From a virus, in IMG/VR virus record IMGVR_UViG_3300028581_000024, positions 28,063-92,062 of that record: a stretch of DNA of 64,000 bases. One strand, written 5' to 3'. This document shows, piece after piece, positions 1-64,000 of the stretch (positions within the stretch are counted from its first letter, which is position 1; the number at the start of each line of letters is the position of its first letter). Under the pieces are notes generated by a model. It saw nothing but the letters and a program-made list of their open reading frames with translations. It ran no database searches and had not been told where the DNA came from. A program made the translations under genes and the position numbers.

Positions 1-38
1 ATAGTATTATTTATATAAGGATAATTGTTCTATAAGAA

Positions 39-46
39 CATAAATA
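39..46 (+). promoter_or_regulatory. Late promoter box (CATAAATA)
   Basis: Seven of eight bases match the T4 late -10 box TATAAATA, recognised in T4 by the gp55 sigma factor. The box ends 6 bases before the ATG at 53, so at most a couple of untranslated bases are expected. Confidence 0.6.
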
Positions 47-52
47 CTATAT

Positions 53-658
53 ATGAATAAGTTTGTTAAGCTGTATGAGTCAGCAATCCAGAGGTATACA
101 CGTGGTGGGTTTCTAACGGGAGATTTGGTAAAATTCATAGATTATGCATTTAAAGATGATTTCTTCAAAAAACAATCACCAAACTATGTTCAAAAGGCTA
201 AAGCTTTTAGCGAAGGCGGTTTAAACATAAGAGTTAGTGCTGTGAAAGCTGTAAGACCTACGATCCATTCTGGTGACGTACAGAACGAAGCAGATGAGTT
301 TCTAATTGATATTGTGCAAGAGTTAGCACCCGGGTGCTATAAAGAATTTATAACAATACCAGCTCATTTACTTTCGCCTATTGATGTTTATCCGAATCTA
401 TTACCAGTACCAGATAGCTTAAAAAGACACAATCACACCATAGTTAAGCCTCAAGAGGTTGATATTAAGGACGAAGAAGAATTATGCCTATCCCCACACC
501 GTCAAACTCTTACTAGCGATGTTGGTGACAAGAAAGATTCTGAAGGCGATAGAAAGCTCAATAACTTCAATACAAAAATTCCTAGCTTACCAGCAAAAGA
601 TGAATCTAATCCAAGCGTTGATTCAGGTACTCACAGATATCTACCTAAGAAGCGCTAA
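53..658 (+). CDS. Late virion-type protein with capsid-targeting-like N-terminus, unknown function
   Basis: A 201-residue protein of unknown function. It begins MNKFVKLYESA, with an LYE site near residue 9 that resembles the (L/I)xE cleavage sites of T4 internal proteins. The first 120 residues look folded. The last 60 are charged and low in complexity (KDEEE, KKDSEGDRK) and probably disordered. A late box lies directly upstream with no Shine-Dalgarno sequence, suggesting late, leaderless expression. The 3' end overlaps the convergent clamp-loader gene by 14 bases. A minor virion or internal protein is the most likely role, by inference from promoter and N-terminus only. Confidence 0.75.
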   Translation: MNKFVKLYESAIQRYTRGGFLTGDLVKFIDYAFKDDFFKKQSPNYVQKAKAFSEGGLNIRVSAVKAVRPTIHSGDVQNEADEFLIDIVQELAPGCYKEFITIPAHLLSPIDVYPNLLPVPDSLKRHNHTIVKPQEVDIKDEEELCLSPHRQTLTSDVGDKKDSEGDRKLNNFNTKIPSLPAKDESNPSVDSGTHRYLPKKR

Positions 659-1580
659 TATCAGATAAAGCCAGCACTAAGCAATAAAAATTAATTTCTT
701 GATCAACTACAAACGCTGATCTATACATATACTCACCAATAGTAATCAGCCATAGCTTTTTTTGATGCTCCCCTAAAGAGTAGTTGCCATTGCAAGTAGA
801 ATCAAACAGTGATTTCATTAATAAAGAATAATCGCCTTGAAATGCTGCCTCATTTTCAATAATTAACTTTCGAACAGCCTGAGCTTTCTTGCTAGTAATT
901 AAAGTGATTATCTTATCGGTAAATTCATCTTGAATATTTAAATCGGGTATTGATAAAGTACCAGTAATACTATATTTTTGCATTTCATTAATGCACTTAC
1001 GTATATCAGGAAAATATTTTCGAACTAACCCTACTAACTTCTTCTTATTACCCTCATCAACAACAATATTTTCCATCTTAAGAATAGTATAGCATCTCTT
1101 AAGAACATCTGGTAAGCTTGGTTCTAAATCTATAAACTGACACCGGCTTTGCAGAGGTCCAATGACTCTATGCTTATAATTACAGGTTAAAATAAACCTA
1201 CAATGTGCGGCGTACTCTTCCAAAACATTGCGTAACGATCTTTGAGCCTCCATGGAAGCCATACCATCTACTTCATCAAGCAAAACAATTTTCTTTTTTC
1301 CATTAAAACTCTTTGTTCTACTAAACCCGGTTATATCATTTCTTACTGCGTCAATTCCAACTTCAGAACAATTCTGATAGATATGCTCTGCATCTAGAGC
1401 CGCAATTAAAACCTTTGATGTAGTTGTCTTGCCTATGCCTTGATGGCCACAAAACATTAAATTAGGAATTTCCTCGTTCTTTACAAACGAATTAATTATT
1501 TTTCTTGTATTGTCGGATAAAACGATATCACTAACGTTTTTAGGGCGATATTTTTCTACCCAAAGCTTATCTACATCCAT
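645..1580 (-). CDS. 44: Sliding clamp loader ATPase subunit (T4 gp44-like)
   Basis: A 311-residue AAA+ ATPase that would load the gp45 clamp onto primed DNA, close to the 319 residues of T4 gp44. It starts MDVDKLWVEKYRPKN, the standard clamp-loader opening. A Walker A GHQGIGKTT lies at about residues 45-53, a Walker B VLLDEVDG follows, and the SRC arginine-finger motif is seen as QSRCQF. The frame is open further upstream to 1673, but that part overlaps the dUTPase gene. The ATG at 1580, one base after the dUTPase stop, is the sensible start. The partner small subunit gp62 was not recognised in the window. Confidence 0.93.
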   Translation of the reverse strand: MDVDKLWVEKYRPKNVSDIVLSDNTRKIINSFVKNEEIPNLMFCGHQGIGKTTTSKVLIAALDAEHIYQNCSEVGIDAVRNDITGFSRTKSFNGKKKIVLLDEVDGMASMEAQRSLRNVLEEYAAHCRFILTCNYKHRVIGPLQSRCQFIDLEPSLPDVLKRCYTILKMENIVVDEGNKKKLVGLVRKYFPDIRKCINEMQKYSITGTLSIPDLNIQDEFTDKIITLITSKKAQAVRKLIIENEAAFQGDYSLLMKSLFDSTCNGNYSLGEHQKKLWLITIGEYMYRSAFVVDQEINFYCLVLALSDISAS

Positions 1581-1581
1581 A

Positions 1582-2025
1582 TTATTTACCGCTGCTACCA
1601 AATCCCTTTTCACCACGATCAGCCGCCTGAACTGCACCCCAATCAACCGACATTTGAATATTAAAATGCACAACTAGCTGTGCAATCCTATCACCTTTAT
1701 TAACCTGGTATGGTTGATCATTATGATTGTACAGTAGTACTCCTAAATCTCCCCTATAGTTCTGATCGATAACACCGGGATGTGCTAAGACACCGCTCTT
1801 AAAGCTTAGCCCCGATCTCGACTCCACACTTATCCAGTATCCCGGTTCAATATAAGCTAATTTTAAGCCTACCGGCACCACAACACGGTCATTCGCTGGA
1901 ATTACTGTACTTTCTACAGCTGAAAGATCCCACCCTGAATCGGACGGGTAATTCTTCTGCGGTAAAACAGCATCCTGGTGTGTTTTCTCAAATTTCATAA
2001 AAGGATTATAGGTGGGTAGTTCCAT
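1582..2025 (-). CDS. dut: dUTP diphosphatase (trimeric dUTPase)
   Basis: A 147-residue enzyme hydrolysing dUTP to dUMP and pyrophosphate, which keeps uracil out of phage DNA and feeds dTMP synthesis. The five trimeric-dUTPase motifs are visible in order: SGWDLSA, SRSGLSFKSGV, GVIDQNYRG with the catalytic Asp, GDRIAQLVV, and the C-terminal RGEKGFGSSG loop. An ATG at 2031 is also in frame, but the early promoter geometry places the expected transcript start on the second ATG at 2025, giving MELPTYNPF. The gene is first in a two-gene early operon with the clamp loader. Confidence 0.93.
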   Translation of the reverse strand: MELPTYNPFMKFEKTHQDAVLPQKNYPSDSGWDLSAVESTVIPANDRVVVPVGLKLAYIEPGYWISVESRSGLSFKSGVLAHPGVIDQNYRGDLGVLLYNHNDQPYQVNKGDRIAQLVVHFNIQMSVDWGAVQAADRGEKGFGSSGK

Positions 2026-2031
2026 AAACAT

Positions 2032-2059
2032 AATATAACGTATGGTATATCGAATTCAA
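2032..2059 (-). promoter_or_regulatory. Early sigma70-type promoter of dut-44 operon
   Basis: On the minus strand TTGAAT (2054-2059), a 16-base spacer and TATATT (2032-2037) are followed by 6 bases and the ATG at 2025. The expected +1 coincides with that ATG. Confidence 0.75.
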
Positions 2060-2061
2060 TA

Positions 2062-2069
2062 GATAAATA
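2062..2069 (+). promoter_or_regulatory. Late promoter box (GATAAATA)
   Basis: Seven of eight bases match TATAAATA. Four bases separate it from the GTG at 2074. It lies back to back with the -35 element of the divergent dut promoter. Confidence 0.7.
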
Positions 2070-2073
2070 TAAT

Positions 2074-2568
2074 GTGGACGAAAAAGAATTTAGTGTCAAT
2101 GATCTTATTAATGAACTGAACATTAATACCAAGGAAAACAAAGCTCTTCTAAAGAACGAAGAGTTCAATCTACCTAAAGATAAGTTGGAAGAATTTGTAT
2201 TGAATAGTACAGGTAGATTGGTAACACAAGGGCTCGAGATTGTTGAAGGGGTTAAGGAATATGTTATGAATAATCCAGAGAGCAGAGAAGTACTAGCTCT
2301 ATCAGATGCGTTAAAAGCGGTAGCAAGCGCACTTTCAGTAGTTAAGGATATACATGTATCTCAAATAAAGCGAGATAGTGCTAAAGATCTCAAGACTATG
2401 GAAATCGAGGCAAAGAAAAATATTAAGGAAGAAGAAGCTAGAGTTGGTCTGTTTATTACCCGGGATGAGCTTTTTAGGAAAATAATGGAAGATGCTAAAG
2501 TGATAGAAACAGAGGCTTCTGTAATTACGAAACCCCAAGCACTTTCCGAGTCGTCACCGAACTCGTAA
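2074..2568 (+). CDS. Late protein, possible small terminase (gp16-like)
   Basis: A 164-residue mostly helical, charged protein starting at GTG, four bases after a late box. Its size equals that of T4 gp16 (164 residues). The central helices (NSTGRLVTQGLEIVEG..., then ALKAVASALSVVKDIH, then a K/E-rich helix) have the coiled look of T4-like small terminases, which recognise viral DNA and stimulate gp17. The large subunit lies 11 kb away rather than adjacent, which weakens the call. The N-terminus also contains an INE site like the capsid-targeting group. The 3' end overlaps the convergent tail gene by 44 bases. Confidence 0.4.
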   Translation: MDEKEFSVNDLINELNINTKENKALLKNEEFNLPKDKLEEFVLNSTGRLVTQGLEIVEGVKEYVMNNPESREVLALSDALKAVASALSVVKDIHVSQIKRDSAKDLKTMEIEAKKNIKEEEARVGLFITRDELFRKIMEDAKVIETEASVITKPQALSESSPNS

Positions 2569-3370
2569 CCTCTTTTAGCTGGTTGAATAGCAGATCTTGA
2601 TTCAAAGTATTACCCTCAACATTAACAGAAATATTAGTTTTAGGTACAAATTGTATGTTATTAGTAGCAGACCGTGGATTATAATTACAGTATAACTGTA
2701 TAACGTTGTATAACTCTTTGAATTCTGATTGTATTTTTTCATTTAAACTAGGAATAGCATTTTTCATACGAACAAAATGTTGGGTATCAGGTGTTAGATT
2801 GCTTCCCTGGGAAACGTTTCCGCTCTGTACTGTACTCTGTATGTTTTGAATATTCTTACGAAATACCATATTTGTTTTTTTACTAAGTTCAGCGTGTAGC
2901 AATTGTGTCGAAGGACTCATTTTATTTGTTAAACTTGCACCATAGCGTAATGGTGTCATCATCTTACTACCAGTAACATCACTTACAAGCTGTAGGGAGT
3001 CATCTAGATAGTTTTCTAGCCGCGCCAAACTACCTATGCTATCACTGAATTGTTTATAAAAAGTACCTTCATTAATCTCTACTCTTACTTGATTCTTTAC
3101 CTCATTAAGAGCAGTATTAAATTTAGAAATCCAATCTGCAGCAAATTGAGGTTGCATGGATTTCATTTGATTGTCTAACTTAATAAAGAAATCTTTTTGT
3201 GATGTAATAACATCGTTCTGTACCTTTGTTAGATTGTAATCAATAGAGGTTTGTAATTCGGTAGAATAATTATTAATAGTAGATAAGAAGTTTGAAGCTT
3301 TATCGTAAAAATCTTTTTTATAAAAAAGATTAATTTGTGTTAGTTGAGGGTCTATTGTTTTAGAGTTCAT
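2525..3370 (-). CDS. Tail/baseplate-associated protein, unknown
   Basis: A 281-residue protein I cannot assign. It is asparagine-, glutamine- and serine-rich. Long helical stretches are likely in the first 130 residues (LSTINNYSTELQTSIDY, then FIKLDNQMKSMQPQF), followed by a polar C-terminal half. It is the last gene of the minus-strand tail block and its start overlaps the hub-like gene stop by four bases, so it is translationally coupled. Position suggests a baseplate or fibre-connecting part. No enzymatic motif is seen. Confidence 0.65.
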   Translation of the reverse strand: MNSKTIDPQLTQINLFYKKDFYDKASNFLSTINNYSTELQTSIDYNLTKVQNDVITSQKDFFIKLDNQMKSMQPQFAADWISKFNTALNEVKNQVRVEINEGTFYKQFSDSIGSLARLENYLDDSLQLVSDVTGSKMMTPLRYGASLTNKMSPSTQLLHAELSKKTNMVFRKNIQNIQSTVQSGNVSQGSNLTPDTQHFVRMKNAIPSLNEKIQSEFKELYNVIQLYCNYNPRSATNNIQFVPKTNISVNVEGNTLNQDLLFNQLKEVTSSVTTRKVLGVS

Positions 3371-4911
3371 ATGGATGTGTCGTTATTATTACTTTTATTA
3401 AAATTATAAGTTTTAACAGCAACTATATTGTTAAAATATGTACCAGCTCCAAATACATGTTCAACTGTAGTTATCATATACATACCTAAGGATTTATTAT
3501 CAAACTCACTATTGGTTTGACTATCAGACCGTGAGATAGTAATAAATTTGCCTGGGTTTCTCACAACATTGCCGCGACACCTAAAAGATATAGTAGTATT
3601 AAGAAAGATACTCGAGAGCAAGAATCTGTTTCGTCCTGAGTTTAGTCGCGATATCGGATCTGTATTAGGATTGTATTTGTTAATAATATTTTTTTGCTGG
3701 AGTCTTGTTTGATTTAGAGGAAGGTTAGATGTAGGGTTAAGACCTATGCTACCTTTTAAGGTATTCACAAAGTTTTTCTTATACGTTTCTATATTTTTAT
3801 TAATATTATTCTCTGTTATATCAATACTAAAAACTTTCTTATTTGCGTCATAGTTATGTACCATATGAGATACAAGATTATTAGTTACATCAACTGAAGC
3901 GGGGTTTGATATTTGAAAATTATCAACTAAACAATAATCGGTCAAATCATATGAAAAGATTGATGAAGGGGTTCGCTTAGGTTGATCGCTTGCTGCACCA
4001 CTATCAGTTTGCTGTTTTCCAAGAATAAAGTTTTCTATTAGTCCTGGTCCCCCTAAATCACCAAAAGAGTTATTCCCGCGATAATACGCACTTTTAAATA
4101 ATTGTGCGATTGGTATTAACGACCACACCTCATTATGCTTCATTAATATAGCAGGAGAATTTTGATTAGCTGAATCACTTACATGGTTATCAAGTAAATA
4201 CTGTAGATCATCAATAGCTTTATAGTGAGATGGGCTACTATAAAAAATTTTTGTACCGCCTTGGTCCCAGTCTCCCGTTTGCAATGTTAGGTTGTATTCC
4301 TTGTAGATTTCCTCTAGAAGTTTTTTTATTGCATCACCTGTATACATACTACGCTCGCCATCTCCAATGCCTTTGCTATATCTTCCTGTACTAAAGTAAG
4401 AATTTTTTTCTTTTAAAAGTTGATAAGTATAATCATATAGAAAAAGCTTTTTTTGCTTAATAGTTTTATCTTCATAGATAAGATCTTCTGAATCGTATAC
4501 TGAAAAAAGATAATTTATGGATAAATCAGGATTTTTAGTTTTGTAATTATTGAGAGTACCAGTATCATCACGATCGATAAACGGTTCAATTTGAACTAAC
4601 AATAAATCTCTACCATCGCCACGAAAAGTGTATGGTTTAAACGATTTGTTTATCTCCCCGTCTGTATTACTTCCAATACTATCAAAGCTTTCTAAAGCAT
4701 CCAACTGATTATTAAAAATAATATAGCCATCAGTATAAAAGGAAGTAATTCTATCTGTCATTTTAAAATCGACAATAGCGGAATAATTTATTTTAGCAAA
4801 ATTTCCATTTGTATTTAATAATATTACATTAAAGCGGTACTTATTATCTGATATCGTTACAATATCATCATCAAAAGAATTAAATCCAAGATTTTGTAGT
4901 ACAGGGTGCAT
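3367..4911 (-). CDS. Baseplate hub protein (gp27/gpD-like)
   Basis: A 514-residue structural protein. The C-terminal region (VSFR-like strand ISFRCRGNVVRNPGKFITI, then LGMYMITTVEHVFGAGTYFNNI) has the pattern of hub domains in the gp27/VgrG-gpD superfamily, which bind the spike and close the tail tube. An internal segment, GDAIKKLLEEIYKEYNL, fits the family's second domain. T4 gp27 is shorter (391 residues). It lies downstream of the wedge-like gp53 and tube-cap-like genes with 1-4 base overlaps, in the expected hub neighbourhood. The identification rests on fold-like patterns, not on catalytic residues. Confidence 0.55.
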   Translation of the reverse strand: MHPVLQNLGFNSFDDDIVTISDNKYRFNVILLNTNGNFAKINYSAIVDFKMTDRITSFYTDGYIIFNNQLDALESFDSIGSNTDGEINKSFKPYTFRGDGRDLLLVQIEPFIDRDDTGTLNNYKTKNPDLSINYLFSVYDSEDLIYEDKTIKQKKLFLYDYTYQLLKEKNSYFSTGRYSKGIGDGERSMYTGDAIKKLLEEIYKEYNLTLQTGDWDQGGTKIFYSSPSHYKAIDDLQYLLDNHVSDSANQNSPAILMKHNEVWSLIPIAQLFKSAYYRGNNSFGDLGGPGLIENFILGKQQTDSGAASDQPKRTPSSIFSYDLTDYCLVDNFQISNPASVDVTNNLVSHMVHNYDANKKVFSIDITENNINKNIETYKKNFVNTLKGSIGLNPTSNLPLNQTRLQQKNIINKYNPNTDPISRLNSGRNRFLLSSIFLNTTISFRCRGNVVRNPGKFITISRSDSQTNSEFDNKSLGMYMITTVEHVFGAGTYFNNIVAVKTYNFNKSNNNDTSI

Positions 4912-5303
4912 TATTGTTTTAACTGAACGTTAATATTGTTAATAATTGACGGGACAAAGCTAGGCTTTATAATATTGAGACGAGTACCTGCAGGTGGGTA
5001 TAATATAGGATTGTAGATGTTATTTGCCAATACAATCAACCACCACAGATTCATTGTCTTGTATTCATCGTAACTAATAACAGTCCATGGCATAATCCTA
5101 TTTAAAGTAATGGTATAATAGGTTTCCGGTTGCAGCGGCGTGGGTATGTATATGCTATTAATAAGATTATAGTAGAGAAACGGTTTTGTGTTCGCATCTT
5201 CTACAGGATACATTCTAAAGATATTTTCATAGCTATTCTGTGGCAGTTGCGCTAAAGCCGCTATGTCTTGTCTAAAAACGCCTAATGCTGATAATCCAAT
5301 CAT
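4911..5303 (-). CDS. Baseplate wedge protein (gp53/LysM-like)
   Basis: A 130-residue protein. The segment PETYYTITLNRIMPWTVISY followed by NLWWLIVLANNIYNPILYPPAGTRL resembles the LysM-like fold of T4-type gp53 and related baseplate proteins: a YTI strand, a WW-IV-ANNI helix and a PAGTRL strand. It is shorter than T4 gp53 (196 residues). The start overlaps the preceding stop by four bases and the end overlaps the hub-like gene by one, showing a tightly coupled tail operon. Confidence 0.55.
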   Translation of the reverse strand: MIGLSALGVFRQDIAALAQLPQNSYENIFRMYPVEDANTKPFLYYNLINSIYIPTPLQPETYYTITLNRIMPWTVISYDEYKTMNLWWLIVLANNIYNPILYPPAGTRLNIIKPSFVPSIINNINVQLKQ

Positions 5304-6688
5304 TGTGTTGCTACCTCTGTTGCTTGGCTGAACAACCTACGGCGGTTTCCACTAAACTGGGTAGGTACCCCAATTATGCCTTGTGTCTCTTGTAGAGTTC
5401 TAGTCGAGGAAGTAGATATAATATTGTACTTATCGTATAACATAGAATAGAGGAAATTCTGGGATTCCCTTACTAAAGCTCTAAGAGTTATTGTAACGTC
5501 ATAAGCATCAGGGATAATAGATTCAATCTTTATTGTCCCAGTACCATATGGAACATCAATTAACATTTTTCTTACAGAGCCAACAAAGGCAACCTTCATA
5601 GTCTCAATGTAAGCGTAGGGATAATAACGAGACCCCGGTATGCTAACCTCGTAAATTACAGGTGGATCAATTAAATCTCTACTACGTCGATTGGGTCGAT
5701 TTTGATAAGCTAGTAAGTACAGTAATTGCCAATTACGTAATACGTCAGTGTACGTTGCCCACCCGGTGTTAACAAGAGGAAATTTAAATATTAAAGCTTC
5801 ACCATCTTCACTAAAATTATAAAATTTTGGTTTTTCTATATATATTCCCGGTGCATTCATGTTTGCATTAGCAGCTACAGTCAGTGCAGCGGATCCTAAG
5901 TTTTCTGATAAGCCGTAAAATGCTCCACCTGGGCCTCCTATTTCTGCAGGATTAAGATTTGGTGTACTACTGAATTTGTTGCTAATATCATTCAAAGTAT
6001 TAACAAAGTATGGAAATCTATAATAAAATTCTGTATCTTCAGTCAAATAAAGACCCTCATAGGGTAATAAGTATTTGCTATTTAAACTTTCAACATTTAA
6101 GTTTGCGCCAGCGGTTTGTGCTACATCTAGTCCAAAACCTGCAAGTCGGCTTAAATTATTGAGAGCCCCTGCCCCACCCACAGCGGCACCGACTGCCGCA
6201 CCTCCCAATTGTGTAGCGCCTGCGATAAAATCAGCAAATGGGGCTGTTGTTGGAAACACCTCTGAGGTTGCTCCTGCTGCTCGTCCTAATTGTCTACCTC
6301 CAAATTGATTTACGAGAGTAGCACCAAGAGCCGCGTCAACTAACCCACCAGCAAGAGGAAATTTTGCTTTAAAGTTATTAATAAAATTAGTTGCATCAGT
6401 AACCGATTCCTGAATTGCATATGTGTAGTATGCAGCTTGTGCAACAAAAGAGTTAGTTATTAATCTCTTTTCTTTTAAATATATCTCTGGTACTCCGACT
6501 TTACTTTCAGCAGGAGAAGTTGTCCAGTGAAAATCATTAATAATATCGTATAGAGAAAATCCTGTTGCGGCATCACTTATACAGTTTGCGCCACCTGTAG
6601 ACGACCCCCTTCGTACAGGTACGGCTTTTGGTGCACCAAATCGTTTTTCTTGCTCTTTAAAAGAGTATAGTTTATTAGATAAGTTCAT
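5300..6688 (-). CDS. Baseplate tail-tube cap-like protein (gp48-like)
   Basis: A 462-residue protein. Residues 110-200 are Ala/Gly-rich (DAALGATLV, GGAAVGAAVGGAGAL), suggesting a flexible or membrane-compatible linker. The C-terminal third, with IETMKVAFVGSVRKML and IPDAYDVTITLRALVRES, resembles tube-cap gp48 proteins that link the baseplate hub to the tail tube. T4 gp48 is 364 residues. It sits between the Pro-rich gene and the gp53-like gene, joined by 1- and 4-base overlaps. Confidence is moderate because only the C-terminal pattern supports the family. Confidence 0.45.
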   Translation of the reverse strand: MNLSNKLYSFKEQEKRFGAPKAVPVRRGSSTGGANCISDAATGFSLYDIINDFHWTTSPAESKVGVPEIYLKEKRLITNSFVAQAAYYTYAIQESVTDATNFINNFKAKFPLAGGLVDAALGATLVNQFGGRQLGRAAGATSEVFPTTAPFADFIAGATQLGGAAVGAAVGGAGALNNLSRLAGFGLDVAQTAGANLNVESLNSKYLLPYEGLYLTEDTEFYYRFPYFVNTLNDISNKFSSTPNLNPAEIGGPGGAFYGLSENLGSAALTVAANANMNAPGIYIEKPKFYNFSEDGEALIFKFPLVNTGWATYTDVLRNWQLLYLLAYQNRPNRRSRDLIDPPVIYEVSIPGSRYYPYAYIETMKVAFVGSVRKMLIDVPYGTGTIKIESIIPDAYDVTITLRALVRESQNFLYSMLYDKYNIISTSSTRTLQETQGIIGVPTQFSGNRRRLFSQATEVATQ

Positions 6689-8118
6689 TAGATTGTAAAT
6701 CCTGGCATTGAAGTGCGGCTATTATTAATATCTATAATACCTCTGCTAGCCTGCTTTCTGTAATCATCTCTAAAGCTTTCAATTAAACCTGTATTGATTG
6801 GTTGGGACTTTTGTTGTTCTCTATTTTGTGAAACTGTAAGACTATTTGACGGCTGTATACTGGGTAGATAGGCTAAAATCTGCCCAGCAATGGACTTTAG
6901 TTCATCTATTGATCCTTTTAATTCCTTAGAAGATGTTGCCGTTGCTTTTGCCATATTTGTTAGATTTTCATTCATTGATTTTAATGCATTTTCTGAAAGA
7001 CTGGTCGCTGGTGATACTGGCTCCTGTACTGGGGCATTCTGCTGAGGATACTGCTTGGCTATATTAGCAATTATTTCATTTATATTCTCCTCTGCAGCCG
7101 GGTACTTTTCTGCTTCATTAATAGGCGACATCGGTTCTTCAGTAGGTTTAGCAATTGGTGTGGGCGGCGTATTATTAACCGGTGATGGGTTTACAGTTTC
7201 AGGCATAGTTTGTAAGGGTTCTATATTCTTGTTCTGCAAAACTGGAGCTTCAACAGGTGTGATAGGCTCAGGCAGCGCAACATTTAAGGTAGCTTGTTGT
7301 GCCTTCTTTTCATCTACCTGTGTTACCAGATTTCTTTTAAGTGTTTGCAGGGTGTTTGCTTCTTCTACATTTTCTGGCAACTTATCAAAGTCAAAAAATG
7401 GATATTCCTCACGTAGCTGACGTTCTTGTTCTACAGTAATAGGTGCATTTTGTTTATCTTCGCGCAAAACATCATTTAAATCTGCAGGGGGTTTCATATT
7501 ATTGGATGTAGCTGGCTCGTTGCTTGGAGCAATTACAGGTATGTTTTTAGAGGTATTATTCTGCCTACTATTCAACTGCGATAATAAATCTTTCTTAAAC
7601 GTTTCAAATCGTTTTGCTTGCTCTTCGCTTTCTGGAAGCTTATCAAAGTCGAAAAAAGGATATTCTTTACGTAACTGACGCTCTTGCTCTGTAGTAATGT
7701 TTTGTTCTATGAGAGGCTTAATCTCTTTAGAATTATCAGAAGTAGTAGATAATATTTGTGTGGGTGGAAGTGTATCAGTATTCAGAGGTGTTTGGGGTTG
7801 AATCTCCTGTTTTTCTAATGGAGTAGTAACAGGTGAAGGCTCTTCAGTTTTTATACTAACTGGTAGCTCTACTTCTTCTACCTTAGGCAGAGTTACATCT
7901 TTTGATGTTGTAGTAACAGGTTTAGGACGATTTACAGGTTTAATATCTGCAAAAGTAACTTTGCGAGTACGCTCGGTGAGCGTTTTTTCTAGAGCGTCCA
8001 AGTCTTCTTGACTCATATTATTAAGCTGCTCTCTTGGCACACTATATGTTTTTGCATACAGATCTTTATAAGAGCTTTGTGCTTTATCTAGAGCATCACT
8101 ATTAACATCATAGTCCAT
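6688..8118 (-). CDS. Pro/Gln-rich tail protein with duplicated module
   Basis: A 476-residue, low-complexity, Pro/Thr/Gln-rich protein of unknown function. Two near-identical modules of about 40 residues (around 143-185 and 227-268) share the core EQERQLR-EYPFFDFDKLPE. Between and after them the chain is disordered, followed by a short helical segment near residue 390 (SLSENALKSMNENLTNMAKA). It is expressed from its own late box and heads the downstream part of the tail block. A ruler, chaperone-binding or baseplate-connector role is possible; none is shown. Length and repeat layout do not match T4 gp29 in detail. Confidence 0.7.
   Translation of the reverse strand: MDYDVNSDALDKAQSSYKDLYAKTYSVPREQLNNMSQEDLDALEKTLTERTRKVTFADIKPVNRPKPVTTTSKDVTLPKVEEVELPVSIKTEEPSPVTTPLEKQEIQPQTPLNTDTLPPTQILSTTSDNSKEIKPLIEQNITTEQERQLRKEYPFFDFDKLPESEEQAKRFETFKKDLLSQLNSRQNNTSKNIPVIAPSNEPATSNNMKPPADLNDVLREDKQNAPITVEQERQLREEYPFFDFDKLPENVEEANTLQTLKRNLVTQVDEKKAQQATLNVALPEPITPVEAPVLQNKNIEPLQTMPETVNPSPVNNTPPTPIAKPTEEPMSPINEAEKYPAAEENINEIIANIAKQYPQQNAPVQEPVSPATSLSENALKSMNENLTNMAKATATSSKELKGSIDELKSIAGQILAYLPSIQPSNSLTVSQNREQQKSQPINTGLIESFRDDYRKQASRGIIDINNSRTSMPGFTI
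7330..7440 (-). repeat. Coding module copy 2 in the Pro-rich tail gene
   Basis: Encodes the second copy of the EQERQLREEYPFFDFDKLPE module. The DNA has diverged from copy 1 more than the protein core has, so the amino-acid pattern seems to be what is kept. Confidence 0.75.
7580..7699 (-). repeat. Coding module copy 1 in the Pro-rich tail gene
   Basis: Encodes the first EQERQLRKEYPFFDFDKLPE module, about 250 bases away from the second copy. The copies differ mainly C-terminally to the FDFDKLPE core. Confidence 0.75.
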
Positions 8119-8122
8119 AATA

Positions 8123-8130
8123 TATTTATA
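8123..8130 (-). promoter_or_regulatory. Late promoter box (TATAAATA)
   Basis: A perfect TATAAATA on the minus strand, four bases before the ATG at 8118. The expected +1 is the A of the start codon. Confidence 0.8.
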
Positions 8131-8141
8131 ACAAAATTATC

Positions 8142-8987
8142 TTACAGGCTTACAGAGCTATCTGTAGTAGCTGACTCCTTTTCTGTATTAAAGATATTAA
8201 GATAGATATCACACTCCGAAGGTGTTAAATTATTAATAGTATTACTGTCCAAATTTAATTTTGTAAGTAAGGTATATTTCTTTTTATAAAGACTTTGTGC
8301 TTGAGGAATGAAGGTCGATTTCAAGAATCCAAACAGTGTATTTCCTAGAAGATTAAACCTGACTGAATAAAAATCTTTTAGTTGTTTGTCATTATTAATA
8401 ATGTAAACAGATTCAAATGCTTGGTCATATTTACGAAGATGATTATAAATTTCCGTAATAGCGGTCTTATCAATAGTATTAAAGAATTTTTCTTTTGTAT
8501 TTTGGTCAAAAGCTCCTGGATAAAAATCTTTATTATTGATACGAATTTTAAAGATACTTTCATGCAAATAATTAACTGAATATAACTCCTTAACAGGTGT
8601 AAATGCAATCTCTATATCATCTAATTTTAAATTTTCAATAGTAGGAATTACAAGTTCTGATAAATCTGTAAGTATATCGAAAAGATTAAATGTAAGAGCA
8701 CATGTACTCTCATCTGTATTTTTAGCACGGTAAAACAACTGACCTGATACAGACGAGGCTCTTAAAAATAGTAATAAAAACCATTTATCATAGCGAGTGA
8801 GTTTATAGAAAAGTTCTTTTTGTTCTAAATTTTCTTGAAGAATATCGTTAAATGTTTGATTTAAACTTTCATCATCTTCATTTAGTATGTATTTACTAAT
8901 TATCTCTAACTGATACATCTTTAACTCAGCAATTTTAAGATATTGCTTTAAACTTGGGGCCCAGCAATTAAGATAAAAAGAGTGCAT
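8142..8987 (-). CDS. Baseplate hub assembly chaperone-like protein (gp26-like?)
   Basis: A 281-residue protein without catalytic motifs. The helical stretch YDKWFLLLFLRASSVSGQLF and the later LSELVIPTIENLKLDDIEI recall the T4 gp26-type baseplate assembly family, which acts during hub assembly. T4 gp26 is 208 residues. It overlaps the upstream tube-initiator-like gene by one base, so it is probably cotranslated. The assignment is tentative and rests mainly on position and helix pattern. Confidence 0.4.
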   Translation of the reverse strand: MHSFYLNCWAPSLKQYLKIAELKMYQLEIISKYILNEDDESLNQTFNDILQENLEQKELFYKLTRYDKWFLLLFLRASSVSGQLFYRAKNTDESTCALTFNLFDILTDLSELVIPTIENLKLDDIEIAFTPVKELYSVNYLHESIFKIRINNKDFYPGAFDQNTKEKFFNTIDKTAITEIYNHLRKYDQAFESVYIINNDKQLKDFYSVRFNLLGNTLFGFLKSTFIPQAQSLYKKKYTLLTKLNLDSNTINNLTPSECDIYLNIFNTEKESATTDSSVSL

Positions 8988-9925
8988 TAGAAGAATCCTG
9001 CAAGATCTAAGGTTCGTGAAGCGGCATCTTGAAGAGGAGAAACTTGTGGTGTATAATTACCATTTGTAATGCCGCTCACTGTGTTAATAATATCTGCTAG
9101 CGGAAAATACATACTATTTTCTATTGTATAGTTTGTGTAGATAAAATTAACATCATATATTGTTGCAGCGTTAGGCTCGTCGTAGCTAAGATTTATATTG
9201 TTTACAAGTGTTGGGACACAATTATAGAATCTAAACACCTTTCTAGGTATTTGACTTATATTTTGATAGCTTCGTGTATAGCAAAGTAGGGTAATATTAC
9301 TTTTTACATTACGTATATCCTTTTGCCCGGGCGTATCACCCGGGTAGGCTACTAACCCTAGATGATTTGCCAGCATAACCCATGGACGAAATACATTATC
9401 TACAATACTAGTATTTGTTTCAAGGAAGCCTAGACGGAGCGGTTTACCTGCATAGCCCATTCTGTTTTCAGCCATAATACCAGGTATAAATCCACGACTC
9501 TTACCGCTTGAGCCGATAGTAATATCACCCACAAAGAAAGATTCTTGCGGTATCATAGCAGTTTGCGCAAATACACAACCAATTACTTTTTGAAAAGGAA
9601 AACTAGTTAATAATGTCTTTGCTTGATCTATATCATAGCCCTTTTTAGCACCATCAACACGTTCTAATTGCTGTAAGATGTTTGTGTTGAGAAGACGTGG
9701 AAAAGAATCTATTACGGCAATCCATTGCGATTGAAGAGGTATTGAAGTTAACCAACTTTGTAATTGTAATAAGAAGTAATCCCGTGTACTAATTAATGGT
9801 ACCCCTGGAATATTGAATCCAAGTACGTTTGTTATTTGTGGTTGACTGAGAGGGTTGGTTCCTCTTCCGATGCCAATAGCGTTATTGGTTAATCCTTCGA
9901 ATGCATTAGTTAGCGGATTATTCAT
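8987..9925 (-). CDS. Baseplate-tail tube initiator-like protein (gp54-like)
   Basis: A 312-residue structural protein, close to T4 gp54 (320 residues), which starts tube polymerisation on the baseplate. The C-terminal half (RPWVMLANHLGLV, ITLLCYTRSYQN, PRKVFRFYNCVPTLVNNINL) looks like the tail-tube fold. TTG codons at 9931 and 9928 are in frame, but the ATG at 9925 has a GGAG Shine-Dalgarno sequence with a 9-base spacer and is preferred. That GGAG lies in a hairpin described separately, so translation may depend on which promoter made the message. Confidence 0.55.
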   Translation of the reverse strand: MNNPLTNAFEGLTNNAIGIGRGTNPLSQPQITNVLGFNIPGVPLISTRDYFLLQLQSWLTSIPLQSQWIAVIDSFPRLLNTNILQQLERVDGAKKGYDIDQAKTLLTSFPFQKVIGCVFAQTAMIPQESFFVGDITIGSSGKSRGFIPGIMAENRMGYAGKPLRLGFLETNTSIVDNVFRPWVMLANHLGLVAYPGDTPGQKDIRNVKSNITLLCYTRSYQNISQIPRKVFRFYNCVPTLVNNINLSYDEPNAATIYDVNFIYTNYTIENSMYFPLADIINTVSGITNGNYTPQVSPLQDAASRTLDLAGFF

Positions 9926-9930
9926 CAACA

Positions 9931-9958
9931 ATTACTCCAATATATTTATCGGAGTAAT
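9931..9958 (-). promoter_or_regulatory. Hairpin sequestering the Shine-Dalgarno sequence, with a late box in its loop
   Basis: ATTACTCC and GGAGTAAT form a perfect 8-bp stem with a 12-base loop. The 3' arm on the minus strand contains the GGAG of the downstream gene. The loop contains GATAAATA, and the +1 expected from it falls on the first G of GGAG. Read-through RNA would fold and hide the site, while RNA started in the loop would not. Confidence 0.7.
9943..9950 (-). promoter_or_regulatory. Late promoter box (GATAAATA) in hairpin loop
   Basis: Seven of eight bases match the late consensus. The predicted start at about 9938 gives a 13-base leader beginning with GGAG. Confidence 0.65.
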
Positions 9959-9964
9959 GTTATT

Positions 9965-10510
9965 TTAGGACTGGCGAGTAAAATAATGGTAGGCTAGCTT
10001 CACGTCAAACGAAACAATATCGCCTTTACCAGCTGAGAAATCATACTTAATGCCGCCAACTTCTCTAATGCTTACACCGATTAATTGATATTGAGCAACT
10101 TTCTCCATCTTAGTATCGAGTTGAACTAGATCGATTACACTTGCTTGTGTTGGGGTGAAGTAATTGCCTGTGCTATTGGTATCGTTAAAGGTATCACGCG
10201 TCCAATCTTCAAATTTCTGTCTGATGTTATTTTTAGCATCATTGTAGAATGTTAATGAGTAATTAGCACTGTCTGGGTATGCAGCAACACCAGGAAGGTT
10301 AAAATTTAACCCCATGTAGCTTGTTGTTACATTGTTAATTTGTCTAGCGGGTAGTGAAGCAGATCTTGCGTAAACTAAATCATTCTCATCAAAGGTGGTT
10401 GTGGTGCCTCCGGGGGAGATACTCAATACCCTGAATTGAATATCGCGTTGAAAATCACGCGCAGAAGCTACTCTATAAAAATCCGAGATGAGTTGTTTTA
10501 CGGCTGGCAT
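9965..10510 (-). CDS. 19: Tail tube protein (gp19-like)
   Basis: A 181-residue major tail tube protein, close to T4 gp19 (163 residues). It forms the inner tube through which DNA passes. The order sheath then tube is that of T4. Typical tube-fold strands are visible: RDIQFRVLSI near the N-terminus, YSLTFYNDAKNNIRQKFEDW in the centre, and YQLIGVSIREVGGI then VSFDVKLAYHYF at the end. A late box lies 8 bases before the ATG. High expression is expected. Confidence 0.85.
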   Translation of the reverse strand: MPAVKQLISDFYRVASARDFQRDIQFRVLSISPGGTTTTFDENDLVYARSASLPARQINNVTTSYMGLNFNLPGVAAYPDSANYSLTFYNDAKNNIRQKFEDWTRDTFNDTNSTGNYFTPTQASVIDLVQLDTKMEKVAQYQLIGVSIREVGGIKYDFSAGKGDIVSFDVKLAYHYFTRQS

Positions 10511-10518
10511 AGTATTAT

Positions 10519-10526
10519 TATTTATT
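10519..10526 (-). promoter_or_regulatory. Late promoter box (AATAAATA)
   Basis: Seven of eight bases match, 8 bases upstream of the tube gene ATG at 10510. The predicted leader is only about 4 bases. Confidence 0.65.
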
Positions 10527-10539
10527 CTCCTTTTTTAGT

Positions 10540-12930
10540 TTAGGCTAATAACTCCTGGAAGTTTTGGCTAGTACGAGTTGCGTAGAAGCTTACCAAGATA
10601 AACTCTGCAGCACGTACTGGCTTGAGATAGATATCTACCTTCATTTCGTTATTATCAATAACATCTGGTGTATTATTTCGCTCATCGCAAATAATGAGGT
10701 AGTCATAAACACCTTCTGTGTTCTTGGCATTCTCAAAAATTGGAGTGAGCGTATTAATTACTTGAGTTCTCGTAAACAATGTATTAGGTTCAAATATGAA
10801 GAACTTAACTGTATCACGAGTTGCAACTTCAAGATTGAGGAACAATCTACGTACATTAATACGATCAAACGCACTGGGTTTCTTTAGCAGTGTCTTTTGA
10901 CCGAAGATTACAAAACCTTCAACGGGGAAGAAGGCAACTGGATTCAAGCCAAATTTATAAAGCTGATCGCGTTGCTTCATCTTAGGATATACACCCAAAT
11001 CATTAACACCAAGAAGAACTCCTCTTGTGAATCCAGCTGGTGCAAACCAAGGTTGGAAGTTAGCATCAGTATTACCCATTGCAGCAGCTGCAAAGCCACT
11101 AAATGGTACCCATACTTGTCTATTTGTAGCAGGATCAATTACTTGAGCTACTGTTGCATATGTACAAGCATAGCTCGAATCAATTAAACTAAATTGATGA
11201 CGTAGCGGCCAGTAGATGTGCTGACTGAAGTTTGTAGAGCTATAACCATCTGCTGCAGGATCTGGATCGAGACCCGCATTGGGTCCCCATAATTTCTTTG
11301 TATTGATTACTTTATTATTGTCACCTTGGACAAATATATGTCTTAGCGCATCAAGAATAACCAAGAAATCTTTTCTTTGATTCTGCGCTTGTTGTACGAA
11401 GATACTAGCAATACTATTGTATGTTGAGCGAATGAGTAAACCATCTCCGTCGAGATTCTCTGAATTAGTAGTATATAGAGCACTCAATGCATTAACAGGC
11501 CACGTATCAACATAAGGGCCATTTGCAGATAATGGTAAATTGCTATTCAGAGTCTGATATACTGAACCGATGTAAATAGAACCTAGACCAGCTTCACATG
11601 CAATATTAATAGGATAAAGATCTGGGTTTTCCACAAGCTCAAATACTCTCTCGAGCTTCTGGGGTAGATTACCAATATTTTTATCAGCAACTACTGTATT
11701 CGAATAGATACCAAACGGAAACAATGCATTAGTTGTACCAAATGCTTGTAGGAGTGATAATACTGTAGCAGACGAGGCACCAACACGTGTGGTATAAGAA
11801 GTATTATCATCTACAAATCCAGGGTTGTTAAATGGTGTTGCAAGCACTGGTGATAGCATTCTTGCTTTCTTTGTGGGGATACCGTCATTACCCAGCCAAG
11901 AGTCACCATAACGATTGCTGATATACGGGTTAACAATTATTCGTGCATTAGGTGAGTTGGATACCTGACTACCTAAGAAGAAACTAATAGCAGGGCCACC
12001 ATTTTGACTAGCGATTTGTCTGTGCCAGTCAAGCGAACCAGCATAGCTTTCTGCGAGTACATAATCAAGAGCAATAACATCAGGTGAAAAGACGCTCTGA
12101 CGTAGTTTAAATACACCAAGCGAAAGGGTATCATCAAATGTACGAGGGCTGAGATCGTAATTACTAATATTTTCCATTACTTCACTGATGCTAGACCCAT
12201 CACCAAACTTAGAAGCACTTAATGTAAAGTTTAATCTAGCTGGAGGAACATCCACATAGGTGTTAATGGATGTTGCATTACTAGCAATACCAGCAACACT
12301 CAAGACTCCGTCAAAAGGTGTTGCAGGGTTATTGTTGTTATTATCTGTTAGAGCAACATAATACCCTTCAAACTTATTATTAACTGTAGTTTGGGAGCGA
12401 TTCAAAACAATAACAGCTGCATCGTTTAAAGTATCGTAAGTGTACTTTACACCACTTTGAGGTAGAATATTGCTATGCCAGTTAACATTGTTGTTTAGTA
12501 ATTCTTGATACTGCTCTATGCTTAATTCTAAATGTGTTGGTGTACCCAAGAAATATGTATCAGCTGAAGAAACATTCGATGTATAGGTACCATTCTTAGT
12601 GAATGCAGCAGGATAGACCAGGGCACTATATCTCCACTCAGCAAACCCCTCACCTTTAGCTACACCGTAAGGTAGTCTCGAAACTTTTAATTGAATGGGC
12701 GATTGTAAGGAGGCTTTTACTGTATGGTAAAAATATCTTTCTGCGGCATTTGTAGGTGTACCATAAATAGCTTCAAATTCGCCCATGCTTGTTGGTTCGA
12801 GAACCTCGTCTATTGGACCTTGAGCAGCAAAACCTGTAATAAAAACGCTTGTACCTTGATTGACCACCGGGCGAAGCGTAAGATCAACTTCTCTGATCTC
12901 TACCCCGGGACTTTGAATTGTTCTGGCCAT
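10540..12930 (-). CDS. 18: Contractile tail sheath protein (gp18-like)
   Basis: A 796-residue tail sheath subunit, somewhat longer than T4 gp18 (659 residues). The N-terminus ARTIQSPGVEIREVDLT with FITGFAAQGP soon after is the classic sheath opening. The C-terminal domain has GFVIFGQKTLL, FDRINVRRLFLNLE and the final YATRTSQNFQELLA. The extra length lies in the middle, where surface domains vary between phages. It has its own perfect late promoter, a leader of about 41 bases and an AGAGG ribosome site, as expected for a very abundant virion protein. Confidence 0.95.
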   Translation of the reverse strand: MARTIQSPGVEIREVDLTLRPVVNQGTSVFITGFAAQGPIDEVLEPTSMGEFEAIYGTPTNAAERYFYHTVKASLQSPIQLKVSRLPYGVAKGEGFAEWRYSALVYPAAFTKNGTYTSNVSSADTYFLGTPTHLELSIEQYQELLNNNVNWHSNILPQSGVKYTYDTLNDAAVIVLNRSQTTVNNKFEGYYVALTDNNNNNPATPFDGVLSVAGIASNATSINTYVDVPPARLNFTLSASKFGDGSSISEVMENISNYDLSPRTFDDTLSLGVFKLRQSVFSPDVIALDYVLAESYAGSLDWHRQIASQNGGPAISFFLGSQVSNSPNARIIVNPYISNRYGDSWLGNDGIPTKKARMLSPVLATPFNNPGFVDDNTSYTTRVGASSATVLSLLQAFGTTNALFPFGIYSNTVVADKNIGNLPQKLERVFELVENPDLYPINIACEAGLGSIYIGSVYQTLNSNLPLSANGPYVDTWPVNALSALYTTNSENLDGDGLLIRSTYNSIASIFVQQAQNQRKDFLVILDALRHIFVQGDNNKVINTKKLWGPNAGLDPDPAADGYSSTNFSQHIYWPLRHQFSLIDSSYACTYATVAQVIDPATNRQVWVPFSGFAAAAMGNTDANFQPWFAPAGFTRGVLLGVNDLGVYPKMKQRDQLYKFGLNPVAFFPVEGFVIFGQKTLLKKPSAFDRINVRRLFLNLEVATRDTVKFFIFEPNTLFTRTQVINTLTPIFENAKNTEGVYDYLIICDERNNTPDVIDNNEMKVDIYLKPVRAAEFILVSFYATRTSQNFQELLA

Positions 12931-12975
12931 TTTAGTTTACACCTCTTACAAGAAATTGTTGACTCATATCGTTTA

Positions 12976-12983
12976 TATTTATA
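12976..12983 (-). promoter_or_regulatory. Late promoter box (TATAAATA) of the sheath gene
   Basis: A perfect consensus box 45 bases upstream of the sheath ATG. Unlike most boxes here it leaves a real leader with a ribosome site (GTAAGAGG). Confidence 0.8.
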
Positions 12984-13021
12984 CCTTTGCCGACCAACTT
13001 TTACAGAATTTTTTCTCTTTT

Positions 13022-13606
13022 TTACAGCAAGGACATTTTTAACTGATGATATGCAAATTGAAACCCACATTCCATTTCACTTGAATCCCTATCATTATAG
13101 TTTACACCTTCAAGACCAATAGGAAAAGTTCTAATATAGTCAAATCTAACAGTTTGCTTGTTATATTCGTCCAAACCGTATATAGATATATCTGTCATAT
13201 ATTCAGAGGTGTTTGAATCTATGTTTTGATTACTAGGATCAAAAATACCAGTGGACGAATTATTAAAAATATCTAACCATTTAAATAAAACCCAATAATT
13301 GTTAAATTGATTATCTACAGTAAAGTTAATCTTCAAGCTTGGAAATTCGGGTCTAGCATAGGATGTTACTTTGAGTGTTTGGCCACCGTAAGGTACTAAT
13401 ACAGGGGGTATTTCTACTGGTGGTGCAATTGCTCCAAACACGCTAAACTGCAAAGTGTTGAAGTTTACGGAAGAGTTTCTCCTTGCAACTTCAGCAACTT
13501 TATCTTTTAGAATAGTAGGTATAGTTAGTACACATAGAAATTTATCCCTACGTTGTTTATTGAAGGGGCTCTGAAAAACTGGTTGCTGGTTTACAGGTGT
13601 TGCCAC
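13022..13606 (-). CDS. Second tail tube-like protein
   Basis: A 194-residue tube-fold protein lying between the terminase and sheath genes. LKVTSYARPEFPSLKINFTV, YWVLFKWLDIF and the closing GFQFAYHQLKMSLL are typical of gp19-related tube proteins. It starts at GTG, four bases after a perfect late box, and its first 16 bases overlap the end of the terminase gene. T4 has no gene here. A tube terminator or a minor tube variant are possible roles. Confidence 0.65.
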   Translation of the reverse strand: MATPVNQQPVFQSPFNKQRRDKFLCVLTIPTILKDKVAEVARRNSSVNFNTLQFSVFGAIAPPVEIPPVLVPYGGQTLKVTSYARPEFPSLKINFTVDNQFNNYWVLFKWLDIFNNSSTGIFDPSNQNIDSNTSEYMTDISIYGLDEYNKQTVRFDYIRTFPIGLEGVNYNDRDSSEMECGFQFAYHQLKMSLL

Positions 13607-15330
13607 GAGTTATTTATATCATCATCAGATTGCTGGTTGGGAAATTCCCACCCCTGCTGTTTTAAGGTCTCTATATCACTATCCAAGTCTTTTGCATCGT
13701 TTATTACGACGGGAAGAATATTTTGATCACTATTGCCAAGCTTTTCATTAGAGTACATACTAAAAGGGCTTATAACCCCTCTAATACCATAGTCTAGGGG
13801 CTTAATAACTTGTGGTCGGTCACAATCATCAAGTGAGATAACATCAAAATATTTTACACAAATTTCATTCTCCAGGCTTATTAATGCCCATATTAAGGAC
13901 ATGATTCGATCATCCCAACTATCTGCACCAGGTCGAGCACCCCACGTATTATTAGGGTACCGAATAAAGTTTTTTAGCTCCTTTAAAGTATTAACATCGC
14001 GTATTCGAACTACTTTGAGTTCGTTTACCCAATACCGCATATTCATTACACCTCTATACTTGGTGTTGGTGTGAGCTAGAATACCAACACGTTTTGCTTC
14101 ATTTTTATCACCAGCTTTAGCACCCCAAGAGATAATATTTTCATATCTATGTGTGAATTTCAGTTGTTCGACAACCTGGGCACCACAATTATTTCTCTCT
14201 ATACTCACTGGCGGGCGGCCCCATTGATTTAAAATTTCTAATAATTTTGCAGTTAATTGAAATGGGACTGTATCCCGTGTATGATATACTGCAACTTGTT
14301 CTATGGAAGTTAGATCAGTAATATCTAACACCTGTACTACACTTGCAGCTTCTCCTACACCTTCACTTATATCTACACCAACAGTATATATTCTACCTTC
14401 ACGGGGCTCTTCCCAGACAAGATATTTACCGTCATCAAAAATAAATTCTGGTTCCCGTATCTCTCTCTGTAAACTATTATACAAAGCTTCATCAACTGTG
14501 CTTTCACCACCATGAATAAACTCATTACCAAATTCTTGTGAGAAAGCTTCAACGCTTCCTAAAGTTCTAATTGTATCGTTTTTCCATTTTTCATCACGGC
14601 CTGGAATTTCCCACCAGTCAATTCGTTCCGAAACCCAATTGTTATCACCAGCATGAGCACCTGTATACAGTTTATAAAAAAGATTATCCGTCCCATTTGG
14701 CGTACTTGCAATAAAAATTTTACTTTTCTTACTACTAGAAATAATAGGGTATACGGATTCCCAGAATTTTTCTACAATATGATTATCAATAAATGCCAAC
14801 TCATCAAGAATTAAGCAATTGCAGCTATCACCTCTACCTGCATCACTACTTGTAGTGCTAATCCCTATACTACTACCATTAGTCAGGGTCATACTCGTTT
14901 GACCGTACTCTACAACCCCCGGTTTTAAGAAATTGGGTAACATTTCATATGCCATTCGAACTCTTTTAAAAATATTTTTTGCTGTCTGCTCTTTATTTGC
15001 TACAATTAAAATTCTTTGATCTTCGTTAAAACATGCATTCCATAAACAGTATATCGTCATTAATGTTGTTTTACCTATCTGTCGTGACGCTAGCAAAATA
15101 ATAAATCTACCGTCTCTAAGAGTTCTTAAAACTTTCTTTTGACAGGAGTATAAACTAATTTTCTCTTTACCGCGGTCTAGATTGATAATAAAGAAATAAT
15201 TTTCAGCAAAGTGTAACAAGTTTCTTTTGCATTTTTTGAGTTCATTAACCATTTCTGGCGTATACTCATGCTTTGTATCTGATGTTGGCAGCTTATCATT
15301 ACCAAGATAATATTTTTCTTTTTTCATCAT
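13591..15330 (-). CDS. 17: Terminase large subunit, ATPase/nuclease (gp17-like)
   Basis: A 579-residue DNA packaging motor, close to T4 gp17 (610 residues). The N-terminal ATPase has Walker A ASRQIGKTT at about residues 81-89 and Walker B CLILDELAFID, and the ASTPNG coupling motif follows. The C-terminal RNase H-like nuclease has GVDISEGVG with a metal-binding Asp, the NNCGAQVVEQL strand and a final SWDDRIMSLIWA aspartate. ATG codons at 15330 and 15327 are both possible. A near-consensus late box is 6 bases upstream of the first. It heads the minus-strand structural block. Confidence 0.95.
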   Translation of the reverse strand: MMKKEKYYLGNDKLPTSDTKHEYTPEMVNELKKCKRNLLHFAENYFFIINLDRGKEKISLYSCQKKVLRTLRDGRFIILLASRQIGKTTLMTIYCLWNACFNEDQRILIVANKEQTAKNIFKRVRMAYEMLPNFLKPGVVEYGQTSMTLTNGSSIGISTTSSDAGRGDSCNCLILDELAFIDNHIVEKFWESVYPIISSSKKSKIFIASTPNGTDNLFYKLYTGAHAGDNNWVSERIDWWEIPGRDEKWKNDTIRTLGSVEAFSQEFGNEFIHGGESTVDEALYNSLQREIREPEFIFDDGKYLVWEEPREGRIYTVGVDISEGVGEAASVVQVLDITDLTSIEQVAVYHTRDTVPFQLTAKLLEILNQWGRPPVSIERNNCGAQVVEQLKFTHRYENIISWGAKAGDKNEAKRVGILAHTNTKYRGVMNMRYWVNELKVVRIRDVNTLKELKNFIRYPNNTWGARPGADSWDDRIMSLIWALISLENEICVKYFDVISLDDCDRPQVIKPLDYGIRGVISPFSMYSNEKLGNSDQNILPVVINDAKDLDSDIETLKQQGWEFPNQQSDDDINNSWQHL

Positions 15331-15336
15331 TTATGT

Positions 15337-15344
15337 TATTTAGA
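15337..15344 (-). promoter_or_regulatory. Late promoter box (TCTAAATA) of the terminase gene
   Basis: Seven of eight bases match TATAAATA, 6 bases before the ATG at 15330. It is divergent from the plus-strand box 3 bases away. Confidence 0.55.
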
Positions 15345-15346
15345 GG

Positions 15347-15354
15347 TATAAATA
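15347..15354 (+). promoter_or_regulatory. Late promoter box (TATAAATA)
   Basis: A perfect box 5 bases before the ATG at 15360. This position supports 15360 rather than the upstream in-frame ATG at 15273, which lies inside the terminase gene. Confidence 0.75.
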
Positions 15355-15359
15355 GATAT

Positions 15360-16259
15360 ATGACAAGAGTAAGTTCAATCAAAGATATTGGCCTAGTATA
15401 TGAAGAGGTGCTAAAACAAAGTAGACCAGCACCCGAAAAGCAAGTAGAAGTGGTTGAAGAAAAAGCAGTTAAAAAGCTTGACACCTTTCCTCGCGCTACT
15501 GATAAGAAGATAGACGTAAAAAAGATTACTGCCAAGGGTTCTGACAAGAATGCCTTTGTGCATAAGGATTCAGGTCCTGAGGCTAAGCTCGGAAGTAAGA
15601 AGGAAATCATTGACCCTAAGACGGCCAAAGAAGATAATCATTATCAGCCACAAAAATTTTCTGATAACACAAAAAAATTAAACCAAGAGAATATAAATAA
15701 TAGTATGAAATCAATTTTTGATAAATTATATGAAGATGTAATGGGTGACGACAAACTCGATGTCGGCATTCAAGCTGGCCCTGAAGGAGAGGCCGCCGAT
15801 GCTAAGGATCTAGATCTTAGCGGTGGTAGCGAAGATACCATCACGGTAAAGCTCGATAAAGATACTGCTCATAAGCTACATGATGCTTTGATGAGCGTCC
15901 TTGGTGCTGATGAAGCCGCTGATGACGAAGCTGCTGATGAAGCCGCAGATGATATTGAGTCTGCTGACGATGTTCAAGCTGCTGAAATGGAAGAGATTCC
16001 AACAGAAGTGGCTGGTGAAGGTGTTGATATTAAAGAAGTGCCTGCTTCTGCTGGACAATCCTTACAGAAGAAGGGTGGATTTCCTACAGTCGGAACAAAG
16101 ACAGGTCATGCTAAAGGTTCTAAAGCATCTGGTCAAGTTGCAACAGAGATTGATGCCAAAGGAACACCTCTTGCTGATGCCAAAGGTCATTCTTTAACTG
16201 CTAAGAGCGCCAATAAAGTTAACGCTCCCGGTTACAAAGCTGGTGACTTTTTTAAATAA
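15360..16259 (+). CDS. Acidic late virion/scaffold-like protein with a nested second start
   Basis: A 299-residue protein rich in Ala, Asp, Glu and Lys, without enzyme motifs. Residues 170-220 are strongly acidic (repeated AADDEAADE), and the last 80 are Gly/Lys-rich. At residue 116 there is an internal in-frame ATG (15705) giving MKSIFDKLYEDVMGD, itself a capsid-targeting-like peptide, 5 bases after a perfect late box. Two products, of 299 and 184 residues, are therefore predicted. Acidic scaffold-core or packaged internal protein are the likeliest roles. A strong terminator follows. Confidence 0.75.
   Translation: MTRVSSIKDIGLVYEEVLKQSRPAPEKQVEVVEEKAVKKLDTFPRATDKKIDVKKITAKGSDKNAFVHKDSGPEAKLGSKKEIIDPKTAKEDNHYQPQKFSDNTKKLNQENINNSMKSIFDKLYEDVMGDDKLDVGIQAGPEGEAADAKDLDLSGGSEDTITVKLDKDTAHKLHDALMSVLGADEAADDEAADEAADDIESADDVQAAEMEEIPTEVAGEGVDIKEVPASAGQSLQKKGGFPTVGTKTGHAKGSKASGQVATEIDAKGTPLADAKGHSLTAKSANKVNAPGYKAGDFFK
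15692..15699 (+). promoter_or_regulatory. Internal late promoter box (TATAAATA)
   Basis: A perfect box inside the preceding reading frame, 5 bases before an in-frame ATG at 15705. It would drive a shorter, nested product. Confidence 0.65.
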
Positions 16260-16282
16260 ACAATAGTTACATTTAAAAATAG

Positions 16283-16307
16283 AAAAGCCGTCTTTATGAC
16301 GGCTTTT
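16283..16307 (+). terminator. Rho-independent terminator
   Basis: AAAAGCCGTC and GACGGCTTTT form a perfect 10-bp stem around a TTTAT loop and end in a T run (to 16309). It separates the acidic protein gene from the next late unit. Confidence 0.9.
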
Positions 16308-16311
16308 TTAT

Positions 16312-16319
16312 TATAAATA
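16312..16319 (+). promoter_or_regulatory. Late promoter box (TATAAATA)
   Basis: A perfect box directly after the terminator and four bases before the ATG at 16324, so the message is predicted to be leaderless. Confidence 0.8.
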
Positions 16320-16323
16320 ATAG

Positions 16324-16719
16324 ATGAGTATTTTTAGAGAAGCATTTCTACAGGCTCTTCAAGAAGATTTAATTAATTCTGCCACAACATGGAATACGGG
16401 CATAGGGCAGCTACATTATTCTGGTGCTATCTTTCCAAAAGTTAATCTAGACAAGCCAAAAGAACGACATAGAAAGGTTATTAAGGATCCAAAATTCAGA
16501 AAACATGCTCAAACAGTACCAGACATGCATAAAGCAGATCATACAGCTATACAGGCCGTCAATAATATGAGTGGTAAAAAGTTATCAGAAGACGAATTAC
16601 AACAAATTTGTAAAAAATATGGCATTTCTAGGCTCAATACCCAGCAATCTAAAAATTTAGGTAATACTGGCAAAGTCTTACGCTTCGATCCTAATGTACG
16701 GGGCTATGTACTACAATGA
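16324..16719 (+). CDS. Late protein with capsid-targeting-like N-terminus
   Basis: A 131-residue basic protein of unknown function. It opens MSIFREAFLQALQEDL, with an LQE site near residue 14 like those cut by prohead proteases. The remainder is Lys/His-rich (KERHRKVIKDPKFRKH) and may bind nucleic acid. The C-terminal part (LSEDELQQICKKYGI) could be a small helical domain. The stop overlaps the start of the gp14-like gene by four bases, tying it to virion assembly. Confidence 0.7.
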   Translation: MSIFREAFLQALQEDLINSATTWNTGIGQLHYSGAIFPKVNLDKPKERHRKVIKDPKFRKHAQTVPDMHKADHTAIQAVNNMSGKKLSEDELQQICKKYGISRLNTQQSKNLGNTGKVLRFDPNVRGYVLQ

Positions 16720-17471
16720 ACAGTATAGACAAATACACTGGTGTTAACTGTATACGAAAATACCCTCTAGAATACACAACTAGTACCCTAAGATTCACGG
16801 ATAAAGAGAATAATCAAAATGAACGACAACTTTTTAGTAATTATTGGCGAGAGCAAATAGATTTATACGGCCAAAAAATTGCTTATTACAGAAATACATA
16901 CAGCACATTATGTGCAGATAATATATATGGTGAGCAACCGTTATCCAAATTTGAAGACCCTAAAGAGTTTGTAATGTTGGTTAGGTTAACCGAAAACGCT
17001 CTCGTACTAAGTAAATTTGGATTTCAAAGTGATGATCAAATAACAGCTTATGTACACATAAGCTCTTTTTATGCAGTTTACCCACCAGAGGTAGAACCTA
17101 AATCTGGTGACGTCTTTAAATTAAAAGAATATGGTAGCGATAGACCTGGTGAACGTGATGGTAAGCTCTTTGAAATAACTGAGCGTGTAGATGAAGATAA
17201 TTCTGCTATTAACCCGTTGATGGGTCACTATGTTTGGATGTTAAAGGCTAAGCGATTTGATTATTCCTTCCAGCCCAATATTCCTCCAGAAAGAGGAAGT
17301 ACACAAGTACAAGATAGCACACAATATGGTACGATTAGTGCTGCATTTGATAATGCAGGTACATTAACACCGCGTGGAAGTGCGTATCCTTACGATCCAA
17401 ATACTGTTAGTAAGACTAAGGTATTTGATATGACGCAAAACAATACTCTTGAATACGGTGGGTACTACTAA
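16716..17471 (+). CDS. 14: Neck protein (gp14-like)
   Basis: A 251-residue head-completion protein, nearly the length of T4 gp14 (256). In T4 the gp13/gp14 complex closes the filled head and receives the tail. The family pattern is visible: FSNYWREQIDLYGQKIAYY, DNIYGEQPLSKFED, then ENALVLSKFGFQSDD, a GDVFKL strand and a GHYVWMLKAKRFDYSF strand. It is coupled to the upstream late gene by an ATGA overlap. Its stop overlaps the stop of the convergent gene by four bases. Confidence 0.78.
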   Translation: MNSIDKYTGVNCIRKYPLEYTTSTLRFTDKENNQNERQLFSNYWREQIDLYGQKIAYYRNTYSTLCADNIYGEQPLSKFEDPKEFVMLVRLTENALVLSKFGFQSDDQITAYVHISSFYAVYPPEVEPKSGDVFKLKEYGSDRPGERDGKLFEITERVDEDNSAINPLMGHYVWMLKAKRFDYSFQPNIPPERGSTQVQDSTQYGTISAAFDNAGTLTPRGSAYPYDPNTVSKTKVFDMTQNNTLEYGGYY

Positions 17472-17809
17472 GGCTTAATAATTTCTTGCAATTCGGCTTC
17501 AGGTATTTCCTCTTCGATCTCTACAACTTCATCCTTATCAATAAACTTGGGAATACATGTTGCAATAATATCTTTCTTAAATTCCTCACGTTCAATATCT
17601 AGCAACATAGTCTCCATACGCTGCTCAATATACTTTTGAAAAGCTAATGGTTTAACCCAAAAGTCATCCGATATCATATCTGCTTTAAGTTCTGCGGCTC
17701 TACGCTCTACAACATCAATAGCCTCAATCAAGCAAAGCCACCTAGCGTACTCGTCTTTTTTTAGATTATGCGTTTTATTTCCAACAACCGTAATATTATT
17801 TTCGTTCAT
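17468..17809 (-). CDS. Hypothetical early protein, helical
   Basis: A 113-residue protein with no recognised family. It is probably helical throughout (ARWLCLIEAIDVVERRAAELKAD) with an acidic C-terminus (VVEIEEEIPEAELQEI). A promoter-like TTGAAC-N17-TACCAT-N6 precedes the ATG, so it seems to be an early monocistronic gene convergent with the neck gene. Confidence 0.65.
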   Translation of the reverse strand: MNENNITVVGNKTHNLKKDEYARWLCLIEAIDVVERRAAELKADMISDDFWVKPLAFQKYIEQRMETMLLDIEREEFKKDIIATCIPKFIDKDEVVEIEEEIPEAELQEIIKP

Positions 17810-17815
17810 TTATAA

Positions 17816-17844
17816 ATGGTATAAGAAATACTAAACCCGTTCAA
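17816..17844 (-). promoter_or_regulatory. Weak early promoter
   Basis: TTGAAC (17839-17844), a 17-base spacer and TACCAT (17816-17821), then 6 bases to the ATG at 17809. Geometry fits, but the -10 is poor. Confidence 0.4.
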
Positions 17845-17853
17845 GCACTTTAT

Positions 17854-18246
17854 TTAGCGCATCTTGCCGAGAACAAACCCAATAAGGGTGCTATAAAAAG
17901 TGAGGGTGTCAAACTCAACACCACTTTTATGAAGTAGCTTAAAAGTACTTCTCAATACATCGAAGGCATCTTTTATAAAGAGAGCCTTGTCTAAATTATT
18001 CTTTTCTTTTAACTGAAGTCTTAATGAAGACTCTAAAACATCAAAAAAGTTTTCAACAAACTCTGCTGTAGTTTTGTTAATGCCTGTAGAGCTTGCAACA
18101 GCATTTTTATATATTTTATAAGGGACTTGCCCCTTTGCGAAAAAAAAGTCATTTGCTTCAGACTTAATCTTACTAAGACTCATAGGCGTATCATACCCAG
18201 AGACAGGCATAATTTGACTAGCAGGTACCTCTATATACTCCATCAA
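17854..18246 (-). CDS. Hypothetical early protein
   Basis: A 130-residue protein I do not recognise. It has a short Pro-containing N-terminus (YIEVPASQIMPVSGYD) and helical segments (TAEFVENFFDVLESSLRLQL, ALFIKDAFDVLRSTFKLLHK). ATG codons at 18246 and 18243 both fit; the first overlaps the stop of the membrane zinc-ribbon gene by four bases, so the two are one operon. Confidence 0.65.
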   Translation of the reverse strand: MMEYIEVPASQIMPVSGYDTPMSLSKIKSEANDFFFAKGQVPYKIYKNAVASSTGINKTTAEFVENFFDVLESSLRLQLKEKNNLDKALFIKDAFDVLRSTFKLLHKSGVEFDTLTFYSTLIGFVLGKMR

Positions 18247-18671
18247 ACTTCCTCCTTTACATTTTCAACTTGTTGTAAAAGTACTTGCGGGTCAGTAGCT
18301 ACCGGTATAGTGGACAGTACTGTTTTTAATTTAACTAAAACATTAACCGTCTTATTACAACCCGGGCAGTTATATTCGTTCCGCTCATTTAACAAAATAG
18401 GGACAAAGCTTTTCACCCCACGATCGCAAGGACACGTAACTGTTGATCCTTGCTTACTCAACTCAGCCTCTCGCTCAACTATCAATCTTTCCTCTTCTAT
18501 AGCTAACTTTTTCTCTGTATAGTCTCTATAAAAATAAAAACAAACAAACTGTAGCGCAACAAAAAAACCTAATGCGCTTAGAAAGTTAACATGCAAAAAG
18601 GTAAATGGCCAAGCAAGTACACTACCGACTAGAAATGTAAGGCCGAAACTCGATAAGAGCCTAGTAAACAT
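18243..18671 (-). CDS. Small membrane protein with zinc ribbon
   Basis: A 142-residue protein. Two hydrophobic segments at about residues 5-25 and 27-50 (LTFLVGSVLAWPFTFLHV, FLSALGFFVALQFVCFYFY) predict a membrane hairpin, followed by a charged helix. CPCDRG and CPGCNK, about 28 residues apart, form a likely four-cysteine zinc ribbon. The topology would place the ribbon in the cytoplasm. It is transcribed from a well-formed early promoter, so it acts early, perhaps at the host membrane. I do not recognise the family. Confidence 0.7.
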   Translation of the reverse strand: MFTRLLSSFGLTFLVGSVLAWPFTFLHVNFLSALGFFVALQFVCFYFYRDYTEKKLAIEEERLIVEREAELSKQGSTVTCPCDRGVKSFVPILLNERNEYNCPGCNKTVNVLVKLKTVLSTIPVATDPQVLLQQVENVKEEV

Positions 18672-18677
18672 GTATTA

Positions 18678-18705
18678 ATAATATACGAAGCTTACTCTTT
18701 TTCAA
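18678..18705 (-). promoter_or_regulatory. Early sigma70-type promoter
   Basis: TTGAAA (18700-18705), a 16-base spacer, TATTAT (18678-18683), 6 bases, then the ATG at 18671. Predicted +1 is the start codon. Confidence 0.75.
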
Positions 18706-19066
18706 CTATCTTATTAAGCTGTTCTGTACAAGAAAATATAGCATCTTGTATGGCTTCCATTTTCTTGTTTAACTCTCTAATAGCTTTTATACCTTCTACA
18801 TTATCTTTGACAACAGGGTTCACTAGACTATTTTGCAGTTGACGTCTAAAATCAGCACATTTCACAAAAATATCCCCAAGATAATCTAAGGCAAGTTCTA
18901 AGGGAAATGGTAGTCTTTTTGGAGCATTTGTGGTATTTCTATATCTATTAACAATATCCGCAACCGTAATAACCTCGGGCTGTAAATCACGAGTAGCTAT
19001 GCCGCTTACCCATTTATTATATAATTTCTGTGAATCTTCACTTAAAACACTAGGCCTTTTGCTCAC
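18692..19066 (-). CDS. Hypothetical protein
   Basis: A 124-residue helical protein of unknown function, starting at GTG. The C-terminal half (GIKAIRELNKKMEAIQDAIF) is heptad-like and could form a coiled coil. The sequence before the start (ATTAAATA then ATAT) is a poor match to a late box at the usual 4-base distance, so timing is unclear. Its end overlaps the -35 element of the downstream early promoter. Confidence 0.6.
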   Translation of the reverse strand: MSKRPSVLSEDSQKLYNKWVSGIATRDLQPEVITVADIVNRYRNTTNAPKRLPFPLELALDYLGDIFVKCADFRRQLQNSLVNPVVKDNVEGIKAIRELNKKMEAIQDAIFSCTEQLNKIVEKE

Positions 19067-19104
19067 ATATTATTTAATAAAGCTCTAATATTATTATCGT
19101 AAAT

Positions 19105-19112
19105 AATAAATA
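19105..19112 (+). promoter_or_regulatory. Late promoter box (AATAAATA)
   Basis: Seven of eight bases match, four bases before the ATG at 19117. Confidence 0.7.
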
Positions 19113-19116
19113 TAAT

Positions 19117-19533
19117 ATGAGTCTTTTCCAAAAGGAGTTTTTAGCCGTTCTAGAAGCAGATGAAAACCAAGCCGCACCAACAGATACTGCTGCAGCTGAG
19201 CAAGCAGCAATGCAACAGCAGCTAGATCCAACCACCGATCCTAAGGCACTTGATGCAAATGCGCCACAAGGTGTTGATCAAGCACGTGCAGGTCATAACG
19301 CAGCACAAAAGAAAATTCTCGGTACATGGATTAAGCAAGTAGCAGATTTTGTTGAGTTTTTAAATGGTGTGAGTCCTAATAGCGTTCAATCACAACTTTT
19401 CAATAGCAGCTGCGATACACTTTTCGAGCGCATTTCTACAAGTGAAAAGAAAAGAATTTCTCGCGTTGCTATGGAATTAAGTTCCTTTAACGAATCGTTA
19501 AAAGGCTATCTCATATCTGGTGACGAATCTTAA
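19117..19533 (+). CDS. Late protein with capsid-targeting-like N-terminus
   Basis: A 138-residue protein, unknown in function. It begins MSLFQKEFLAVLEADEN, an amphipathic peptide with a VLE site, then an Ala/Gln/Asp-rich linker to about residue 65 and a helical C-terminal domain (ILGTWIKQVADFVEFLNGV...). It is a lone late gene on the plus strand between two early minus-strand genes and shares a TTAA stop with the primase gene. A packaged internal protein is the working idea. Confidence 0.7.
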   Translation: MSLFQKEFLAVLEADENQAAPTDTAAAEQAAMQQQLDPTTDPKALDANAPQGVDQARAGHNAAQKKILGTWIKQVADFVEFLNGVSPNSVQSQLFNSSCDTLFERISTSEKKRISRVAMELSSFNESLKGYLISGDES

Positions 19534-20570
19534 TTTATTTGCGCAAGCGTAACACTACCCTTCAATCCACTATAGGTATGTTCAAGAATAAATTTCTCTG
19601 ATATTTCTGTTATATTGTGCTTGATACAAACATCATTAAGATCTTTTATTTTGCCTAATTCTGTTGGCCATAGAAAGACACTGTGACCCTGCTTAAGTAA
19701 AAAAGCGGTCTTCTTTTTACTAGCTTTATCAACACGCTGATTGTCTAATATCCATATTTTGTTAAGTAGATTAAACTGACTTAATTGATTTTCTTGCTTC
19801 TGTGTGAATACTGAACCCTTGCCTTCATTAATACCGGCAACAGCCACACCGTTTTTTACGAAGCATGCATCCAAAGGACCCTCCGTAATAAAAATAGCTT
19901 TCCGCTTCACATCTACTCTATCGATACCAAACAAAGTCTTTTCACTATTTTGCTTTGAGAGGTACTTCGGCATAGGGTGTGCATTATTTTCTATCAAGGT
20001 GCGAGATTGATAGTGTACTATTTTACCATCAACGTCATAAAAAGGAATAATCAATCTATTTTTATGAACTTTATCTGTAAGACTAACCCAGAAAGTCTCC
20101 GGTCTATTGCAGGCATTGCTAAGGCGTCTTGTAGTCAGTAACTGTAATGCTGCTTTTACATATCTATTATCTTTATGGTATTGTATTTGTATACTATCTG
20201 AGAGGTTAATACTATCTTCAGGAAGTACACTAGTAACATTTTCAACAGCAGGCTCCTTAATATCGTGCACTAGATCTTGTGTATAATTGTCAGGGGTAGC
20301 GGAGAACTGATTGTTCTCTCGCATTATCTCAACATAGGTAAGATTAGCCACAGTCTGGATCCATCTCACAGGTCGTACACTTAAGCCGCAATTATGACAG
20401 AAGACTAAGTTCTTTTTTATAATATAATATAGACGTCGCTTCTTACCCCATGAATTGCCCTCACGACATGTAGGACAGCCACCGCTATACGACTTGGTTA
20501 TCTTATTATATTTCGGATACCCAGCGTATTGGTAGAATTTAGAAACAATATAATCTTCGTTTAGTAGCAC
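19530..20570 (-). CDS. 61: DNA primase (gp61-like)
   Basis: A 346-residue DnaG-type primase (T4 gp61: 342) that makes RNA primers for the lagging strand with the gp41 helicase. The N-terminal zinc finger is clear: CPTC at about 32-35 and CHNC at 58-61. The TOPRIM domain begins KAIFITEGPLDACF, followed by GINEGKGS and IWILDNQRVD. The start is GTG, exactly where an early promoter would begin transcription. Its stop is shared (TTAA) with the late gene on the other strand. Confidence 0.92.
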   Translation of the reverse strand: MLLNEDYIVSKFYQYAGYPKYNKITKSYSGGCPTCREGNSWGKKRRLYYIIKKNLVFCHNCGLSVRPVRWIQTVANLTYVEIMRENNQFSATPDNYTQDLVHDIKEPAVENVTSVLPEDSINLSDSIQIQYHKDNRYVKAALQLLTTRRLSNACNRPETFWVSLTDKVHKNRLIIPFYDVDGKIVHYQSRTLIENNAHPMPKYLSKQNSEKTLFGIDRVDVKRKAIFITEGPLDACFVKNGVAVAGINEGKGSVFTQKQENQLSQFNLLNKIWILDNQRVDKASKKKTAFLLKQGHSVFLWPTELGKIKDLNDVCIKHNITEISEKFILEHTYSGLKGSVTLAQIN

Positions 20571-20576
20571 TACTAT

Positions 20577-20604
20577 AGTATAAAGGAATAATTGATAATA
20601 TCAA
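20577..20604 (-). promoter_or_regulatory. Early sigma70-type promoter of the primase gene
   Basis: TTGATA (20599-20604), a 16-base spacer, TATACT (20577-20582), 6 bases, GTG at 20570. It supports the GTG start. Confidence 0.75.
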
Positions 20605-20607
20605 TTA

Positions 20608-20793
20608 TCAATTAGCTTCTGGCTTAATATCTTCGATACTAACTAAACCCTTACGGATAAAGGTACCGCTGGCGGGATCAATCCAATGTGCTTCTTTATG
20701 CAATTTATTACCAACAATACGTTCAACAATTCTAGGCTCCACAGGCTGACCGCTAATCGGGCTAGCTATCTTACAAGGTCTTACGTAATCCAT
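20608..20793 (-). CDS. Small hypothetical late protein
   Basis: A 61-residue protein, MDYVRPCKIASPISGQPVEP, then a beta-like segment with EAHWIDPASGTFIRKG. Family unknown. A late box is placed four bases upstream of its ATG. The compact, Pro/Gly-containing sequence could be a zinc-free ribbon-like fold, but nothing more can be said. Confidence 0.6.
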   Translation of the reverse strand: MDYVRPCKIASPISGQPVEPRIVERIVGNKLHKEAHWIDPASGTFIRKGLVSIEDIKPEAN

Positions 20794-20796
20794 ACA

Positions 20797-21135
20797 TTAT
20801 TTATTCTCAACCACTGCCTTATCAACAGATTGGGCTCGCTTCTGAGACCTAGTCTTTTTATATTGTTCTATACAAACTGTATAGATGTCAGAGGGTAGTT
20901 GCTCTACTAAGGTTAGAATTTTAGATTTAATGCTTGATTCGAATACCTTTTTAGGTACTTCTCTAATATGCATTTTTGGTAAACTCAAAAACATATATAC
21001 TTCATTTTGTTCTTCTGTATATACAAAAAACTCGCCAATATAATCACCAGTAGTAACGGCAAAAATATCCCTCTTACGTGGCTTTGATTTATTTCGAAAG
21101 AACATTTCTTGCAAAAAGCGAAATATCTCGCTCAA
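20797..21135 (-). CDS. Hypothetical protein in the replication region
   Basis: A 112-residue basic protein. It starts MSEIFRFLQEMFFRNKSKPRKRD and ends in a Lys/Arg/Gln tail. A central beta segment (FAVTTGDYIGEFFVYTEEQNE) is likely. The 5' 47 bases overlap the 3' end of the reductase gene. The N-terminus superficially resembles the capsid-targeting group (LQE), but it sits in an early-type operon, so this may be chance. Confidence 0.6.
   Translation of the reverse strand: MSEIFRFLQEMFFRNKSKPRKRDIFAVTTGDYIGEFFVYTEEQNEVYMFLSLPKMHIREVPKKVFESSIKSKILTLVEQLPSDIYTVCIEQYKKTRSQKRAQSVDKAVVENK
20798..20805 (-). promoter_or_regulatory. Late promoter box (AATAAATA)
   Basis: Seven of eight bases match, four bases before the ATG at 20793. 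It lies in the last codons of the upstream gene. Confidence 0.6.
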
Positions 21136-21961
21136 GTGATGTTATGGCTGAGGGCAATTCTAAATTATAGCTACGCAACTTTTCTGTACTTAAAACACAG
21201 TTGCTTCTATTAGCGACCGTGTTGAGTTGCTCAATATCAATAAACTGCCAATCCAGATTTACCACATCATACTTCTTTAATAAATTAGTTATTTCTTCCG
21301 CATTAAACGCTCCAGGATTGACCACGTTGATAGGACCGGACGGTATTTGTTTATAGATGTAAAGGAACTTACAAATAAATTCATTTAAATCATTCGTACT
21401 TGTTAAACTGTTTTTCATGCTTATAAGATTACTGTATTTGTAAAGCTTATTAAGATAATTTTTTGAAGCTAACGAACTGTCAAAGGGCATTCTGATACGC
21501 AAAATATAACCATAACAGTTTTGAAAAATTGTTTCACATGCATGCTTGCTCTTACTATAAAAGCTACTTTCATTATTAAAAAGACCGAAATTAGGTTCAT
21601 CTTCTTCGGTGAATTCTTTTTCATAACCGCTATAAATACAACCGCTGCTAACTTGAATAGTTGGTATAGCAAAAGCATTACTCGACAGGACAATATTTCT
21701 CGGAACTATAACATTCCAAAACCAACACGCTTGTTTATTTTTCTCACAAGCATCGACATTCGGAGAACCAGTATAACCTGAACAGTTGATTACTGCTTCA
21801 TATTCATTCGAGTGTTCTTTTAAATATTTTTGTAGAATTACTGGTGATGTGTAATCGAGCTGGTCTCTACTAAAAAAATCTACCTTAACATTATTGCGTA
21901 ATAGTGTCTGCTCTAAACTCGTACCAATATAGCCTCTTCCCAACAATAAAATTGACTTCAT
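21089..21961 (-). CDS. NAD(P)-dependent sugar-nucleotide reductase/epimerase (RmlD-like)
   Basis: A 290-residue short-chain dehydrogenase of the extended type. The N-terminal Rossmann motif reads LLLGRGYIGTSLEQ, a VINCSGYTG strand follows, and the catalytic YSKSK is near residue 140. The fold resembles dTDP-4-dehydrorhamnose reductases and NAD epimerases. It stands inside a replication operon between small unknown genes, far from the glycan island. The substrate cannot be told from sequence; dTDP-sugar is the family default. Confidence 0.8.
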   Translation of the reverse strand: MKSILLLGRGYIGTSLEQTLLRNNVKVDFFSRDQLDYTSPVILQKYLKEHSNEYEAVINCSGYTGSPNVDACEKNKQACWFWNVIVPRNIVLSSNAFAIPTIQVSSGCIYSGYEKEFTEEDEPNFGLFNNESSFYSKSKHACETIFQNCYGYILRIRMPFDSSLASKNYLNKLYKYSNLISMKNSLTSTNDLNEFICKFLYIYKQIPSGPINVVNPGAFNAEEITNLLKKYDVVNLDWQFIDIEQLNTVANRSNCVLSTEKLRSYNLELPSAITSLERDISLFARNVLSK

Positions 21962-22266
21962 TTCTCGTCAGCGCTACCCGGGTTACCTACTACATTAAAA
22001 ATAAAACGATTTATAGCTGCCGATAATGCATCTGCATCCATTTGATTTTTTGCATGAATTATATTAACTGGCATACCATTAATATCATATCCTAAGACAA
22101 TAAACGCGCTCAAATACTCAGAGATTAAACCAGTTAAGTTCTGAAGATTTTTAGATTTTTCATTCTTAAGTTGACCATGCTGCGCCATGTAGTCTTGTAT
22201 AACAGAGCGAATGAGATCGTCAACCTGACCTTTATTCTTATGAAGATTTGAATCTGTTTGCTTCAT
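21958..22266 (-). CDS. Small hypothetical protein in the clamp operon
   Basis: A 102-residue protein, mostly helical (QVDDLIRSVIQDYMAQHG), with a beta segment FIVLGYDINGMPVNI. The frame is open up to 22398, but that part lies in the neighbouring gene. The ATG at 22266 (MKQTDSNLHK) has an AGGAAG ribosome site 11 bases upstream and is chosen. The stop overlaps the reductase start by four bases. Function unknown. Confidence 0.65.
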   Translation of the reverse strand: MKQTDSNLHKNKGQVDDLIRSVIQDYMAQHGQLKNEKSKNLQNLTGLISEYLSAFIVLGYDINGMPVNIIHAKNQMDADALSAAINRFIFNVVGNPGSADEK

Positions 22267-22285
22267 ATTTTTAGAGTCTTCCTTG

Positions 22286-22654
22286 TTATTTTTTTTGGGA
22301 TGCTTCACTACTATATTTAGGGCGCTCAGCATAATAAGGAGAATTTTGAGGTGTATTTGCAATACCTTTACTAAGCAGATAGGAGATAATAACTTCAATG
22401 CTGTCAGTTTTAATACTGAAGTTACGAGGAATTGCTAACCCACCATCATTCAATTCAAACATAATTTCATTCATGAAGTGTTTATTGTGGAAACATGTAA
22501 TAAACAAACTAGTAGACCCCGGATTAACAAGCACTGTCCAGCGACGGGGGTCATGCTCACCGAAACCATTGAATAATTTTAACGCAATAAAACCATTATC
22601 ACGTAATCTCTTCATGAAGTAACCGGGTGTTGTTATTTTATTTTTTGAGCTCAC
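22286..22654 (-). CDS. Hypothetical protein next to the sliding clamp
   Basis: A 122-residue protein with an alpha/beta pattern: YFMKRLRDNGFIALKLFNGF, RRWTVLVNPGSTSLFITC, EIMFELNDGG, then a helix IEVIISYLLSKG. It follows the clamp gene with a four-base overlap. The length matches T4 RegA, but I see no convincing similarity. A replication accessory role is inferred from position only. Confidence 0.65.
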   Translation of the reverse strand: MSSKNKITTPGYFMKRLRDNGFIALKLFNGFGEHDPRRWTVLVNPGSTSLFITCFHNKHFMNEIMFELNDGGLAIPRNFSIKTDSIEVIISYLLSKGIANTPQNSPYYAERPKYSSEASQKK

Positions 22655-23379
22655 TTGATTAAAGATGACGCTATATAGCGAGTTTTTACAGGACCGTCGA
22701 GTAGTTGAAATAATACGACCCCTAATTTTTGATTAATTTTACACTCTAACTGCTTTACTCTCACACTACTAATTATTCTTATCAATTCGAAGTTCAAGCA
22801 TAAATTTGTTAATTCCTCTCCTTTGTATTCACTAAGGGGTATCGAAATACTGTCAACATTTTGACGAGCTCGATCCGTAAGGTCACCAAAGATCTTTCCT
22901 TCTTTTGAATATAGATATAATTTGTTACTCTCTGACGCAAAGGTAGACCCTCTAAGCAGTTCGATTAGTGATTTATATTGAATAACAAACTCAATTGGAA
23001 AATTTAAACTAGCTATTTTTGATACATTTACCTTGGGCGCAGTAATGATACCATCTTCAAGCAAATGATATTTAAAGCGTATCTCAGGACCGCTGTAGTT
23101 GATATTATTTTTATCTACAGTAATCGTAAAGCTATCTGTACTGATACACTCAAATGCCTTGATAACCTTTTTAATGTCTGAAATATTTAAATGAATAGGA
23201 ACATCAATATTAGTATCAACTTTGTACTGTGAATGAAGTATTACTGAGGTATCAGAAGTACAAACTAGGCTTGAAAAACCTTCCCCATCCAAAGTTACGA
23301 CACAACTATCATTTAGCTTGCCTAATGGCTGTAGAAAGCCATTTATAAAGAGTTTTTTATCAGGAATATTTACATTCAC
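22651..23379 (-). CDS. 45: DNA polymerase sliding clamp (gp45-like)
   Basis: A 242-residue processivity clamp (T4 gp45: 228). It encircles DNA, holds the polymerase, and in T4 also activates late transcription through gp55 and gp33. The two-domain beta pattern is visible: CVVTLDGEGFSSLVCTSD early, IPIHL-type strands, and a second domain with PIEFVIQYKSLIELLRG. The GTG at 23379 lies where an early promoter would start the RNA. Two small genes and the reductase follow in the operon. Confidence 0.85.
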   Translation of the reverse strand: MNVNIPDKKLFINGFLQPLGKLNDSCVVTLDGEGFSSLVCTSDTSVILHSQYKVDTNIDVPIHLNISDIKKVIKAFECISTDSFTITVDKNNINYSGPEIRFKYHLLEDGIITAPKVNVSKIASLNFPIEFVIQYKSLIELLRGSTFASESNKLYLYSKEGKIFGDLTDRARQNVDSISIPLSEYKGEELTNLCLNFELIRIISSVRVKQLECKINQKLGVVLFQLLDGPVKTRYIASSLIK

Positions 23380-23386
23380 AAGGATT

Positions 23387-23413
23387 ATTATATACTACAA
23401 AAACGAAAAGCAA
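23387..23413 (-). promoter_or_regulatory. Early promoter of the clamp operon
   Basis: TTGCTT (23408-23413), a 15-base spacer, TATAAT (23387-23392), 7 bases, GTG at 23379. The -35-to-start distance is the same 28 bases as in the other early promoters. Confidence 0.65.
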
Positions 23414-23842
23414 TCAGGTTGTTTTAAATAAGTCAACAATACGGTCTAACCTATCAAGAATACGATCTAACTTATCATTGATAGTGGTGGGTGTTATCGG
23501 CTTATTAAAATCAAAAACTAATTGATTTGGATCTTCAGCAGGCTGCTGTACTGTAACTGCAACTGGTGGCGCTTGTTGTGACTGTATTACAGGCTGTTGT
23601 ACAACCTGGATAGGATTAAATTCAATTGTTGGTTGAAGGTTAGGCTGTTGAGGCGTTGTCTGATCTGTAGTTATTCGGAAAACATTCTGCAAATCTGTTT
23701 TAACACCAGAAATGTTCTTAGAGGACCCAACACTTTGGCGGTCGATTTGCTTGAGCTCAGCTAACGTAGTACCAAGTAATGCCATGATGGCATTCTTGCC
23801 TTCTACACTATTAGGATCAACTGCAACAAGACCGTCAGACAT
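23414..23842 (-). CDS. Hypothetical Gln/Pro-rich protein downstream of gp32
   Basis: A 142-residue protein. The central part is Gln/Pro/Val-rich and probably disordered (QQPAEDPNQLVFDF). The C-terminus carries a heptad-like helix with a tandem LDRILDRLDRIVDLF, suitable for oligomerisation or clamp contact. It overlaps the gp32 stop by one base and is thus coexpressed with the single-strand binding protein. Function unknown. Confidence 0.65.
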   Translation of the reverse strand: MSDGLVAVDPNSVEGKNAIMALLGTTLAELKQIDRQSVGSSKNISGVKTDLQNVFRITTDQTTPQQPNLQPTIEFNPIQVVQQPVIQSQQAPPVAVTVQQPAEDPNQLVFDFNKPITPTTINDKLDRILDRLDRIVDLFKTT

Positions 23843-24675
23843 TAATCAAGCCCCTCAAGCAACTTTTTAACAGTGTCATCTTCGAGAACATCTGTTGAAT
23901 CGGTCGCAGAGGGGGTTGAAGCTTCAGACTTATTCGCTTTAACCGGCTTGGCATCAGTGTCAGACGCCTCCGATGAACAATAGTAATGCTCATCGAGCAT
24001 CGATTTCAACTCTTCGTAACTCTTTACAGTAAAGACTGACTCGAGATCGATAATATTTTTATAGGTATCATCAATCTTACCCTTATCTAACCCTTCAACA
24101 GCTCTAGGCATCATAAACTTACTACTAACATAAGTCGGGTAATCCCCCTGCTGCTCTACTTTAATCTTTAGATTACAGCCCTTATCGGTAAGATCAAAAA
24201 TACGAGCACCGAGATCTTCAGACCCCTCACCTTCAATAGCGTCCATAATAATTTTATGGAGTTGCTTACCATAGCGTACAATCATTACCTTACCGTTATT
24301 ATCTGGATTAACGGGGTCGTTTACGACATAGGCATTTACCAGCCACTTTTCAGATCGCAAAATAGCACGGGCTTTAGTCTTCTCATCTTCTGTTCCAGTC
24401 TTAAGAGTTTTATAACGAACCTCGGCAATAGGATCACGAGCACCAAAAGACGTCGGGCTCACCGTATAAACATACTGACCGGTACAAAAACTAGTCCAGC
24501 CAAAAGTATAATAGTGAAAGAATGTCTTGGTTGGATTACCGACATTAGGAAGTAAGCGGACAGTATATGTATTGCCTACTTCAAGTTTCAAAATATCCTT
24601 ATTACGGGATACGGGGTTATTTTTAGCAAGAGCACCTTTAATGCTCTCGAACATCGAATTGGTAATTGTACTCAT
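23842..24675 (-). CDS. 32: Single-stranded DNA-binding protein (gp32-like)
   Basis: A 277-residue ssDNA-binding protein (T4 gp32: 301) that coats template strands and organises replication, recombination and repair. The core strand pattern TYTVRLLPN...FFHYYTFGW and EKWLVNAYVVNDP fits gp32, and the acidic tail ending VLEDDTVKKLLEGLD is the interaction tail. The T4 zinc cysteines are absent: the region reads YTVSPTSFGARDPIAE, with no CxxC. The N-terminal basic segment is short. It is expressed from a strong early promoter and followed by one coupled gene. Confidence 0.88.
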   Translation of the reverse strand: MSTITNSMFESIKGALAKNNPVSRNKDILKLEVGNTYTVRLLPNVGNPTKTFFHYYTFGWTSFCTGQYVYTVSPTSFGARDPIAEVRYKTLKTGTEDEKTKARAILRSEKWLVNAYVVNDPVNPDNNGKVMIVRYGKQLHKIIMDAIEGEGSEDLGARIFDLTDKGCNLKIKVEQQGDYPTYVSSKFMMPRAVEGLDKGKIDDTYKNIIDLESVFTVKSYEELKSMLDEHYYCSSEASDTDAKPVKANKSEASTPSATDSTDVLEDDTVKKLLEGLD

Positions 24676-24682
24676 ATTGTTT

Positions 24683-24710
24683 ATAATATATGATTAGTTT
24701 TTAAAATCAA
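24683..24710 (-). promoter_or_regulatory. Early promoter of the gp32 gene
   Basis: TTGATT (24705-24710, inside the end of the gp59-like gene), a 16-base spacer, TATTAT (24683-24688), 7 bases, ATG at 24675. Confidence 0.75.
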
Positions 24711-25225
24711 GCAAGATTTTTTTTAATTTTTCGCAAACCAGCAATGGCCAGCTGTTTGGCGGACGTACTGCCTAAAAATTTAGTTCGGAAGACAGAAATG
24801 TTGTCGTAGATATCTCCTAAAGTAAATCTAAGCAAATCAGGGTCATGTAATTGCAATTGTTTTTCAAAATTGGCAAATACAAACAGATTATAGATGCTAA
24901 CATTATGATTTTTAAGATGTGTAATAAAGGCATTTTGAATCCCATCTTTGTAGTTAGGGTAATCATCAACAGCAATTGCCTTTTCGTCACAAAACTGTTG
25001 TATGAACTTTAACCCCTTGACAATATTCTTAAGATGATAGCTATCATCAGGTGGTAGTAGCAGCTTCTTCTTTAGTGACATGGTATAAACCTTTATTGCT
25101 TTTGGTGAAGAGTAAAAATTTAAATCAAAGCCGCTCTCACCGGGGTAAATTGTATACGGTGCATTAAAAAATTCTGTTACATCAACATTTTTATTTCGTG
25201 TAAAGAAGTTTTTGAGACGTAGCAC
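24707..25225 (-). CDS. 59: Helicase loader-like protein (gp59-like)
   Basis: A 172-residue protein directly upstream of gp32, as gp59 is in T4, where it loads the gp41 helicase on gp32-coated forks. The C-terminal half (QNAFITHLKNHNVSIYNLF...DNISVFRTKFL) follows the spacing of the T4 gp59 C-terminal domain. The protein is shorter than T4 gp59 (217 residues), and the N-terminal domain is hard to match. Its start overlaps a 55-codon gene by 49 bases. Position plus the C-terminal pattern make the call reasonable. Confidence 0.6.
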   Translation of the reverse strand: MLRLKNFFTRNKNVDVTEFFNAPYTIYPGESGFDLNFYSSPKAIKVYTMSLKKKLLLPPDDSYHLKNIVKGLKFIQQFCDEKAIAVDDYPNYKDGIQNAFITHLKNHNVSIYNLFVFANFEKQLQLHDPDLLRFTLGDIYDNISVFRTKFLGSTSAKQLAIAGLRKIKKNLA

Positions 25226-25344
25226 GTGGGATATACAATTGACTCTTCAAAACCTTCCCACTGCTTTCTGAATCTGAAGGGTAAACCACTCTGGGTTCTA
25301 GAAATCTTTAAATATGTATTGTAAATTAGCTTATCTAGTGTCAT
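25177..25344 (-). CDS. Small basic protein upstream of the gp59-like gene
   Basis: A 55-codon reading frame, starting MTLDKLIYNTYLKISRTQ and containing RFRKQWEGFEESI. Its ATG overlaps the TGA of the preceding gene (ATGA), a sign of translational coupling, and it fills what would otherwise be an empty stretch of about 115 bases. The end overlaps the gp59-like start by 49 bases in another frame. It could be a separate protein or an N-terminal part of the loader split off by a frame change. Confidence 0.55.
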   Translation of the reverse strand: MTLDKLIYNTYLKISRTQSGLPFRFRKQWEGFEESIVYPTCYVSKTSLHEIKMLM

Positions 25345-25604
25345 TTTTTGCGGTGATTAAGATATTTCATTATATATTTGCTCTTACACAAGGTAGGATC
25401 AAACTCTAAGAATATTCTAACCGCTGATACATCATCTTCAACATCCATAATACTTTTAAATAAGTTTTTTACTCTAAGATCTTGAAGATAAAGAAGCAAA
25501 ATGTTTGCAAGATTGTATTTTTTGTTAAAACATATACAAATATAACTGCAAAAGCATCTAAAAAGATGATCTACTTCCTCGCGATGTAAATTACTAAAAT
25601 TCAT
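25341..25604 (-). CDS. Hypothetical protein at the position of gp33
   Basis: An 87-residue, Cys- and Leu-rich protein (LFRCFCSYICICFNKKYNLA). In T4 the order is 33-59-32, and this gene occupies the place of gp33, the late-transcription coactivator. No sequence resemblance is evident, and the expected clamp-binding C-terminus is not seen; the end is basic (YLNHRKK). A TATAAATC box lies 21 bases upstream. Function remains open. Confidence 0.55.
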   Translation of the reverse strand: MNFSNLHREEVDHLFRCFCSYICICFNKKYNLANILLLYLQDLRVKNLFKSIMDVEDDVSAVRIFLEFDPTLCKSKYIMKYLNHRKK

Positions 25605-25655
25605 ACAATTTCAATGACTTACTGAGATTTATAACGTGTTTAATCAAAAGCTAGC

Positions 25656-27020
25656 TTAGGGATTCTCGCTCATTGACGTCAGTGTCTTTGTAAACTGTAT
25701 AGCCTCCTCACTCTCATTTATTGTATCATCTTCTGTAATTACTAGCGTGTTATAATCAATCTTAAGGGCAATACTACCGAAATTAGGCCCGAAACGATTT
25801 TTTGACATGCCAATATTAATAAGACCGAGTTCTTTATCTTCATCTTTTTGCCAAATAGATATAATTGCATCGGACGTTGTAGCAAGACCGATACTTTCAG
25901 AGATAGTTTCCAATCCAGGATTATCTACATTATACCCAGACCGATTTAACTGTGTCGCAGAAACAATTGGACACATAATATCATAACTAATTGCCCTAAC
26001 TTGCTGTGCACAATACAGAATTCGTTCATAACTATTATTGCCTAGAGGACTGTGTAGCAAATTAAGATAATCGAGCACAATTAAATCAATCTTAATACCT
26101 TTCTGCATTAACTTTTTAATAAAACCTTTGAGCTGAAACGGAGTTAATGTGGATGGTGGGAATTCCTTAATAATAATTTTAGATTTTTTACCCTTAGCTA
26201 TATCTTTTATCTGCTGTTTAAGAGATTCTGACTCTTCTTTAAGATGACTAAGCGGAATACTCGTAATAGCTGATGAAAGTCTTCTTGCATACATCATCTC
26301 ACTCATTTCTAGTGATACAAGCAATACATTTTTACCCTGCATTGCGACATTTGTTGCAACGTTACCAAGGAAAATACTCTTACCAACGTTAGTTTCACCG
26401 GCAAAAACGTACAACGACCTACCATTTTCAAGAAACCCCCCACCTAATTTGTTATCTAACCACCTCCAACCCGTCTTTACACATGGTTCTTCTCTGTGTA
26501 AATCAGAAACAAACCTATCAACCTCGCCAAACAACTCCAAACCCATATTTTGAGTTAAGTTTACACCTACAGCCTTTTCAAATTTCTCTAAAAGTTCTGC
26601 TGTATTAAGCTGTTTACTGTCCAGCCTCTCGGCTGCTTCAAGTAGCGCGTTATAGACACCCTTTTCCTTGAGAAAAATCTCTGTATTTTCTACCAACTCA
26701 CTTCTATTGAACTTTTTATCTATATCGGTAAAGGATATTACAAGCTTTTTGAAATTTTCTTTTAATTCATCCGTAGTTAAGTACGCTTTTAACTCGGTAT
26801 GAGTGGGCACAGTACCATGCTCTTTGAAAAAGCTTACAATAATACGTACAATATTCTTTGTATCAATATTTTTAAAGAACTTTACATCTAAATGATCTAT
26901 CACAGAAGATAGAAACACAGGATCAACCAAGCAATTATACGCAATAATGTGCTCGTAAAAATCTAGATCTAGAGTTTTCTTAGATGGGCTCGTTATTCCA
27001 TTTTCGAATGAAGGCTTCAT
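25656..27020 (-). CDS. 41: Replicative DNA helicase (gp41/DnaB-like)
   Basis: A 454-residue hexameric 5'-3' helicase (T4 gp41: 475) that unwinds the fork and recruits the primase. The RecA-type core has Walker A GETNVGKSIF and Walker B KIDLIVLDYLNLLHSP, followed by a Gln sensor strand with VSATQLNRSGY. The N-terminal helical domain resembles DnaB family N-domains. The start overlaps the glycosyltransferase gene by 41 bases. Confidence 0.92.
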   Translation of the reverse strand: MKPSFENGITSPSKKTLDLDFYEHIIAYNCLVDPVFLSSVIDHLDVKFFKNIDTKNIVRIIVSFFKEHGTVPTHTELKAYLTTDELKENFKKLVISFTDIDKKFNRSELVENTEIFLKEKGVYNALLEAAERLDSKQLNTAELLEKFEKAVGVNLTQNMGLELFGEVDRFVSDLHREEPCVKTGWRWLDNKLGGGFLENGRSLYVFAGETNVGKSIFLGNVATNVAMQGKNVLLVSLEMSEMMYARRLSSAITSIPLSHLKEESESLKQQIKDIAKGKKSKIIIKEFPPSTLTPFQLKGFIKKLMQKGIKIDLIVLDYLNLLHSPLGNNSYERILYCAQQVRAISYDIMCPIVSATQLNRSGYNVDNPGLETISESIGLATTSDAIISIWQKDEDKELGLINIGMSKNRFGPNFGSIALKIDYNTLVITEDDTINESEEAIQFTKTLTSMSENP

Positions 27021-27645
27021 TACTCTTATTCCACTCCTTATCGTTTAAATCCCTTAATCCTGGGCTCTGATGATAGATTAATATAGGCCATACACCTAGT
27101 TTAAGCCGGTTCGCGTTGCAAGTCAAGCTAAAATCAATGTCATAATGGTGCCACATGAATTGTTCATCAAATCTAGCTCTGGCACCACGTATTTTTCTGT
27201 TATCTAAAGCTAAAAAGACACCATCTAGTACAGCAACCCGTGCAGGTGATGGTCCGAATGTTGTAATAGCCATACTTTCCTCTGAAACTGGGTGAGCTGC
27301 AAAGCCTCTATAGTATTCCTTTGAAATCATCCAATGCCATAGATTCTTTTCTTTAATTGTTGGGTTTAAACCACCAGCAACCCCGACAATATCAAAGCGC
27401 TTTAAAGCTGCCCTTAATGTTTGCAGATTACAATACTCTAGACTTATGTCATGATGACATAAAATGATAATATCGTATATAGAATTCTCTTTATTTGTTA
27501 TAACACTATTGTAATACTCTGATAGACCTATAGTTTTGTTATTATAGACGATATGTAGGTCTATATCTTTTAAATCCTTACAGCTACGTTCGAGTAAACA
27601 GTCAGAATCAAGCGGACTTATAGCGAAAATACCTATTTTACTCAC
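26980..27645 (-). CDS. Glycosyltransferase, family 2-like (StrF type)
   Basis: A 221-residue GT-A-type protein. It shows the layout of StrF-type glycosyltransferases: LSEYYNSVI, IILCHHDISLEY as the acceptor/metal strand, GVAGGLNP, VAVLDGVFLALDNR, FDEQFMWHHYDIDFSL and a final HQSPG. It is transcribed early from its own promoter with a GTG start and precedes the helicase gene in the same operon. A sugar gene within the replisome block could act on DNA, protein or host surface; nothing in the sequence decides. Confidence 0.72.
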   Translation of the reverse strand: MSKIGIFAISPLDSDCLLERSCKDLKDIDLHIVYNNKTIGLSEYYNSVITNKENSIYDIIILCHHDISLEYCNLQTLRAALKRFDIVGVAGGLNPTIKEKNLWHWMISKEYYRGFAAHPVSEESMAITTFGPSPARVAVLDGVFLALDNRKIRGARARFDEQFMWHHYDIDFSLTCNANRLKLGVWPILIYHQSPGLRDLNDKEWNKSNEAFIRKWNNEPI

Positions 27646-27651
27646 GAATAA

Positions 27652-27679
27652 ATATTAATAGATAGATATAAATAATCAA
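27652..27679 (-). promoter_or_regulatory. Early sigma70-type promoter of glycosyltransferase-helicase operon
   Basis: TTGATT (27674-27679), a 16-base spacer, TAATAT (27652-27657), 6 bases, GTG at 27645. The -35 shares one base with the divergent late box. Confidence 0.75.
27667..27674 (+). promoter_or_regulatory. Late promoter box (TATAAATA)
   Basis: A perfect box 10 bases before the ATG at 27685, embedded in the divergent early promoter. Confidence 0.7.
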
Positions 27680-27684
27680 GTATT

Positions 27685-28557
27685 ATGAATTTAGATAGCA
27701 AACTAATGTTTGAAGCGTATATCACTAGTAAACAACAGATTTTAACTGAAGCTCCAATTGAAATGGGTGGGGATATTAATGTCGAGCCTGTAACAAAAAA
27801 GACTTTACCTGGCCAAGGCAAGGGGTATGGTGCCGGTGCTATTACTAAAATTGCAGCAGCGCAAGGTAAGTCTGAAGAAGATGTTGCAACAGAGATGGCA
27901 AAAACGGTTCTAGATTATACAAAAGAGAAAAAAATGGTTGATGGTAAGGAGGTTTACTACTTCCCTGGTGATCCAAAGACATTCATTAACGAACTAACAC
28001 CAGTTTTTAAAGATAAGTTTGGTATTCCTGCTTCCATGGCCGGATTTACTGTGAATTATATTTTAATATATCTATTAAATGCTAAAAAGACTTCTGGTGG
28101 ATTAAAAATGGATGCACAAAAAGTAAAAGCTGCAAAAGAAATGAAAGCTGCTACAAAAGCCGAACCAAAAACAGAGACTGTGTATGAGATTGATAAGGCT
28201 GTACGTATTCCTGAGAAAAATTTAAGAGCTCTTGTGCTTAGTCTGCCTGATGATGATGTGCCTGAGCGTGAAATCCTGTCAGTTGTAAAAACAGCTTTGC
28301 AAGAGTATAATGAAACACCTGGCTTGGCAAAAGAAGATGCAATTAAAATGAGGTCTCTTGAAGTTGTAGACAAATTAACAGAATATGGTGTACTCAAAAC
28401 AAAACAAATTGAAAAGGCCCAAGCTGAAGGTGAAGGCTCTGGAGAAGTAGAAACTGTTGAAGATTTTCCTGAAGGTGATGACATTTACTCAGCAGCCAAA
28501 CAAGAATTTCGCTTGAGAGATACACCAGGTGATAAGAATTACGGTGACTTCAGTTAA
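27685..28557 (+). CDS. Late protein with capsid-targeting-like N-terminus
   Basis: A 290-residue protein of unknown function. It begins MNLDSKLMFEAYITSKQQILTEA, with possible cleavage sites MFE and LTE. Residues 45-130 look folded (a helical GAITKIAAAQGKSEEDVATE segment and then FPGDPKTFINELTPVFKDKF), followed by an Ala/Lys linker and a second helical domain, then an acidic tail. It is a single late gene placed between two early minus-strand operons and shares a TTAA stop with the amidotransferase gene. Probably a virion or packaged protein. Confidence 0.72.
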   Translation: MNLDSKLMFEAYITSKQQILTEAPIEMGGDINVEPVTKKTLPGQGKGYGAGAITKIAAAQGKSEEDVATEMAKTVLDYTKEKKMVDGKEVYYFPGDPKTFINELTPVFKDKFGIPASMAGFTVNYILIYLLNAKKTSGGLKMDAQKVKAAKEMKAATKAEPKTETVYEIDKAVRIPEKNLRALVLSLPDDDVPEREILSVVKTALQEYNETPGLAKEDAIKMRSLEVVDKLTEYGVLKTKQIEKAQAEGEGSGEVETVEDFPEGDDIYSAAKQEFRLRDTPGDKNYGDFS

Positions 28558-29243
28558 CTGAAGAACGGGCTATTAAAATCAAAATTTGCCACTGAAGTTA
28601 GTCCCTCTGGGGTTACCTCATACACAACACCTTCTTCAACAGCTTCACTTCCTTTGAACTTTACACTACTAAAGGTATTATCAATTTTATTTGCAAACAA
28701 AGTACTGCCACACCTGGCTATATATACCCCCCTGTAGTCAGTGTTTATAATCCATAAACCAAAAGTGCCTTCAAGGTGTGAGAGAGCAGTTGAAATTATC
28801 TCAACTGAATGGCCCTGTGAATTGACAGCTTGCTGGATCTTGTATAACATAAGTGGAATGGTGCTCGAATCTACTGGGTTCTTCCACTTTGGATCAAACT
28901 GTTGCTTAATTTCATCAAAATTTGTCAAAACACCATTGTGTGCTACAATCCAATTCTCTGTATTGAAGGGGTGAGACGTTTCCCGGGAATACTTTCTCTT
29001 CGAAGAGGTTGGTGCTTGTGTATGTCCTAGTAAATAGAGCGGAGACATCCCAGCATCTTTCAAGCTTTTCTTAATTTCTTTGTCCATATCTTTAACAGCA
29101 ACAGTACCACTCCAGCGATGTACAATAACATTGCTGTCTGTGGTTAAAATGGCTAAAGATGTGGAGAAAGTGCCGCGCTTGCGGTTTAAATCGTAAAGAT
29201 CTAAGAATTGTTCTTGCTTAACAGCGCCAAAAATACCGCACAT
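28554..29243 (-). CDS. Class II glutamine amidotransferase
   Basis: A 229-residue Ntn-type amidotransferase. It starts MCGIFG, so Cys2 becomes the N-terminal nucleophile that releases ammonia from glutamine. GHTQAPTSS, HPF and WIVAHNGVLTNFDEI match the glutaminase site of the class. It is a stand-alone glutaminase with no synthase domain, directly after QueC (adjacent stop and start), recalling Gat-QueC fusions of archaea and some phages in split form. Supply of ammonia for an amide or amidine on 7-deazaguanine is inferred from this context. Confidence 0.88.
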   Translation of the reverse strand: MCGIFGAVKQEQFLDLYDLNRKRGTFSTSLAILTTDSNVIVHRWSGTVAVKDMDKEIKKSLKDAGMSPLYLLGHTQAPTSSKRKYSRETSHPFNTENWIVAHNGVLTNFDEIKQQFDPKWKNPVDSSTIPLMLYKIQQAVNSQGHSVEIISTALSHLEGTFGLWIINTDYRGVYIARCGSTLFANKIDNTFSSVKFKGSEAVEEGVVYEVTPEGLTSVANFDFNSPFFS

Positions 29244-29987
29244 TTAAGTATTATAGTCATCATAATCGATTTTTCTACAATTATACTTCTGCCACACGTG
29301 AGATAAGTCTTGTTTGTATGATTGTGGGTCAATGAAACCTGCATTAGCAAAGCCTTTAATACGCAAAGCGCTGCTTGCAGAATTAGCATCCGCTTCAGTT
29401 TCTCCTGAATAGCAAGTATATGTCTTACTAAATTTAACTTTTAACCTTACACCCTCTTTAATAATGTCAGCCTTGACCATCTTTATTAACGGTGCTTCTA
29501 TTTTAATTTGAACTTCACGATTTAGCGCAAGCACATCGTTAATCGTAGGCAAAAATTCTGGACTTGCATCCCAATAACCGGCCAAGCTGTCAACTCCCGT
29601 CGCGCCATGATATACTTTAACCGCACCCACCGCTTCAGCATAAGCAGCAGCAACACTCAAAAACATCATGTTACGGTTAGGCACATACGACTTGGGTTGC
29701 GCCTCACCAGCAACCTCTCTTATATCAGGCGTATCAATATCATTGTTTGTAAGGCTGCTTGTTGGAGCTATATCTCTTATAAACCGTACATCAATAGTCT
29801 TAAACGCACCGCATTTTTTTTCATTGGCATGGTATGCTGCTAATTCCAATTCACGTAAATGGCGTTGACCATAATTAAAGGCAATTGCAAATACATTCTC
29901 TGATCCCGCCTCTTCACATGCTTTGTATAACAAAACTGTGCTATCCATTCCACCACTTATTGGAATTACAATTTTATTTTGGCTCAT
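29244..29987 (-). CDS. queC: QueC-like 7-deazaguanine synthase lacking zinc cysteines
   Basis: A 247-residue protein. QueC uses ATP and ammonia to convert 7-carboxy-7-deazaguanine to the amide and then to preQ0. The PP-loop SGGMDST lies at about 11-17, with FNYGQRH and VPNRNMMFLS after it. In the C-terminal zinc site only Cys192 remains; the three following family cysteines, at +9, +12 and +15, are all alanine (201, 204, 207), while LR, GF, AG and DP around them are kept. This may halt the reaction at the amide or alter substrate. It is coupled to an amidotransferase and a nucleotidyltransferase gene. Confidence 0.88.
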   Translation of the reverse strand: MSQNKIVIPISGGMDSTVLLYKACEEAGSENVFAIAFNYGQRHLRELELAAYHANEKKCGAFKTIDVRFIRDIAPTSSLTNNDIDTPDIREVAGEAQPKSYVPNRNMMFLSVAAAYAEAVGAVKVYHGATGVDSLAGYWDASPEFLPTINDVLALNREVQIKIEAPLIKMVKADIIKEGVRLKVKFSKTYTCYSGETEADANSASSALRIKGFANAGFIDPQSYKQDLSHVWQKYNCRKIDYDDYNT

Positions 29988-30465
29988 GAGATATTTTTGT
30001 AAGTTCTGGCGAATATTGTGGAATTATTACACCATCTTGTGCATCTTTTATATTCTCAAATTTTGCTGTACGTGCTCTTAGCTCGCTCGAGGAGTATACA
30101 TGCTGTCTTTTATGGTAAAAAAGCTCAATACCATTTTCAATACAATACTGTTTGCCAGTAAAGTCTCGATCTTTATATTCCTCACTTAAGAAGCGAATGT
30201 GTATTGTTTGTGTCTTAAGAAGTTGGAGCAAATCAAACTCCGTTTCATAAACAATTATTTCATCAACATATCGACATGCTTGTAATTGTACAAATCGTTC
30301 ATAAGAACTTTGCACAGGCCTATTTTTTATACCAGGCCTATCAATTGTTGGGTCTATCTGTAAAGCAGCAATCAAATGATCGCAATGCTGCTTTTCCATC
30401 TTTAGCATCGTTACATGACCAGCATGCAACAAGTCAAAGGAACTACAGTTAAACCCTATTTTCAC
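29974..30465 (-). CDS. Cytidylyltransferase-like nucleotidyltransferase
   Basis: A 163-residue enzyme of the HxGH superfamily. FDLLHAGHVTML carries the signature at residues 14-17, and a late YSSSELRART corresponds to the ISTT/ISSS-type nucleotide loop. Similarity is closest in style to glycerol-3-phosphate or sugar-phosphate cytidylyltransferases, which activate small phosphates as CDP derivatives. It lies between uvsX and queC with short overlaps, expressed early. Substrate unknown; a link to surface polysaccharide or to nucleotide modification are both open. Confidence 0.78.
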   Translation of the reverse strand: MKIGFNCSSFDLLHAGHVTMLKMEKQHCDHLIAALQIDPTIDRPGIKNRPVQSSYERFVQLQACRYVDEIIVYETEFDLLQLLKTQTIHIRFLSEEYKDRDFTGKQYCIENGIELFYHKRQHVYSSSELRARTAKFENIKDAQDGVIIPQYSPELTKISHEPK

Positions 30466-31589
30466 ACGTCTTCTTTTGAAGATTTAGCAGCTTTTGTACT
30501 CTTAGGGGACTCCACAACAACGTCCCCAGTAGCATTACCATACTTGTAAGCAGCTTCCAGCTTTTTATCAAGAAGCGGGATCAACTCTTCATAGAATTTT
30601 GAATCTTTAGTAAAGTTCTTTGCATACCCTAACTTAGTGCCATCAGGTTTTTGGTATGTGGCACCAGTTTGAATAATGAGGCCATGATTGACTGCCATCT
30701 CAAGCAAACCACTATATTTGTCTAAACCGGTTAGATAATTTAACTGAATACTTGCTTCTAGAAATGGTGGAACAAAACGATTTTTCACAGTTAATGCTCG
30801 CAATGTTGCACCGCTGTAGTTTTTTGCTTCTGGAAGAATAGTATCATCTTCATTATTTGCATCTTGCTTTTCATTTCTCTTGGCCAACTGTACAATGACA
30901 CTAGCCATATACAATGGACCACTACCACCACTCTGACTTTGTACTAAAGAAGGATACAATGAAGCAGGATCACTGTAAGTGTGGTTAGTCATTAAGATAG
31001 TAACACCAGCACGGCCCGCTTTATAGGTCAAAAGACGTAACAAACTCTTTAGCCCCTTCGCTCTTGTGCCCATGTCAGAAGCTCCCTTGTCTTTCTCAGC
31101 ATCAGATACTTCTTTACTACTTGCAAGATTGCCCAAGCTATCCAAGCTGATAATAAATTTACCTTGCATGTTGTGCTCAACAATACTATCAAGGAATGTA
31201 CTAATCTGATTTCGTGCATTTTCTACTGTATATACCGGCACATATTTGGTTTTATCGGGGTCTAGACCAACTCCTGCAGTGGTATTCTTATCAATGGCAA
31301 ACTCTGTATCAAAAATAACTGGAGTTATGCCCTTCTTCTGGGCAATACCAAGAATTTTATTGACCAACAGAGTTTTACCTGTCTGCGAGGGGCCAGCAAA
31401 GATAACTAGACGGCCCTTCGGGACACCACCGTCCTTTAACTTACCAGACACAATTGCGTTTAATGCATAGCACCCGGTATCATACCAAGTATCCACGTTA
31501 CAAAGCGCATTCTCCGAGAGAAATGTTGCTTCTGGGTTAAGCGCGTCTAACGATTTAAATGCTCTTGAGAGTATTTCGTCTTGGTTCAT
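30462..31589 (-). CDS. uvsX: RecA-like recombinase (UvsX)
   Basis: A 375-residue strand-exchange protein (T4 UvsX: 391) used in recombination-dependent replication and repair. Walker A reads GPSQTGKTLL near residue 70, Walker B IISLDSLGNLA, and ILMTNHTYSDP is the sensor region. The C-terminus is Lys/Ser-rich. The start overlaps the stop of the small upstream gene by one base. It is the second gene of the early operon that ends with queC and the amidotransferase. Confidence 0.92.
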   Translation of the reverse strand: MNQDEILSRAFKSLDALNPEATFLSENALCNVDTWYDTGCYALNAIVSGKLKDGGVPKGRLVIFAGPSQTGKTLLVNKILGIAQKKGITPVIFDTEFAIDKNTTAGVGLDPDKTKYVPVYTVENARNQISTFLDSIVEHNMQGKFIISLDSLGNLASSKEVSDAEKDKGASDMGTRAKGLKSLLRLLTYKAGRAGVTILMTNHTYSDPASLYPSLVQSQSGGSGPLYMASVIVQLAKRNEKQDANNEDDTILPEAKNYSGATLRALTVKNRFVPPFLEASIQLNYLTGLDKYSGLLEMAVNHGLIIQTGATYQKPDGTKLGYAKNFTKDSKFYEELIPLLDKKLEAAYKYGNATGDVVVESPKSTKAAKSSKEDV

Positions 31590-31942
31590 TATTCGTCAAA
31601 TAGCTTAATTACTGGTGCGTCTTTGCCTTTGCCTTCGTTAACCGGCTTTGCAGCGGCAAAGATTCTTGTATACTGTTCGCCGATCTTTGGATCTAGCTTT
31701 ACAGCAGACGTGACAATGCTATTTTTCGAGAAATTAAATACTGCTCCTTCATTTCTCGATTTCTCCTCAATAAATTCCTTAAAAAATAATGGAATCAATT
31801 GAACTTGTAATTGTCCGCTCTGATTAGGGCTAACATGAAGTACTGCTGGATTCTTTACAGAAAGACCAGCTGCATCTTCAGATACCTTCTCAGCTAGGAC
31901 TGTTTGACCGACATGATTAATGAATACTGTTATATTGCTCAT
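31589..31942 (-). CDS. Hypothetical protein, first gene of the uvsX operon
   Basis: A 117-residue protein with a beta-rich N-terminal half (NITVFINHVGQTVLAEKV, LQVQLIPLFF) and a C-terminus ending VIKLFDE. I do not recognise the fold for certain. The terminal hydrophobic-acidic motif could be a partner-binding tail like those that contact sliding clamps; this is speculation. It is preceded by a textbook early promoter. Confidence 0.68.
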   Translation of the reverse strand: MSNITVFINHVGQTVLAEKVSEDAAGLSVKNPAVLHVSPNQSGQLQVQLIPLFFKEFIEEKSRNEGAVFNFSKNSIVTSAVKLDPKIGEQYTRIFAAAKPVNEGKGKDAPVIKLFDE

Positions 31943-31948
31943 AAGATT

Positions 31949-31976
31949 AATATAATGGCTCTTTTGAGAAAATCAA
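31949..31976 (-). promoter_or_regulatory. Early sigma70-type promoter of the uvsX-queC operon
   Basis: TTGATT (31971-31976, overlapping the end of the polymerase gene), a 16-base spacer, TATATT (31949-31954), 6 bases, ATG at 31942. Confidence 0.8.
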
Positions 31977-34564
31977 GCACCAAGTAGCTCAAAAAGATCA
32001 CATTGTGTGGCTTCACCGGGTTTTCTTGGTGACCAACTAACACATTCATAAAATCTTTCTACAGCACTATAGATAATTTTTTCAAACATTAGCTCTGTAT
32101 CTGGCTGGAAGATCTTCTCAAACTCTTCAGGGTAATAATATTTGTAAGCAATTGCATTAATACCGTATCTATTCGGCTGCTTTACATAAAAATATCTAAT
32201 CTTGTCACCACTACCAATAGATTCATATTTTTTATCTACGTTAAGGGTCTTCAGAAGCATATTATGGTGATATGCTGCTTTTACGTGTATAGGCATTGAC
32301 TTGACCGTCCTAAACCCATCACATTTACTAGAATACTTCTCATACCCTTTCAATCCTGTTACGAAAGAAAAATCGCTAATCGGAAGCCCTTGGAACACAT
32401 CATAAGCCTCTGTAATCACTTCATTAGTCTTTTGCTGATCTTGTGTGAGTAACATAGTCTCTACAATTTTCTTAGCTAGCGGCTTGATTGGAGCAGGCAT
32501 AGTAGTACGGGCAATCTCTACACCTGTGTACTTGAACTTATTACATGGTATACCCTCTTCATCTAGCACACGAATAACATAGCGTTTTTTCTGTAAAAAT
32601 AGACCAACATCACAAATTACCTCACGCTTAAAAGTAATTCTACTATCAAGACTGTTGAGATTTTTTTCACACCATACTTGTATTTGCTGATTGAGATGCG
32701 TTTCAATACCATTTACTAAATTATGAAATTCTGGTGTAATTTTAGACTTACTGTCTATCGCATTAATATTGAGAGTCTTGACTAAGCTCTCTAGAGAAAT
32801 ATAACTAGAATCCGTATCATTATAGATAATTGGCGTATTTTTTTCAATCTCTTCAGCACTTAATCCAGACTTTTGTTGGATATAATCTGTTAAAATCTTA
32901 TTGCCCTGTTTAATAACCGCTTGACCAGTCAGAGTAATGCTTCTGGCCAAATCATCATCGCCTAGAGGGAAAACCTTATTACCTAACGCACCGTAGACCG
33001 TATTAATAAAAATCTTGATTGTATGTTGTTTGATATTCAAAACAGAGAGTTTGTCTTTCAGTTCTTGATACATAGGGTCCTTTTTATCTAGTTCTGATAA
33101 TTGTCTCTTAATTTTCTTATGCTCCTTTCTCACCTGCACACGAAGCTTATAGTACTGGTCAACCATTTCCGGTATAATGCCCTTATGCTTCTGACTAAAG
33201 AGTACTTTTGCTTTACTGATAGCTAACTTTTCCTCTTGAACAAGCTTTGCAAACTTAGCCATAGGAACAACTACCGTTCTACTATTAACATCACGAATAG
33301 TAACATCTTTATCCGTTTGTGATTCTATTACACCCATCTTAGTTTCAGGTGAAAGATTGAGAGTAATCATAACAGATGGGTACAGGCTATTGGCGTCAAA
33401 ACTCACAATGTATTTTTGAAATCCACGCTTTGGATCCCCGACATACGCACCTTCATTCTGCTTACCGTCATCCGCACCACGTATAAAAGTAGGTATTTTT
33501 TTATTTCTATAGCGTGCTCGAATAGCACATGCACCAATAATTACACTCATACTGCCCATCGCAGCTTCCATGGTCGTCAAGCCGGTATAACTTAGCATTC
33601 GGAGTAGTTCAAAGTATTGCAGCTTTTCTTCAAGCTTAATCAAAAGTCGAACGTCTTGTACGTTATATTCAACAAAGGTATCCCAATCTGTGTCGGCCAG
33701 AGTACTTAAGTTAGTATTACCAAAATCTATTTTAGATTCTCCTAACTCAATTATGGCAATATTATTAAGCTTATAGTTTTCTCGCAAAACCATGCAAAAT
33801 CTCTTGTAAATATCAAGATAATCTAAACAAGAGATACCGTCTATATACCATCGAACCTGCTCTCTACCGAACTGGCCTTTCAGGGTTCTACTATGGACTC
33901 TACCCATGGGGCTCAGGCGACGCACCGTGTCATCATCAAACAACACCCTGATGCGATTAATTAAATACGGTAAGTCAAACAAAATAGAATTCCAACCCAA
34001 GAGTACATCTGGATAGTCACTCTCTATATATGTAATGAACTTTAAAAACATTTCTTTTTCTGTTTTACAGAAGTAGAATTTATGATCCGCAGCAGTCTTG
34101 GTATAAGGTTTTGTACCCCAGGTTATGTACTTTTTACTTAGACTGTCATAAATTGTAATAACATTTACAGCATGATTAGCTGTCTCTACATTAGGAAAGT
34201 CATCAACAGAATATGTTTCGATATCAAGAAAGAATAGCTTAAGAGGGAACCTTGAAAACTCTGTCGATTCATTATGTTCCCAGAAATTATCAATTAAAAA
34301 TTGCTGACCTGGTGAAAGATTTTCAAATACTCTAACTGTATCTGTTTCTTTTAAATATTTTGACTTTTCAAATTGATTCTTAAAAACTTTTTTCTTAAGA
34401 TTAGTATTGAAGATACTAACTGCGTCCTTTGCATTGTTAGATTCTAGGTAAATATAGGGCTTGAATGTAGAATCAATAGCAATTCTATTACCTGATGCAT
34501 CCCAGGTGAACAGCCGAATAAGCTCCTGCCTAGGGTCGTATGCAATATTTCTATAGCCTATCAT
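31973..34564 (-). CDS. 43: Family B DNA polymerase (gp43-like)
   Basis: An 863-residue replicative polymerase with proofreading exonuclease (T4 gp43: 898). Exo I is FFLDIETYS with Asp114 and Glu116, and Exo II lies in LLGWNSILFDLPYL. Polymerase motif A is DANSLYPS, motif B KIFINTVYGALGN, and motif C YNDTDSSY. A C-terminal tail ending DLFELLGA fits a clamp-binding peptide. The single-gene unit has its own early promoter, with +1 predicted at the ATG. Confidence 0.96.
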   Translation of the reverse strand: MIGYRNIAYDPRQELIRLFTWDASGNRIAIDSTFKPYIYLESNNAKDAVSIFNTNLKKKVFKNQFEKSKYLKETDTVRVFENLSPGQQFLIDNFWEHNESTEFSRFPLKLFFLDIETYSVDDFPNVETANHAVNVITIYDSLSKKYITWGTKPYTKTAADHKFYFCKTEKEMFLKFITYIESDYPDVLLGWNSILFDLPYLINRIRVLFDDDTVRRLSPMGRVHSRTLKGQFGREQVRWYIDGISCLDYLDIYKRFCMVLRENYKLNNIAIIELGESKIDFGNTNLSTLADTDWDTFVEYNVQDVRLLIKLEEKLQYFELLRMLSYTGLTTMEAAMGSMSVIIGACAIRARYRNKKIPTFIRGADDGKQNEGAYVGDPKRGFQKYIVSFDANSLYPSVMITLNLSPETKMGVIESQTDKDVTIRDVNSRTVVVPMAKFAKLVQEEKLAISKAKVLFSQKHKGIIPEMVDQYYKLRVQVRKEHKKIKRQLSELDKKDPMYQELKDKLSVLNIKQHTIKIFINTVYGALGNKVFPLGDDDLARSITLTGQAVIKQGNKILTDYIQQKSGLSAEEIEKNTPIIYNDTDSSYISLESLVKTLNINAIDSKSKITPEFHNLVNGIETHLNQQIQVWCEKNLNSLDSRITFKREVICDVGLFLQKKRYVIRVLDEEGIPCNKFKYTGVEIARTTMPAPIKPLAKKIVETMLLTQDQQKTNEVITEAYDVFQGLPISDFSFVTGLKGYEKYSSKCDGFRTVKSMPIHVKAAYHHNMLLKTLNVDKKYESIGSGDKIRYFYVKQPNRYGINAIAYKYYYPEEFEKIFQPDTELMFEKIIYSAVERFYECVSWSPRKPGEATQCDLFELLGA

Positions 34565-34570
34565 CTTTTT

Positions 34571-34598
34571 ATTATAATGGAACTTCTGTATTTGGCAA
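34571..34598 (-). promoter_or_regulatory. Early sigma70-type promoter of the polymerase gene
   Basis: TTGCCA (34593-34598), a 16-base spacer, TATAAT (34571-34576), 6 bases, ATG at 34564. Confidence 0.8.
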
Positions 34599-34605
34599 AT
34601 AAATT
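34598..34605 (+). promoter_or_regulatory. Weak late promoter box (AATAAATT)
   Basis: Six of eight bases match, 5 bases before the ATG at 34611, sharing one base with the divergent polymerase promoter. Confidence 0.4.
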
Positions 34606-34610
34606 ATTAT

Positions 34611-34802
34611 ATGGAAAAAATCATGCAATTCTTTAATTTTGAATTACCTTGTCCATCAGAAATACCGGAGTGTGATCGTGTCCGAATTGAATATGTAGAT
34701 GAGCTCAATAATTTAAAACGCCAAGGTGGTTGTGGCAGATGTGCAGAAAATACGTTAAAAAATAAATTTATTATTCGGCTTCAAGCTATACTTAAGTCGT
34801 AA
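34611..34802 (+). CDS. Small Cys-containing protein
   Basis: A 63-residue protein, MEKIMQFFNFELPCPSEIPECDRV... with four cysteines in two pairs (CPSEIPEC and CGRC), possibly a small zinc site. The C-terminus is a basic helix (NKFIIRLQAIL). A second ATG at 34623 is possible. It is the only plus-strand gene between the polymerase and glycosyltransferase genes and overlaps the latter by 11 bases. Function unknown. Confidence 0.6.
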   Translation: MEKIMQFFNFELPCPSEIPECDRVRIEYVDELNNLKRQGGCGRCAENTLKNKFIIRLQAILKS

Positions 34803-36033
34803 TATTATTAATTTTATTTAACTTCTTGCGCTCTGGGCTACCGTACGGGTATTTAAATAGTTCTTCGTAGCAATCTATATTATCCTCCATCCATCGGGCT
34901 TCGGCCCTCTTATATGCAGCTGCGCACAAATTCATATATCTGCCCTTCTTGCTTAAAACATCGCGAATTACCTTAATCATTTCTTCGCCTGTCTTAAATT
35001 TAAATTCTGCATCTTTATATGTACATAGATCTTGACACGCGATTGGTAATCCCAAGCAATTGGCCTCGATCCACTTTAGATCTGATTTACTCTTATTAAA
35101 AGTATTATCTTGTAAGGGGGCAACTAGCATATTAATTCTAAGATTTTTTAGCTTTTCACCGTAATGGTAGAGATTTATCCATGGATGGAATTCAACTAAT
35201 CCTTGTTCAACTAAAGGTCGAAGAGGGAGAGGGAACGCACCGAGAAACACCCACTGAAACTCTCTATGAGTCTCGTATATAGCCTTAATGACATGGGCAA
35301 AATCGTCATTTTGATTCACCCGATTTTCCACATCAAAATGTGCTCCAGAGCCTGCATATAGAATTCTAGGCTTACTCTTATGAGCGTCATAGTTACTGCT
35401 TATTGTCTTCTCATCATAAAGTCTTCCGAGCCAAAACTTTGGTGGGAAGTTAGGTATAACTGTTACACATTTATGCCCCGTCTTTTCTTTGTAATACTCC
35501 TTCATGAAATCACAGGTCACAGTTATCTCATCACATAGAGACATAATCTCTTGCGCATTCTTACGAATCTCTGGATCCACGAAAGCGGTCTTAAATTTGT
35601 TATAATCGGGGATATCTTCACTAAACACAAGATCATCTATTTCGTATACAATTCTAAATCCATGTATCTTTGATACGTCTCTTAAGAATTTAACAAACTG
35701 TAATTGTGAAGCTGTGGCTTGTCGCTGTACTCTGACAACCTTGACGTTTGTATACCAGCGAGGGTCTAAAACCATAACTGTACTGCCGTGCACGGTTATG
35801 CTGCCAAAAGCATTCAAAAGCTGTTCCGGCCAAAGCATACGCCAGAAGCCGCACCCAGAATAATCTGCATAATACTGCACCACGCGTGGTAGGTTCACAT
35901 CAGCAGGTGGTGTGTTATCGGCTTGTAAGGTGGGCGCTTGACCAGGCATTGGCGCAGCTAAAGAACCGGCAAGCGGTACAATTTGGGGTATATTTCTTAA
36001 AAAAGGGGAAGCAAACTCACCAGTATTAAACAT
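34792..36033 (-). CDS. GT-B-type glycosyltransferase (GT1/GT4-like)
   Basis: A 413-residue protein. After a Pro/Ala-rich N-terminal tail of about 50 residues, a two-domain GT-B layout is seen: FRIVYEIDDLVFSEDIPDY, VTVIPNFPPKFW, then RILYAGSGAH, FQWVFLGAFPLPL and the donor-site region KSDLKWIEANCLGLPIACQ with its acidic/Asn residues. It is early, next to the polymerase and gp46/47. T4 encodes DNA glucosyltransferases in a similar early context, but sequence alone does not show a DNA substrate. Confidence 0.75.
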   Translation of the reverse strand: MFNTGEFASPFLRNIPQIVPLAGSLAAPMPGQAPTLQADNTPPADVNLPRVVQYYADYSGCGFWRMLWPEQLLNAFGSITVHGSTVMVLDPRWYTNVKVVRVQRQATASQLQFVKFLRDVSKIHGFRIVYEIDDLVFSEDIPDYNKFKTAFVDPEIRKNAQEIMSLCDEITVTCDFMKEYYKEKTGHKCVTVIPNFPPKFWLGRLYDEKTISSNYDAHKSKPRILYAGSGAHFDVENRVNQNDDFAHVIKAIYETHREFQWVFLGAFPLPLRPLVEQGLVEFHPWINLYHYGEKLKNLRINMLVAPLQDNTFNKSKSDLKWIEANCLGLPIACQDLCTYKDAEFKFKTGEEMIKVIRDVLSKKGRYMNLCAAAYKRAEARWMEDNIDCYEELFKYPYGSPERKKLNKINNITT

Positions 36034-36039
36034 ATACTA

Positions 36040-36067
36040 TATCTATAATAATCTAACAAAAAATCAA
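36040..36067 (-). promoter_or_regulatory. Early promoter of the GT-B gene
   Basis: TTGATT (36062-36067, in the end of gene 46), a 16-base spacer, a poor -10 TAGATA (36040-36045), 6 bases, ATG at 36033. Confidence 0.55.
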
Positions 36068-37866
36068 GTAGTTTGTGTAGAGAGAGTTGTGATCCCGTTT
36101 CTCTTCTCGAGAAAGATCAAATCACCAGTTACAAACCGGGCGCACTCTTTTCTATGTGATATAACATATACACCAAAGTTATTTTTATTTACAAATTCAT
36201 TCAAAAGACTGAGAACTAGTTCGACACCTGTTTCATCTAAGCTAGTATCAAGTAATTCATCATAGAATTGTATATTATAAAAGATATTACCCTGTAGTCG
36301 TAACATATCAATAAATGCAAACATAATAGCTAAGTCTATTGCTTTACGCTCTGCACCGCTAAAATTAAAGTAACTTGTAAGTTTGCCTTTATCGTTAATA
36401 ATCTGATCCTCAAAGTACTCATTAAATGAAATAATAGCTGTGGAATTAAGCTTACTGAGATAATAGGTAAGCTTACTATTAAACAAATCTAATATACGCC
36501 TTACAATAAAACTCTTTACCCCCTCTTCACTTACTACAAATTTCACCGTATCCATCAAATTTAGTACTTTCTTAAATCCCTCTACCTTCTCCTGCAAGGT
36601 TCCCAATTTTTGTGTAGCCTCTTCAATCATAGTTGTAAGGCCTGTACTTGTATCGGTAAGATGCTGCAAGTCTTGATCTACTTGTTTGTTGTAATCCTCC
36701 AACTGCTTGACACGCTTTTCGTCGTGTAACTTTTGCTGTGCTTGTAACTTACTTTGATTGATATTATTTTGACCCTTTTTAATCGCATCGTTTACTTTCG
36801 TTTTAAGAGTATTGATCTCACTTATCTTTGACTCTAGCGCTTTAATTTCAGTCTCCTGCGATTTAATTTGTTTCTTGTAATTTTCCTTACTCTCTTTAAT
36901 ATGTTTTGTATCGTGTTCAGTAATAGACTTCAAGCAAGTCGGGCACGTATCCTTATCAGTACCAATTTTACTCATTGTTGTGAAGCAGAACTCATTTGTT
37001 GTTTCTAGTGAAGCGACCTGTTTGCCTAGCTCTTGTATTTGATCATCGCATTCAGCTATTTTTTTAGTAAGCAAAGTTATATTTTTAGTTACATCATCTA
37101 CATCAATAGACTTAATATTCTCGAGCTTCTTTGTTAAGACAGCTAACTCCTTTGTATTATCTACACGTCTTTTTTCGAGTAAAGCTTTTCGGTTTGTATA
37201 CTCGGTATGTGCCTTTATTTGTTGTTCTTTTAGTCCATCAACTACCCGGCGGACCTCTTCTTCTCGAGCTGATTCAGTATCTAAGTCTTTCTTAACATCT
37301 GATTGTTCTTCGCGAAGTTCATTAAGCATCTTACTGAAAATTTCTAGATTAAAAATACCCTCAATAAATTTACGCTTCTCATTTTTCTTTTTAGCCATGA
37401 AAGGTACGGTATTATTAACAGTCATTATAACACAGTTTTGAAATAATTCTGAATTACATTCTATAAGCTGAGAAATATACTCTGTTGTATTAACAATACT
37501 ATCTCTGGTTATGTCTCGTTGATTATGGTATAGGAAACACTTACTTGGTTCTAATGTACGGACAATTTCATAGCTCTCTACACTTTCACCGTTTATAATA
37601 CTAAACGATAAAGCAACTTCACACGTTTTACCTGTTATATTATTAATAATAAATTCTTTTTTAAGCTCACGAATAGTAGTACCAAATAAAGCAAAATGTA
37701 CAGCATCGGGTACAGTGCTTTTACCCACACCATTACGCCTATCAATCTGATCGCGATTAATACCAGTAATACCATGTAACCCGGGCTTAAAAGATATAAT
37801 AACTGGTGTATTACCCACACTAAGAAAGTTCTTTATAATCAATTTATCAAAAATAACCTTTTTCAT
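36064..37866 (-). CDS. 46: Recombination endonuclease subunit, SMC-like ATPase (gp46-like)
   Basis: A 600-residue Rad50-type ATPase (T4 gp46: 560). Walker A lies in the DRRNGVGKST segment, long coiled coils occupy about residues 170-430, and the zinc hook CPTC is at about 310. The C-terminal signature FSGAERKAIDLA and Walker B-like IQFYDELLD follow. With gp47 it resects DNA ends for recombination and takes part in host DNA breakdown. It overlaps the gp47 stop by four bases. Confidence 0.93.
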   Translation of the reverse strand: MKKVIFDKLIIKNFLSVGNTPVIISFKPGLHGITGINRDQIDRRNGVGKSTVPDAVHFALFGTTIRELKKEFIINNITGKTCEVALSFSIINGESVESYEIVRTLEPSKCFLYHNQRDITRDSIVNTTEYISQLIECNSELFQNCVIMTVNNTVPFMAKKKNEKRKFIEGIFNLEIFSKMLNELREEQSDVKKDLDTESAREEEVRRVVDGLKEQQIKAHTEYTNRKALLEKRRVDNTKELAVLTKKLENIKSIDVDDVTKNITLLTKKIAECDDQIQELGKQVASLETTNEFCFTTMSKIGTDKDTCPTCLKSITEHDTKHIKESKENYKKQIKSQETEIKALESKISEINTLKTKVNDAIKKGQNNINQSKLQAQQKLHDEKRVKQLEDYNKQVDQDLQHLTDTSTGLTTMIEEATQKLGTLQEKVEGFKKVLNLMDTVKFVVSEEGVKSFIVRRILDLFNSKLTYYLSKLNSTAIISFNEYFEDQIINDKGKLTSYFNFSGAERKAIDLAIMFAFIDMLRLQGNIFYNIQFYDELLDTSLDETGVELVLSLLNEFVNKNNFGVYVISHRKECARFVTGDLIFLEKRNGITTLSTQTT

Positions 37867-38906
37867 TTACAACTATTATAAAGCGATACTGTATACTCTA
37901 TAACCTCCTTCTTATTTTGAATATCTAACAAATTAACAAAATCAGAAATTGCTTGACCAATATCTACACCGCTCAAGTCAACCTCACTTTGACAAGCTTT
38001 ACCGAGCTGATCAAATGTAGCTATATGATCTACAACTAAGCTCAGCGGAGTTACTGTGTTGATCTTAGTTGTAATCTTCTCAAGATCGCTACTATCAATG
38101 GTCTTATCAATGGATAATTTAACAATATTATTACTAAGAAGCTTTTTAGCTTCCGATTTAAAATCTTTAAGTTTTATAAGATCAGACAAAGAGACCTTTA
38201 TATGTTGTGGTGATATTGTATTAGGAAAAAACTCATACTTTAAATTATTGAAATCCATTATGTAATACCCTTTTGTTGAACCGGTATCACCAAAATCAAG
38301 CTCGAAAGGCGATCCAACATATAGAATTGTACCTTTTTCATACACTCTCTCTTCTCTTAAATGAAAGTGACCGGAGACCACAAAGGGGGCATATTTAAAT
38401 AAATCCGCAGACTTAAACCCCTCATCGCATACCTTGAAGGTATTCATCTTGAAGCTCTCAATTTCAAAATGACCAAACATAATATCGCAGCTCTGTAAAT
38501 CATTTAACCCTGTACCCCAGGGAGCAAAAAATACTTCTTTACCGTGTATTTGTTTGAGTGTAGGTTTGTCTAGAATTGTAATATTAGGTCGCCCATCTAA
38601 GATGCTAATACTATTAACACGGCTATCGTTCTTGTAGAACGAATCATGATTGCCTGTAATCATGGTTATATTGAAGTTTTTAAAAATACTAAGAATAGTA
38701 CTTGCGTGATGAAGTGTGTTTACTGTTATCTCGCTACGACTATGAAAAAAATCACCACAAAAAATTATCTGGGTAATATCCTTTTCGGTTAATTCGTTCA
38801 CCAACCATTTAGCCCACTCTAAAGATATATCATGCCACGATGGGCTGTTCAAATGAACACCCAGGTGAAGATCGGATATTATAGCTACTTTCTTATTCTG
38901 ACTCAT
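37863..38906 (-). CDS. 47: Recombination endonuclease subunit, Mre11-like (gp47-like)
   Basis: A 347-residue phosphoesterase (T4 gp47: 339). The metal motifs are in order: ISDLHLGVH, IFCGDFFHSR, MITGNHDSF, FGHFEIE and VVSGHFHLRE. It forms the nuclease of the gp46/47 complex. The start lies 9 bases after the sigma factor gene stop, within a region holding a 16-bp palindrome. A TATAAT about 22 bases before the ATG may give it separate transcription. Confidence 0.93.
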   Translation of the reverse strand: MSQNKKVAIISDLHLGVHLNSPSWHDISLEWAKWLVNELTEKDITQIIFCGDFFHSRSEITVNTLHHASTILSIFKNFNITMITGNHDSFYKNDSRVNSISILDGRPNITILDKPTLKQIHGKEVFFAPWGTGLNDLQSCDIMFGHFEIESFKMNTFKVCDEGFKSADLFKYAPFVVSGHFHLREERVYEKGTILYVGSPFELDFGDTGSTKGYYIMDFNNLKYEFFPNTISPQHIKVSLSDLIKLKDFKSEAKKLLSNNIVKLSIDKTIDSSDLEKITTKINTVTPLSLVVDHIATFDQLGKACQSEVDLSGVDIGQAISDFVNLLDIQNKKEVIEYTVSLYNSCK

Positions 38907-38909
38907 CTA

Positions 38910-38925
38910 TAACGCTTAAGCGTTA
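38910..38925. promoter_or_regulatory. 16-bp perfect palindrome at the gp55-gp47 junction
   Basis: TAACGCTTAAGCGTTA reads identically on both strands and lies over the stop codon of the sigma gene, just before the gp47 ATG. It could be an operator or an RNA stem. There is no T tract, so a terminator is unlikely. Confidence 0.6.
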
Positions 38926-39512
38926 CTTTGATTATAAAGACTGTTATCTAGAACTCCATGATCTTTAGTACAAACTCGGATCCCGGTTTCATCTTCGTCT
39001 TTATTAATAAGACTATCGTAATTGCGTTCCCGAAAATCTGTAATTAGTTGATGATGTTTCTTTTCTTTCTTAATGCGGCTAATGAACGCATGAAATGCAA
39101 TTGTTGTGAAGTAACTAAACGGGCTAAACCCGTGATCTAATTTAAATTTCTTATATTTTAAGGCTTGGTACATCTTAACTATGGCATCGCCCATCATCTC
39201 ATCACGATAGCTGTAATTAATAAAATTAGGTGCAAAAGATAACCCATACGCTATTCGTCTTATAGCATCAGCCAAGTATTCAGTCATATTATCTGTTTTA
39301 TAAAACTGTCTAATTTCTTCTTCGAACTGCTTACTGTTTACATAGTGCGGTTTTTCAGAAGGCTTTAATTTTCGTTTCTTTCCTTTGGCAGCCCCCTCAC
39401 CGGTAAGAGTTGCTACGACAGAACTAACTATGGCCAGACTAACAGGTAGCTCTACTTCCTCTTGCTTTGCCTTTAAAAGTTTCTGCTTATTTTTTGGTTG
39501 TTTTTTTATCAT
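38916..39512 (-). CDS. 55: Late transcription sigma factor (gp55-like)
   Basis: A 198-residue sigma factor (T4 gp55: 185) that directs host RNA polymerase to TATAAATA late promoters. The region-2-like helices are clear: YRDEMMGDAIVKMYQALKY, FSPFSYFTTIAFHAFISRI. The N-terminus is a Lys-rich, probably disordered extension. Its presence fits the two dozen late boxes in the window. It overlaps the FkbM gene by four bases within the uvsY-uvsW operon. Confidence 0.88.
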   Translation of the reverse strand: MIKKQPKNKQKLLKAKQEEVELPVSLAIVSSVVATLTGEGAAKGKKRKLKPSEKPHYVNSKQFEEEIRQFYKTDNMTEYLADAIRRIAYGLSFAPNFINYSYRDEMMGDAIVKMYQALKYKKFKLDHGFSPFSYFTTIAFHAFISRIKKEKKHHQLITDFRERNYDSLINKDEDETGIRVCTKDHGVLDNSLYNQSNA

Positions 39513-40120
39513 AAATTTTTAATATATAAGGCGTCGCCCCATCCAAATTCAGTAATATTAGTTTCGACTCGTGAAAAATTTAACTTTGCTAGAAAATTAT
39601 CTAATTCGTCCATGAGTACACAACCTTCATATAGTTCCATTATATTAACTTCAGTATTTAAAGCTAGTACGTTATTTAATGTTTTCCTACCGCCTTTTAA
39701 TACTCTTAGCTCATACCCCTGTACATCCATATGAATATAGTTGTATTCTGGGCCAAAATTATATGAGTCTAATGTTTTGACAGGGAAGTTATAAATCATA
39801 TCATCTCGAAACACAATTGAAGGGTGCTTCTCAAGATGCAGTTTAGGTTTAAGGAAAGAGCTCGCCTGACCACCACCTGCTGTATGCATAGGGAGTATTT
39901 CTTCTGCATCACCTAGGCCAACATTAAAAGTCTGTACGTGGTAGGAGCTATCAATATCTTTCAAAGATTCTAATAGCTTTTCATATGCTGATGGTCGCGG
40001 CTCAAAAAACGCTAACTGTTTAATTCCATTTTCTTTATAAAAAGGTATCTCCTGACCTTCATCTGCACCAATAGTTATAGCGCCGGTCAAATTTAAGTTA
40101 TATTTTTTAATAAAGTTCAT
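39509..40120 (-). CDS. FkbM-family methyltransferase
   Basis: A 203-residue SAM-dependent methyltransferase. The Rossmann start GAITIGADEGQEIPFY, LAFFEPRPSAYEKL, FNVGLGD and YIHMDVQGYELRVLKGG are typical of the FkbM family, which usually O-methylates sugars. It sits between uvsW and the sigma gene with four-base overlaps, so it is early and unlinked to the glycan island. The substrate may be a host or phage glycan; this is inferred. Confidence 0.85.
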   Translation of the reverse strand: MNFIKKYNLNLTGAITIGADEGQEIPFYKENGIKQLAFFEPRPSAYEKLLESLKDIDSSYHVQTFNVGLGDAEEILPMHTAGGGQASSFLKPKLHLEKHPSIVFRDDMIYNFPVKTLDSYNFGPEYNYIHMDVQGYELRVLKGGRKTLNNVLALNTEVNIMELYEGCVLMDELDNFLAKLNFSRVETNITEFGWGDALYIKNL

Positions 40121-41601
40121 ACTGGTTTTTCGGCTACTTTTTTAATTTGGTATGGTATTTGTTCCTGTTCGTAAAGAGATTGTCGTTTAAGCTGGTGACG
40201 CTTACCATATGTAAATTGATCTGCTATATCAATAATATATAGCTTCTCTTTAGATGTGTGCAGTCTCAACCCTCTTCCAATACTTTGAATAGTGCGCACC
40301 TTTGCCTTGCCGCCGCCTGCAAACACAATAAAGTGTAGATTTTTAATATTTACCCCTGTACTAAAAATTTTACTAATAGCAACACAGACTACATCATTGC
40401 TTTTCTCCATTAAATCTCGCACTTGCTCTCTATCCTTTACTTCAACTTCTCCTCGAATAAAGAAAACTTTCTTTCGATTACAAGTAGATGTTAATACTTG
40501 CTGTAGCTCTTCACCGTGGCGAATAAAATCTACAAGTATTAGTACGTTGTTAGGAGCATTATTACAAAGAGCAGCAATTGTGTTATTGCGAAAAGTATTA
40601 GTAAACAGAAATTCTAACTCAGCTTTATATCGTTCTGCAGGATTAGAAAGCTCCGTTATTGCTGGAGGCTTCGAATTGTAATTCATTTCTAAGATATTTG
40701 CATTAACGTTAGAAATATACTTCTCATTACGTAGCTGATAACTGTTCTTCTCGTAGATAATAGGTCCTATCTTACCGATTATATTCCATTGATCGAGCTT
40801 TTCCTCAGGCATAGTACCAGTAAACCCAAATCGGATATTTGTTTTCATTTTCTTAATAATCTTATTAACCTGATTACCACGACGAGCTTTATGAATTTCA
40901 TCAAACACTAACATATCAATATCCTCAATCCAGTCCAAATTAGATTTTTCTGACTGTAAGATTCCTAAATTAGCTATAATAACGTTTGCGGCACACCCCT
41001 TGTCGCCCTCGAGGGGATTGCTTCCTGTCCACTTACGAGTTGAAAATGGTACATTATAAGATGTAAAGTCAGAAAACGTTTGCTCAACTAATCCCAAATC
41101 CGGTACTATTAACAAACACTTAAAATTATTCTTCATATAAAAGAAATTTGATAAAAGAGATGCCATAATTAATGTCTTTCCGCCTGCGGTTGCCAGTACA
41201 ACTACCCCTCTCCCCGTATCAAGACATCTGGTTACAACTGCTTTTTGATAATCTCTTAATTCTAGAGAAAGATTATTGTATGGTTGATTGGTGTAATGAA
41301 CACCCTTTTGATATGTGGTTGGACCAGGTATAATGGCTTCAAGAAACTCTTTTGAAGCTCGAATTTGATCTTGTTTGCAGTAATCATTTTGAAGTAAGAA
41401 CCTGGTAATTTCAAAAAACAAGCATGGGTCTAATCGACCTGCAGGGGTAATAGCATAAGTGCGAGATGGTATAAACCGCCCTCTCATTCTAGCAAATCTA
41501 GCACCTTCATTCTTTACAGAGAAATGTTCCCGCACATCATTTAAATGATCCCCTGTGAGGACCCCTGTGGTTTTGTTTTTATCTAAATCAAAATATACCA
41601 C
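40117..41601 (-). CDS. uvsW: DNA/RNA helicase (UvsW-like)
   Basis: A 494-residue SF2 helicase (T4 UvsW: 503) that remodels recombination intermediates and removes R-loops during the shift to recombination-dependent replication. Motif I is TAGGGKTLIMASLL, motif II MLVFDEIHKARRG, motif III FGFTGTMP, and motif VI SIGRGLRLH. In T4 uvsW is late; here it belongs to the operon begun by uvsY with an early promoter, overlapping it by one base. Confidence 0.92.
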   Translation of the reverse strand: MVYFDLDKNKTTGVLTGDHLNDVREHFSVKNEGARFARMRGRFIPSRTYAITPAGRLDPCLFFEITRFLLQNDYCKQDQIRASKEFLEAIIPGPTTYQKGVHYTNQPYNNLSLELRDYQKAVVTRCLDTGRGVVVLATAGGKTLIMASLLSNFFYMKNNFKCLLIVPDLGLVEQTFSDFTSYNVPFSTRKWTGSNPLEGDKGCAANVIIANLGILQSEKSNLDWIEDIDMLVFDEIHKARRGNQVNKIIKKMKTNIRFGFTGTMPEEKLDQWNIIGKIGPIIYEKNSYQLRNEKYISNVNANILEMNYNSKPPAITELSNPAERYKAELEFLFTNTFRNNTIAALCNNAPNNVLILVDFIRHGEELQQVLTSTCNRKKVFFIRGEVEVKDREQVRDLMEKSNDVVCVAISKIFSTGVNIKNLHFIVFAGGGKAKVRTIQSIGRGLRLHTSKEKLYIIDIADQFTYGKRHQLKRQSLYEQEQIPYQIKKVAEKPV

Positions 41602-41996
41602 TATGCGGTCTCCATCTTAATTAATTCGATTAAATTTTTAATATCAAACCCAATACTGTGCATTGTCTTTTCTACCCGCTCCAAGAACTCTATAACAGCT
41701 TGACGCTCTCTAACTTCATTACTAATTGCCATTACCTGGCCATGTCTTTCAGCTGCATTTTGAAGTGTTGGTAAAGCTAGCTTCACCGCCGATTCTTTGC
41801 GCAATTCATCCACAACTTCATTTGCTGTTTTTTCCTTCTTTCTTAATAATTCATTTAAAGCAGCCTTTTCAAGCATAAGACGCGATACCCACTTTGCTTT
41901 CTTTGCTGGTAACATAAGTGCGGCTTCCTTTAAGTTAAGTTCATCCAGCTTAACATCTTCCTCTAACTCTAATATATATTTCTGTAGCAGACTCAT
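41601..41996 (-). CDS. uvsY: Recombination mediator (UvsY-like)
   Basis: A 131-residue helical protein (T4 UvsY: 137) next to uvsW, as in T4. UvsY helps UvsX displace gp32 from ssDNA. The pattern AKKAKWVSRLMLEKAALNEL, a basic middle, then MHSIGFDIKNLIELIKME fits the family in length and layout. It is the first gene of the operon. Confidence 0.75.
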   Translation of the reverse strand: MSLLQKYILELEEDVKLDELNLKEAALMLPAKKAKWVSRLMLEKAALNELLRKKEKTANEVVDELRKESAVKLALPTLQNAAERHGQVMAISNEVRERQAVIEFLERVEKTMHSIGFDIKNLIELIKMETA

Positions 41997-42001
41997 AAAT
42001 A
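41994..42001 (+). promoter_or_regulatory. Late promoter box (CATAAATA)
   Basis: Seven of eight bases match. It lies over the uvsY start codon and 33 bases before the ATG at 42035, so a leader of about 29 bases would result. Confidence 0.45.
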
Positions 42002-42002
42002 C

Positions 42003-42030
42003 ATTATAGATTCATACATACAAAAATCAA
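42003..42030 (-). promoter_or_regulatory. Early sigma70-type promoter of uvsY-uvsW-gp55 operon
   Basis: TTGATT (42025-42030), a 16-base spacer, TATAAT (42003-42008), 6 bases, ATG at 41996. Confidence 0.8.
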
Positions 42031-42034
42031 TACC

Positions 42035-42265
42035 ATGAAAACGTTTAAAGAATATGTTATGCAAGAGGATAATACTGCCGGTGCAGGCGGGGTCTTCGGC
42101 GACGCACCTAGCATGGGACATGGCGGAGCAGTAGGAAATTCTGATTTTTATGCACCAGATGATATGCGAACACCCAAATTCTTAGGAGCAACGTTAGTCG
42201 GCAAAAAAGGCAAAAAACGGCGTGTGCCTCTTGTACAACGAAGAAGCTTGTTTAAATACTTCTAA
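42035..42265 (+). CDS. Small late protein with capsid-targeting-like N-terminus
   Basis: A 76-residue protein opening MKTFKEYVMQEDNTAGAG, strikingly like the MKTYQEFI-type start of T4 internal proteins, with a possible cut after MQE. The middle is Gly-rich (GGVFGDAPSMGHGGAVGN), and the end is very basic (KKGKKRRVPLVQRRSLF), suitable for DNA binding inside the head. A stop/start overlap joins it to the next gene. Confidence 0.72.
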   Translation: MKTFKEYVMQEDNTAGAGGVFGDAPSMGHGGAVGNSDFYAPDDMRTPKFLGATLVGKKGKKRRVPLVQRRSLFKYF

Positions 42266-42678
42266 TGAATTTTGGCCACTGGGAATTAGCTCCAGGTGTT
42301 ACACCTCAAGAAGGAGCATTTGGGTTCATATATGAAATCTGTAATACAGTAACTAATAAAAAATATATTGGCAAAAAACAATGCATTTCAAAACTTAAAA
42401 GAAAACCTCTCAAGGGACGCAAAAATAAAAGAATAGAGTTAAGAGAATCTGATTGGAAGGTGTATACAGGCTCTTCAAATGAATTAAATGCAGATATAGA
42501 GAAATATGGAAAAGATAAATTCCGTTTTACTATATTACACTTTTGCGGATCTAAATGGGAATTAGGCTATAGAGAAATTAAAGAACAAATACATCGCGAT
42601 GTAATTCTTAGTCAAGAATATTATAATGGCATTCTTAATGTCCGAATTGGTACCCCGCCAAAAGATTTTAAAATTTAA
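42265..42678 (+). CDS. GIY-YIG-like endonuclease
   Basis: A 137-residue basic protein. GFIYEICNTVTNKKYIGKKQ resembles the GIY...YIG motif (F-I-Y and Y-I-G). DWKVYTGSSNELNADIEKYG and FRFTILHFCGSKWELGYREI follow, with a Glu as possible metal ligand in the final helix (VILSQEYYN). Such proteins include homing endonucleases and Seg proteins. It is coupled to a late gene rather than free-standing, so it may be virion-related instead of selfish. Confidence 0.55.
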   Translation: MNFGHWELAPGVTPQEGAFGFIYEICNTVTNKKYIGKKQCISKLKRKPLKGRKNKRIELRESDWKVYTGSSNELNADIEKYGKDKFRFTILHFCGSKWELGYREIKEQIHRDVILSQEYYNGILNVRIGTPPKDFKI

Positions 42679-42706
42679 TTGACTGCTATATAAGTTCATC
42701 TATAAT
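42679..42706 (+). promoter_or_regulatory. Early sigma70-type promoter
   Basis: TTGACT (42679-42684), a 16-base spacer, TATAAT (42701-42706), 6 bases, GTG at 42713. An ATG at 42707 sits before the expected +1. Confidence 0.75.
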
Positions 42707-42712
42707 ATGGGC

Positions 42713-43252
42713 GTGGGTTATATTAAAGACATAAAATCTCTTGATTACAAATTAATTGATATTCAGCGAGCGTTTACTGAGGAAATTGAGCCACACGTAA
42801 CAGAGGATGTATTTAAATATAATCTAGAAAAAAATAACCGATTGCTGAGAAGGTTTATAGTCTATAGGGTTGTAAGTTTTATTTTAGATACATTAGGTAA
42901 TAATGTTAGTTGTGGTAAGAAACTCTTGCTGTTCCTTCCTAAGGAACTACAAGCAGAGCATATAGGTGACAATCGGCTGTTTGTAATTAATTTATTCCGT
43001 AAACTGTCTGCAATTTTATCGCTAAGTATATATGCAGATGATATGGGGTTTATTGAATTTGCAGACCTATTAACAGCAGCAACTGGAGAAGGACGAGAGA
43101 CTAGAGCTAGAGTTAATTTTGTATATGCACGTCATCTCAAGCGACCTGATCTTGTAAAATTAGATAAGTTTTTATTAAAAAACGGAATTCAAAAAATTCA
43201 AGGTGAATTGAATAGTAATTTCAAGGTAAAATTAGGGTTGTTCTTAACATAA
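42713..43252 (+). CDS. Hypothetical early protein
   Basis: A 179-residue helical protein without a recognised family (LLRRFIVYRVVSFILDTLG, LFVINLFRKLSAILSLSIY). An ATG at 42707 is in frame, but it directly follows the -10 hexamer. The expected transcript start falls on the GTG at 42713, which is therefore proposed as the true start of a leaderless message. It is one of few early genes on this strand. Confidence 0.65.
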   Translation: MGYIKDIKSLDYKLIDIQRAFTEEIEPHVTEDVFKYNLEKNNRLLRRFIVYRVVSFILDTLGNNVSCGKKLLLFLPKELQAEHIGDNRLFVINLFRKLSAILSLSIYADDMGFIEFADLLTAATGEGRETRARVNFVYARHLKRPDLVKLDKFLLKNGIQKIQGELNSNFKVKLGLFLT

Positions 43253-43255
43253 ATA
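43248..43255 (+). promoter_or_regulatory. Late promoter box (CATAAATA)
   Basis: Seven of eight bases match, overlapping the previous stop codon, 7 bases before the ATG at 43263. Confidence 0.6.
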
Positions 43256-43262
43256 TCTTATA

Positions 43263-43625
43263 ATGAAGTTTTTATTACAAATTATTGAAAAGTACAAGAA
43301 ATTAGAAATTGATCCGCCACAATGGGTTATGGAGTATGTATCAAGTATACCTGGCGTGACCCCCTCTACATCTTCAACTCCATCTACCCCTTCAACTTCA
43401 TCTGCTAGTCAAGCACCCAATCTTGGAAAAGTTATTGATGATACTCTCAAGGTACAACAAGACCCTGAACTTGCTAAGAAAAAGCTAGAACTAGATACAA
43501 TTTACAAGCAAGTTGCTGATGCGCTGAAGAAGAAAGCTGAAGAAGCTACTGGCAAATTAAGACAAGCATCAACACAGATTCCTGCTACTACACCAACTGC
43601 TACTACACCAACAACAGTTCCATGA
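43263..43625 (+). CDS. Late Ser/Thr/Pro-rich protein with capsid-targeting-like N-terminus
   Basis: A 120-residue protein beginning MKFLLQIIEKYKKLEI, with an IIE site. A repetitive SSTPSTPSTSS linker follows at about residues 37-48, then a charged helix (ELAKKKLELDTIYKQVADAL) and a Thr/Pro tail. No known family. It overlaps the next gene by four bases. A packaged or scaffold-related protein is suggested by promoter and N-terminus. Confidence 0.65.
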   Translation: MKFLLQIIEKYKKLEIDPPQWVMEYVSSIPGVTPSTSSTPSTPSTSSASQAPNLGKVIDDTLKVQQDPELAKKKLELDTIYKQVADALKKKAEEATGKLRQASTQIPATTPTATTPTTVP

Positions 43626-43975
43626 GATTTAACGATCTAATTGCAGCAAAATTCGGTAATTTGCTCGAGCAAACACCTGTACAGCCTGAAATTAATGTAC
43701 CTGCGGCTGAAGCGCCTGTTGCTGCTCCACAAGCAGTCCCCGAGCCTCAAGTAGAGCCGCAGCAACAAAAACCTCTAACTCCTGAGGGTGAAGTCTTTTT
43801 AATTAATCTACTTAGGAAGGCACTATTCATGAACCCTGATGATATAGAGCTTAAGGTCCTAAAGGATTTACCCGATACTGATGAAAAAAATGCATCTGAT
43901 GTGCTTAACAAAATTATTAAGTTGATGCAGATGGATGCTGTTAATTTAGATGTAAATACACAGACCAATACATAA
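43622..43975 (+). CDS. Late protein with capsid-targeting-like N-terminus
   Basis: A 117-residue protein starting MRFNDLIAAKFGNLLEQTP, with an LLE site, then a Pro/Ala/Gln linker and a helical C-terminal domain (GEVFLINLLRKALFMNPDD..., ASDVLNKIIKLMQ). It is coupled by a four-base overlap to the upstream gene. Family unknown. Confidence 0.68.
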   Translation: MRFNDLIAAKFGNLLEQTPVQPEINVPAAEAPVAAPQAVPEPQVEPQQQKPLTPEGEVFLINLLRKALFMNPDDIELKVLKDLPDTDEKNASDVLNKIIKLMQMDAVNLDVNTQTNT

Positions 43976-43979
43976 TAAT

Positions 43980-44510
43980 ATGAATAGGGACAATCATTTA
44001 ATATTTGAAGCATTTATTAACAAACAAAGTGCCACAGGTGTGGACAAACCAGTAGATGCAAGAGATAATAATTCAGAAGATGCAGAACAACCAGTGGACG
44101 GTATTACCAAGCGCAGAGGTGAATTGGCTGGTAACATCATGGACATTGTGAGATACGGTATTCCAAGCAAAGAAGAGTTTATCAAGATCAGACAAGAACT
44201 GCATGACAAAACAAAAGAAATTTCAGACAGAGGCACCCCTGCAACAGAAGAAGAGAGACACCGGGGCAGGCAGTTGATAGGCATGATAAGATCCTACAGA
44301 GCCCAGCACCCCAATGATCCTGGTCCTTATGCAGAGAATGCAGAGAGTTCAGATGAAAGAAAAGAACGAGTGCAAAGGGGATGGGATATAAACAAAAAGA
44401 GATGGGCCAAATGGAAAATGCAGAATCCAGAAGCTGCTGCCAGGCATGCTGCAAAGAAAGCTGCTGGTAAAGAGGAGAATGCAGAAGAAGATAAACATAA
44501 AACGCTATAA
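43980..44510 (+). CDS. Late basic protein with capsid-targeting-like N-terminus, compositionally unusual
   Basis: A 176-residue charged protein beginning MNRDNHLIFEAFINKQ, with an IFE site. The body is rich in Arg, Lys and Glu (KERVQRGWDINKKRWAKWKM, then AARHAAKKAAGKEEN) and could bind DNA. By eye its codons are richer in G and C (CAG, GGC, CCC) than in neighbouring genes, suggesting recent acquisition. It follows the previous gene by 4 bases. Confidence 0.68.
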   Translation: MNRDNHLIFEAFINKQSATGVDKPVDARDNNSEDAEQPVDGITKRRGELAGNIMDIVRYGIPSKEEFIKIRQELHDKTKEISDRGTPATEEERHRGRQLIGMIRSYRAQHPNDPGPYAENAESSDERKERVQRGWDINKKRWAKWKMQNPEAAARHAAKKAAGKEENAEEDKHKTL

Positions 44511-44516
44511 AGCTTT

Positions 44517-44524
44517 AATAAATA
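44517..44524 (+). promoter_or_regulatory. Late promoter box (AATAAATA)
   Basis: Seven of eight bases match, four bases before the GTG at 44529. It would drive the three-gene cargo operon. Confidence 0.7.
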
Positions 44525-44528
44525 ATCT

Positions 44529-45773
44529 GTGTCGTATAAGAGTTTAAAAGAAGTATACTCCGAGAATGTTGTGGGTAAACCGGTCCCGCCATTACCTAGA
44601 CAAAGCGTACGCTTGTTTATAAAAGAAGAAGATGAGGCTATAAAAGTCTATAAACAGGAAGCAGATGATCCCGCTACGCTGGAAGGTGAAGTAGATAAAG
44701 AATATTATGATGATGTTATTTCTCCAGCAATAACAAGGGGTGGTAATTATCAATTAGCAAAAATAGTAAAAGAAAGACTAATGAATACTGGTTGTTACAC
44801 CAATAGAAACTACAATTTATTAGTAGACTTCTTACAAACACTTAATATTACATTAACAGAAGAAATCTTCAAAGAGTGTGAAAGACTTTTTTTAAGTAGA
44901 TTAAACCAACCATTTATTTCATTTATAACCGTATTAGCTGAAGCCTTAAATGCTAACGGTCAGAATATCACAGCACAAAGTATTGCTAGCTATCCCGAGA
45001 TTACTGAATTATATGATTTACTAGCAACAGATAAGGCGCCCAGAAAGGATCAGAGTAAAAATGCAGGTCCCGGGGAAGTTTTTATAGCTTTTTTTGCTAA
45101 TGGAAAAAAACTTTCCTCTAGAGATGAAGCTTCATCTAGCGAGGAAACCTCAAAGGGCGATATAATGATAGGCGGGGTTAAGTTAGAGCTTAAAGCCTTG
45201 GACGGTAGATTAGGAATAAAGGAGAGTGGAGTGTATTATAAGAGGCCGAAAGAATATTTTGTAACTGCTCCTGATACACTATTGAACAAGATAAAGTACT
45301 TAGCATTTGGAGATTACAAATATGCAGAAGATGCGTTTAAGCCTTTTGAGTCAGAAGTCAATAGCATTATAGGTGACAGGACTAGTTTGTCGTTTGAGGA
45401 AGGTAGAAATATAGCCGGTGCAATAATTTTAAAAATATATTGTAATAAAAATAGACTAAACTGGTTTCTTGTTGTAGATAAAAGAACATCCTATTTAAAT
45501 TGTGTTCCTGCACAAATAACAGATAATGAATCAATTTCAGAAATTTTAAATAAGATGAAAAATAGATTTTATGTATTGCCTGCTAATGGTGGTGCAAAGG
45601 TATTAATAGGTAAGAGCAAGTCATCTGATGGAATAGCAAAAGCCGCCAAACCAAAACAAGGAAAAATACCAGGAACGCCTGCTTCTTCTACAGTAGTGCC
45701 TGCCCCTATCCCTGCTGTAGCACAAGTTTCACAACCTCAACCTGTACAAGGGACGCCTGATGCTACCGTTTAA
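44529..45773 (+). CDS. Candidate packaged PD-(D/E)XK-like nuclease
   Basis: A 414-residue protein with a GTG start. The N-terminus MSYKSLKEVYSEN resembles the capsid-targeting group (YSE). A conserved-looking block, GPGEVFIAFFANGKK...KGDIMIGGVKLELKALDGRL, has Glu183, Asp211 and Glu220-x-Lys222, the spacing of a PD-(D/E)XK nuclease core. The flanking first 170 residues are helical. The C-terminus is a Pro/Ala tail. It overlaps the next enzyme gene by 14 bases. DNA cleavage is inferred from this motif only; a non-catalytic relative is possible. Confidence 0.55.
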   Translation: MSYKSLKEVYSENVVGKPVPPLPRQSVRLFIKEEDEAIKVYKQEADDPATLEGEVDKEYYDDVISPAITRGGNYQLAKIVKERLMNTGCYTNRNYNLLVDFLQTLNITLTEEIFKECERLFLSRLNQPFISFITVLAEALNANGQNITAQSIASYPEITELYDLLATDKAPRKDQSKNAGPGEVFIAFFANGKKLSSRDEASSSEETSKGDIMIGGVKLELKALDGRLGIKESGVYYKRPKEYFVTAPDTLLNKIKYLAFGDYKYAEDAFKPFESEVNSIIGDRTSLSFEEGRNIAGAIILKIYCNKNRLNWFLVVDKRTSYLNCVPAQITDNESISEILNKMKNRFYVLPANGGAKVLIGKSKSSDGIAKAAKPKQGKIPGTPASSTVVPAPIPAVAQVSQPQPVQGTPDATV

Positions 45774-46386
45774 ACAATTCTTAATTGAAGTAACTGGTAC
45801 ATCAATAGGTTTTTTCCCAGGAGCTTTTAAGCCACCACACAAAGGGCATTTTGATACTGCTAAACAAGCGGCTACTGATAACGACATAGCAGTTGTGTTG
45901 ATTTCAGGTTCAGATCGAGATGGTATTACAACAGCAGATTCATATGAGATTTGGAATATGTACAAAGAATATCTTCCAAAAAATGTTTATATACATACTA
46001 TTACTGGGTCTCCTGTGACTGCAATCTATCAGATTGTTGATATATTGAATAATGGTCAATTCTCACCAACGCCAAAAGTCACTAACCCATTGCCTGATGC
46101 TGATAAAATTGCAAAAATGTTACAAGGGTCACCTGCACCCTACACTATAAACCTATATGCAAGTCAAGAGGACTTAGTACGCTTTAATGCCTTTACCGGT
46201 CCTAATAAACAAATTTATGTAGGTAAAAATGTTTCCAAGATCGGTCACGGTAATATTTCTAGACTAGCTTCAGCTACACAGGCAAGAGAGGCCCTAAAAA
46301 ATAAGGAAGAAGCAAAATTCTTTACTTTCTTACCAGATATTGCAATTCAAGGTAAGCAAGAAATTTATAGAAAGCTAGTAAAATGA
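45760..46386 (+). CDS. Packaged-type HxGH nucleotidyltransferase
   Basis: A 208-residue protein of the nucleotidyltransferase superfamily that includes NMN adenylyltransferase and cytidylyltransferases. GFFPGAFKPPHKGHF carries HxGH at residues 27-30. Later, KIGHGNISRLASATQAREAL resembles the ISST-type loop. Before the domain comes MLPFKQFLIEVTG, a capsid-targeting-like peptide with LIE. Start and stop overlap both neighbours, so it is made with the nuclease-like and KxDG proteins. Confidence 0.75.
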   Translation: MLPFKQFLIEVTGTSIGFFPGAFKPPHKGHFDTAKQAATDNDIAVVLISGSDRDGITTADSYEIWNMYKEYLPKNVYIHTITGSPVTAIYQIVDILNNGQFSPTPKVTNPLPDADKIAKMLQGSPAPYTINLYASQEDLVRFNAFTGPNKQIYVGKNVSKIGHGNISRLASATQAREALKNKEEAKFFTFLPDIAIQGKQEIYRKLVK

Positions 46387-47738
46387 TTAGGTTTAAGACT
46401 TACATATTATCCGAAAACGAAATTCTTCTCGAAAAAGATACTTACTTTTCGCCACATCTTTCACACTTAGAAGATTTAGCTATAGAAGGTGGGAAAAATG
46501 GATTTAATAGTTTTCTTATACAAGCTACTAACATAATAAACAAATTAAAAGGATTTGAATCCGAGCAAGAGATTAACGCAAAAATTGATGGTGCCCCGTC
46601 AATTTTGTTTGGTGCCGATCCTCGTCCAGAAGCTAATAAACAATTTTTTGTAGCTTTAAAGTATGTAATAGATGAAAGTACTGATACACTTAAAGAAAAT
46701 GCCAAGCTGTTGCATAGTGAGCAAGAAATAGATCAAAACTTTAGTGGTAAGCAAGAGCTTGCAACTAAGCTGAAGAGCTTGCTTTTAAATCTTAAACCAG
46801 CTTATGATAATAGTGGTAAGATCTATCAAGCTGACGTTCTCTTTACATCGTCTGCAGATAAAAGCAGAGTTAGAATAGAGAATGAAGAATATATTGCGTT
46901 TAAACCAAATACAATTATGTATACTGTACCTATTGACGATAAATCGCCGTTGTTTGCTAGTATTAATAGCAGCAATGTTGGTATTATAGTTCATGACTCG
47001 TTCACGGGGGTTATCAGTGACAATGGTAAGAGTATTAAATTAAAACCAGCTGGAAAGAACATATCGTCACTAATTAGTAGCAGCCAGGGTACTAAAGCTT
47101 TTATAAGAGGTAGTAACTACGGTGAGGTGGCTTTTGATATGTCAGACAAGATGGTGCATGATATAGAAAAAACAATTGCTGCAGCCACCAAGCATGTTAA
47201 TAGCATTGATAATAAGTTTGATCAAGAATATGTTTCGTCTGCAAAAGGATCGATGGGCGGACAGATATTACCGCTGTTAAAAATTTATTTAAATAAACAG
47301 GTAGATTTAGAAGATAGTGGAATTTTTGGCGCCGCGAAGACGGGTGCCAAGTTTGATACAGCGCAGTTCTATGAGGGGTTTAAGGCATTCGTTAATGAGC
47401 GTATTAGTAAAGGTATTGAAGAATTAGGCGAGAAAGGCAGAGCAGCAAGAGAACAAAAAATTTCTAGTATAATGGACTTTCTTGATATGCATCGTAAGAG
47501 TTTTGAAAGTTTAATACACGCTACATACGAAATGGTTCGTGTAAAGTTTTTTATACTGCAAATACTTTCCCAGCTGGACACCAGATTAACATCCAATGCC
47601 TTCTATCAGCTACCTGATGGTTCTTATGCAAAAGCTAAAGATGAAGGGTATGTTTTATTTGTTGGTAATAATCAGGTTAAGATAGTAGATCGGGTAGACT
47701 TTACTAGAATGAACCGCCTAATGGGTGGCAGATTTTAA
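46383..47738 (+). CDS. Ligase-like nucleotidyltransferase with KxDG motif
   Basis: A 451-residue protein. INAKIDGAPSILFG contains Lys67-Ile-Asp-Gly70, the motif I pattern of covalent nucleotidyltransferases (DNA/RNA ligases, capping enzymes). FFVALKYVID and IYQADVLFT could be the following motifs (IIIa, IV), and EEYIAFKPN may be motif V. The N-terminus MIRFKTYILSENEILLE holds LSE and LLE sites of the capsid-targeting type. The C-terminal 200 residues are helical and unassigned. Ligase activity is inferred. Confidence 0.6.
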   Translation: MIRFKTYILSENEILLEKDTYFSPHLSHLEDLAIEGGKNGFNSFLIQATNIINKLKGFESEQEINAKIDGAPSILFGADPRPEANKQFFVALKYVIDESTDTLKENAKLLHSEQEIDQNFSGKQELATKLKSLLLNLKPAYDNSGKIYQADVLFTSSADKSRVRIENEEYIAFKPNTIMYTVPIDDKSPLFASINSSNVGIIVHDSFTGVISDNGKSIKLKPAGKNISSLISSSQGTKAFIRGSNYGEVAFDMSDKMVHDIEKTIAAATKHVNSIDNKFDQEYVSSAKGSMGGQILPLLKIYLNKQVDLEDSGIFGAAKTGAKFDTAQFYEGFKAFVNERISKGIEELGEKGRAAREQKISSIMDFLDMHRKSFESLIHATYEMVRVKFFILQILSQLDTRLTSNAFYQLPDGSYAKAKDEGYVLFVGNNQVKIVDRVDFTRMNRLMGGRF

Positions 47739-47739
47739 T

Positions 47740-48288
47740 TTATTTTTCTTTATTTTCTTCGATTGTCTTGATAGCTTCAAGATTAAAAATTGTTTGACGC
47801 AATACTGTCTCAAGAACTTCTTTATTCTCGCCGTGTAGCATATCTCTGATTCTTGAAACAATCTTAAATTCATGTGCGTCGTTATCGGGTGCAAATTCAC
47901 CTTGTTTCTTAAACTTATTATATTCTAAGTAATTTCTTACACCTTCAATATAACTTGCTGCTACTGTAATTTTACTAAAAACCCAGGGTTCGAGATCCTC
48001 ACCATCTTTAATTAAATTGTATAATTGCTTTGAGGCGTTATGCATCTTATAAAGCTCGTTCTTTGCCATATCTGCATCTGTCTCTCCTGTGCCTGCGGTA
48101 GGTGTTTTTTCATCCCAGCCGTCTTCGCAGTCCTCACAAGCTTTATTGTCACTTATCTTTAAGACTGTTGGTGTATTGTTCGATGGAGCCATTGCTGTAG
48201 ATTCTGGCCCAGGTCCAAGGTTTAATTCATTTACAACAACTTCGTTATAAGCTTCAGAAATTTTAATAAGCTCGTTTTTCTTACTCAT
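47740..48288 (-). CDS. Late acidic protein
   Basis: A 182-residue acidic protein beginning MSKKNELIKISEAYNEVV, with an ISE site. CEDCEDGWDE is a short acidic Cys pair, and the C-terminal half is helical (PWVFSKITVAASYIEGVRNY...). The promoter box ends 6 bases before the ATG, and the gene is divergent from the retropepsin-like gene. Its stop follows the ligase-like stop by one base on the other strand. Function unknown; virion component likely. Confidence 0.68.
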   Translation of the reverse strand: MSKKNELIKISEAYNEVVVNELNLGPGPESTAMAPSNNTPTVLKISDNKACEDCEDGWDEKTPTAGTGETDADMAKNELYKMHNASKQLYNLIKDGEDLEPWVFSKITVAASYIEGVRNYLEYNKFKKQGEFAPDNDAHEFKIVSRIRDMLHGENKEVLETVLRQTIFNLEAIKTIEENKEK

Positions 48289-48294
48289 TTTATA

Positions 48295-48302
48295 TATTTA
48301 TA
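48295..48302 (-). promoter_or_regulatory. Late promoter box (TATAAATA)
   Basis: A perfect box 6 bases upstream of the ATG at 48288, divergent from the plus-strand box at 48305. Confidence 0.75.
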
Positions 48303-48304
48303 CT

Positions 48305-48312
48305 ACTAAATA
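48305..48312 (+). promoter_or_regulatory. Late promoter box (ACTAAATA)
   Basis: Six of eight bases match, 6 bases before the ATG at 48319. Confidence 0.5.
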
Positions 48313-48318
48313 CTTAAT

Positions 48319-48735
48319 ATGCGTAGTTTTAAAGAATTTTTTTATGAACAAATACTGGGATCGACAGAAGGTATTACTATTCAACATGTTGGAAATGTAC
48401 GAGCTACTGTAGACACAGGCAATAGCGGGTATAACGTTCTACATGCAATAGTATTAAAAGATGCCAAGCCTGGTCATGTAAAGTTTAAAACTATTGGTGA
48501 TAAAGTATTAGAACTTCCCATCAAGGATAGCATCACAGTTTCAGGTAATAATAATGTTAACGATAGAGTTGTTGTTGAACTAGACTGCAGTATTGGTAAA
48601 GAGCAATTCAATAAAACTCCCTTCAGTCTTGCTGATAGAAGTAACCAAGATAATCCTGTTTTACTTTGTAAGGATTTTATTAAGCAAAATGGTGGCGTTG
48701 TTAACGTCAATATTAACAATAACCTTACCTCTTAA
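48319..48735 (+). CDS. Retropepsin-like aspartic protease with capsid-targeting-like N-terminus
   Basis: A 138-residue protein. VRATVDTGNSGYNVLHA carries the DTG active-site triad at residues 32-34. RVVVELDCSI, FSLADRSNQDNPVLLCKDFI matches the C-terminal half of the RimB-like family once called ATP-dependent zinc proteases. One domain per chain means it would act as a dimer. The N-terminus MRSFKEFFYEQILG resembles a capsid-targeting peptide (FYE), so packaging into the head is inferred. The stop (TTAA) is shared with folE. Confidence 0.72.
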   Translation: MRSFKEFFYEQILGSTEGITIQHVGNVRATVDTGNSGYNVLHAIVLKDAKPGHVKFKTIGDKVLELPIKDSITVSGNNNVNDRVVVELDCSIGKEQFNKTPFSLADRSNQDNPVLLCKDFIKQNGGVVNVNINNNLTS

Positions 48736-49385
48736 GTTCGATTAGATTGAGAGAACTCTACAAACTTATAAAACTCTGCTCGCGAATTATCATCATTATC
48801 TAGAAATGCACCAGACATTCTAGCAGTACGCATAGTTGAATCATGTCTAATGCCTCTGTTCGAACAACATGTATGAGCTGCCTCAATCATAACTGCAACA
48901 CCATTATTCTTTTCACAAACCTTATCAATATAGGCATGAATTTGCATTGTGAGGTTTTCTTGTACTTGTGGTCTGCGGGCAAACCAATCTACAATTCTAT
49001 TCAACTTGCTTAGTCCAATAACCTTACCACCCGTTGAAGGTATGTAAGCAACATGGGCATGACCGGTAAACGGTGCATGATGATGTGAACACAACGACGT
49101 TAGCTTAATATTATTCTGACATACCATACCATCATAATGGTCAACATTATCGAACGCAGTTACTTTGGGGGGATTACTATAACATCCCCAAGCAAAATCT
49201 TCAACAAACGCTTTCGCAACTCTATGCGGTGTATTAGAACTATTAGGATCATTTCTCCAATCGTATCCTAAAGCATCCATATAGGCTTCATAAGCTTTAG
49301 CAGCGTTTTCTATGATTTGCGCTGTCTCTTCTTTGGTATGTGGGTAGTTATGATTAGCAAAAGCAAACTTGTTCTTATTAGACAT
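48732..49385 (-). CDS. folE: GTP cyclohydrolase I
   Basis: A 217-residue enzyme converting GTP to dihydroneopterin triphosphate, the first step towards 7-deazaguanine (and folate). Zinc ligands are visible: LTSLCSHHHAPF (Cys, His) and HTCCSNRG (Cys), and GKVIGLSKLNRIVD and RPQVQENLT are family signatures. The frame is open to 49412, but the early promoter distance and SNKNKFAFANHN start indicate the ATG at 49385. It is an isolated early gene among late ones. Confidence 0.93.
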   Translation of the reverse strand: MSNKNKFAFANHNYPHTKEETAQIIENAAKAYEAYMDALGYDWRNDPNSSNTPHRVAKAFVEDFAWGCYSNPPKVTAFDNVDHYDGMVCQNNIKLTSLCSHHHAPFTGHAHVAYIPSTGGKVIGLSKLNRIVDWFARRPQVQENLTMQIHAYIDKVCEKNNGVAVMIEAAHTCCSNRGIRHDSTMRTARMSGAFLDNDDNSRAEFYKFVEFSQSNRT

Positions 49386-49392
49386 ATAAGTT

Positions 49393-49419
49393 ATTATAGT
49401 AATAAACTTCATTAATCAA
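49393..49419 (-). promoter_or_regulatory. Early promoter of folE
   Basis: TTGATT (49414-49419), a 15-base spacer, TATAAT (49393-49398), 7 bases, ATG at 49385. The distance from -35 to ATG is 28 bases as elsewhere. It abuts the late box of the divergent gene. Confidence 0.7.
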
Positions 49420-49427
49420 GATAAATA
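49420..49427 (+). promoter_or_regulatory. Late promoter box (GATAAATA)
   Basis: Seven of eight bases match, four bases before the ATG at 49432. Confidence 0.7.
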
Positions 49428-49431
49428 ATAT

Positions 49432-50754
49432 ATGCTTTTGAATAAACTTATTGAGAATACACTCAGAAACACTAAGCTCAAGAGAGTTAGAATAAAGGTA
49501 GATCCTTCCGAACTACCAGTTTTTGGATATGAGAATGTAGCTCACTTTGAGGGGTATGTATTGGAGGAATGCGGTACAACTGTAAGTGTATACATAGTAA
49601 ATGTCCCTCCAAATGTTAGCCCCATACAGCAAGTTGGTGCATCTCAAATAGAGCCTGTGGATGAGCCAACAATAAATCCATCCTTTCAGAACTTAAAGCG
49701 AAACCTCCTATCTGCACTTATAAAAGCCGGTCATGGTTCCGAAAGCCCTGTTTATAATCAAATTAAAGCAAGCAATAATCCAGAGTTTATTGAAACGTTC
49801 TTAAAGCAGGCAAGTATCGATCCTGAAGCACTTTTGAATGCCACATTTACAGAGGCAGCTACACTCTCTGCTTCAAATGCACAACCCACAGAAACACAAG
49901 GTGATGATTTAGATGAAATTTTTGGTCGTAAGCAAAGTAGGGCTAGAAGTATCCTTAAAAGTCTAGAAAATGGTGGCACTATATCCAAGGGCATAGGCAT
50001 GGTAGCTTCAGCAATTGACACTGCTTCTGAGCTGGCTCTAGGTAAGCGCAATATAGTTGCGCGTCTCTCCTCATTCTTAAAAACCTTAAACGTTCAAGAT
50101 CTTATAGATCTTAAGTCCTTGAAGCTACGTTCAAACGAATACTCACATATACCATATAAAGGTAATACTGTATACTTTACAGGTCTTCCTAAGTTGTCGT
50201 ACAATCAGGGACCTGTAAATTATCAGTTAAAAGGTAGTGTTGCTTCTGCTAATTATTCTGCAGAAGGTATCAAATATATTGTTTCAGACATTAACCCGAG
50301 CTATCCAAAGCTAGACAAAATAATGTTAGACTTTTCGGTGCTTGACAACCCACGTAAAACAGGTAAAGCTATCTTTATTATTGATGGGCAAAAGCGATAT
50401 AGTACCGCACAAATAACATTAACTGAGGATATCTGGTTTGTAAAAATACTCAAATATAATGTGGCAGATAAAACTCCGGAGAGTAGCAAAGGCTTAATAC
50501 ATGCTGTGCGTGCAAAGCGTCTCTTGAAGGATCTATTAGAAGGGTCATATCAAGAAGCTGAGAAGTTACCACAATTTAGTGATATTCTTATGGGATTTGC
50601 ACAAGATCTTAAGGGGTACGATAAATCAAAACTGGCTGATGTGATTGCTTTTTTCGAAGAATTGAAGAAAGAACCTGATTTTGCCGGAAAATCTGTTGCT
50701 GAAAAACTAAATAAATTGAAGGTTGTAATAAAAATAATAAAAGAGGAAATATAA
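49432..50754 (+). CDS. Large late protein with capsid-targeting-like N-terminus
   Basis: A 440-residue protein of unknown function beginning MLLNKLIENTLRNT, with an LIE site. Residues 15-65 form a beta-type domain (VRIKVDPSELPVFGYENVAH...). A disordered middle with Ala/Thr follows, then KQSRARSILKSLENGG and a second beta region (GNTVYFTGLPKLSYNQ). The C-terminal 100 residues are helical. It is coupled by one base to the next gene. Probably a packaged or virion protein. Confidence 0.7.
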   Translation: MLLNKLIENTLRNTKLKRVRIKVDPSELPVFGYENVAHFEGYVLEECGTTVSVYIVNVPPNVSPIQQVGASQIEPVDEPTINPSFQNLKRNLLSALIKAGHGSESPVYNQIKASNNPEFIETFLKQASIDPEALLNATFTEAATLSASNAQPTETQGDDLDEIFGRKQSRARSILKSLENGGTISKGIGMVASAIDTASELALGKRNIVARLSSFLKTLNVQDLIDLKSLKLRSNEYSHIPYKGNTVYFTGLPKLSYNQGPVNYQLKGSVASANYSAEGIKYIVSDINPSYPKLDKIMLDFSVLDNPRKTGKAIFIIDGQKRYSTAQITLTEDIWFVKILKYNVADKTPESSKGLIHAVRAKRLLKDLLEGSYQEAEKLPQFSDILMGFAQDLKGYDKSKLADVIAFFEELKKEPDFAGKSVAEKLNKLKVVIKIIKEEI

Positions 50755-51038
50755 TGCCATCAAAAACAGAAAAACAAAAAAGATTTTTTGGTGCCGTTAT
50801 GGGTGCTAAAGAGGGCAAAGCAAAAGTAACTGGGGCAGCAAAGAAAGCAGCTGCTAAGATGCCAGAAAAAAAGATTAAAGAGTTTCTCAAGAAAGAAAGT
50901 TTTGATGAAACTGTTAATAATTTCCTTGAGAAGTTTTTTAGAGAAGGAATGACAGTAGAGAGTCATTGTAAGTATGCTAAAGACGGTTGTGATTGCAGTG
51001 GTTGTGAAGAGTGTAAAGAAAATAAATTAAATCCTTAA
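50754..51038 (+). CDS. Small basic protein with Cys-rich tail (DUF3008-like N-terminus)
   Basis: A 94-residue protein. The N-terminus MPSKTEKQKRFFGAVMGAKEG is the pattern of a small phage/bacterial family (DUF3008-like) of unknown role. Two basic helices follow, and the C-terminus ends HCKYAKDGCDCSGCEECKE, five cysteines and a histidine fit for a metal site. The combination seems unusual. It overlaps the stop of the upstream late gene by one base. Confidence 0.65.
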   Translation: MPSKTEKQKRFFGAVMGAKEGKAKVTGAAKKAAAKMPEKKIKEFLKKESFDETVNNFLEKFFREGMTVESHCKYAKDGCDCSGCEECKENKLNP

Positions 51039-51051
51039 TACAAAAAATTAG

Positions 51052-51079
51052 TTGAGAATCAGCTAATATACATTATAAT
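51052..51079 (+). promoter_or_regulatory. Early sigma70-type promoter of queD
   Basis: TTGAGA (51052-51057), a 16-base spacer, TATAAT (51074-51079), 6 bases, ATG at 51086. Confidence 0.8.
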
Positions 51080-51085
51080 GTAGGT

Positions 51086-51748
51086 ATGGAATATCAAAGT
51101 ACTAAAATTATTGAACTTGGGAGTTGTGCATTTCGTCAATGGAAGGCAGACAGTCACTGCAAGTTTATTCATGGCTACAGATTGGTTGCAAAGTTTTGGT
51201 TTGCATGTGACCGTCTGGATGATAGAAATTGGGTTGTGGATTTTGGTGGGCTCAAGGAGCTTAAGCAGGTTCTGGAGAAACAGTTCGACCATACATTTTG
51301 TGTATCGGCAGATGATCCTCAGCTTGAGTTATTCAAACAACTGGATATTGCAGGTGTTTGTGATTTGAGAGTCATGCAGCGGGGCGTGGGCATCGAGAGA
51401 ACAGCCGAATGGTGTTTTGATGTGGCCGATGGGCATGTGAGAGGCATTACAAGTAACAGATGCTGGGTGGAGAGAGTTGAGGTGTGGGAGCATGATAAGA
51501 ACTCTGCAATTGTTAGTTATGGTACCACACATATGAACACACCAGCTGCACCTAATGACAAACAGAAAGTTGTAGCTGAGCAGTATGAACTTAATTTTAC
51601 TTCTCAGACACAGCCTGTTGCTAATGTTGTAGCAGCACCATCACCTGAAATACAGAAAGCTGCAGATAAAGAACATGGTGCTGCTGTTGGCAATAAAGTA
51701 TCTTCTGGTTGGGGAAACCCATACAGCGGCACAAGCTGGGGTGCTTAA
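51086..51748 (+). CDS. queD: QueD-like 6-carboxytetrahydropterin synthase
   Basis: A 220-residue member of the 6-pyruvoyl-tetrahydropterin synthase family, second step of the 7-deazaguanine pathway. The catalytic Cys25 and His29 of C-x3-H are present (SHCKFIHGY). Two usual zinc histidines are replaced: AFRQW has Phe16 where AAHRL has His, and HGY has Tyr31 where HGH has His. NWVVDFGGLK and FDHTF are conserved. The last 60 residues form a low-complexity tail ending NPYSGTSWGA. DNA here looks richer in G than flanking genes. Confidence 0.82.
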   Translation: MEYQSTKIIELGSCAFRQWKADSHCKFIHGYRLVAKFWFACDRLDDRNWVVDFGGLKELKQVLEKQFDHTFCVSADDPQLELFKQLDIAGVCDLRVMQRGVGIERTAEWCFDVADGHVRGITSNRCWVERVEVWEHDKNSAIVSYGTTHMNTPAAPNDKQKVVAEQYELNFTSQTQPVANVVAAPSPEIQKAADKEHGAAVGNKVSSGWGNPYSGTSWGA

Positions 51749-52503
51749 TCCTTATTAGTTCTTATTTTTATTGTTGATATTACTTTAACAATAAACTTCA
51801 ATAGCTTGCTCCTGGTAATATCTTCTTCAGTAAGATGAAACGCGTTAATGCCATTTGCATGACTGTCCTCTGTATCAAAAGCATTCATCATTTTCTCAAA
51901 CCCAGATTTGCCAAAGATATCTGATTGCAGTGTGTCTCCAATGACAAACAATTTACAGTTTTTTCCAAAACGTGTTAATATGGTCACCAATTCACTGTGT
52001 TCTAAGTTTTGAGCCTCATCCACAATGACCACGCTATTTGTAAAGGTTGAACCTCTCAAGAAATTAACTGGAACACACTTCATGTAATTGCTATCAAATA
52101 GCATGTTAGTTACTTGTTTGCCAACAAGTTCATCACATTTTTCAACCAACGGAATGCTCCATGGTTTGAACTTTTCATCGACTTCACCTGGTAAACTGCC
52201 CAATTTTCTGGTAGCGGATTCCACAATACTTCTTATGTACACAATTTCGTCTATTTTCTTTTCTTTGAGCATTGTTAGTGCAACGAACACAGCACAATAG
52301 GTTTTTGATGAACCTGCAGGACCATCACAAAAAATGATTTGCGAAGTGTCATCCATGGCTCTGTCTACCAAAGCTTTGTGTCTCTCGTTGAAATGGAACT
52401 TTTGATCTATTTTAAAGTTGAGAAAGATGTCTGTTCTTATGATACCATCTTGATCTTTTGCAAGTCTATTGGCCTTCTTGAGTGCCCTGTCTTTTTTCGA
52501 CAT
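51745..52503 (-). CDS. phoH: PhoH-like ATPase
   Basis: A 252-residue P-loop ATPase of the PhoH family. FCDGPAGSSKTYCAV is Walker A, SVVIVDEAQNLEHSEL Walker B, and GDTLQSDI the following motif. PhoH proteins may act in RNA metabolism; their role in phages, frequent in marine ones, is unclear. A late-type box is 6 bases before the start. It is between queD and queE, convergent with the former (shared TTAA stop) and divergent from the latter. Confidence 0.92.
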   Translation of the reverse strand: MSKKDRALKKANRLAKDQDGIIRTDIFLNFKIDQKFHFNERHKALVDRAMDDTSQIIFCDGPAGSSKTYCAVFVALTMLKEKKIDEIVYIRSIVESATRKLGSLPGEVDEKFKPWSIPLVEKCDELVGKQVTNMLFDSNYMKCVPVNFLRGSTFTNSVVIVDEAQNLEHSELVTILTRFGKNCKLFVIGDTLQSDIFGKSGFEKMMNAFDTEDSHANGINAFHLTEEDITRSKLLKFIVKVISTIKIRTNKD

Positions 52504-52509
52504 CTGTAA

Positions 52510-52517
52510 TATTTATG
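52510..52517 (-). promoter_or_regulatory. Late promoter box (CATAAATA) of phoH
   Basis: Seven of eight bases match, 6 bases before the ATG at 52503. Confidence 0.6.
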
Positions 52518-52519
52518 TC

Positions 52520-52547
52520 TTGATTTCAACTTAAGTTATATTATTAT
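52520..52547 (+). promoter_or_regulatory. Early promoter of queE
   Basis: TTGATT (52520-52525), a 16-base spacer, TATTAT (52542-52547), then 8 bases to the ATG at 52556, giving a 2-base leader at most. Confidence 0.65.
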
Positions 52548-52555
52548 ATATTGAT

Positions 52556-53302
52556 ATGCAAGATTCTACAATATTCTTAAGTGATGATAAGATTTTTTAT
52601 ACAATTGAGGGTGAAGGCGAGTTTGCAGGCATTCCATCTGTTTTCATGCGGCTTTCAATGTGCAATTTGACATGTCAGGGATTTAAATCAGCCGATGCTC
52701 CCTATGGATGTGATAGTTTTGTGAGTTGGTCTGTTAAAAACAAATATACAGTTAATGAGATTCTTGATTATTTGAAGGAAAAGGGGTATGACAAACGGTT
52801 AACTGGTGGTGCAATATGGAAGCTCACAGGGGGTGAGCCTCTCATTCAACAGAACAAACTTTTGGATTTAGTGGAAGCTTTTGTGGAACGTCATGGTGTT
52901 ACCCCCATCATTGATTTTGAGACTAACGCAACAATTATGCCACGTGAAGAGTGGGTTAATAAGTACAAAGCCACCTTCACAACTTCACCCAAGCTTGCCA
53001 ATAATGGTGATGCAGCAGATAAGAGATATAAGCCTGAGGTGTTGAATTGGCATGCAAGAAACGGGTCTGGGTTCAAATTTGTCATCAGCAAGCAAGAGGA
53101 TTTGGATGAAGTGTTTTCTAACTACATAGATGCTCCTGACATCAGAGTGCCCCGCAATAGAGTGTGGTTGATGCCATGTTGTGGTAGCCGTGCTGAGTTA
53201 ACTGAAAAAGCAGCCATGGTTGCTGAATTATGCAAGGAGCATATGTTTAATTTTAGCCCTCGATTACAGCTTGTTATTTGGGATAAAGCTCTAAAGGTAT
53301 AG
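52556..53302 (+). CDS. queE: QueE-like 7-carboxy-7-deazaguanine synthase
   Basis: A 248-residue radical SAM enzyme that rearranges carboxytetrahydropterin to 7-carboxy-7-deazaguanine. GEGEFAGIPSVFMRL precedes the cluster cysteines, here Cys36, Cys40 and Cys52: the third is separated by 11 residues instead of the usual 2, a pattern with an insert known for some QueE. KLTGGEPLIQ and ETNATI are typical later motifs. It completes the pathway with folE, queD and queC, all under early-type promoters. Confidence 0.9.
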   Translation: MQDSTIFLSDDKIFYTIEGEGEFAGIPSVFMRLSMCNLTCQGFKSADAPYGCDSFVSWSVKNKYTVNEILDYLKEKGYDKRLTGGAIWKLTGGEPLIQQNKLLDLVEAFVERHGVTPIIDFETNATIMPREEWVNKYKATFTTSPKLANNGDAADKRYKPEVLNWHARNGSGFKFVISKQEDLDEVFSNYIDAPDIRVPRNRVWLMPCCGSRAELTEKAAMVAELCKEHMFNFSPRLQLVIWDKALKV

Positions 53303-53335
53303 TTGATTAGTTTAACCTGAGATATAAACATACAC

Positions 53336-53533
53336 ATGAACGTAACAATTGATGTACAAATTACTGGTCAAAATGGTGGTGTTGAGTCTTACAGAGTCCT
53401 TCTCAATCAAGATGATCTGACGGGCATTATTAAGACAGAAGGTTTTGACGCTGGTAATAAAGCTCTAGAGGGGTTTGTTCAGAAATTCTTAACACAATTT
53501 CGTGAAAAGCTCTCGTCTGTTCTTAATCGCTAA
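53336..53533 (+). CDS. Small hypothetical protein
   Basis: A 65-residue protein, beta N-terminus (NVTIDVQITGQNGGVESYRV) and helical C-terminus. Family unknown. TTGATT at 53303-53308 stands 27 bases before the ATG, near the early spacing, with a weak -10. The next gene's late box starts just after the stop. Confidence 0.6.
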   Translation: MNVTIDVQITGQNGGVESYRVLLNQDDLTGIIKTEGFDAGNKALEGFVQKFLTQFREKLSSVLNR

Positions 53534-53535
53534 TT

Positions 53536-53543
53536 GATAAATA
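53536..53543 (+). promoter_or_regulatory. Late promoter box (GATAAATA)
   Basis: Seven of eight bases match, four bases before the GTG at 53548. Confidence 0.7.
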
Positions 53544-53547
53544 ATTA

Positions 53548-54420
53548 GTGCTTAATAATAGATTTGAGAATAAAATAAACCAACTACTACACGAGTTTTT
53601 AATAGCTGCACCTGTGGTCGTACCTGCTGCAGCTGCAGCCGCCCCCGCCATAAGTAGTATTATTACCGGGCTCTTAGCGCCGCTGATCACACTAGGTGGT
53701 GCACTTGCAATACATCATGGTATAACATCTAAGCAGTCTGCACCAACAGTACAACCACAGACTTCGCCGGATAGTGCACCGAGCAAGCAGAAGATGCTAC
53801 CCGGCACACTTGCTCCTACAGCAGAGCCAGAAAAAAAAGATATTAAAATGCTACCTGGCACAATTGCCCCCAGACCTGCATCAGATCAAAAGACTGTTGT
53901 ACCATCACCGCAAAGCCAGACGGCATCTACAACGGATGAAGGTGGTCAGTCTGTACCTGAGATATCTGCTGCTAAAACAAAGCAACCTACAACAACAGCT
54001 GTGACGCCACCCGTGCAAAATACAGTTGATGCAACAGCAACAGGCAGTCAAGTAAGTCCTAAATATGTGCCGCCAATACCCTCTTTTAAGGATTATTCTA
54101 AACAATATAAGAAGGGTAGTGTTGAGTATGGTCAACCAACAGATATTCCTCTTGGCGTAAATGCAGGACCAGGTGGTATATATTCTCAAGGCTATGGTCC
54201 AACTGCTTATACAGACACATCAAATACAGCTCCTATGGATGTAGTGAAACAGGTGTTCACCGGGCAAACACCGCAAGCGACACAGGGAGTACCACAGACC
54301 CCAGAGGATTTAGAAAATGCTCCGCAAGTAATAAAGAATAGATATCAAGACAGAATGACTCAAAAATCTAACAAAGAAACAAAAGCATTTGGCGGTGTAG
54401 CGAATCTTTTTAATCGTTGA
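53548..54420 (+). CDS. Late membrane-active-type protein with capsid-targeting-like N-terminus
   Basis: A 290-residue protein with GTG start. MLNNRFENKINQLLHEFLIA contains an LHE site. Directly after it comes a long hydrophobic Ala/Pro/Ile region (about residues 20-55, with ISSIITGLLAPLITLGGALA) able to cross a membrane. The rest is Pro/Thr/Gln-rich, with two copies of KMLPGT(L/I)AP around residues 80-105. If the leader is cut, a membrane-inserting head protein would be released. Function inferred only. Confidence 0.68.
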   Translation: MLNNRFENKINQLLHEFLIAAPVVVPAAAAAAPAISSIITGLLAPLITLGGALAIHHGITSKQSAPTVQPQTSPDSAPSKQKMLPGTLAPTAEPEKKDIKMLPGTIAPRPASDQKTVVPSPQSQTASTTDEGGQSVPEISAAKTKQPTTTAVTPPVQNTVDATATGSQVSPKYVPPIPSFKDYSKQYKKGSVEYGQPTDIPLGVNAGPGGIYSQGYGPTAYTDTSNTAPMDVVKQVFTGQTPQATQGVPQTPEDLENAPQVIKNRYQDRMTQKSNKETKAFGGVANLFNR

Positions 54421-54449
54421 TAATTACTATAAATCCTATAAAATAAGGT

Positions 54450-55145
54450 ATGCGAATAGCTTTTAGTGGTGCTGCTTGTACAGGTAAAACAACTACTTTA
54501 AATACTTTTCTTCAGAAATGGACAGGGTACAAAACACCTCAAGAGACTTATAGATCTTTAATTTCGGAAAATAATCACAGCAAAAAAACAGATAAAAAAT
54601 TACAAAAAGCTATTCTTGAGTTTATGCTTAATCAGCAAAAACAGTATACCGCTCACGATAAAGTGGCGTTTGATAGATGTGGTTTAGATAATATAGTCTA
54701 TACGATTTGGGCACTTGATAAAGGTAAGAAAGGATTTACTGATGCATTTACTAATGAGTGTATCGAGTTAGTAAAGGAAAGCATGAGACATTTGGATATT
54801 ATTTTCTGGTGTTCAAGAGATTTAATGGGACCGGCAGAGAATAATAATGTAAGAGAGACTGATCCCACTTATATTTCTGAAACAGATAATATCTTTAGAG
54901 CGATTTATGGTCAATTACAAACAAGTGGGGTCTCACCATTTTTTCCACCTAACGATAGTCCAGCACTAATTGAATTGAAAGGTGGTTTGGATGAACGACT
55001 CAATCTTGTGTCAATGTATGTTAATGAAGATGGTAACATGTATGGTGAAGAGCAGAGTTTGGTGAATATGGATGAGATAGCCAAGATGGAAGCTTTATTA
55101 AGAGAGCAACAAGGATTGGCTTCCAAAGAAAAGGGTATTTTATAA
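54450..55145 (+). CDS. P-loop nucleoside/nucleotide kinase-like NTPase
   Basis: A 231-residue protein with Walker A FSGAACTGKTTTLNTF at the N-terminus and DKVAFDRCGLDNIVY as the kinase-type DR motif. It resembles AAA_28/deoxynucleoside kinase-like ATPases. An LID-like basic region is not obvious. TTGATA stands 27 bases before the ATG, with TATAAA as a possible -10, so it may be early. Phosphorylation of a (modified) nucleotide is a possibility, not shown. Confidence 0.68.
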   Translation: MRIAFSGAACTGKTTTLNTFLQKWTGYKTPQETYRSLISENNHSKKTDKKLQKAILEFMLNQQKQYTAHDKVAFDRCGLDNIVYTIWALDKGKKGFTDAFTNECIELVKESMRHLDIIFWCSRDLMGPAENNNVRETDPTYISETDNIFRAIYGQLQTSGVSPFFPPNDSPALIELKGGLDERLNLVSMYVNEDGNMYGEEQSLVNMDEIAKMEALLREQQGLASKEKGIL

Positions 55146-55151
55146 TAAATA
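55144..55151 (+). promoter_or_regulatory. Late promoter box (AATAAATA)
   Basis: Seven of eight bases match, directly after the kinase stop and four bases before the ATG at 55156. Confidence 0.7.
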
Positions 55152-55155
55152 ATAG

Positions 55156-55371
55156 ATGCTATATGACAAAACATACAATCTATTAATGGAGAATTTTAGA
55201 TCCATCAAGACTGTTAGTCGATTGTTTTACCCAAGAAATTTCTCTTTGTCAGACGAATTCATTAAAGCATTCAACAAGGAATACAGCCGGTTGAAATCCA
55301 TGCAGATTGATGATAAAAGAATTCTGCACAAAATGACTCGTGCATTACCTTTTCACAAAGATAATAATTAA
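55156..55371 (+). CDS. Small late basic protein with capsid-targeting-like N-terminus
   Basis: A 71-residue protein, MLYDKTYNLLMENFRSIK, with an LME site near residue 12, then a basic helical body (YSRLKSMQIDDKRILHKM). After removal of the leader about 59 residues would remain. The stop (TTAA) is shared with the glycine-rich gene. Packaged DNA-binding peptide is a guess. Confidence 0.65.
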   Translation: MLYDKTYNLLMENFRSIKTVSRLFYPRNFSLSDEFIKAFNKEYSRLKSMQIDDKRILHKMTRALPFHKDNN

Positions 55372-56192
55372 TACTCAACCATAACCAAGCCGCTACCACC
55401 TGCTCCACCTCCACCGGATGCTCCGTTACCACCCCCGCCACCTGCACCAGTGCCAGTAGCACCGTTTGCACCTATCCCACCACTACCTAGACCACCACGA
55501 CCACCTCCCATACCTAAATAACCCTGGGCACCACTGCCACCACTTGACGATGCAGTACCGGCGCCCCCTACACCATTTTCCCCAGCTGAACCAACAGCAT
55601 TATAATCACCATTTGTACCTATAGTGCCGCCTGGCCCACCTGCAACTACATTACTGACTGATGCACTACCAGCTCCGCCGGCACTTCCACCTACGCCAGT
55701 AACAGTTGTCGAACCAAGCACAAAGGTAGAATTATTGCCGCTAGTATTTGAGCCGCCGCCTGCACCAACAGCATATGTAAATGAACCGGAAACATTAGTA
55801 AAGTACTTTATTGCTATACTTCCGGAACCACCACCACCACCTGCTGACCCTGCGGTACTGGTTGCAGCACCACCTCCACCCCCACCACCAACAACAGTTA
55901 CTTTTAAATTCTTAGCACCTGAAGGTATAGCTACCGTACCAGTGCCGCTACTATAAACCAATGCTGCAGTAAATCCAGACGGCTTGCTATCTAAATCTGC
56001 ACTTAAAGAAACGACTTGAGTGCTAACTGTAGCAAAAGCAGTATAAAAACTAACATTGTTAGGTCCGACAACAAAATTTCTAAAATCAATTATATTTGTA
56101 CCGTTTTCTGTCTCAGTTATAAGATAATCACCATTGACTATCTCCTCAACTTGATTTAGTTCTTTAATATTAACATTATTAAATGTTGGCAT
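55368..56192 (-). CDS. Glycine-rich tail fibre/tip protein
   Basis: A 274-residue protein. The first 90 residues look like a fibre attachment domain (NVNIKELNQVEEIVNGDYLI...). From about 100 to 270 the sequence is Gly/Ser/Ala-rich with GGGGGGG and GxG repeats (GGGSNTSGNNSTF, GMGGGRGGLGSGGIG), the pattern of polyglycine-type adhesin tips and of tail proteins with GGG sandwiches. A perfect late box and AAGGA ribosome site are upstream. Likely host-receptor contact; inferred from composition. Confidence 0.7.
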   Translation of the reverse strand: MPTFNNVNIKELNQVEEIVNGDYLITETENGTNIIDFRNFVVGPNNVSFYTAFATVSTQVVSLSADLDSKPSGFTAALVYSSGTGTVAIPSGAKNLKVTVVGGGGGGGAATSTAGSAGGGGGSGSIAIKYFTNVSGSFTYAVGAGGGSNTSGNNSTFVLGSTTVTGVGGSAGGAGSASVSNVVAGGPGGTIGTNGDYNAVGSAGENGVGGAGTASSSGGSGAQGYLGMGGGRGGLGSGGIGANGATGTGAGGGGGNGASGGGGAGGSGLVMVEY

Positions 56193-56200
56193 ATATCCTT

Positions 56201-56208
56201 TATTTATA
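56201..56208 (-). promoter_or_regulatory. Late promoter box (TATAAATA)
   Basis: A perfect box 8 bases before the ATG at 56192; AAGGA lies in between. Confidence 0.75.
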
Positions 56209-56221
56209 TGCTATAACGCAG

Positions 56222-56249
56222 TTGCAATACAAGTATTTTTATTTAAAAT
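56222..56249 (+). promoter_or_regulatory. Early sigma70-type promoter of the glycosyltransferase pair
   Basis: TTGCAA (56222-56227), a 16-base spacer, TAAAAT (56244-56249), 6 bases, GTG at 56256. Confidence 0.65.
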
Positions 56250-56255
56250 ATTGTT

Positions 56256-57065
56256 GTGATAGGTGTAGGAATAATAACGTGTAATAGACCGCATTTCTTT
56301 GTAAAATGTTTTAGAGCAATACCTAAGAATGTAGAGTTAGTTGCAATAAATGATGGGGCTAACTTTGAAGATTGGACTAAACTATTGAATGAAAAACCGT
56401 TTCACTATATTCATAATGAGATTAACCTGGGTGTAGGTAAATCTAAGAACAAGGCGTTGAGATATCTCATTGAAAAGGGTTGTACAGATTTATTCTTAAT
56501 TGAAGATGATATAATAGTAAAGAATGAAGGTGTATTTGAAGAATACATCAGGGCAAAAGATATTACTGGTATTCAGCATTTTAATTTTGGTTATCACGGT
56601 CCAGCAAATAAAGACGGAGTATCTGGTGGTCCACCAAAGCCTCGTTATGTAATTGATTATGGGGAAATTAAGATAGCTTTTAACAGACATAGTGTAGGGG
56701 CATTTTGTTATTACAGTAGACAGGCTATTGAAAAGGTTGGCTATATTGATGAGGATTATACTAATGCTTTCGAACATGTAGATCACGATTACAGAGTTTT
56801 TAAGGCTGGTATGGGTGGCCCGTATTGGCATTTTCCAGATATTTCCAATAGTACAGAGTACCTCGATGAAATAGAATGCTCAGAAAAGAGTAGCGCGATT
56901 AGACCTAGAGATGATTGGAGAAAAAATATTGAGCAAGGCGTTACACTATTCAAACAAAAGCATGGCTATTTACCAGCATGGCAAGGTTGTGTACCTGATA
57001 TGGATGACAAAAAGGTAAAAAGGGTGTTGAAGGATATACAGCGATTTCACGCTAAAAGGGATTAA
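56256..57065 (+). CDS. GT-A glycosyltransferase (family 2-like)
   Basis: A 269-residue protein with GTG start. VGIITCNRPHFFVKCFRAI is the GT2 opening, NLGVGKSKNKAL the nucleotide region, and LFLIEDDIIV the metal-binding EDD. AFEHVDHDYRVFKAG is the acceptor-side region. It begins the glycan island and is followed 14 bases later by a second GT-A-like gene. Likely modifies host surface or phage sugar; target unknown. Confidence 0.82.
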   Translation: MIGVGIITCNRPHFFVKCFRAIPKNVELVAINDGANFEDWTKLLNEKPFHYIHNEINLGVGKSKNKALRYLIEKGCTDLFLIEDDIIVKNEGVFEEYIRAKDITGIQHFNFGYHGPANKDGVSGGPPKPRYVIDYGEIKIAFNRHSVGAFCYYSRQAIEKVGYIDEDYTNAFEHVDHDYRVFKAGMGGPYWHFPDISNSTEYLDEIECSEKSSAIRPRDDWRKNIEQGVTLFKQKHGYLPAWQGCVPDMDDKKVKRVLKDIQRFHAKRD

Positions 57066-57079
57066 TTATCTACAGTTTT

Positions 57080-57970
57080 ATGCCACAAAATAAAAAAATA
57101 GCATTTGGAGTTAATTTATTTGGAAAATCTATACGCTCGGATCTATGTATTGAGTCTTTAGTTAAGCTAAAAGAAAAATTTCCTGATATTATAGATTTAT
57201 ATAATATACAATTCGAAGATAGAGCTATAGTGGGCAGAGAGCACCTCGCATTTAAAACGCTATATGTACTCAAAGAATCTAATAAAACTCATGTTCCTGC
57301 CTCAGAAAGAACTATTCCTTTGATGCGTGAAATTTTTGATAGGTTGGCTGAATTAAATTATGAGTATTTTGCTTTTACCAATGATGATATAATAGTGTCT
57401 GATCGATTGATAAAGTTTTTTCAAGAAACAGATTATGACACATGGCCTGTAAGCAGGTTAGCAATCGATCCGGTTTCTACTCTTTCCGATCCAATTACTG
57501 GTGATCATTATCAAGTAGCAGGGTTTGATACTTTTATTATAAAAACAAGTTGGTGGAAACAGCATTCACAAAAATTTCCCAATTACATATTAGGTCACCC
57601 GTGTTGGGATGTTCATTATGCAACACTTTGCTTAAGACATGGCAATTCAAGATTTTGTAATGACTGGCCGCCACCTACATTTCATATTAAGCATGATGGC
57701 GGTACACAATACTCTTCTGCTGATCTAGATTATAATAATAGCTTATATTGGCAGCCTTGTAAGTTTGATGTGGATATGTGGCACAACTACTTGTTTAATG
57801 TGCTACTAGTTCGGCCTGGACAAAATTATTGGCAGCCGCATCCTAACGAAGCAGAGCTAGAGAAATTGTATTTTAATGATGAGTGGTTTAAGAATAATTA
57901 CTGGTCGTATGAAGAGTTTCAGCGTAAGCTGGCTGCGCAGTATTTACAAGCTACTGGTTATTACCAGTAA
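57080..57970 (+). CDS. GT-A-like glycosyltransferase-related protein
   Basis: A 296-residue protein with a Rossmann-like pattern: YFAFTNDDIIVSDRLIKFF contains a DD motif like the metal site of GT-A enzymes, and GFDTFIIKTSWW and ILGHPCWDVHYATL follow. The C-terminal Trp-rich part is unusual. It seems cotranscribed with the preceding GT2. Nine bases overlap the convergent gene at the end. Family not firmly assigned. Confidence 0.6.
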   Translation: MPQNKKIAFGVNLFGKSIRSDLCIESLVKLKEKFPDIIDLYNIQFEDRAIVGREHLAFKTLYVLKESNKTHVPASERTIPLMREIFDRLAELNYEYFAFTNDDIIVSDRLIKFFQETDYDTWPVSRLAIDPVSTLSDPITGDHYQVAGFDTFIIKTSWWKQHSQKFPNYILGHPCWDVHYATLCLRHGNSRFCNDWPPPTFHIKHDGGTQYSSADLDYNNSLYWQPCKFDVDMWHNYLFNVLLVRPGQNYWQPHPNEAELEKLYFNDEWFKNNYWSYEEFQRKLAAQYLQATGYYQ

Positions 57971-58827
57971 GTACCATCTTCGACAAGTTTATACCCTTCG
58001 GGAGTTTCTTCTGCGGATGGTCTTGTCCAGAAGTCATTATAAAAATGGTTAAATATCTTCATCTGTTCCCATCTCTTGCCCTTGATACCAAACATAAGCT
58101 GCAGTGAGCCACCTAAGTGAATAGCCTGCTTGTTAATTTGTTTAGCAAATGATGTCAATGGTAAAGAAGATGCACCGGTTCCAATTAACGCCACATCAAA
58201 CTCAACACTAGACATTTGCTGTTTAATATCATCAACCATCTCTTTCCAAGTACTATACTTATTTTTATTACCAGAAATTGCTTTGCTCGTTGGGTGGTAG
58301 ATTGTTTTTAGGTTAAACTCTGGTAAAACTTTGGAATTAGCCCATATATTCTCTCGTTGCTCAAACTGCTTTTTGATAGTTTCAACAAACGGGCTTATAA
58401 CTAAAACATTCTTTCCTTCAAGAGTGCTACTCCAGGGAATTCCGCTATAAAAAGGTTCAAGCGATTGTAGATCAACCAAAACACTATTGGGGTTACGGCT
58501 CTTAATAAAGCGAAGCTCAAAATCTCCTAGACCTCTATTCCATGGAGATATTATGTCCGTATTGGCAACAGCATCAGAGAGTTGTTCTGCAAAGTAAATC
58601 CTTGCTTCTTCCGTTTGTGGAAATACACCTGCATTGATAAAGATTTCACGCTCAATAGTTGGGTTCCAAATAATTGGATTTTGGTTATGGTGCTTTGCAT
58701 GGAAATAGTTGTATGCACACATTAATTCTGCATTACCAATTTTACCTATACAGAAAGGGTCCTTACTTTTAAACTTCTCCAGAATTTCAACAGCACCATC
58801 TAAAAACCCTAAAACATTAAAACTCAT
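57961..58827 (-). CDS. GT-D-type glycosyltransferase-like protein
   Basis: A 288-residue protein. FCIGKIGNAELMCAYNYF resembles the GT-D acidic motif region. VLVISPFVETIKKQFEQRE, FDVALIGTGASSLPL and IHLGGSLQLMFGIKGKRW are hallmarks of a widespread family of this fold. The frame is open to 58938, but the ATG at 58827 (MSFNVLGFLDG) is preferred because the upstream part lies over the divergent promoter. A TGGATT 27 bases upstream may be its -35. Confidence 0.68.
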   Translation of the reverse strand: MSFNVLGFLDGAVEILEKFKSKDPFCIGKIGNAELMCAYNYFHAKHHNQNPIIWNPTIEREIFINAGVFPQTEEARIYFAEQLSDAVANTDIISPWNRGLGDFELRFIKSRNPNSVLVDLQSLEPFYSGIPWSSTLEGKNVLVISPFVETIKKQFEQRENIWANSKVLPEFNLKTIYHPTSKAISGNKNKYSTWKEMVDDIKQQMSSVEFDVALIGTGASSLPLTSFAKQINKQAIHLGGSLQLMFGIKGKRWEQMKIFNHFYNDFWTRPSAEETPEGYKLVEDGTYW

Positions 58828-58850
58828 ATAGTATATTAAGATATAGTCTG

Positions 58851-58878
58851 TTGAAATCCATTGGATGTATAATAAAAT
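58851..58878 (+). promoter_or_regulatory. Early sigma70-type promoter of the glycosyltransferase operon
   Basis: TTGAAA (58851-58856), a 16-base spacer, TAAAAT (58873-58878), 6 bases, ATG at 58885. Confidence 0.65.
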
Positions 58879-58884
58879 TATAAC

Positions 58885-59661
58885 ATGAAGAAAGTACTCG
58901 TAAGCTACGCTACTCCGAATTATTATTTGAGCCAACAATACTTGGTAGCCTCATCAAAACAGTTCTTTAATGCACACGCTTCATATACCCCAGAATTAAT
59001 TGATGAGGCGTTTATAGAGAAAAATAAACATATTTTTACCCTTTCAAGAGGTGGTGGTTACTGGTTATGGAAGCCATATATTATACAGAAAGTACTCTCA
59101 ATGCTTTCGGAAGGAGATTTTTTGTTTTATATAGATAGTGGTAACCTTATTACAGGTGATATTAACTCTTTATTTGATATTTGTACTCGTGATAGCCGTG
59201 GTATATTATTTTTCGATAATAGAGATGGATGTCCCGAGGGCGGTACATGGAAAAATGATATGTGGACTAAGTTTGATTGCTTTGAAGTGATGAAATGTAA
59301 TACAGAAGAATATATTAACGGGAATCAAATTGATGGATCCTATGTTTTAGTACAAAAAAATAAGTTTTCTGTTGATTTCTTCAACGAGTATCTCACGTGG
59401 TGTGAAACAGGAACTATTATTACAGATGAGCCAAGTATACTGGGTAAAGATTATCCGGCGTTTCGACAGCACCGACATGATCAATCTATTTTATCGTTAA
59501 TGGCCATAAAGTACAAATTACCTATATCTCGGGAGCCTTCGGAGTGGGGAAACCATCTAATAAATGAAAAATCTGAATATGGTCAGTTATTCATGCACCA
59601 CAGGGGCGTTCTTGCTCGTTGTGGAGACGTCCTTGACAAATATAAAGTTCAATTCGAATGA
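58885..59661 (+). CDS. Glycosyltransferase-like protein
   Basis: A 258-residue protein. GGGYWLWKPYIIQKVL and FLFYIDSGNLI (a D-x-G form of the metal site) followed by DQSILSLMAIKY are typical of a sugar-transferase family common in phage and bacterial polysaccharide loci. First gene of a three-gene operon; its stop overlaps the next start (ATGA). Acceptor unknown. Confidence 0.7.
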   Translation: MKKVLVSYATPNYYLSQQYLVASSKQFFNAHASYTPELIDEAFIEKNKHIFTLSRGGGYWLWKPYIIQKVLSMLSEGDFLFYIDSGNLITGDINSLFDICTRDSRGILFFDNRDGCPEGGTWKNDMWTKFDCFEVMKCNTEEYINGNQIDGSYVLVQKNKFSVDFFNEYLTWCETGTIITDEPSILGKDYPAFRQHRHDQSILSLMAIKYKLPISREPSEWGNHLINEKSEYGQLFMHHRGVLARCGDVLDKYKVQFE

Positions 59662-60593
59662 GTAACCTGGTATACGTTTTTCTTAATAGTCAATTTAATA
59701 GCAACGTAAGTGATAAGAAAACTTACAGTTACCCCTGTCTTCCTGATTATTATCTTAAAACTATAGAGTATAATTCAAAGAACTTTAATAATAGTTATTT
59801 CCTATTACAACAGAGTGAGATTGACAAAATTAAGAACCGTGTACCTTCAAATATTAATCTTATTTCTATTGAAGAGAGTGTTCTCTGTACGGATGAATTT
59901 AAAGTTATATTACAATTATTAGAATCTCTTTGGCCTCGCTACAAAAATGAAGTCTTTTTATATCACGCATTTATGCGCTTAATAATTCTAGGCATTTTTG
60001 TAGAAAAGAATAACCTAGAAAATGTAGTACATTTAGAGGCTGATAATCTTGTTTACTCAAATAATCTCGCACAATTCAGCTCTGTATTCAACGAAGGTGA
60101 GTTCGGTTATAGTGTTGTTTCACCGTTTGTTGCTGCACCTGGAATTCTATACTTTAGAGACAGTAGGGCAGGTAATAATTTTATTAATAGAATTGTAAAG
60201 CTTCTTATAAAAGGAGAAGCTGCTATAAAGCAAGCAACAGGGGTTCATTTTGATTACATTACAGATATGAATTTTCTTGACGTAATTGCGCGTGGACAAA
60301 AGTTTTTTAAATTGTTACCCAGTCTACCTTTTGGTGAACAATCACAAAATTTTGGCCAATTTAATATGCTGTTTGACCCTGCTTCTTATGGTCAATTCTT
60401 AGGGGGTACTAATAATGGTCATCCGCAAGGTTATACTGAACCAGCCCATTTTATTGGTTCACAGATTATTTCAAAACAAATTGAAGTTGTGTTTGATAAA
60501 AAACCGTTTGTTATCTATGAAGGTAAGCAGGTTCCTTTATATAATCTACACTTACATAACAAACAAGTTATAGAGAAGTTTCTCCATGAATAG
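59658..60593 (+). CDS. Glycosyltransferase-like protein
   Basis: A 311-residue protein. NVVHLEADNLVYSNN could be the GT-A metal strand (E-A-D), with NFINRIVKLLIKGEA and FDYITDMNFLDVIARGQ later. The family cannot be named with confidence. Overlaps of 4 and 8 bases with both neighbours make it part of the operon. Confidence 0.55.
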   Translation: MSNLVYVFLNSQFNSNVSDKKTYSYPCLPDYYLKTIEYNSKNFNNSYFLLQQSEIDKIKNRVPSNINLISIEESVLCTDEFKVILQLLESLWPRYKNEVFLYHAFMRLIILGIFVEKNNLENVVHLEADNLVYSNNLAQFSSVFNEGEFGYSVVSPFVAAPGILYFRDSRAGNNFINRIVKLLIKGEAAIKQATGVHFDYITDMNFLDVIARGQKFFKLLPSLPFGEQSQNFGQFNMLFDPASYGQFLGGTNNGHPQGYTEPAHFIGSQIISKQIEVVFDKKPFVIYEGKQVPLYNLHLHNKQVIEKFLHE

Positions 60594-61365
60594 TGAAAAT
60601 ATTATTACTTCGGATAAATTTCTAGAATTATCAACAAATTATATATCAAGGCAAAAGACCCACATTGATATTACACCAGAAAAAAATATATTCTTTGTTA
60701 AAACAGATTTTTTGGAGTTTTTTGCTACCAATATATTGCCAAAAATTTATTACCCATTTACTCTCATTACTCACGAATCAGATTATCAAATACCAGGTAA
60801 CTATGAACATATTTTAAATAACCCATTTCTTAAGAAATGGTATGGAATGAATGTACACATATTGCATGAAAAGATTCAAGCAATACCAATTGGATTAGCT
60901 AACGCAGAATGGCCACACGGCAATATAGATGCTCTTGTGCGTGTTCTCAGAAAAGACACACCCAAAACTAAATTAGTGTACTGCAATTATAAGATTGAAA
61001 CGAATACTACCGAGCGTATGAAGGCGCTTAAAATGCTAAAAGGGTGTGATTTTATTGATTTTGATTTTAATTTACACTCCTTTGAGGAATATATCGAAAA
61101 GCTTAGCAGCTACAAGTATGTAATATCACCACCAGGTAATAGCATTGACTGTCATAGAGTTTGGGAATCTATCTATGTTAAAACAGTTCCTATCTGTCTT
61201 AAGAGTCTACCGATGGTATATTTTAAGAATTGTCCAATACTCTTTATCAATGACTGGTCGCAGATAACAGAAACTTTTTTACAAGAAAATTACAATAAAT
61301 CAATTGCTAAAAGTACAGAGTTAGCAGATTTTCTTTTCTATGAAAACTTGTTACTTAACAGCTAG
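60586..61365 (+). CDS. Exostosin-like glycosyltransferase
   Basis: A 259-residue protein. YVISPPGNSIDCHRVWESIY followed by VPICLKSLPMVYFKNCPI matches the exostosin/GT47-like core, where the Glu contacts the nucleotide sugar. The N-terminal half has IFFVKTDFLEFF. It ends the operon and overlaps the convergent reductase gene by 15 bases. Confidence 0.72.
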   Translation: MNSENIITSDKFLELSTNYISRQKTHIDITPEKNIFFVKTDFLEFFATNILPKIYYPFTLITHESDYQIPGNYEHILNNPFLKKWYGMNVHILHEKIQAIPIGLANAEWPHGNIDALVRVLRKDTPKTKLVYCNYKIETNTTERMKALKMLKGCDFIDFDFNLHSFEEYIEKLSSYKYVISPPGNSIDCHRVWESIYVKTVPICLKSLPMVYFKNCPILFINDWSQITETFLQENYNKSIAKSTELADFLFYENLLLNS

Positions 61366-62238
61366 TAAGTCTTTGGTGTAGTCGTTAAGACAGTCTTTCC
61401 AATCACGCATATAGTTCTGCTTTAACGAGTTAAGTTTAAAGTTTATTAATGCTTCAGAATATGGGCGCTCGGCAAAATATTCTTTGCTAAAATAATCTGA
61501 TGTTGTGGGTGTTACGATAATGCTTGGGTCAACAAGATTGCAAAAGTGTTTTGCTACATCAAAGCGGCTACAATCGCCACCGCAGACTAAGTGATATAAC
61601 CCTGGTAGTAATCCGGATTGAGCGTATCGTATAATGTTTAGTGAAAATTCATTAGTATATGTTGGAGTGCCTAATTTATCGGTAACAGCAAAAATTTCTT
61701 TTTTACCTTCAAGAATTTGATTGTATATCTTTTTAATAAATTTTTTATCTTTTTGCAAGCTACCCATCATCCAGCCAGCTCGAAAAATATATGCATTTTT
61801 ATATCTTAATACAGCTTTTTCGCCTTCGAACTTACTCTTACCATAGATACTAAGCGGCACGGGAGTATCATACTCAGTATAAGCGTTTTGTTTGCCGTCA
61901 AAAATACCTGCTGTCGAAATATGAATAAGAGGCTTATCTTTTTTTCTAGCTATATGAGTAACGATATCGGCACCGAGAGCATTTGTACTGTAGGTTTGGT
62001 CTTTATGGGTTTCGCAATACTCTAGATCTGTGAGTGCTGCAAAATTAACTATTATATCAGGGTTAAAGGTTTCTATACTCTTATTACAGAAATTATAATC
62101 GGTAATATCGCCATACTTTAACCATTTTTCGTTTACATCTATATCATAAGCATCTATAGAACATGTATTAGAAAAATTATTGTAAAATGCTTTACCGAGC
62201 ATTCCACCACAACCAATAATCCAAATCTTATAGTTCAT
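61351..62238 (-). CDS. rmlD: dTDP-4-dehydrorhamnose reductase-like (RmlD)
   Basis: A 295-residue SDR protein. IIGCGGMLGKAFYN is the Rossmann motif, VNFAALTDLEYCE and HISTAGIFDG follow, and YGKSKFEGEK contains catalytic Tyr and Lys. AYIFRAGWMMG and the length fit RmlD, the last step of dTDP-rhamnose formation. Last gene of a minus-strand operon with the heptosyltransferase-like gene. It is the second such reductase in the window and is only distantly similar to the first. Confidence 0.83.
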   Translation of the reverse strand: MNYKIWIIGCGGMLGKAFYNNFSNTCSIDAYDIDVNEKWLKYGDITDYNFCNKSIETFNPDIIVNFAALTDLEYCETHKDQTYSTNALGADIVTHIARKKDKPLIHISTAGIFDGKQNAYTEYDTPVPLSIYGKSKFEGEKAVLRYKNAYIFRAGWMMGSLQKDKKFIKKIYNQILEGKKEIFAVTDKLGTPTYTNEFSLNIIRYAQSGLLPGLYHLVCGGDCSRFDVAKHFCNLVDPSIIVTPTTSDYFSKEYFAERPYSEALINFKLNSLKQNYMRDWKDCLNDYTKDLLAVK

Positions 62239-62450
62239 AAAATAGTATTAAACTCTTCATTTAATTCAATAAGAATTTCTTGACGACGGCGCTGCAAGCA
62301 TTCACATTTTTCACCACCAGCTCTACGGTCTTCAAGAGGTATAATAGTGTTATTGGATATATTATGATTTTGCATCCATGTAATCCAAAGCTCTGTCAAC
62401 TCCGCTATTAAGTCAACTATTTTATTTGGAATTATAGTAAGTTTTGACAT
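62235..62450 (-). CDS. Small hypothetical protein
   Basis: A 71-residue protein, MSKLTIIPNKIVDLIAELTEL, with an EKCECLQRRRQE helix. The frame reaches 62480, but the ATG at 62450 reduces overlap with the gene before it. Coupled to rmlD by four bases. Helical, heptad-like; function unknown. Confidence 0.55.
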   Translation of the reverse strand: MSKLTIIPNKIVDLIAELTELWITWMQNHNISNNTIIPLEDRRAGGEKCECLQRRRQEILIELNEEFNTIL

Positions 62451-62682
62451 TTTTGACGTGAGTATTTTGCTCGGCTTCATTTATTACGTTAGTAATCTTT
62501 TCATCAAGAAACCGTATAATAATACCTCTATTCTCGTTTAATACATTCATCTTATTTTCATTTTGAACGTATTCTTCATCAGATATAGACTTATTATGTA
62601 TCTTCTCCCTGCTAGTAAAGATTTTTATATTTTCAATTATAAGCTTATCAATTAACTCAGCTATACTGTATAAATTTGCCAT
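62422..62682 (-). CDS. Small hypothetical helical protein
   Basis: An 86-residue helical protein (SIAELIDKLIIENIKIF, IIIRFLDEKITNVINEAEQN). Overlaps the upstream stop by one base and the downstream start by 29 bases. With its neighbour it could form a small regulatory pair or a sugar-enzyme subunit. No family recognised. Confidence 0.55.
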   Translation of the reverse strand: MANLYSIAELIDKLIIENIKIFTSREKIHNKSISDEEYVQNENKMNVLNENRGIIIRFLDEKITNVINEAEQNTHVKNVKTYYNSK

Positions 62683-63626
62683 TATATTATCTCTTTTATC
62701 TTATCAAATAAAGCATGAGTTGTGCTCACAACTGTAGTCTTGCAAACTAGGTCTTTAAACAGTATTGCTTCACCTGCATTGTTACGATTAATAATAATAT
62801 AATTCATTTTACTATTTTTAAGGTTTGGTTTAACCCAAGTAGATATTACTGTTGCGTTACTCGGGCCACAGATAATGTTGCAATTTATACTAACTCTAGC
62901 GGTCTTAAAGAGATCAGGTTCTCCATAATAATCGCGTAAATTTATAACTCTAGGATGCCTAACAACGCTTGGCTGACTGGTGTAAATGACAACATGCTCG
63001 TTATTTTTAAGTTCGTCAATAAAGGGTGAAAAGTTGGCGTTATCCGATTGACCAGATGTAGCCATTTGATTGAAAATAAGAATTTTTTTATAATTTAAAT
63101 CATTTATAAAAGGTATGGAGTTTAAGTCAAAATTTTCATCATATAAGTCCATCAAATATTCGTTTTTATTCTTCCACATGTGACTCAGGTCAAATGTTGT
63201 ATTGTGAGTAGCATTGATGTTGCTCACAACTTGTTGAAAACATTTTAAATGCAAATCGTAATTATAGATAATACCATCCTCGTTACGAATATCTTTTGTG
63301 AACTCAATGCCTTTGACAGAGTCAGAAGGTTGCACACATGGGGGTGCAAACCATGTATTAATATACAGTACCCGATCTACTACTTTAAACTCCACAGATC
63401 TTTCTGATTCGCCTTGACCAATAGGTATACTGTTAATATCAATATGCTCTTCAACTATATCCTTTATATAATGATGGTTGTAGTAATTGGCAATTGCAGT
63501 TTTTTTACTAGGAAACTGCTTTAACAGCTCTTTCATAAATATTTTGGCAATCAAAGTGTCACCTAGGTGACCGTGATTAAAGAATACTACTTTATCAAAT
63601 GAATCAATAAAACTAATGTGTCCCAT
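62682..63626 (-). CDS. Heptosyltransferase-like (GT9-like) protein
   Basis: A 314-residue GT-B-like protein. VVFFNHGHLGDTLIAKIFMK resembles the start of heptosyltransferases (a GDxL motif). The second domain has ILIFNQMATSG, HVVIYTSQPSV and ICGPSNATVISTWV, where the GPS motif fits donor binding. It heads the minus operon that ends in rmlD. Substrate unknown; GT9 enzymes usually act on lipopolysaccharide-type sugars. Confidence 0.6.
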   Translation of the reverse strand: MGHISFIDSFDKVVFFNHGHLGDTLIAKIFMKELLKQFPSKKTAIANYYNHHYIKDIVEEHIDINSIPIGQGESERSVEFKVVDRVLYINTWFAPPCVQPSDSVKGIEFTKDIRNEDGIIYNYDLHLKCFQQVVSNINATHNTTFDLSHMWKNKNEYLMDLYDENFDLNSIPFINDLNYKKILIFNQMATSGQSDNANFSPFIDELKNNEHVVIYTSQPSVVRHPRVINLRDYYGEPDLFKTARVSINCNIICGPSNATVISTWVKPNLKNSKMNYIIINRNNAGEAILFKDLVCKTTVVSTTHALFDKIKEII

Positions 63627-63650
63627 CTTTAATTTAAGAATATTAGTCAG

Positions 63651-63992
63651 TTATGCAACAGGCGGCTGCAAGTTCTCTCTACCACTATGGCTTTGTGGTT
63701 TTTTATATAGCTTTTTAAAGTCTATAAAACTCTTATCGCTAGAATTGCAACGATGATACATTTTATACACTTTTTCTGTAGTTTTAATTTTTTCAATTAT
63801 GTATGAAATACATGTATCAATAATATGAAATTCGGAACAATTTTCAAAAACTTTACACCAGTCAAATACCTCATAGCCATCAAATTGTTGTACCTTAATT
63901 ATTTTTTTATCTGTTGGGTGAGGAATGATCCATTTACTTTCATGACCAGGTGATCCAATAATATCGTTTGTTACAATATATTCTTCATTTCT
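63651..63992 (-). pseudogene. C-terminal part of a further island protein, frame broken near the window edge
   Basis: An open frame of 113 codons with no early ATG, reading EEYIVTNDIIGSPGHESKW, later FDWCKVFENCSEFHIIDTCI and ending QSHSGRENLQPPVA. A TAA at 63993-63995 closes it five bases from the edge. Either the gene starts at a non-ATG codon, or there is a frameshift, or the sequence has an error here; the neighbouring frame reads on past the edge (QLKEMKNIL). It looks like the C-terminal domain of a larger carbohydrate-related protein. Family unassigned. Confidence 0.4.
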
Positions 63993-64000
63993 TTAAGTTG

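Follow-up and report, generated by a model that had tools for sequence, protein, structure and literature searches.

Six genes of the window, i.e., the whole 64,000-nucleotide stretch of viral DNA analyzed here, encode proteins that begin with a tight peptide of one of two types, and about nine further genes have looser, mostly conserved N-termini ending in hydrophobic-x-Glu. We read these peptides as T4-type capsid-targeting sequences (CTS), representing a new variant of the T4 system, with a probability of roughly 0.83. That late proteins share an N-terminal peptide had been proposed in a sequence-only reading, and this held up with corrections, beating chance in N-terminal enrichment, with a profile trained on outside sequences and in its bias toward late genes. 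All eleven N-termini quoted there were found at their loci (MLYDKTYNLLME being that of the 71-aa gene at 55156); the list of tagged genes contained real peptides, but it needed pruning and mixed at least two families. Most of the tagged genes have orthologues in related genomes and are thus real genes; no close relatives at the nucleotide level were found among cultured phages for the stretch searched.

The first type, family A (MKxFKxFLxE), is T4-like and is carried by four genes. Profile p values refer to an external profile trained only on other phages, i.e., on T4 internal proteins, S-CREM2 and S-SCSM1.

42035..42067, plus strand: family A tag MKTFKEYVMQE on a 76-aa protein (42035-42265); profile p = 5e-4
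45760..45789, plus strand: family A tag MLPFKQFLIE on an NMNAT/cytidylyltransferase-like protein (45760-46386); profile p = 2e-4
46383..46433, plus strand: family A tag MIRFKTYILSENEILLE on a DUF6267 protein (46383-47738; PF19782, E 3e-50)
48319..48348, plus strand: family A tag MRSFKEFFYE on a PF05618-like protein (48319-48735); profile p = 4e-5

All four tags and their homologues have F4 together with F7 or Y7, and they end in FLIE, FFYE, VMQE or ILLE17, the position of the Glu being shifted by 1-7 in two of them. In the NMNAT-like protein, M1, F4, F7 and E10 are invariant among homologues at 34-60% identity, and the relative in contig L017 begins MKTFKQFLLEA, closely resembling the T4 sequence MKTYQEFIAEA. 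The body of this protein matches PF01467 weakly (20.7 bits against a cut-off of 21), and an HMM comparison (E 1.3e-4) matched it to gp154 of S-CREM2, which bears the same tag and is a virion protein. Relatives of the protein at 48319 begin MRSYKDYFYE, MRSYKEFFYE, MKTFKQYIQE or MKTFKNFFIE, and one homologue clears the PF05618 cut-off; relatives of M15 peptidases also occur among the tagged bodies. Among homologues of the DUF6267 protein, residues 4 and 7 are aromatic in 20 of 20 and E17 (ILLE17) is present in 18 of 20, while in the structure model pLDDT is below 50 across residues 1-27. The DUF6267 proteins of P-HM1 and S-CRM01 do not carry the tag, which is thus dispensable for those proteins. 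Assignment of DUF6267 as a nucleic-acid ligase, considered on the basis of an invariant AKIDG motif, was dropped (AlphaFold pTM 0.48; no Foldseek match in the PDB at E<=0.001).

The second type, family B (MNxDxKLIFEAY), is carried by two genes, with a B-like tag on a third.

27685..27720, plus strand: family B tag MNLDSKLMFEAY on a 290-aa protein (27685-28557); TATAAATA lies 10 nt upstream
43980..44015, plus strand: family B tag MNRDNHLIFEAF on a 176-aa protein (43980-44510)
47740..48288, minus strand: 182-aa protein with the B-like tag KISEAYNEVV; TATAAATA lies 6 nt upstream

The bodies of the proteins at 43980 and 27685 show no homology to each other. The tag at 27685 is retained in a 41% identical homologue, and relatives of the protein at 47740 read DFELLNEAY. 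In family B, position 4 is Asp and position 7 is Leu, in place of the hydrophobic or aromatic residues found there in T4, although IFE or MFE followed by Ala, i.e., a hydrophobic-x-Glu site, is present in nearly all 14 members counted below. We therefore class family B as probably working like a CTS, and not as a member of the CTS group; it may be a second head address doing the same job as family A. Its link to virions is an indirect one, a resemblance to S-SCSM1 virion protein 89, whose N-terminus is MDSKTFNSLSEAY. A tblastn search of cultured phages with family B gave no match, the 20-aa query being so short that the search had little power.

Looser or more tentative tags are found on the following genes.

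53..79, plus strand: tag MNKFVKLYE on a 201-aa protein (53-658); CATAAATA lies 6 nt upstream
16324..16365, plus strand: uncertain tag MSIFREAFLQALQE on a 131-aa protein (16324-16719)
19117..19155, plus strand: tag MSLFQKEFLAVLE on a 138-aa protein (19117-19533); AATAAATA lies 4 nt upstream
43622..43669, plus strand: looser tag MRFNDLIAAKFGNLLE on a 117-aa protein (43622-43975)
44529..44564, plus strand: third, tentative type of tag, VSYKSLKEVYSE, on a 414-aa protein (44529-45773)
49432..49455, plus strand: looser tag MLLNKLIE on a 440-aa protein (49432-50754); GATAAATA lies 4 nt upstream
53548..53595, plus strand: looser tag VLNNRFENKINQLLHE on a 290-aa protein (53548-54420); GATAAATA lies 4 nt upstream
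55156..55191, plus strand: looser tag MLYDKTYNLLME on a 71-aa protein (55156-55371); AATAAATA lies 4 nt upstream

Conservation of these peptides varies. At 19117, F4, F8, L12 and E13 are retained in four related genomes, as are F3 and an L-x-E-Q site at 43622, with variable spacing. The pattern F, hydrophobic, Y, E at 53 is retained in genomes G001, G004 and G005, and L-x-E-[NGS]-F at 55156 in G003, G004 and G005. At 53548, LLxE persists in contig L019 although the body is just 29% identical. The tag at 49432 resembles the T4 gp24 sequence MAKINELLRE, and its relatives have LLSES, LVLES or LLKES there; the protein itself was considered as GmrSD-like, but its Pfam score of 19.8 bits is below the cut-off of 33.2. 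Relatives of the tag at 44529 read SLxEVYxEN in G005 and SLKDLYFED in G001, and S-SCSM1 virion protein 92 contains a comparable DISKVYMEKV. The genes at 48319, 19117, 53548, 44529 and 47740 belong to the tagged set in addition to those first listed, and the gene at 15360 probably does. Conversely, 43263 is doubtful, having few relatives and Asp in place of Glu in the 56% identical relative in L019. The sequence-only reading had set aside UvsY (41601) as a chance match and we agree, given its homology to UvsY proteins and relatives without the aromatic core.

Could the tags be a by-product of composition, with AT-rich starts of late genes favoring K, N, F, L and E codons and no targeting function? 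The genome is indeed AT-rich, and the bare LxE within the first 20 residues proved a weak motif, being present in 27% of other genes and not predicting presence in virions (p = 0.16); we rejected it as the defining feature. The informative part is instead the aromatic 4/7 core in family A or the DxKLIFEAY core in family B, and the enrichment concerns these ordered cores. With the outside profile, 3 of 95 window N-termini reached p<=0.001 relative to internal segments, against 0.095 expected (p = 1.3e-4). In five genomes (the window plus four related ones), family A was found at 22 N-termini versus 2.06 expected (p~1e-15; p~1e-5 when only 11 unrelated body groups are counted), and family B at 14 N-termini versus 0 of 202,742 internal positions. 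Together the two families are spread over 19 groups of unrelated bodies. The conserved residues persist across homologues at the identities given above, with synonymous codon changes beneath them, and a control stretch showed no late bias (see below). The compositional explanation is already largely refuted, and we regard it as very improbable.

Genes whose start codon is accompanied by a late promoter were counted as late. An LxE-type site was present in 77 of 155 late genes (50%) versus 188 of 697 others (27%; p = 6e-8), whereas residues 35-50, the control, gave 25% and 22%; in the window alone the counts were 11/17 and 24/77. The comparison of late with other genes, which the sequence-only reading had named as a test of itself, thus came out in its favor. 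Across the five genomes the late octamer accompanied 15 of 36 tagged genes versus 170 of 891 others (p = 0.001). Among the four family A genes, that at 42035 alone is preceded by an octamer of its own, at a distance of 33 nt.

Proteins with the family A core have been detected in particles of cultured cyanophages. In S-CREM2 and S-SCSM1, 6 of 8 such proteins were detected in virions versus 98 of 498 proteins overall (p = 0.001, a test of eight proteins from two phages); the authors of the virion proteome raised carry-over as an alternative. The tagged cargo of S-CREM2 includes a SAM hydrolase and a kinase. Such cyanophage enzymes have been described in print as associated with virions, without mention of a targeting peptide. 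Because same-tag proteins are present in purified particles of cultured relatives, the present phage probably packages an entire set of enzymes together with its DNA. The NMNAT reported from virions of S-CBWM1 was rejected as a tagged cargo; its N-terminus has no CTS, and that phage does not look T4-like from its annotation.

The same genome encodes a gp21-type S77 protease (PF03420, E 1.2e-37) that retains the positions of T4 His85 and Ser140. The capsid protein has a matching Glu site that is conserved in the capsid proteins of 79 relatives; a cut site at VFGGA, lacking Glu and suggested by a T4 alignment of four sequences, was discarded, as the conserved Glu of the 79 relatives lies just upstream. 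Behind its tag, the protein at 42035 consists of a duplicate of the N-terminal arm of the capsid protein and a basic tail. Against the capsid proteins of relatives, tblastn gave matches of up to 58% over 43 aa (E 9e-10), and the tag joins the arm at the capsid-protein Glu site; the tag is retained in L017-L019 and in homologues from all four related genomes. This junction argues against an alternative that we consider unlikely, i.e., that the tags dock late proteins to a tail, baseplate, terminase or membrane site, with no cleavage at the Glu. The tagged genes do lie near other late genes, the head-core partner is itself inferred, and relatives of the tag at 16324 point the same way: G001 retains it (MSLFEKVFVSLLE), while in G003-G005 F4 is present and the Glu lost. 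Speaking further against it, the T4 CTS, to which family A is almost identical, has a proven role (PMC9026906), and NMNAT, SAM hydrolase and kinase, as examples of the cargo, do not resemble tail proteins.

The T4 capsid-targeting reading is supported by the N-terminal enrichment, the late bias, the protease and capsid site, the detection in cyanophage virions and the residues kept in homologues. These are positions 4 and 7 and the P1 Glu, the ones important in T4, where positions 4 and 7 of IPIII are critical for targeting (PMC9026906). As in the CTS of IPI, IPII and IPIII (and the propeptides of Alt, gp24, gp22 and gp21), which are N-terminal, 10-20 residues long and hydrophobic or aromatic at 4 and 7, the peptides stand on unrelated bodies encoded by probably late genes, in a genome with an S77 protease. 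They are shorter than 20 residues and end in L/I/V/F-x-E. Unlike T4, the phage has more cargo proteins, some of them enzymatic, predicted cut sites often at residue 11-17, more variable P1' residues (A, D, N, Q, V), a second family with another core and one tag attached to a duplicate capsid-protein arm, and it belongs to an uncultured clade. It shares with the T4-like cyanophages S-CREM2, S-SCSM1 and S-CRM01 an NMNAT/cytidylyltransferase with a family A tag and a T4-like genome plan, although those phages carry SAM hydrolase and kinase cargo and the family B core was not found there. In the giant phages SPN3US and phiKZ, the prohead protease also cuts after Glu, and several ejected proteins have N-terminal propeptides (PMC5694885). 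The window tags are like these in location and predicted cut, but giant-phage propeptides are mostly >100 residues long and have no MKxFKxFLxE core, with A-x-E as the SPN3US motif (PMC5694885); no window tag is a long propeptide with an A-x-E or S-x-E site.

Judging from the sequences, the tagged proteins are very likely targeted to the head, and cleavage of the tags in this virus is likely, if somewhat less so. The proteins would be expressed late in infection from late promoters, the peptide would dock them onto the scaffold core of the prohead, and the shell would then close around them. The S77 protease would cleave after the conserved Glu and free the cargo, and DNA would be packed on top of it. 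At the next infection part of the cargo would probably enter the host with the DNA; by analogy with T4, we give injection of the cargo slightly less than even odds. The proteins might instead be loaded as inner structural components and not as injected effectors, a less probable but serious alternative: the protein at 42035, with its capsid-protein arm, looks structural, and T4 IPIII influences head morphogenesis (PMC9026906). Several bodies are nevertheless enzyme-like (NMNAT, relatives of PF05618 and M15 peptidases, and the SAM hydrolase and kinase of S-CREM2), and most T4 internal proteins, as well as Alt, enter the host (PMC9026906).

The broadest version of the capsid-targeting reading, which we hold at even odds, is that in this clade at least two addresses, family A and the previously undescribed family B, load ten or more proteins, many of them enzymes, for injection, that cleavage of one cargo uncovers another copy of the capsid-protein arm, and that the same code explains the SAM hydrolase, kinase and NMNAT of cyanophage virions. 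The tag would predict from raw phage genomes which proteins travel in the head, and bears directly on the cargo-or-contaminant question for the NMNAT, kinases and SAM hydrolase of cyanophage virions. Anti-restriction and metabolic enzymes pre-loaded in abundant aquatic phages are a further implication, and such tags are natural labels for loading proteins into phage heads. Family B suggests a second address, and the capsid proteins of the uncultured clade that carries it turn up repeatedly, across hundreds of contigs.

The sequence-only reading held that about sixteen late genes encode proteins with a capsid-targeting-like N-terminal peptide ending in an (L/I)xE-like site. A bare LxE site proved a poor criterion, and two ordered cores were informative instead, both starting at residue 3-5: family A (tag MKxFKxFLxE, core [FY]xx[FYIW][FILVMY]x(1-2)E) and family B (tag MNxDxKLIFEAY, core Dx[KRH]L[ILM]xEx[YF]). 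In the window plus four large genomes related to it, with expectations taken from internal positions, the family A core was present at 22 N-termini versus 2.06 expected, and the family B core at 14 N-termini versus 0 of 202,742 internal positions. After removal of their first 15 residues, the tagged proteins formed 19 groups, with no homology detected between them. With family A reduced to its 11 unrelated groups, p was still about 1e-5, although p-values for these cores are descriptive, because the cores were written after some of the sequences had been seen. A profile trained on other phages only selected 3 of 95 window N-termini at p ≤ 0.001 (0.095 expected), in agreement with the core counts; the N-terminal peptides are real and non-random.

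The proposed comparison of late with early genes gave the predicted result. With late genes defined by an ATAAATA late-promoter octamer no more than 14 bases from the start codon, an LxE-type site in residues 5-20 was found in 77/155 late genes versus 188/697 others (p = 6e-8), whereas a control stretch (residues 35-50) showed no such difference (25% versus 22%). The gene caller favored octamer starts by a small bonus in the four relatives only; in the window, called without this bonus, the site occurred in 11/17 late and 24/77 other genes. At many late genes the octamer NATAAATA ends just 4-5 bases 5′ of the start codon; should it act as a −10 element like its T4 counterpart, the mRNAs would be leaderless or nearly so.

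Octamer close to start codon: window 15347, 16312, 19105, 44517, 49420, 53536, 55144.

In T4 internal protein IPIII, targeting is set by residues 4 and 7 and processing by residues 8 and 10 (PMC9026906). Members of the clade's NMNAT family share 34-60% identity with the protein of the window, and their invariant N-terminal residues are M1, F4, F7 and E10. Among 20 distinct DUF6267 proteins, residues 4 and 7 are each F/Y in every one and 18 retain E17; neighboring residues vary freely. Codons underlying conserved residues differ synonymously. DUF6267 proteins (window 46383-47738) also have an invariant AKIDG motif, reminiscent of covalent nucleotidyltransferases; a search with the predicted model found no structural match. 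The family B tag is retained in a homologue of 41% identity. Because a cysteine-containing motif, CWKGY...NCV, lies behind B tags and, in one body, behind an A tag, the sequences suggest that the two are interchangeable.

In the 76-residue protein at 42035-42265, the tag MKTFKEYVMQE is followed by a second version of the capsid-protein arm and then by a basic tail. Capsid proteins of relatives have a conserved Glu near residue 60, within WC[ILFVM]xE or WC[FLM]E; the T4 gp23 cut site is residue 65 (PMC9026906). The arm copy starts directly after the position of that Glu (tblastn of the 42035 protein to capsid proteins of relatives: identity of up to 58% across 43 residues, E = 9e-10), so the predicted tag cut and capsid-protein cut coincide. 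Tag-plus-arm homologues occur in all four related genomes examined (L138, L118, L125, L146). The protein may act at the capsid inner surface or as an arm competitor.

We called 95 genes, and likewise read the left 28 kb of the 92,062-base viral record, of which the window is bases 28063-92062. Head and tail genes of T4-like type form a module in this left part. The S77 prohead protease encoded there (PF03420, E = 1.2e-37) retains the positions of the catalytic residues His85 and Ser140 of T4. Next to it are a gene located where a scaffold gene is expected and a capsid protein resembling gp23, with at most about 34% identity to the capsid proteins of cultured cyanophages. At least 596 stretches in IMG/VR encode relatives of this capsid protein; no cultured phage belonging to the clade was found.

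Six genes are firm (family A in 42035, 45760, 46383 and 48319; family B in 27685 and 43980), and tags are likely in 53, 19117, 43622, 47740, 49432, 53548, 55156 and 44529. Two are uncertain: 16324, whose Glu is missing from three relatives, and 15360. The latter is probably the true start (ATG, MTRVSSIKDIGLVYEE) of gene 15282-16259; it sits 5 bases 3′ of a TATAAATA, and its N-terminus resembles that of virion protein 92 of the cultured cyanophage S-SCSM1. Tags in 43263 and 41601 were unsupported.

Sequence pattern, residue conservation, protease and late-gene bias together back the original proposal, and we conclude that the window peptides are capsid-targeting sequences (CTSs) of the T4 kind. 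Compared with T4, the clade has a larger cargo set and adds family B, which differs from T4-type CTSs at position 4 and probably works like them. Tagged proteins would be docked onto the core, the tag would be cut off, and the proteins might then be injected.

Their presence in virions is supported by analogy with other phages' proteomes. For S-CREM2, 52 virion proteins are listed with coordinates (PMC10665884), and the S-SCSM1 record marks its virion proteins (PMC9602691); we translated 219 and 279 proteins, respectively. Six of eight proteins with the family A core were in virions versus 98/498 overall (p = 0.001); with the T4 rule instead, 6/9 were (p = 0.0026). As the S-CREM2 pattern was first noticed by eye, the cleaner of these tests is the one with the core, whose definition came from the window clade. 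Among the virion proteins with the core are three S-CREM2 enzymes, a SAM hydrolase (MKDFDSFLEE), a kinase (MKRFDAFLTE) and a cytidylyltransferase (MKNFSSFLTE), as well as the NMNAT of S-SCSM1 (MKSFLQFLKE); S-CREM2 gp13, likewise a virion protein, fits if Leu is allowed at position 4 (MKDLHSFLTE). The kinase of S-CRM01, published as found in virions, begins MISFDQFLSE, and neighboring proteins begin MKKLDQFLTE and MKLFNQFFKE. Carry-over was named by the publishing authors as an alternative, but the tag common to these proteins argues against it. In the library searched, a single paper joins "capsid targeting sequence" with "cyanophage", and it offers only the general suggestion that the CTS might enable packaging of a variety of proteins by T4-like phages.

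S-CREM2 gp12 (L004:7704-10313) and S-CRM01 g128 (L181:5422-5973) begin with a W..W segment and carry family-A-like cores (LRFASFMAEA and LSLDSFIKEA) at about residues 17-27, so the core may also function away from the extreme N-terminus. In one relative (L130:15636-16286), an M15/VanY-like D-Ala-D-Ala carboxypeptidase with the tag MVSYRQFIKEA is another enzyme-like candidate cargo. By eye, the products of window 29244-29987, 51086-51748 and 52556-53302 resemble QueC, QueD and QueE, which would suggest 7-deazaguanine DNA modification.

Follow-up and report, generated by a model that had tools for sequence, protein, structure and literature searches.

The internal proteins and Alt of phage T4 carry an N-terminal leader with aromatic residues at positions 4 and 7, a hydrophobic residue at position 8 and a glutamate at position 10, are cleaved by the gp21 protease, and differ as cargo among relatives (PMC9026906). 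Enzyme domains are also delivered by the virion for early conflict in the polyvalent packaged effector proteins, which are giant multidomain proteins (PMC5512222). Relatives of HxGH nucleotidyltransferases have been detected in cyanophage virions (PMC9146016, PMC10665884, PMC9602691); such NMNAT-like or cytidylyltransferase proteins, which bear an HxGH or TxGH motif, include S-SZBM1_140, S-CREM2 gp154 and S-SCSM1 ORF91. In our literature searches, a T4 review was all that turned up on cyanophage capsid targeting, no link was described between the virion HxGH proteins and DUF6267 or the nuclease slot discussed below, and no paper named DUF6267.

The locus described here lies in a window of 64,000 nucleotides from a freshwater T4-like phage, whose genes include those for a gp21 protease and for a capsid protein of the gp23 type. 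It resembles the T4 system in its leaders, its protease and its variable cargo, but here three enzyme-like proteins are encoded in one overlapping operon, and a conserved KxDG-HxGH pair is combined with a swapped nuclease-like core. Unlike the polyvalent effectors, these are small, separate, leader-tagged proteins. S-SZBM1_140 and S-CREM2 gp154 have a leader of the same kind and S-SZBM1_140 adjoins DUF6267, while the cyanophage HxGH proteins that we examined differ from ours in being longer, in their extra C-terminal sequence and in that many are TxGH. Capsid-targeted cargo and virion NMNATs are already known, whereas this trio appears to be new. The first-pass annotation had proposed an undescribed system. 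Virion NMNAT-like proteins had already been reported, and the trio is not confined to this phage: DUF6267 occurs in the records of at least 110 sequenced phages, for the most part cyanophages, with some pelagiphages. The reading that we prefer, with slightly less than even confidence, is a head-packaged module made up of a nuclease that can be swapped and of a ligase-like/HxGH pair, which would process nucleic-acid ends at infection.

Organization of the locus

The three open reading frames are all on the + strand and each overlaps the next. Gene 1 (44529..45773, 414 aa, GTG start) encodes a constant N-terminal tag followed by an exchangeable PD-(D/E)xK-like core. Gene 2 (45760..46386, 208 aa) encodes an HxGH nucleotidyltransferase of the NMNAT/cytidyltransferase superfamily with the capsid-targeting-type leader MLPFKQFLIE, and gene 3 (46383..47738, 451 aa) encodes a ligase-like KxDG protein of the DUF6267 family (PF19782) with the leader MIRFKTYILSE. 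Genes 1 and 2 overlap by 14 bases and genes 2 and 3 overlap at ATGA, which confirms the three-gene operon of the first-pass annotation and suggests that the trio is coexpressed, as had been claimed; the trio is also kept in related phages. The motifs were found at the residues originally named (E183, D211 and E220-x-K222 in gene 1, H27-K-G-H30 in gene 2 and K67-I-D-G70 in gene 3), and the interval 44517-47738 proved nearly exact, except that 44517 is not a start codon and lies 12 bases upstream of the GTG at 44529. The label of late genes was not supported: exact TATAAATA late-promoter-type sites are present upstream of some structural genes and none is present upstream of the operon.

Two other proteins, both encoded on the + strand with leaders that match the capsid-targeting pattern strictly, are probably co-packaged. 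The first is a retropepsin-like protein (DTGNSG; 48319..48735; leader MRSFKEFFYE), which scored 26.5 against PF05618 (cut-off 27) and whose gene also adjoins the trio in four other loci (L151, L153, L171 and L206). The second is a small protein (42035..42265; leader MKTFKEYVMQE) for which no family match was found.

Leaders and packaging

The T4-type capsid-targeting pattern was found in 4 of the 82 genes of the window, against a null mean of 0.15, and all four genes lie between 42 and 51 kb. The capsid-targeting N-termini proposed for the three proteins are borne out for genes 2 and 3, which match the pattern strictly (an aromatic residue at positions 4 and 7, a hydrophobic one at position 8 and E at 10/11, as in T4), and the phage also encodes a gp21 protease. 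Gene 1 matches only loosely. The N-terminal tag of gene 1, MSYKSLKEVYSENVVGKPVPPLPRQSVRLFIKE (44529..44627, + strand, residues 1-33), contains a possible prohead-protease site at I-K-E, where cleavage could follow the L/I-X-E rule (PMC9026906). The strict leader is present in 38 of 80 DUF6267 genes, and these leaders stop immediately ahead of the conserved (K)NTHxxHxED, which is where the leaderless members begin. Leader-like N-termini also occur on the DUF6267 proteins of Pelagibacter phage HTVC008M and Methylophilales phage Melnitz.

Comparison with published virion proteomes showed that all four S-CREM2 proteins with the strict pattern are in virions (p 0.003); a looser pattern, tried first, had given p 0.06 on the same proteome and was then made stricter. 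One of the three pattern-bearing proteins of S-SZBM1 is in virions (30 proteins detected). Of the packaging of all three proteins that was first proposed, published virion detections cover HxGH relatives only, and in the S-SZBM1 virion table the DUF6267 and slot proteins, both leaderless, were not detected. This absence is what would be expected if the whole trio, or genes 1 and 3 of it, encoded ordinary intracellular DNA-processing enzymes that work unpackaged in replication; so are the location of the cyanophage versions beside uvsX, gp41 and mazG and the lack of a strict leader in about half of the DUF6267 members. We regard this explanation as rather unlikely, since a DUF6267 leader is present in the window and in many relatives, with its junction at the start of the leaderless members, and since the HxGH partner was found in the virions of several cyanophages. 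The capsid-targeting pattern offers a simple, testable way to predict the enzymes that environmental T4-like phages package and bring into the host.

The HxGH protein and its association with DUF6267

Gene 2 scored 28.5 bits against TIGR00125, above the cut-off of 27.7, and 20.7 against PF01467, just below the cut-off of 21. Across 33 distinct nucleotidyltransferase homologues H27, G29 and H30 do not vary, and S171, T173 and R176 (SxTxxR) are also conserved, so that HKGH is indeed a conserved HxGH nucleotidyltransferase motif, as the profile score and these residues both indicate. An HxGH gene was found within 3 kb of DUF6267 in 48 of 80 loci selected for DUF6267 (0 matches in shuffled ORFs), and the two are naturally fused in both orders (L027, L028, L066 and L210 in one, L062 in the other). 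The DUF6267 protein and the HxGH enzyme probably work together, since they are adjacent in many T4-like phages and fused in both orders.

Adjacency and fusions in both orders would also suit consecutive reactions centred on NAD+, in which the HxGH protein would be an NMNAT making NAD+ from NMN and ATP and the KxDG protein an NAD+-using adenylyltransferase or ligase whose NMN by-product its partner would recycle, the NAD+ serving repair or countering NAD+-depleting host defence. NMNAT and PPAT families are among the nearest HMM matches of the HxGH proteins, and cyanophage virion proteins are annotated as NMNAT (PMC9602691, PMC10665884). However, the HxGH proteins fall below every NMNAT equivalog cut-off, the best nicotinamide- or nicotinate-nucleotide adenylyltransferase models giving about 20 bits against cut-offs of 112-449, and the swapping of the remaining gene of the trio, gene 1, is left unexplained; we consider such a module unlikely.

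DUF6267 as a probable ligase-like family

Gene 3 is a clear member of DUF6267 (PF19782; PHROG 455), which it matched over residues 25-444 with an E-value of 3.4e-50 and 171.9 bits against a cut-off of 27. K67, D69, G70, Q149, D151, E421, G422, V424, K433 and R437 are invariant in 83 diverse homologues; KIDG would be the active-site motif of the family, followed by QxD, EGxV and a later lysine. Read in this order, as KxDG, a motif III-like QxD, EGxV and a motif V lysine, the series recalls T4 RNA ligases 1 and 2 and the DNA-ligase superfamily of covalent nucleotidyltransferases. The AF2 model of gene 3 (pLDDT 90.4) gave T4 Rnl1 as its first, though weak, Foldseek match in the PDB (E 0.043), the top 50 also holding DNA ligase IV, LigA, a Naegleria RNA ligase and a capping enzyme; in BFVD, the matches after the family members include an RNA ligase 2 as well as a capping enzyme. 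The ligase-superfamily pattern originally ascribed to the KxDG protein was thus recovered in the invariant motif and in the weak but recurrent fold matches. A profile search of PDB sequences with DUF6267 found no ligase, and the family has no match to the ligase superfamily at the sequence level. It also differs from ligases in its N-terminal HxxHxED, in some 200 helical residues inserted between motifs IIIa and IV, in a motif I that lacks the usual arginine, in the QxD that supplies the motif III acid and in a motif V that lacks the second lysine. From sequence and model, DUF6267 is likely ligase-like, which would be the first likely function for the family; this reading appears to be new. 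Viewed as a KxDG enzyme partnered with an HxGH protein, a widespread family of no assigned function becomes directly testable. The 31 matches to DUF6267 in a genome collection were rejected as evidence of a bacterial origin, being mostly from metagenome bins and resembling binned phage contigs.

A second KxDG family (KFDG, EGIV, VK) occupies the same slot and matches DUF6267 remotely (prob 64, E 6.5e-5), and a search of PDB sequences with its profile gave no relevant matches.

The best structural matches, T4 RNA ligase 1 and a viral RNA ligase 2, would suit an RNA-repair kit in which the KxDG protein rejoins tRNAs or other RNAs that nucleases of the host defence have cut, while its HxGH partner prepares the ends or the cofactor; such kits are common in phages (PMC7824862). 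This role is improbable, since a kinase, a phosphatase and an RlaP partner are all absent beside the trio and a nuclease-like, hypervariable first gene would be superfluous to repair. It is very improbable that these are non-catalytic head-core proteins keeping enzyme folds for scaffolding or DNA ejection, for although their leaders are like those of structural core proteins and motifs III and V diverge from ligases, the active-site residues are invariant across divergent families and are retained by the second KxDG family.

Exchange of the nuclease-like core of gene 1

Gene 1 contains the series GPGE183...GD211...E220-L-K222...GRLG, and this motif family recurs in five other loci (L049, L133, L151, L153 and L171). 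The divergent members of this core type (type A) have GPGE, GD, ExK and GRxG in common, L153 carrying GHFG. Of 748 long ORFs, 77 have the G.GE...D...ExK pattern, and only 6 have it once the sequences are shuffled; most of the 77 encode nuclease-slot proteins, and many are redundant. In the cores of types B and C, E38, D81, E91 and K93 are invariant. Searches of Pfam, PHROG and the PDB gave no match to gene 1, nor did 50,697 phage records; PDB sequence searches with the type A and type B/C core profiles gave no relevant matches, and comparison of these profiles with each other revealed no homology beyond the tag. The evidence for the nuclease of the first-pass annotation is its E..D..ExK motif; the fold was not recovered (AF2 pLDDT 40, alignment of 3 sequences). 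Because fold prediction failed, we read the core as a putative PD-(D/E)xK-like nuclease from its motifs only.

The N-terminal tag is kept in loci with unrelated cores. Comparison of the window with L098 showed that both flanks are 85-88% identical in DNA while 44561-45795 is without a match, and that the gene 1 core is 24% identical against 92% for its partners. Between L099 and L107, the identity is 88% for the core against 62% and 61% for the partners. These comparisons indicate that the core is exchanged between near-identical genomes while the tag stays constant, an exchange that appears to be new and that points to an arms race.

Proposed mechanism

In the head-packaged module that we prefer, the prohead core would take up the three tagged proteins, gp21 would trim them after the leader glutamate, and the trimmed proteins would enter the host along with the DNA. 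The DUF6267 protein would then form a lysine-nucleotide intermediate at K67 and act jointly with the HxGH nucleotidyltransferase on nucleic-acid ends. The targets named in the first-pass annotation (host DNA, NAD metabolism or RNA damaged by host defence) are hypothetical. Gene 1 would supply an exchangeable PD-(D/E)xK nuclease. Swapping of the core behind the tag would renew the specificity of this nuclease, as expected of a weapon, or of a counter-weapon, aimed at the DNA of hosts or competitors. A bolder version, a modular cut-and-seal weapon in the heads of lake and ocean T4-like phages, made of a constant self-fuelling pair and a swappable nuclease, is a long shot; the HxGH enzyme would regenerate the cofactor of the KxDG ligase, selection would fit the nuclease to the host or competitor of the moment, and delivery would precede any phage gene expression.

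No defence family was matched by PADLOC. The FolE, QueD-, QueE- and QueC-like genes present in the phage suggest that it may shield its own DNA with 7-deazaguanine, and so may carry a means of protecting itself.

Results

The IMG/VR virus contig that contains the window (positions 28063-92062) is 92,062 bases long. Outside the window, the contig start encodes a major head protein of the gp23 type (phrog_138, E 3e-84) and, by its match to phrog_207 (E 9e-58), a head maturation protease, while the window encodes a T4-type DNA polymerase, a helicase, an SbcC-like protein and a tail-sheath protein; this gene content makes the phage T4-like. The overlap of the three ORFs of the operon, claimed in the first-pass annotation, was borne out by their coordinates (plus strand, 44529-45773, 45760-46386 and 46383-47738). 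The relatives bearing the operon were IMG/VR contigs, and their source samples, going by the sample numbers, were presumably lake water. The 176-aa gene located immediately 5' of the trio (43980-44510) is missing from the syntenic relative L098 and differs in L097; on this comparison it is a recent insertion. Further upstream (42265-42678) lies a SegE-type GIY-YIG protein (PF19835), whose PHROG 447 carries the label 'NAD synthetase', which is probably wrong.

The third gene (451 aa) matched Pfam DUF6267 (E 3.4e-50) and PHROG 455. This family was found in 110 phage records, mainly of Synechococcus and Prochlorococcus phages and also of Pelagibacter and Methylophilales phages. Alignment of 83 diverse members showed that K67, D69, G70, G77, F89, K93, Q149, D151, N176, Y180, G200, H204, K388, E421, G422, V424, K433, R437 and F440 are invariant, and these can be read as ligase motifs I (KxDG), III-like (QGDLL), IIIa-like (F.PNT..Y), IV (EGxV) and V (K433). 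The AF2 model was confident (pLDDT 90.4, pTM 0.86). Its first Foldseek match in the PDB was T4 RNA ligase 1, the best E-value being only 0.043, with DNA ligase IV, LigA, a Naegleria RNA ligase and capping enzymes within the top 50. Among viral models its own family came first, including an S-PM2 protein annotated as a cytidyltransferase (E 8.5e-25), followed by a Yasminevirus RNA ligase 2 (0.015) and a capping-enzyme domain (0.05). Motifs and model together indicate that DUF6267 is likely, though not proven to be, a ligase-like nucleotidyltransferase with an extra helical insert, presumably acting by lysine-nucleotide chemistry.

The second gene (208 aa) matched TIGR00125 above the cut-off and PF01467 just below it. 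Among 33 distinct relatives, P20, G21, F23, K24, P25, P26, H27, G29 and H30 were invariant and S171, T173 and R176 nearly so. None of the NMNAT equivalog models reached its cut-off, so that the substrate is not fixed by family; NAD+ recycling, in which the ligase would release NMN and the HxGH enzyme would remake NAD+, is attractive but still speculative.

When 80 loci were chosen solely for encoding DUF6267, an HxGH or TxGH protein was located within 3 kb of it in 48, and in 35 of the 55 loci with at least 3 kb of downstream sequence, while shuffled ORFs never gave the pattern. Natural DUF6267-HxGH fusions were present in L027, L028, L066 and L210, and partially in L212, and a fusion in the opposite order in L062. 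Among 80 loci picked by the HxGH protein of the window, which are partly redundant and drawn from the same contigs, DUF6267 was present in 29 and a second KxDG family adjoined in 6; the remaining 45 mostly encode a different, longer HxGH type with neither KxDG family nearby. By their gene arrangement, the DUF6267 and HxGH proteins appear to belong together. The other HxGH type (L124-L149, L152, L154-L160, L163-L175), often of about 300-1150 aa, has a distinct conserved gene context with no KxDG neighbour of either family, except in L130 and L133, where a DUF6267 gene is about 3 kb from the HxGH gene; some of these loci resemble Flavobacterium phage immuto (L012).

The second KxDG family (A8; motifs KFDG, EGIV/EGVV and VK) occupies the gene position of DUF6267, flanked by a nuclease-like gene and an HxGH gene. 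The gene encodes about 405 aa in L151 (4790-6004), L153 (4751-5986) and L171 (4742-5977) (GGAAGHMAHPFD...KFDG...EGIV), and other members are in L150, L161, L162 and L211. Its similarity to DUF6267 is only remote (hhalign prob 64, E 6.5e-5) and lies mainly in the N-terminal half, and searches against Pfam and PHROG gave no assignment.

The first gene (414 aa) combines a tag that is constant in close relatives (residues 1-28, M.YKSLK.LYSE.V.G..VPPLPRQ.V) with a core of which two or more unrelated kinds exist: type A, in the window, L097 and L110, and type B/C. Profiles of the two types gave no match to each other. The DNA identity between the window and L098 was 85% up to 43958 and 87.5% from 45796, whereas nothing was common to both at 44561-45795, the tag region just before being 81% identical; the proteins were 24% (core), 92% (HxGH) and 92% (DUF6267) identical. 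Between L099 and L107, the core was 88% identical versus 62% and 61% for HxGH and DUF6267, respectively, and between L100 and L107, 44% versus 87% and 95%. These incongruences require several exchanges. In 54 more distant loci, the gene upstream of DUF6267 fell into 27 sequence clusters, which need not all be nucleases, versus one for DUF6267 itself. The type A residues GPGE, GD, ExK and GRxG recur in divergent proteins at the same position in L049, L133, L151 and L171, the last sharing the tag, and in L153 with GH replacing GR. Invariant residues of type B/C include G-x-G-x-GE38, D81, E91 and K93. As a residue layout, both types are a PD-(D/E)xK arrangement, which would make them putative nucleases; the fold was confirmed by no profile library and no structure model.

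In the T4 targeting sequence, residues 4 and 7 are needed for entry and residues 8 and 10 for processing, and the gp21 protease cleaves after L/I-X-E (PMC9026906). The second and third genes begin with M-L-P-F-K-Q-F-L-I-E and M-I-R-F-K-T-Y-I-L-S-E, respectively. The targeting pattern was found in 4 of 82 window genes, all at 42-51 kb (shuffled N-termini: mean 0.15, maximum 3). Of 80 DUF6267 proteins, 38 carry the leader, whose end falls immediately ahead of the conserved (K)NTHxxHxED; members with no leader start at this point (MAKNTHLEHLEDD). In cyanophage S-CREM2, all four strict-pattern proteins were in the published virion proteome versus 48 of 215 other proteins (p 0.003; table in PMC10665884); the initial test, with a less strict pattern, had yielded p 0.06. 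The four are the cytidylyltransferase, a SAM hydrolase, an APH-like kinase and gp136 (L215-L218; gp6, gp14 and gp136 for the last three), all with T4-type leaders. In S-SZBM1 virions, where only 30 proteins were detected overall, one of three pattern proteins was found, the cytidylyltransferase; the leaderless DUF6267 and first-position proteins of its trio are not listed among those 30. The authors of the cyanophage proteomes cautioned that such enzymes are possibly lysate carry-over. For cyanophages in general, the S-CREM2 proteins suggest the T4-type leader as a predictor of which enzymes are packed. The leader fits with a packaged HxGH protein; packaging of the products of the first and third genes is predicted. 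A retropepsin-like protein of the window (48319-48735; DTGNSG, near PF05618), which has a strict capsid-targeting leader, is a candidate packaged protease; its gene neighbours the trio in L151, L153, L171 and L206 as well.

Discussion

Precedents exist for capsid-targeted cargo and for NMNAT-like proteins in virions. The literature searched contained no report of a ligase-like DUF6267 or its recurrent HxGH partnership, of a second KxDG family in its place, or of the exchange of nuclease-like cores behind a constant tag. The trio would most likely be cargo entering the host together with the DNA, and the constant ligase-like/HxGH pair and a replaceable putative nuclease would most likely process nucleic-acid ends early in infection.

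The window also encodes GTP cyclohydrolase I (48732-49412), a QueD-like protein (PTPS; 51086-51748), a QueE-like 4Fe-4S protein (Fer4_12; 52556-53302) and QueC (29340-29975), together a predicted preQ0/7-deazaguanine DNA-modification route; a search with PF01702 found no TGT-family transferase. This route could modify the phage DNA, which would then be spared from the phage's own nuclease. A 440-aa protein (49432-50754) gave a weak GmrSD_N match (E 9e-4), under the cut-off.
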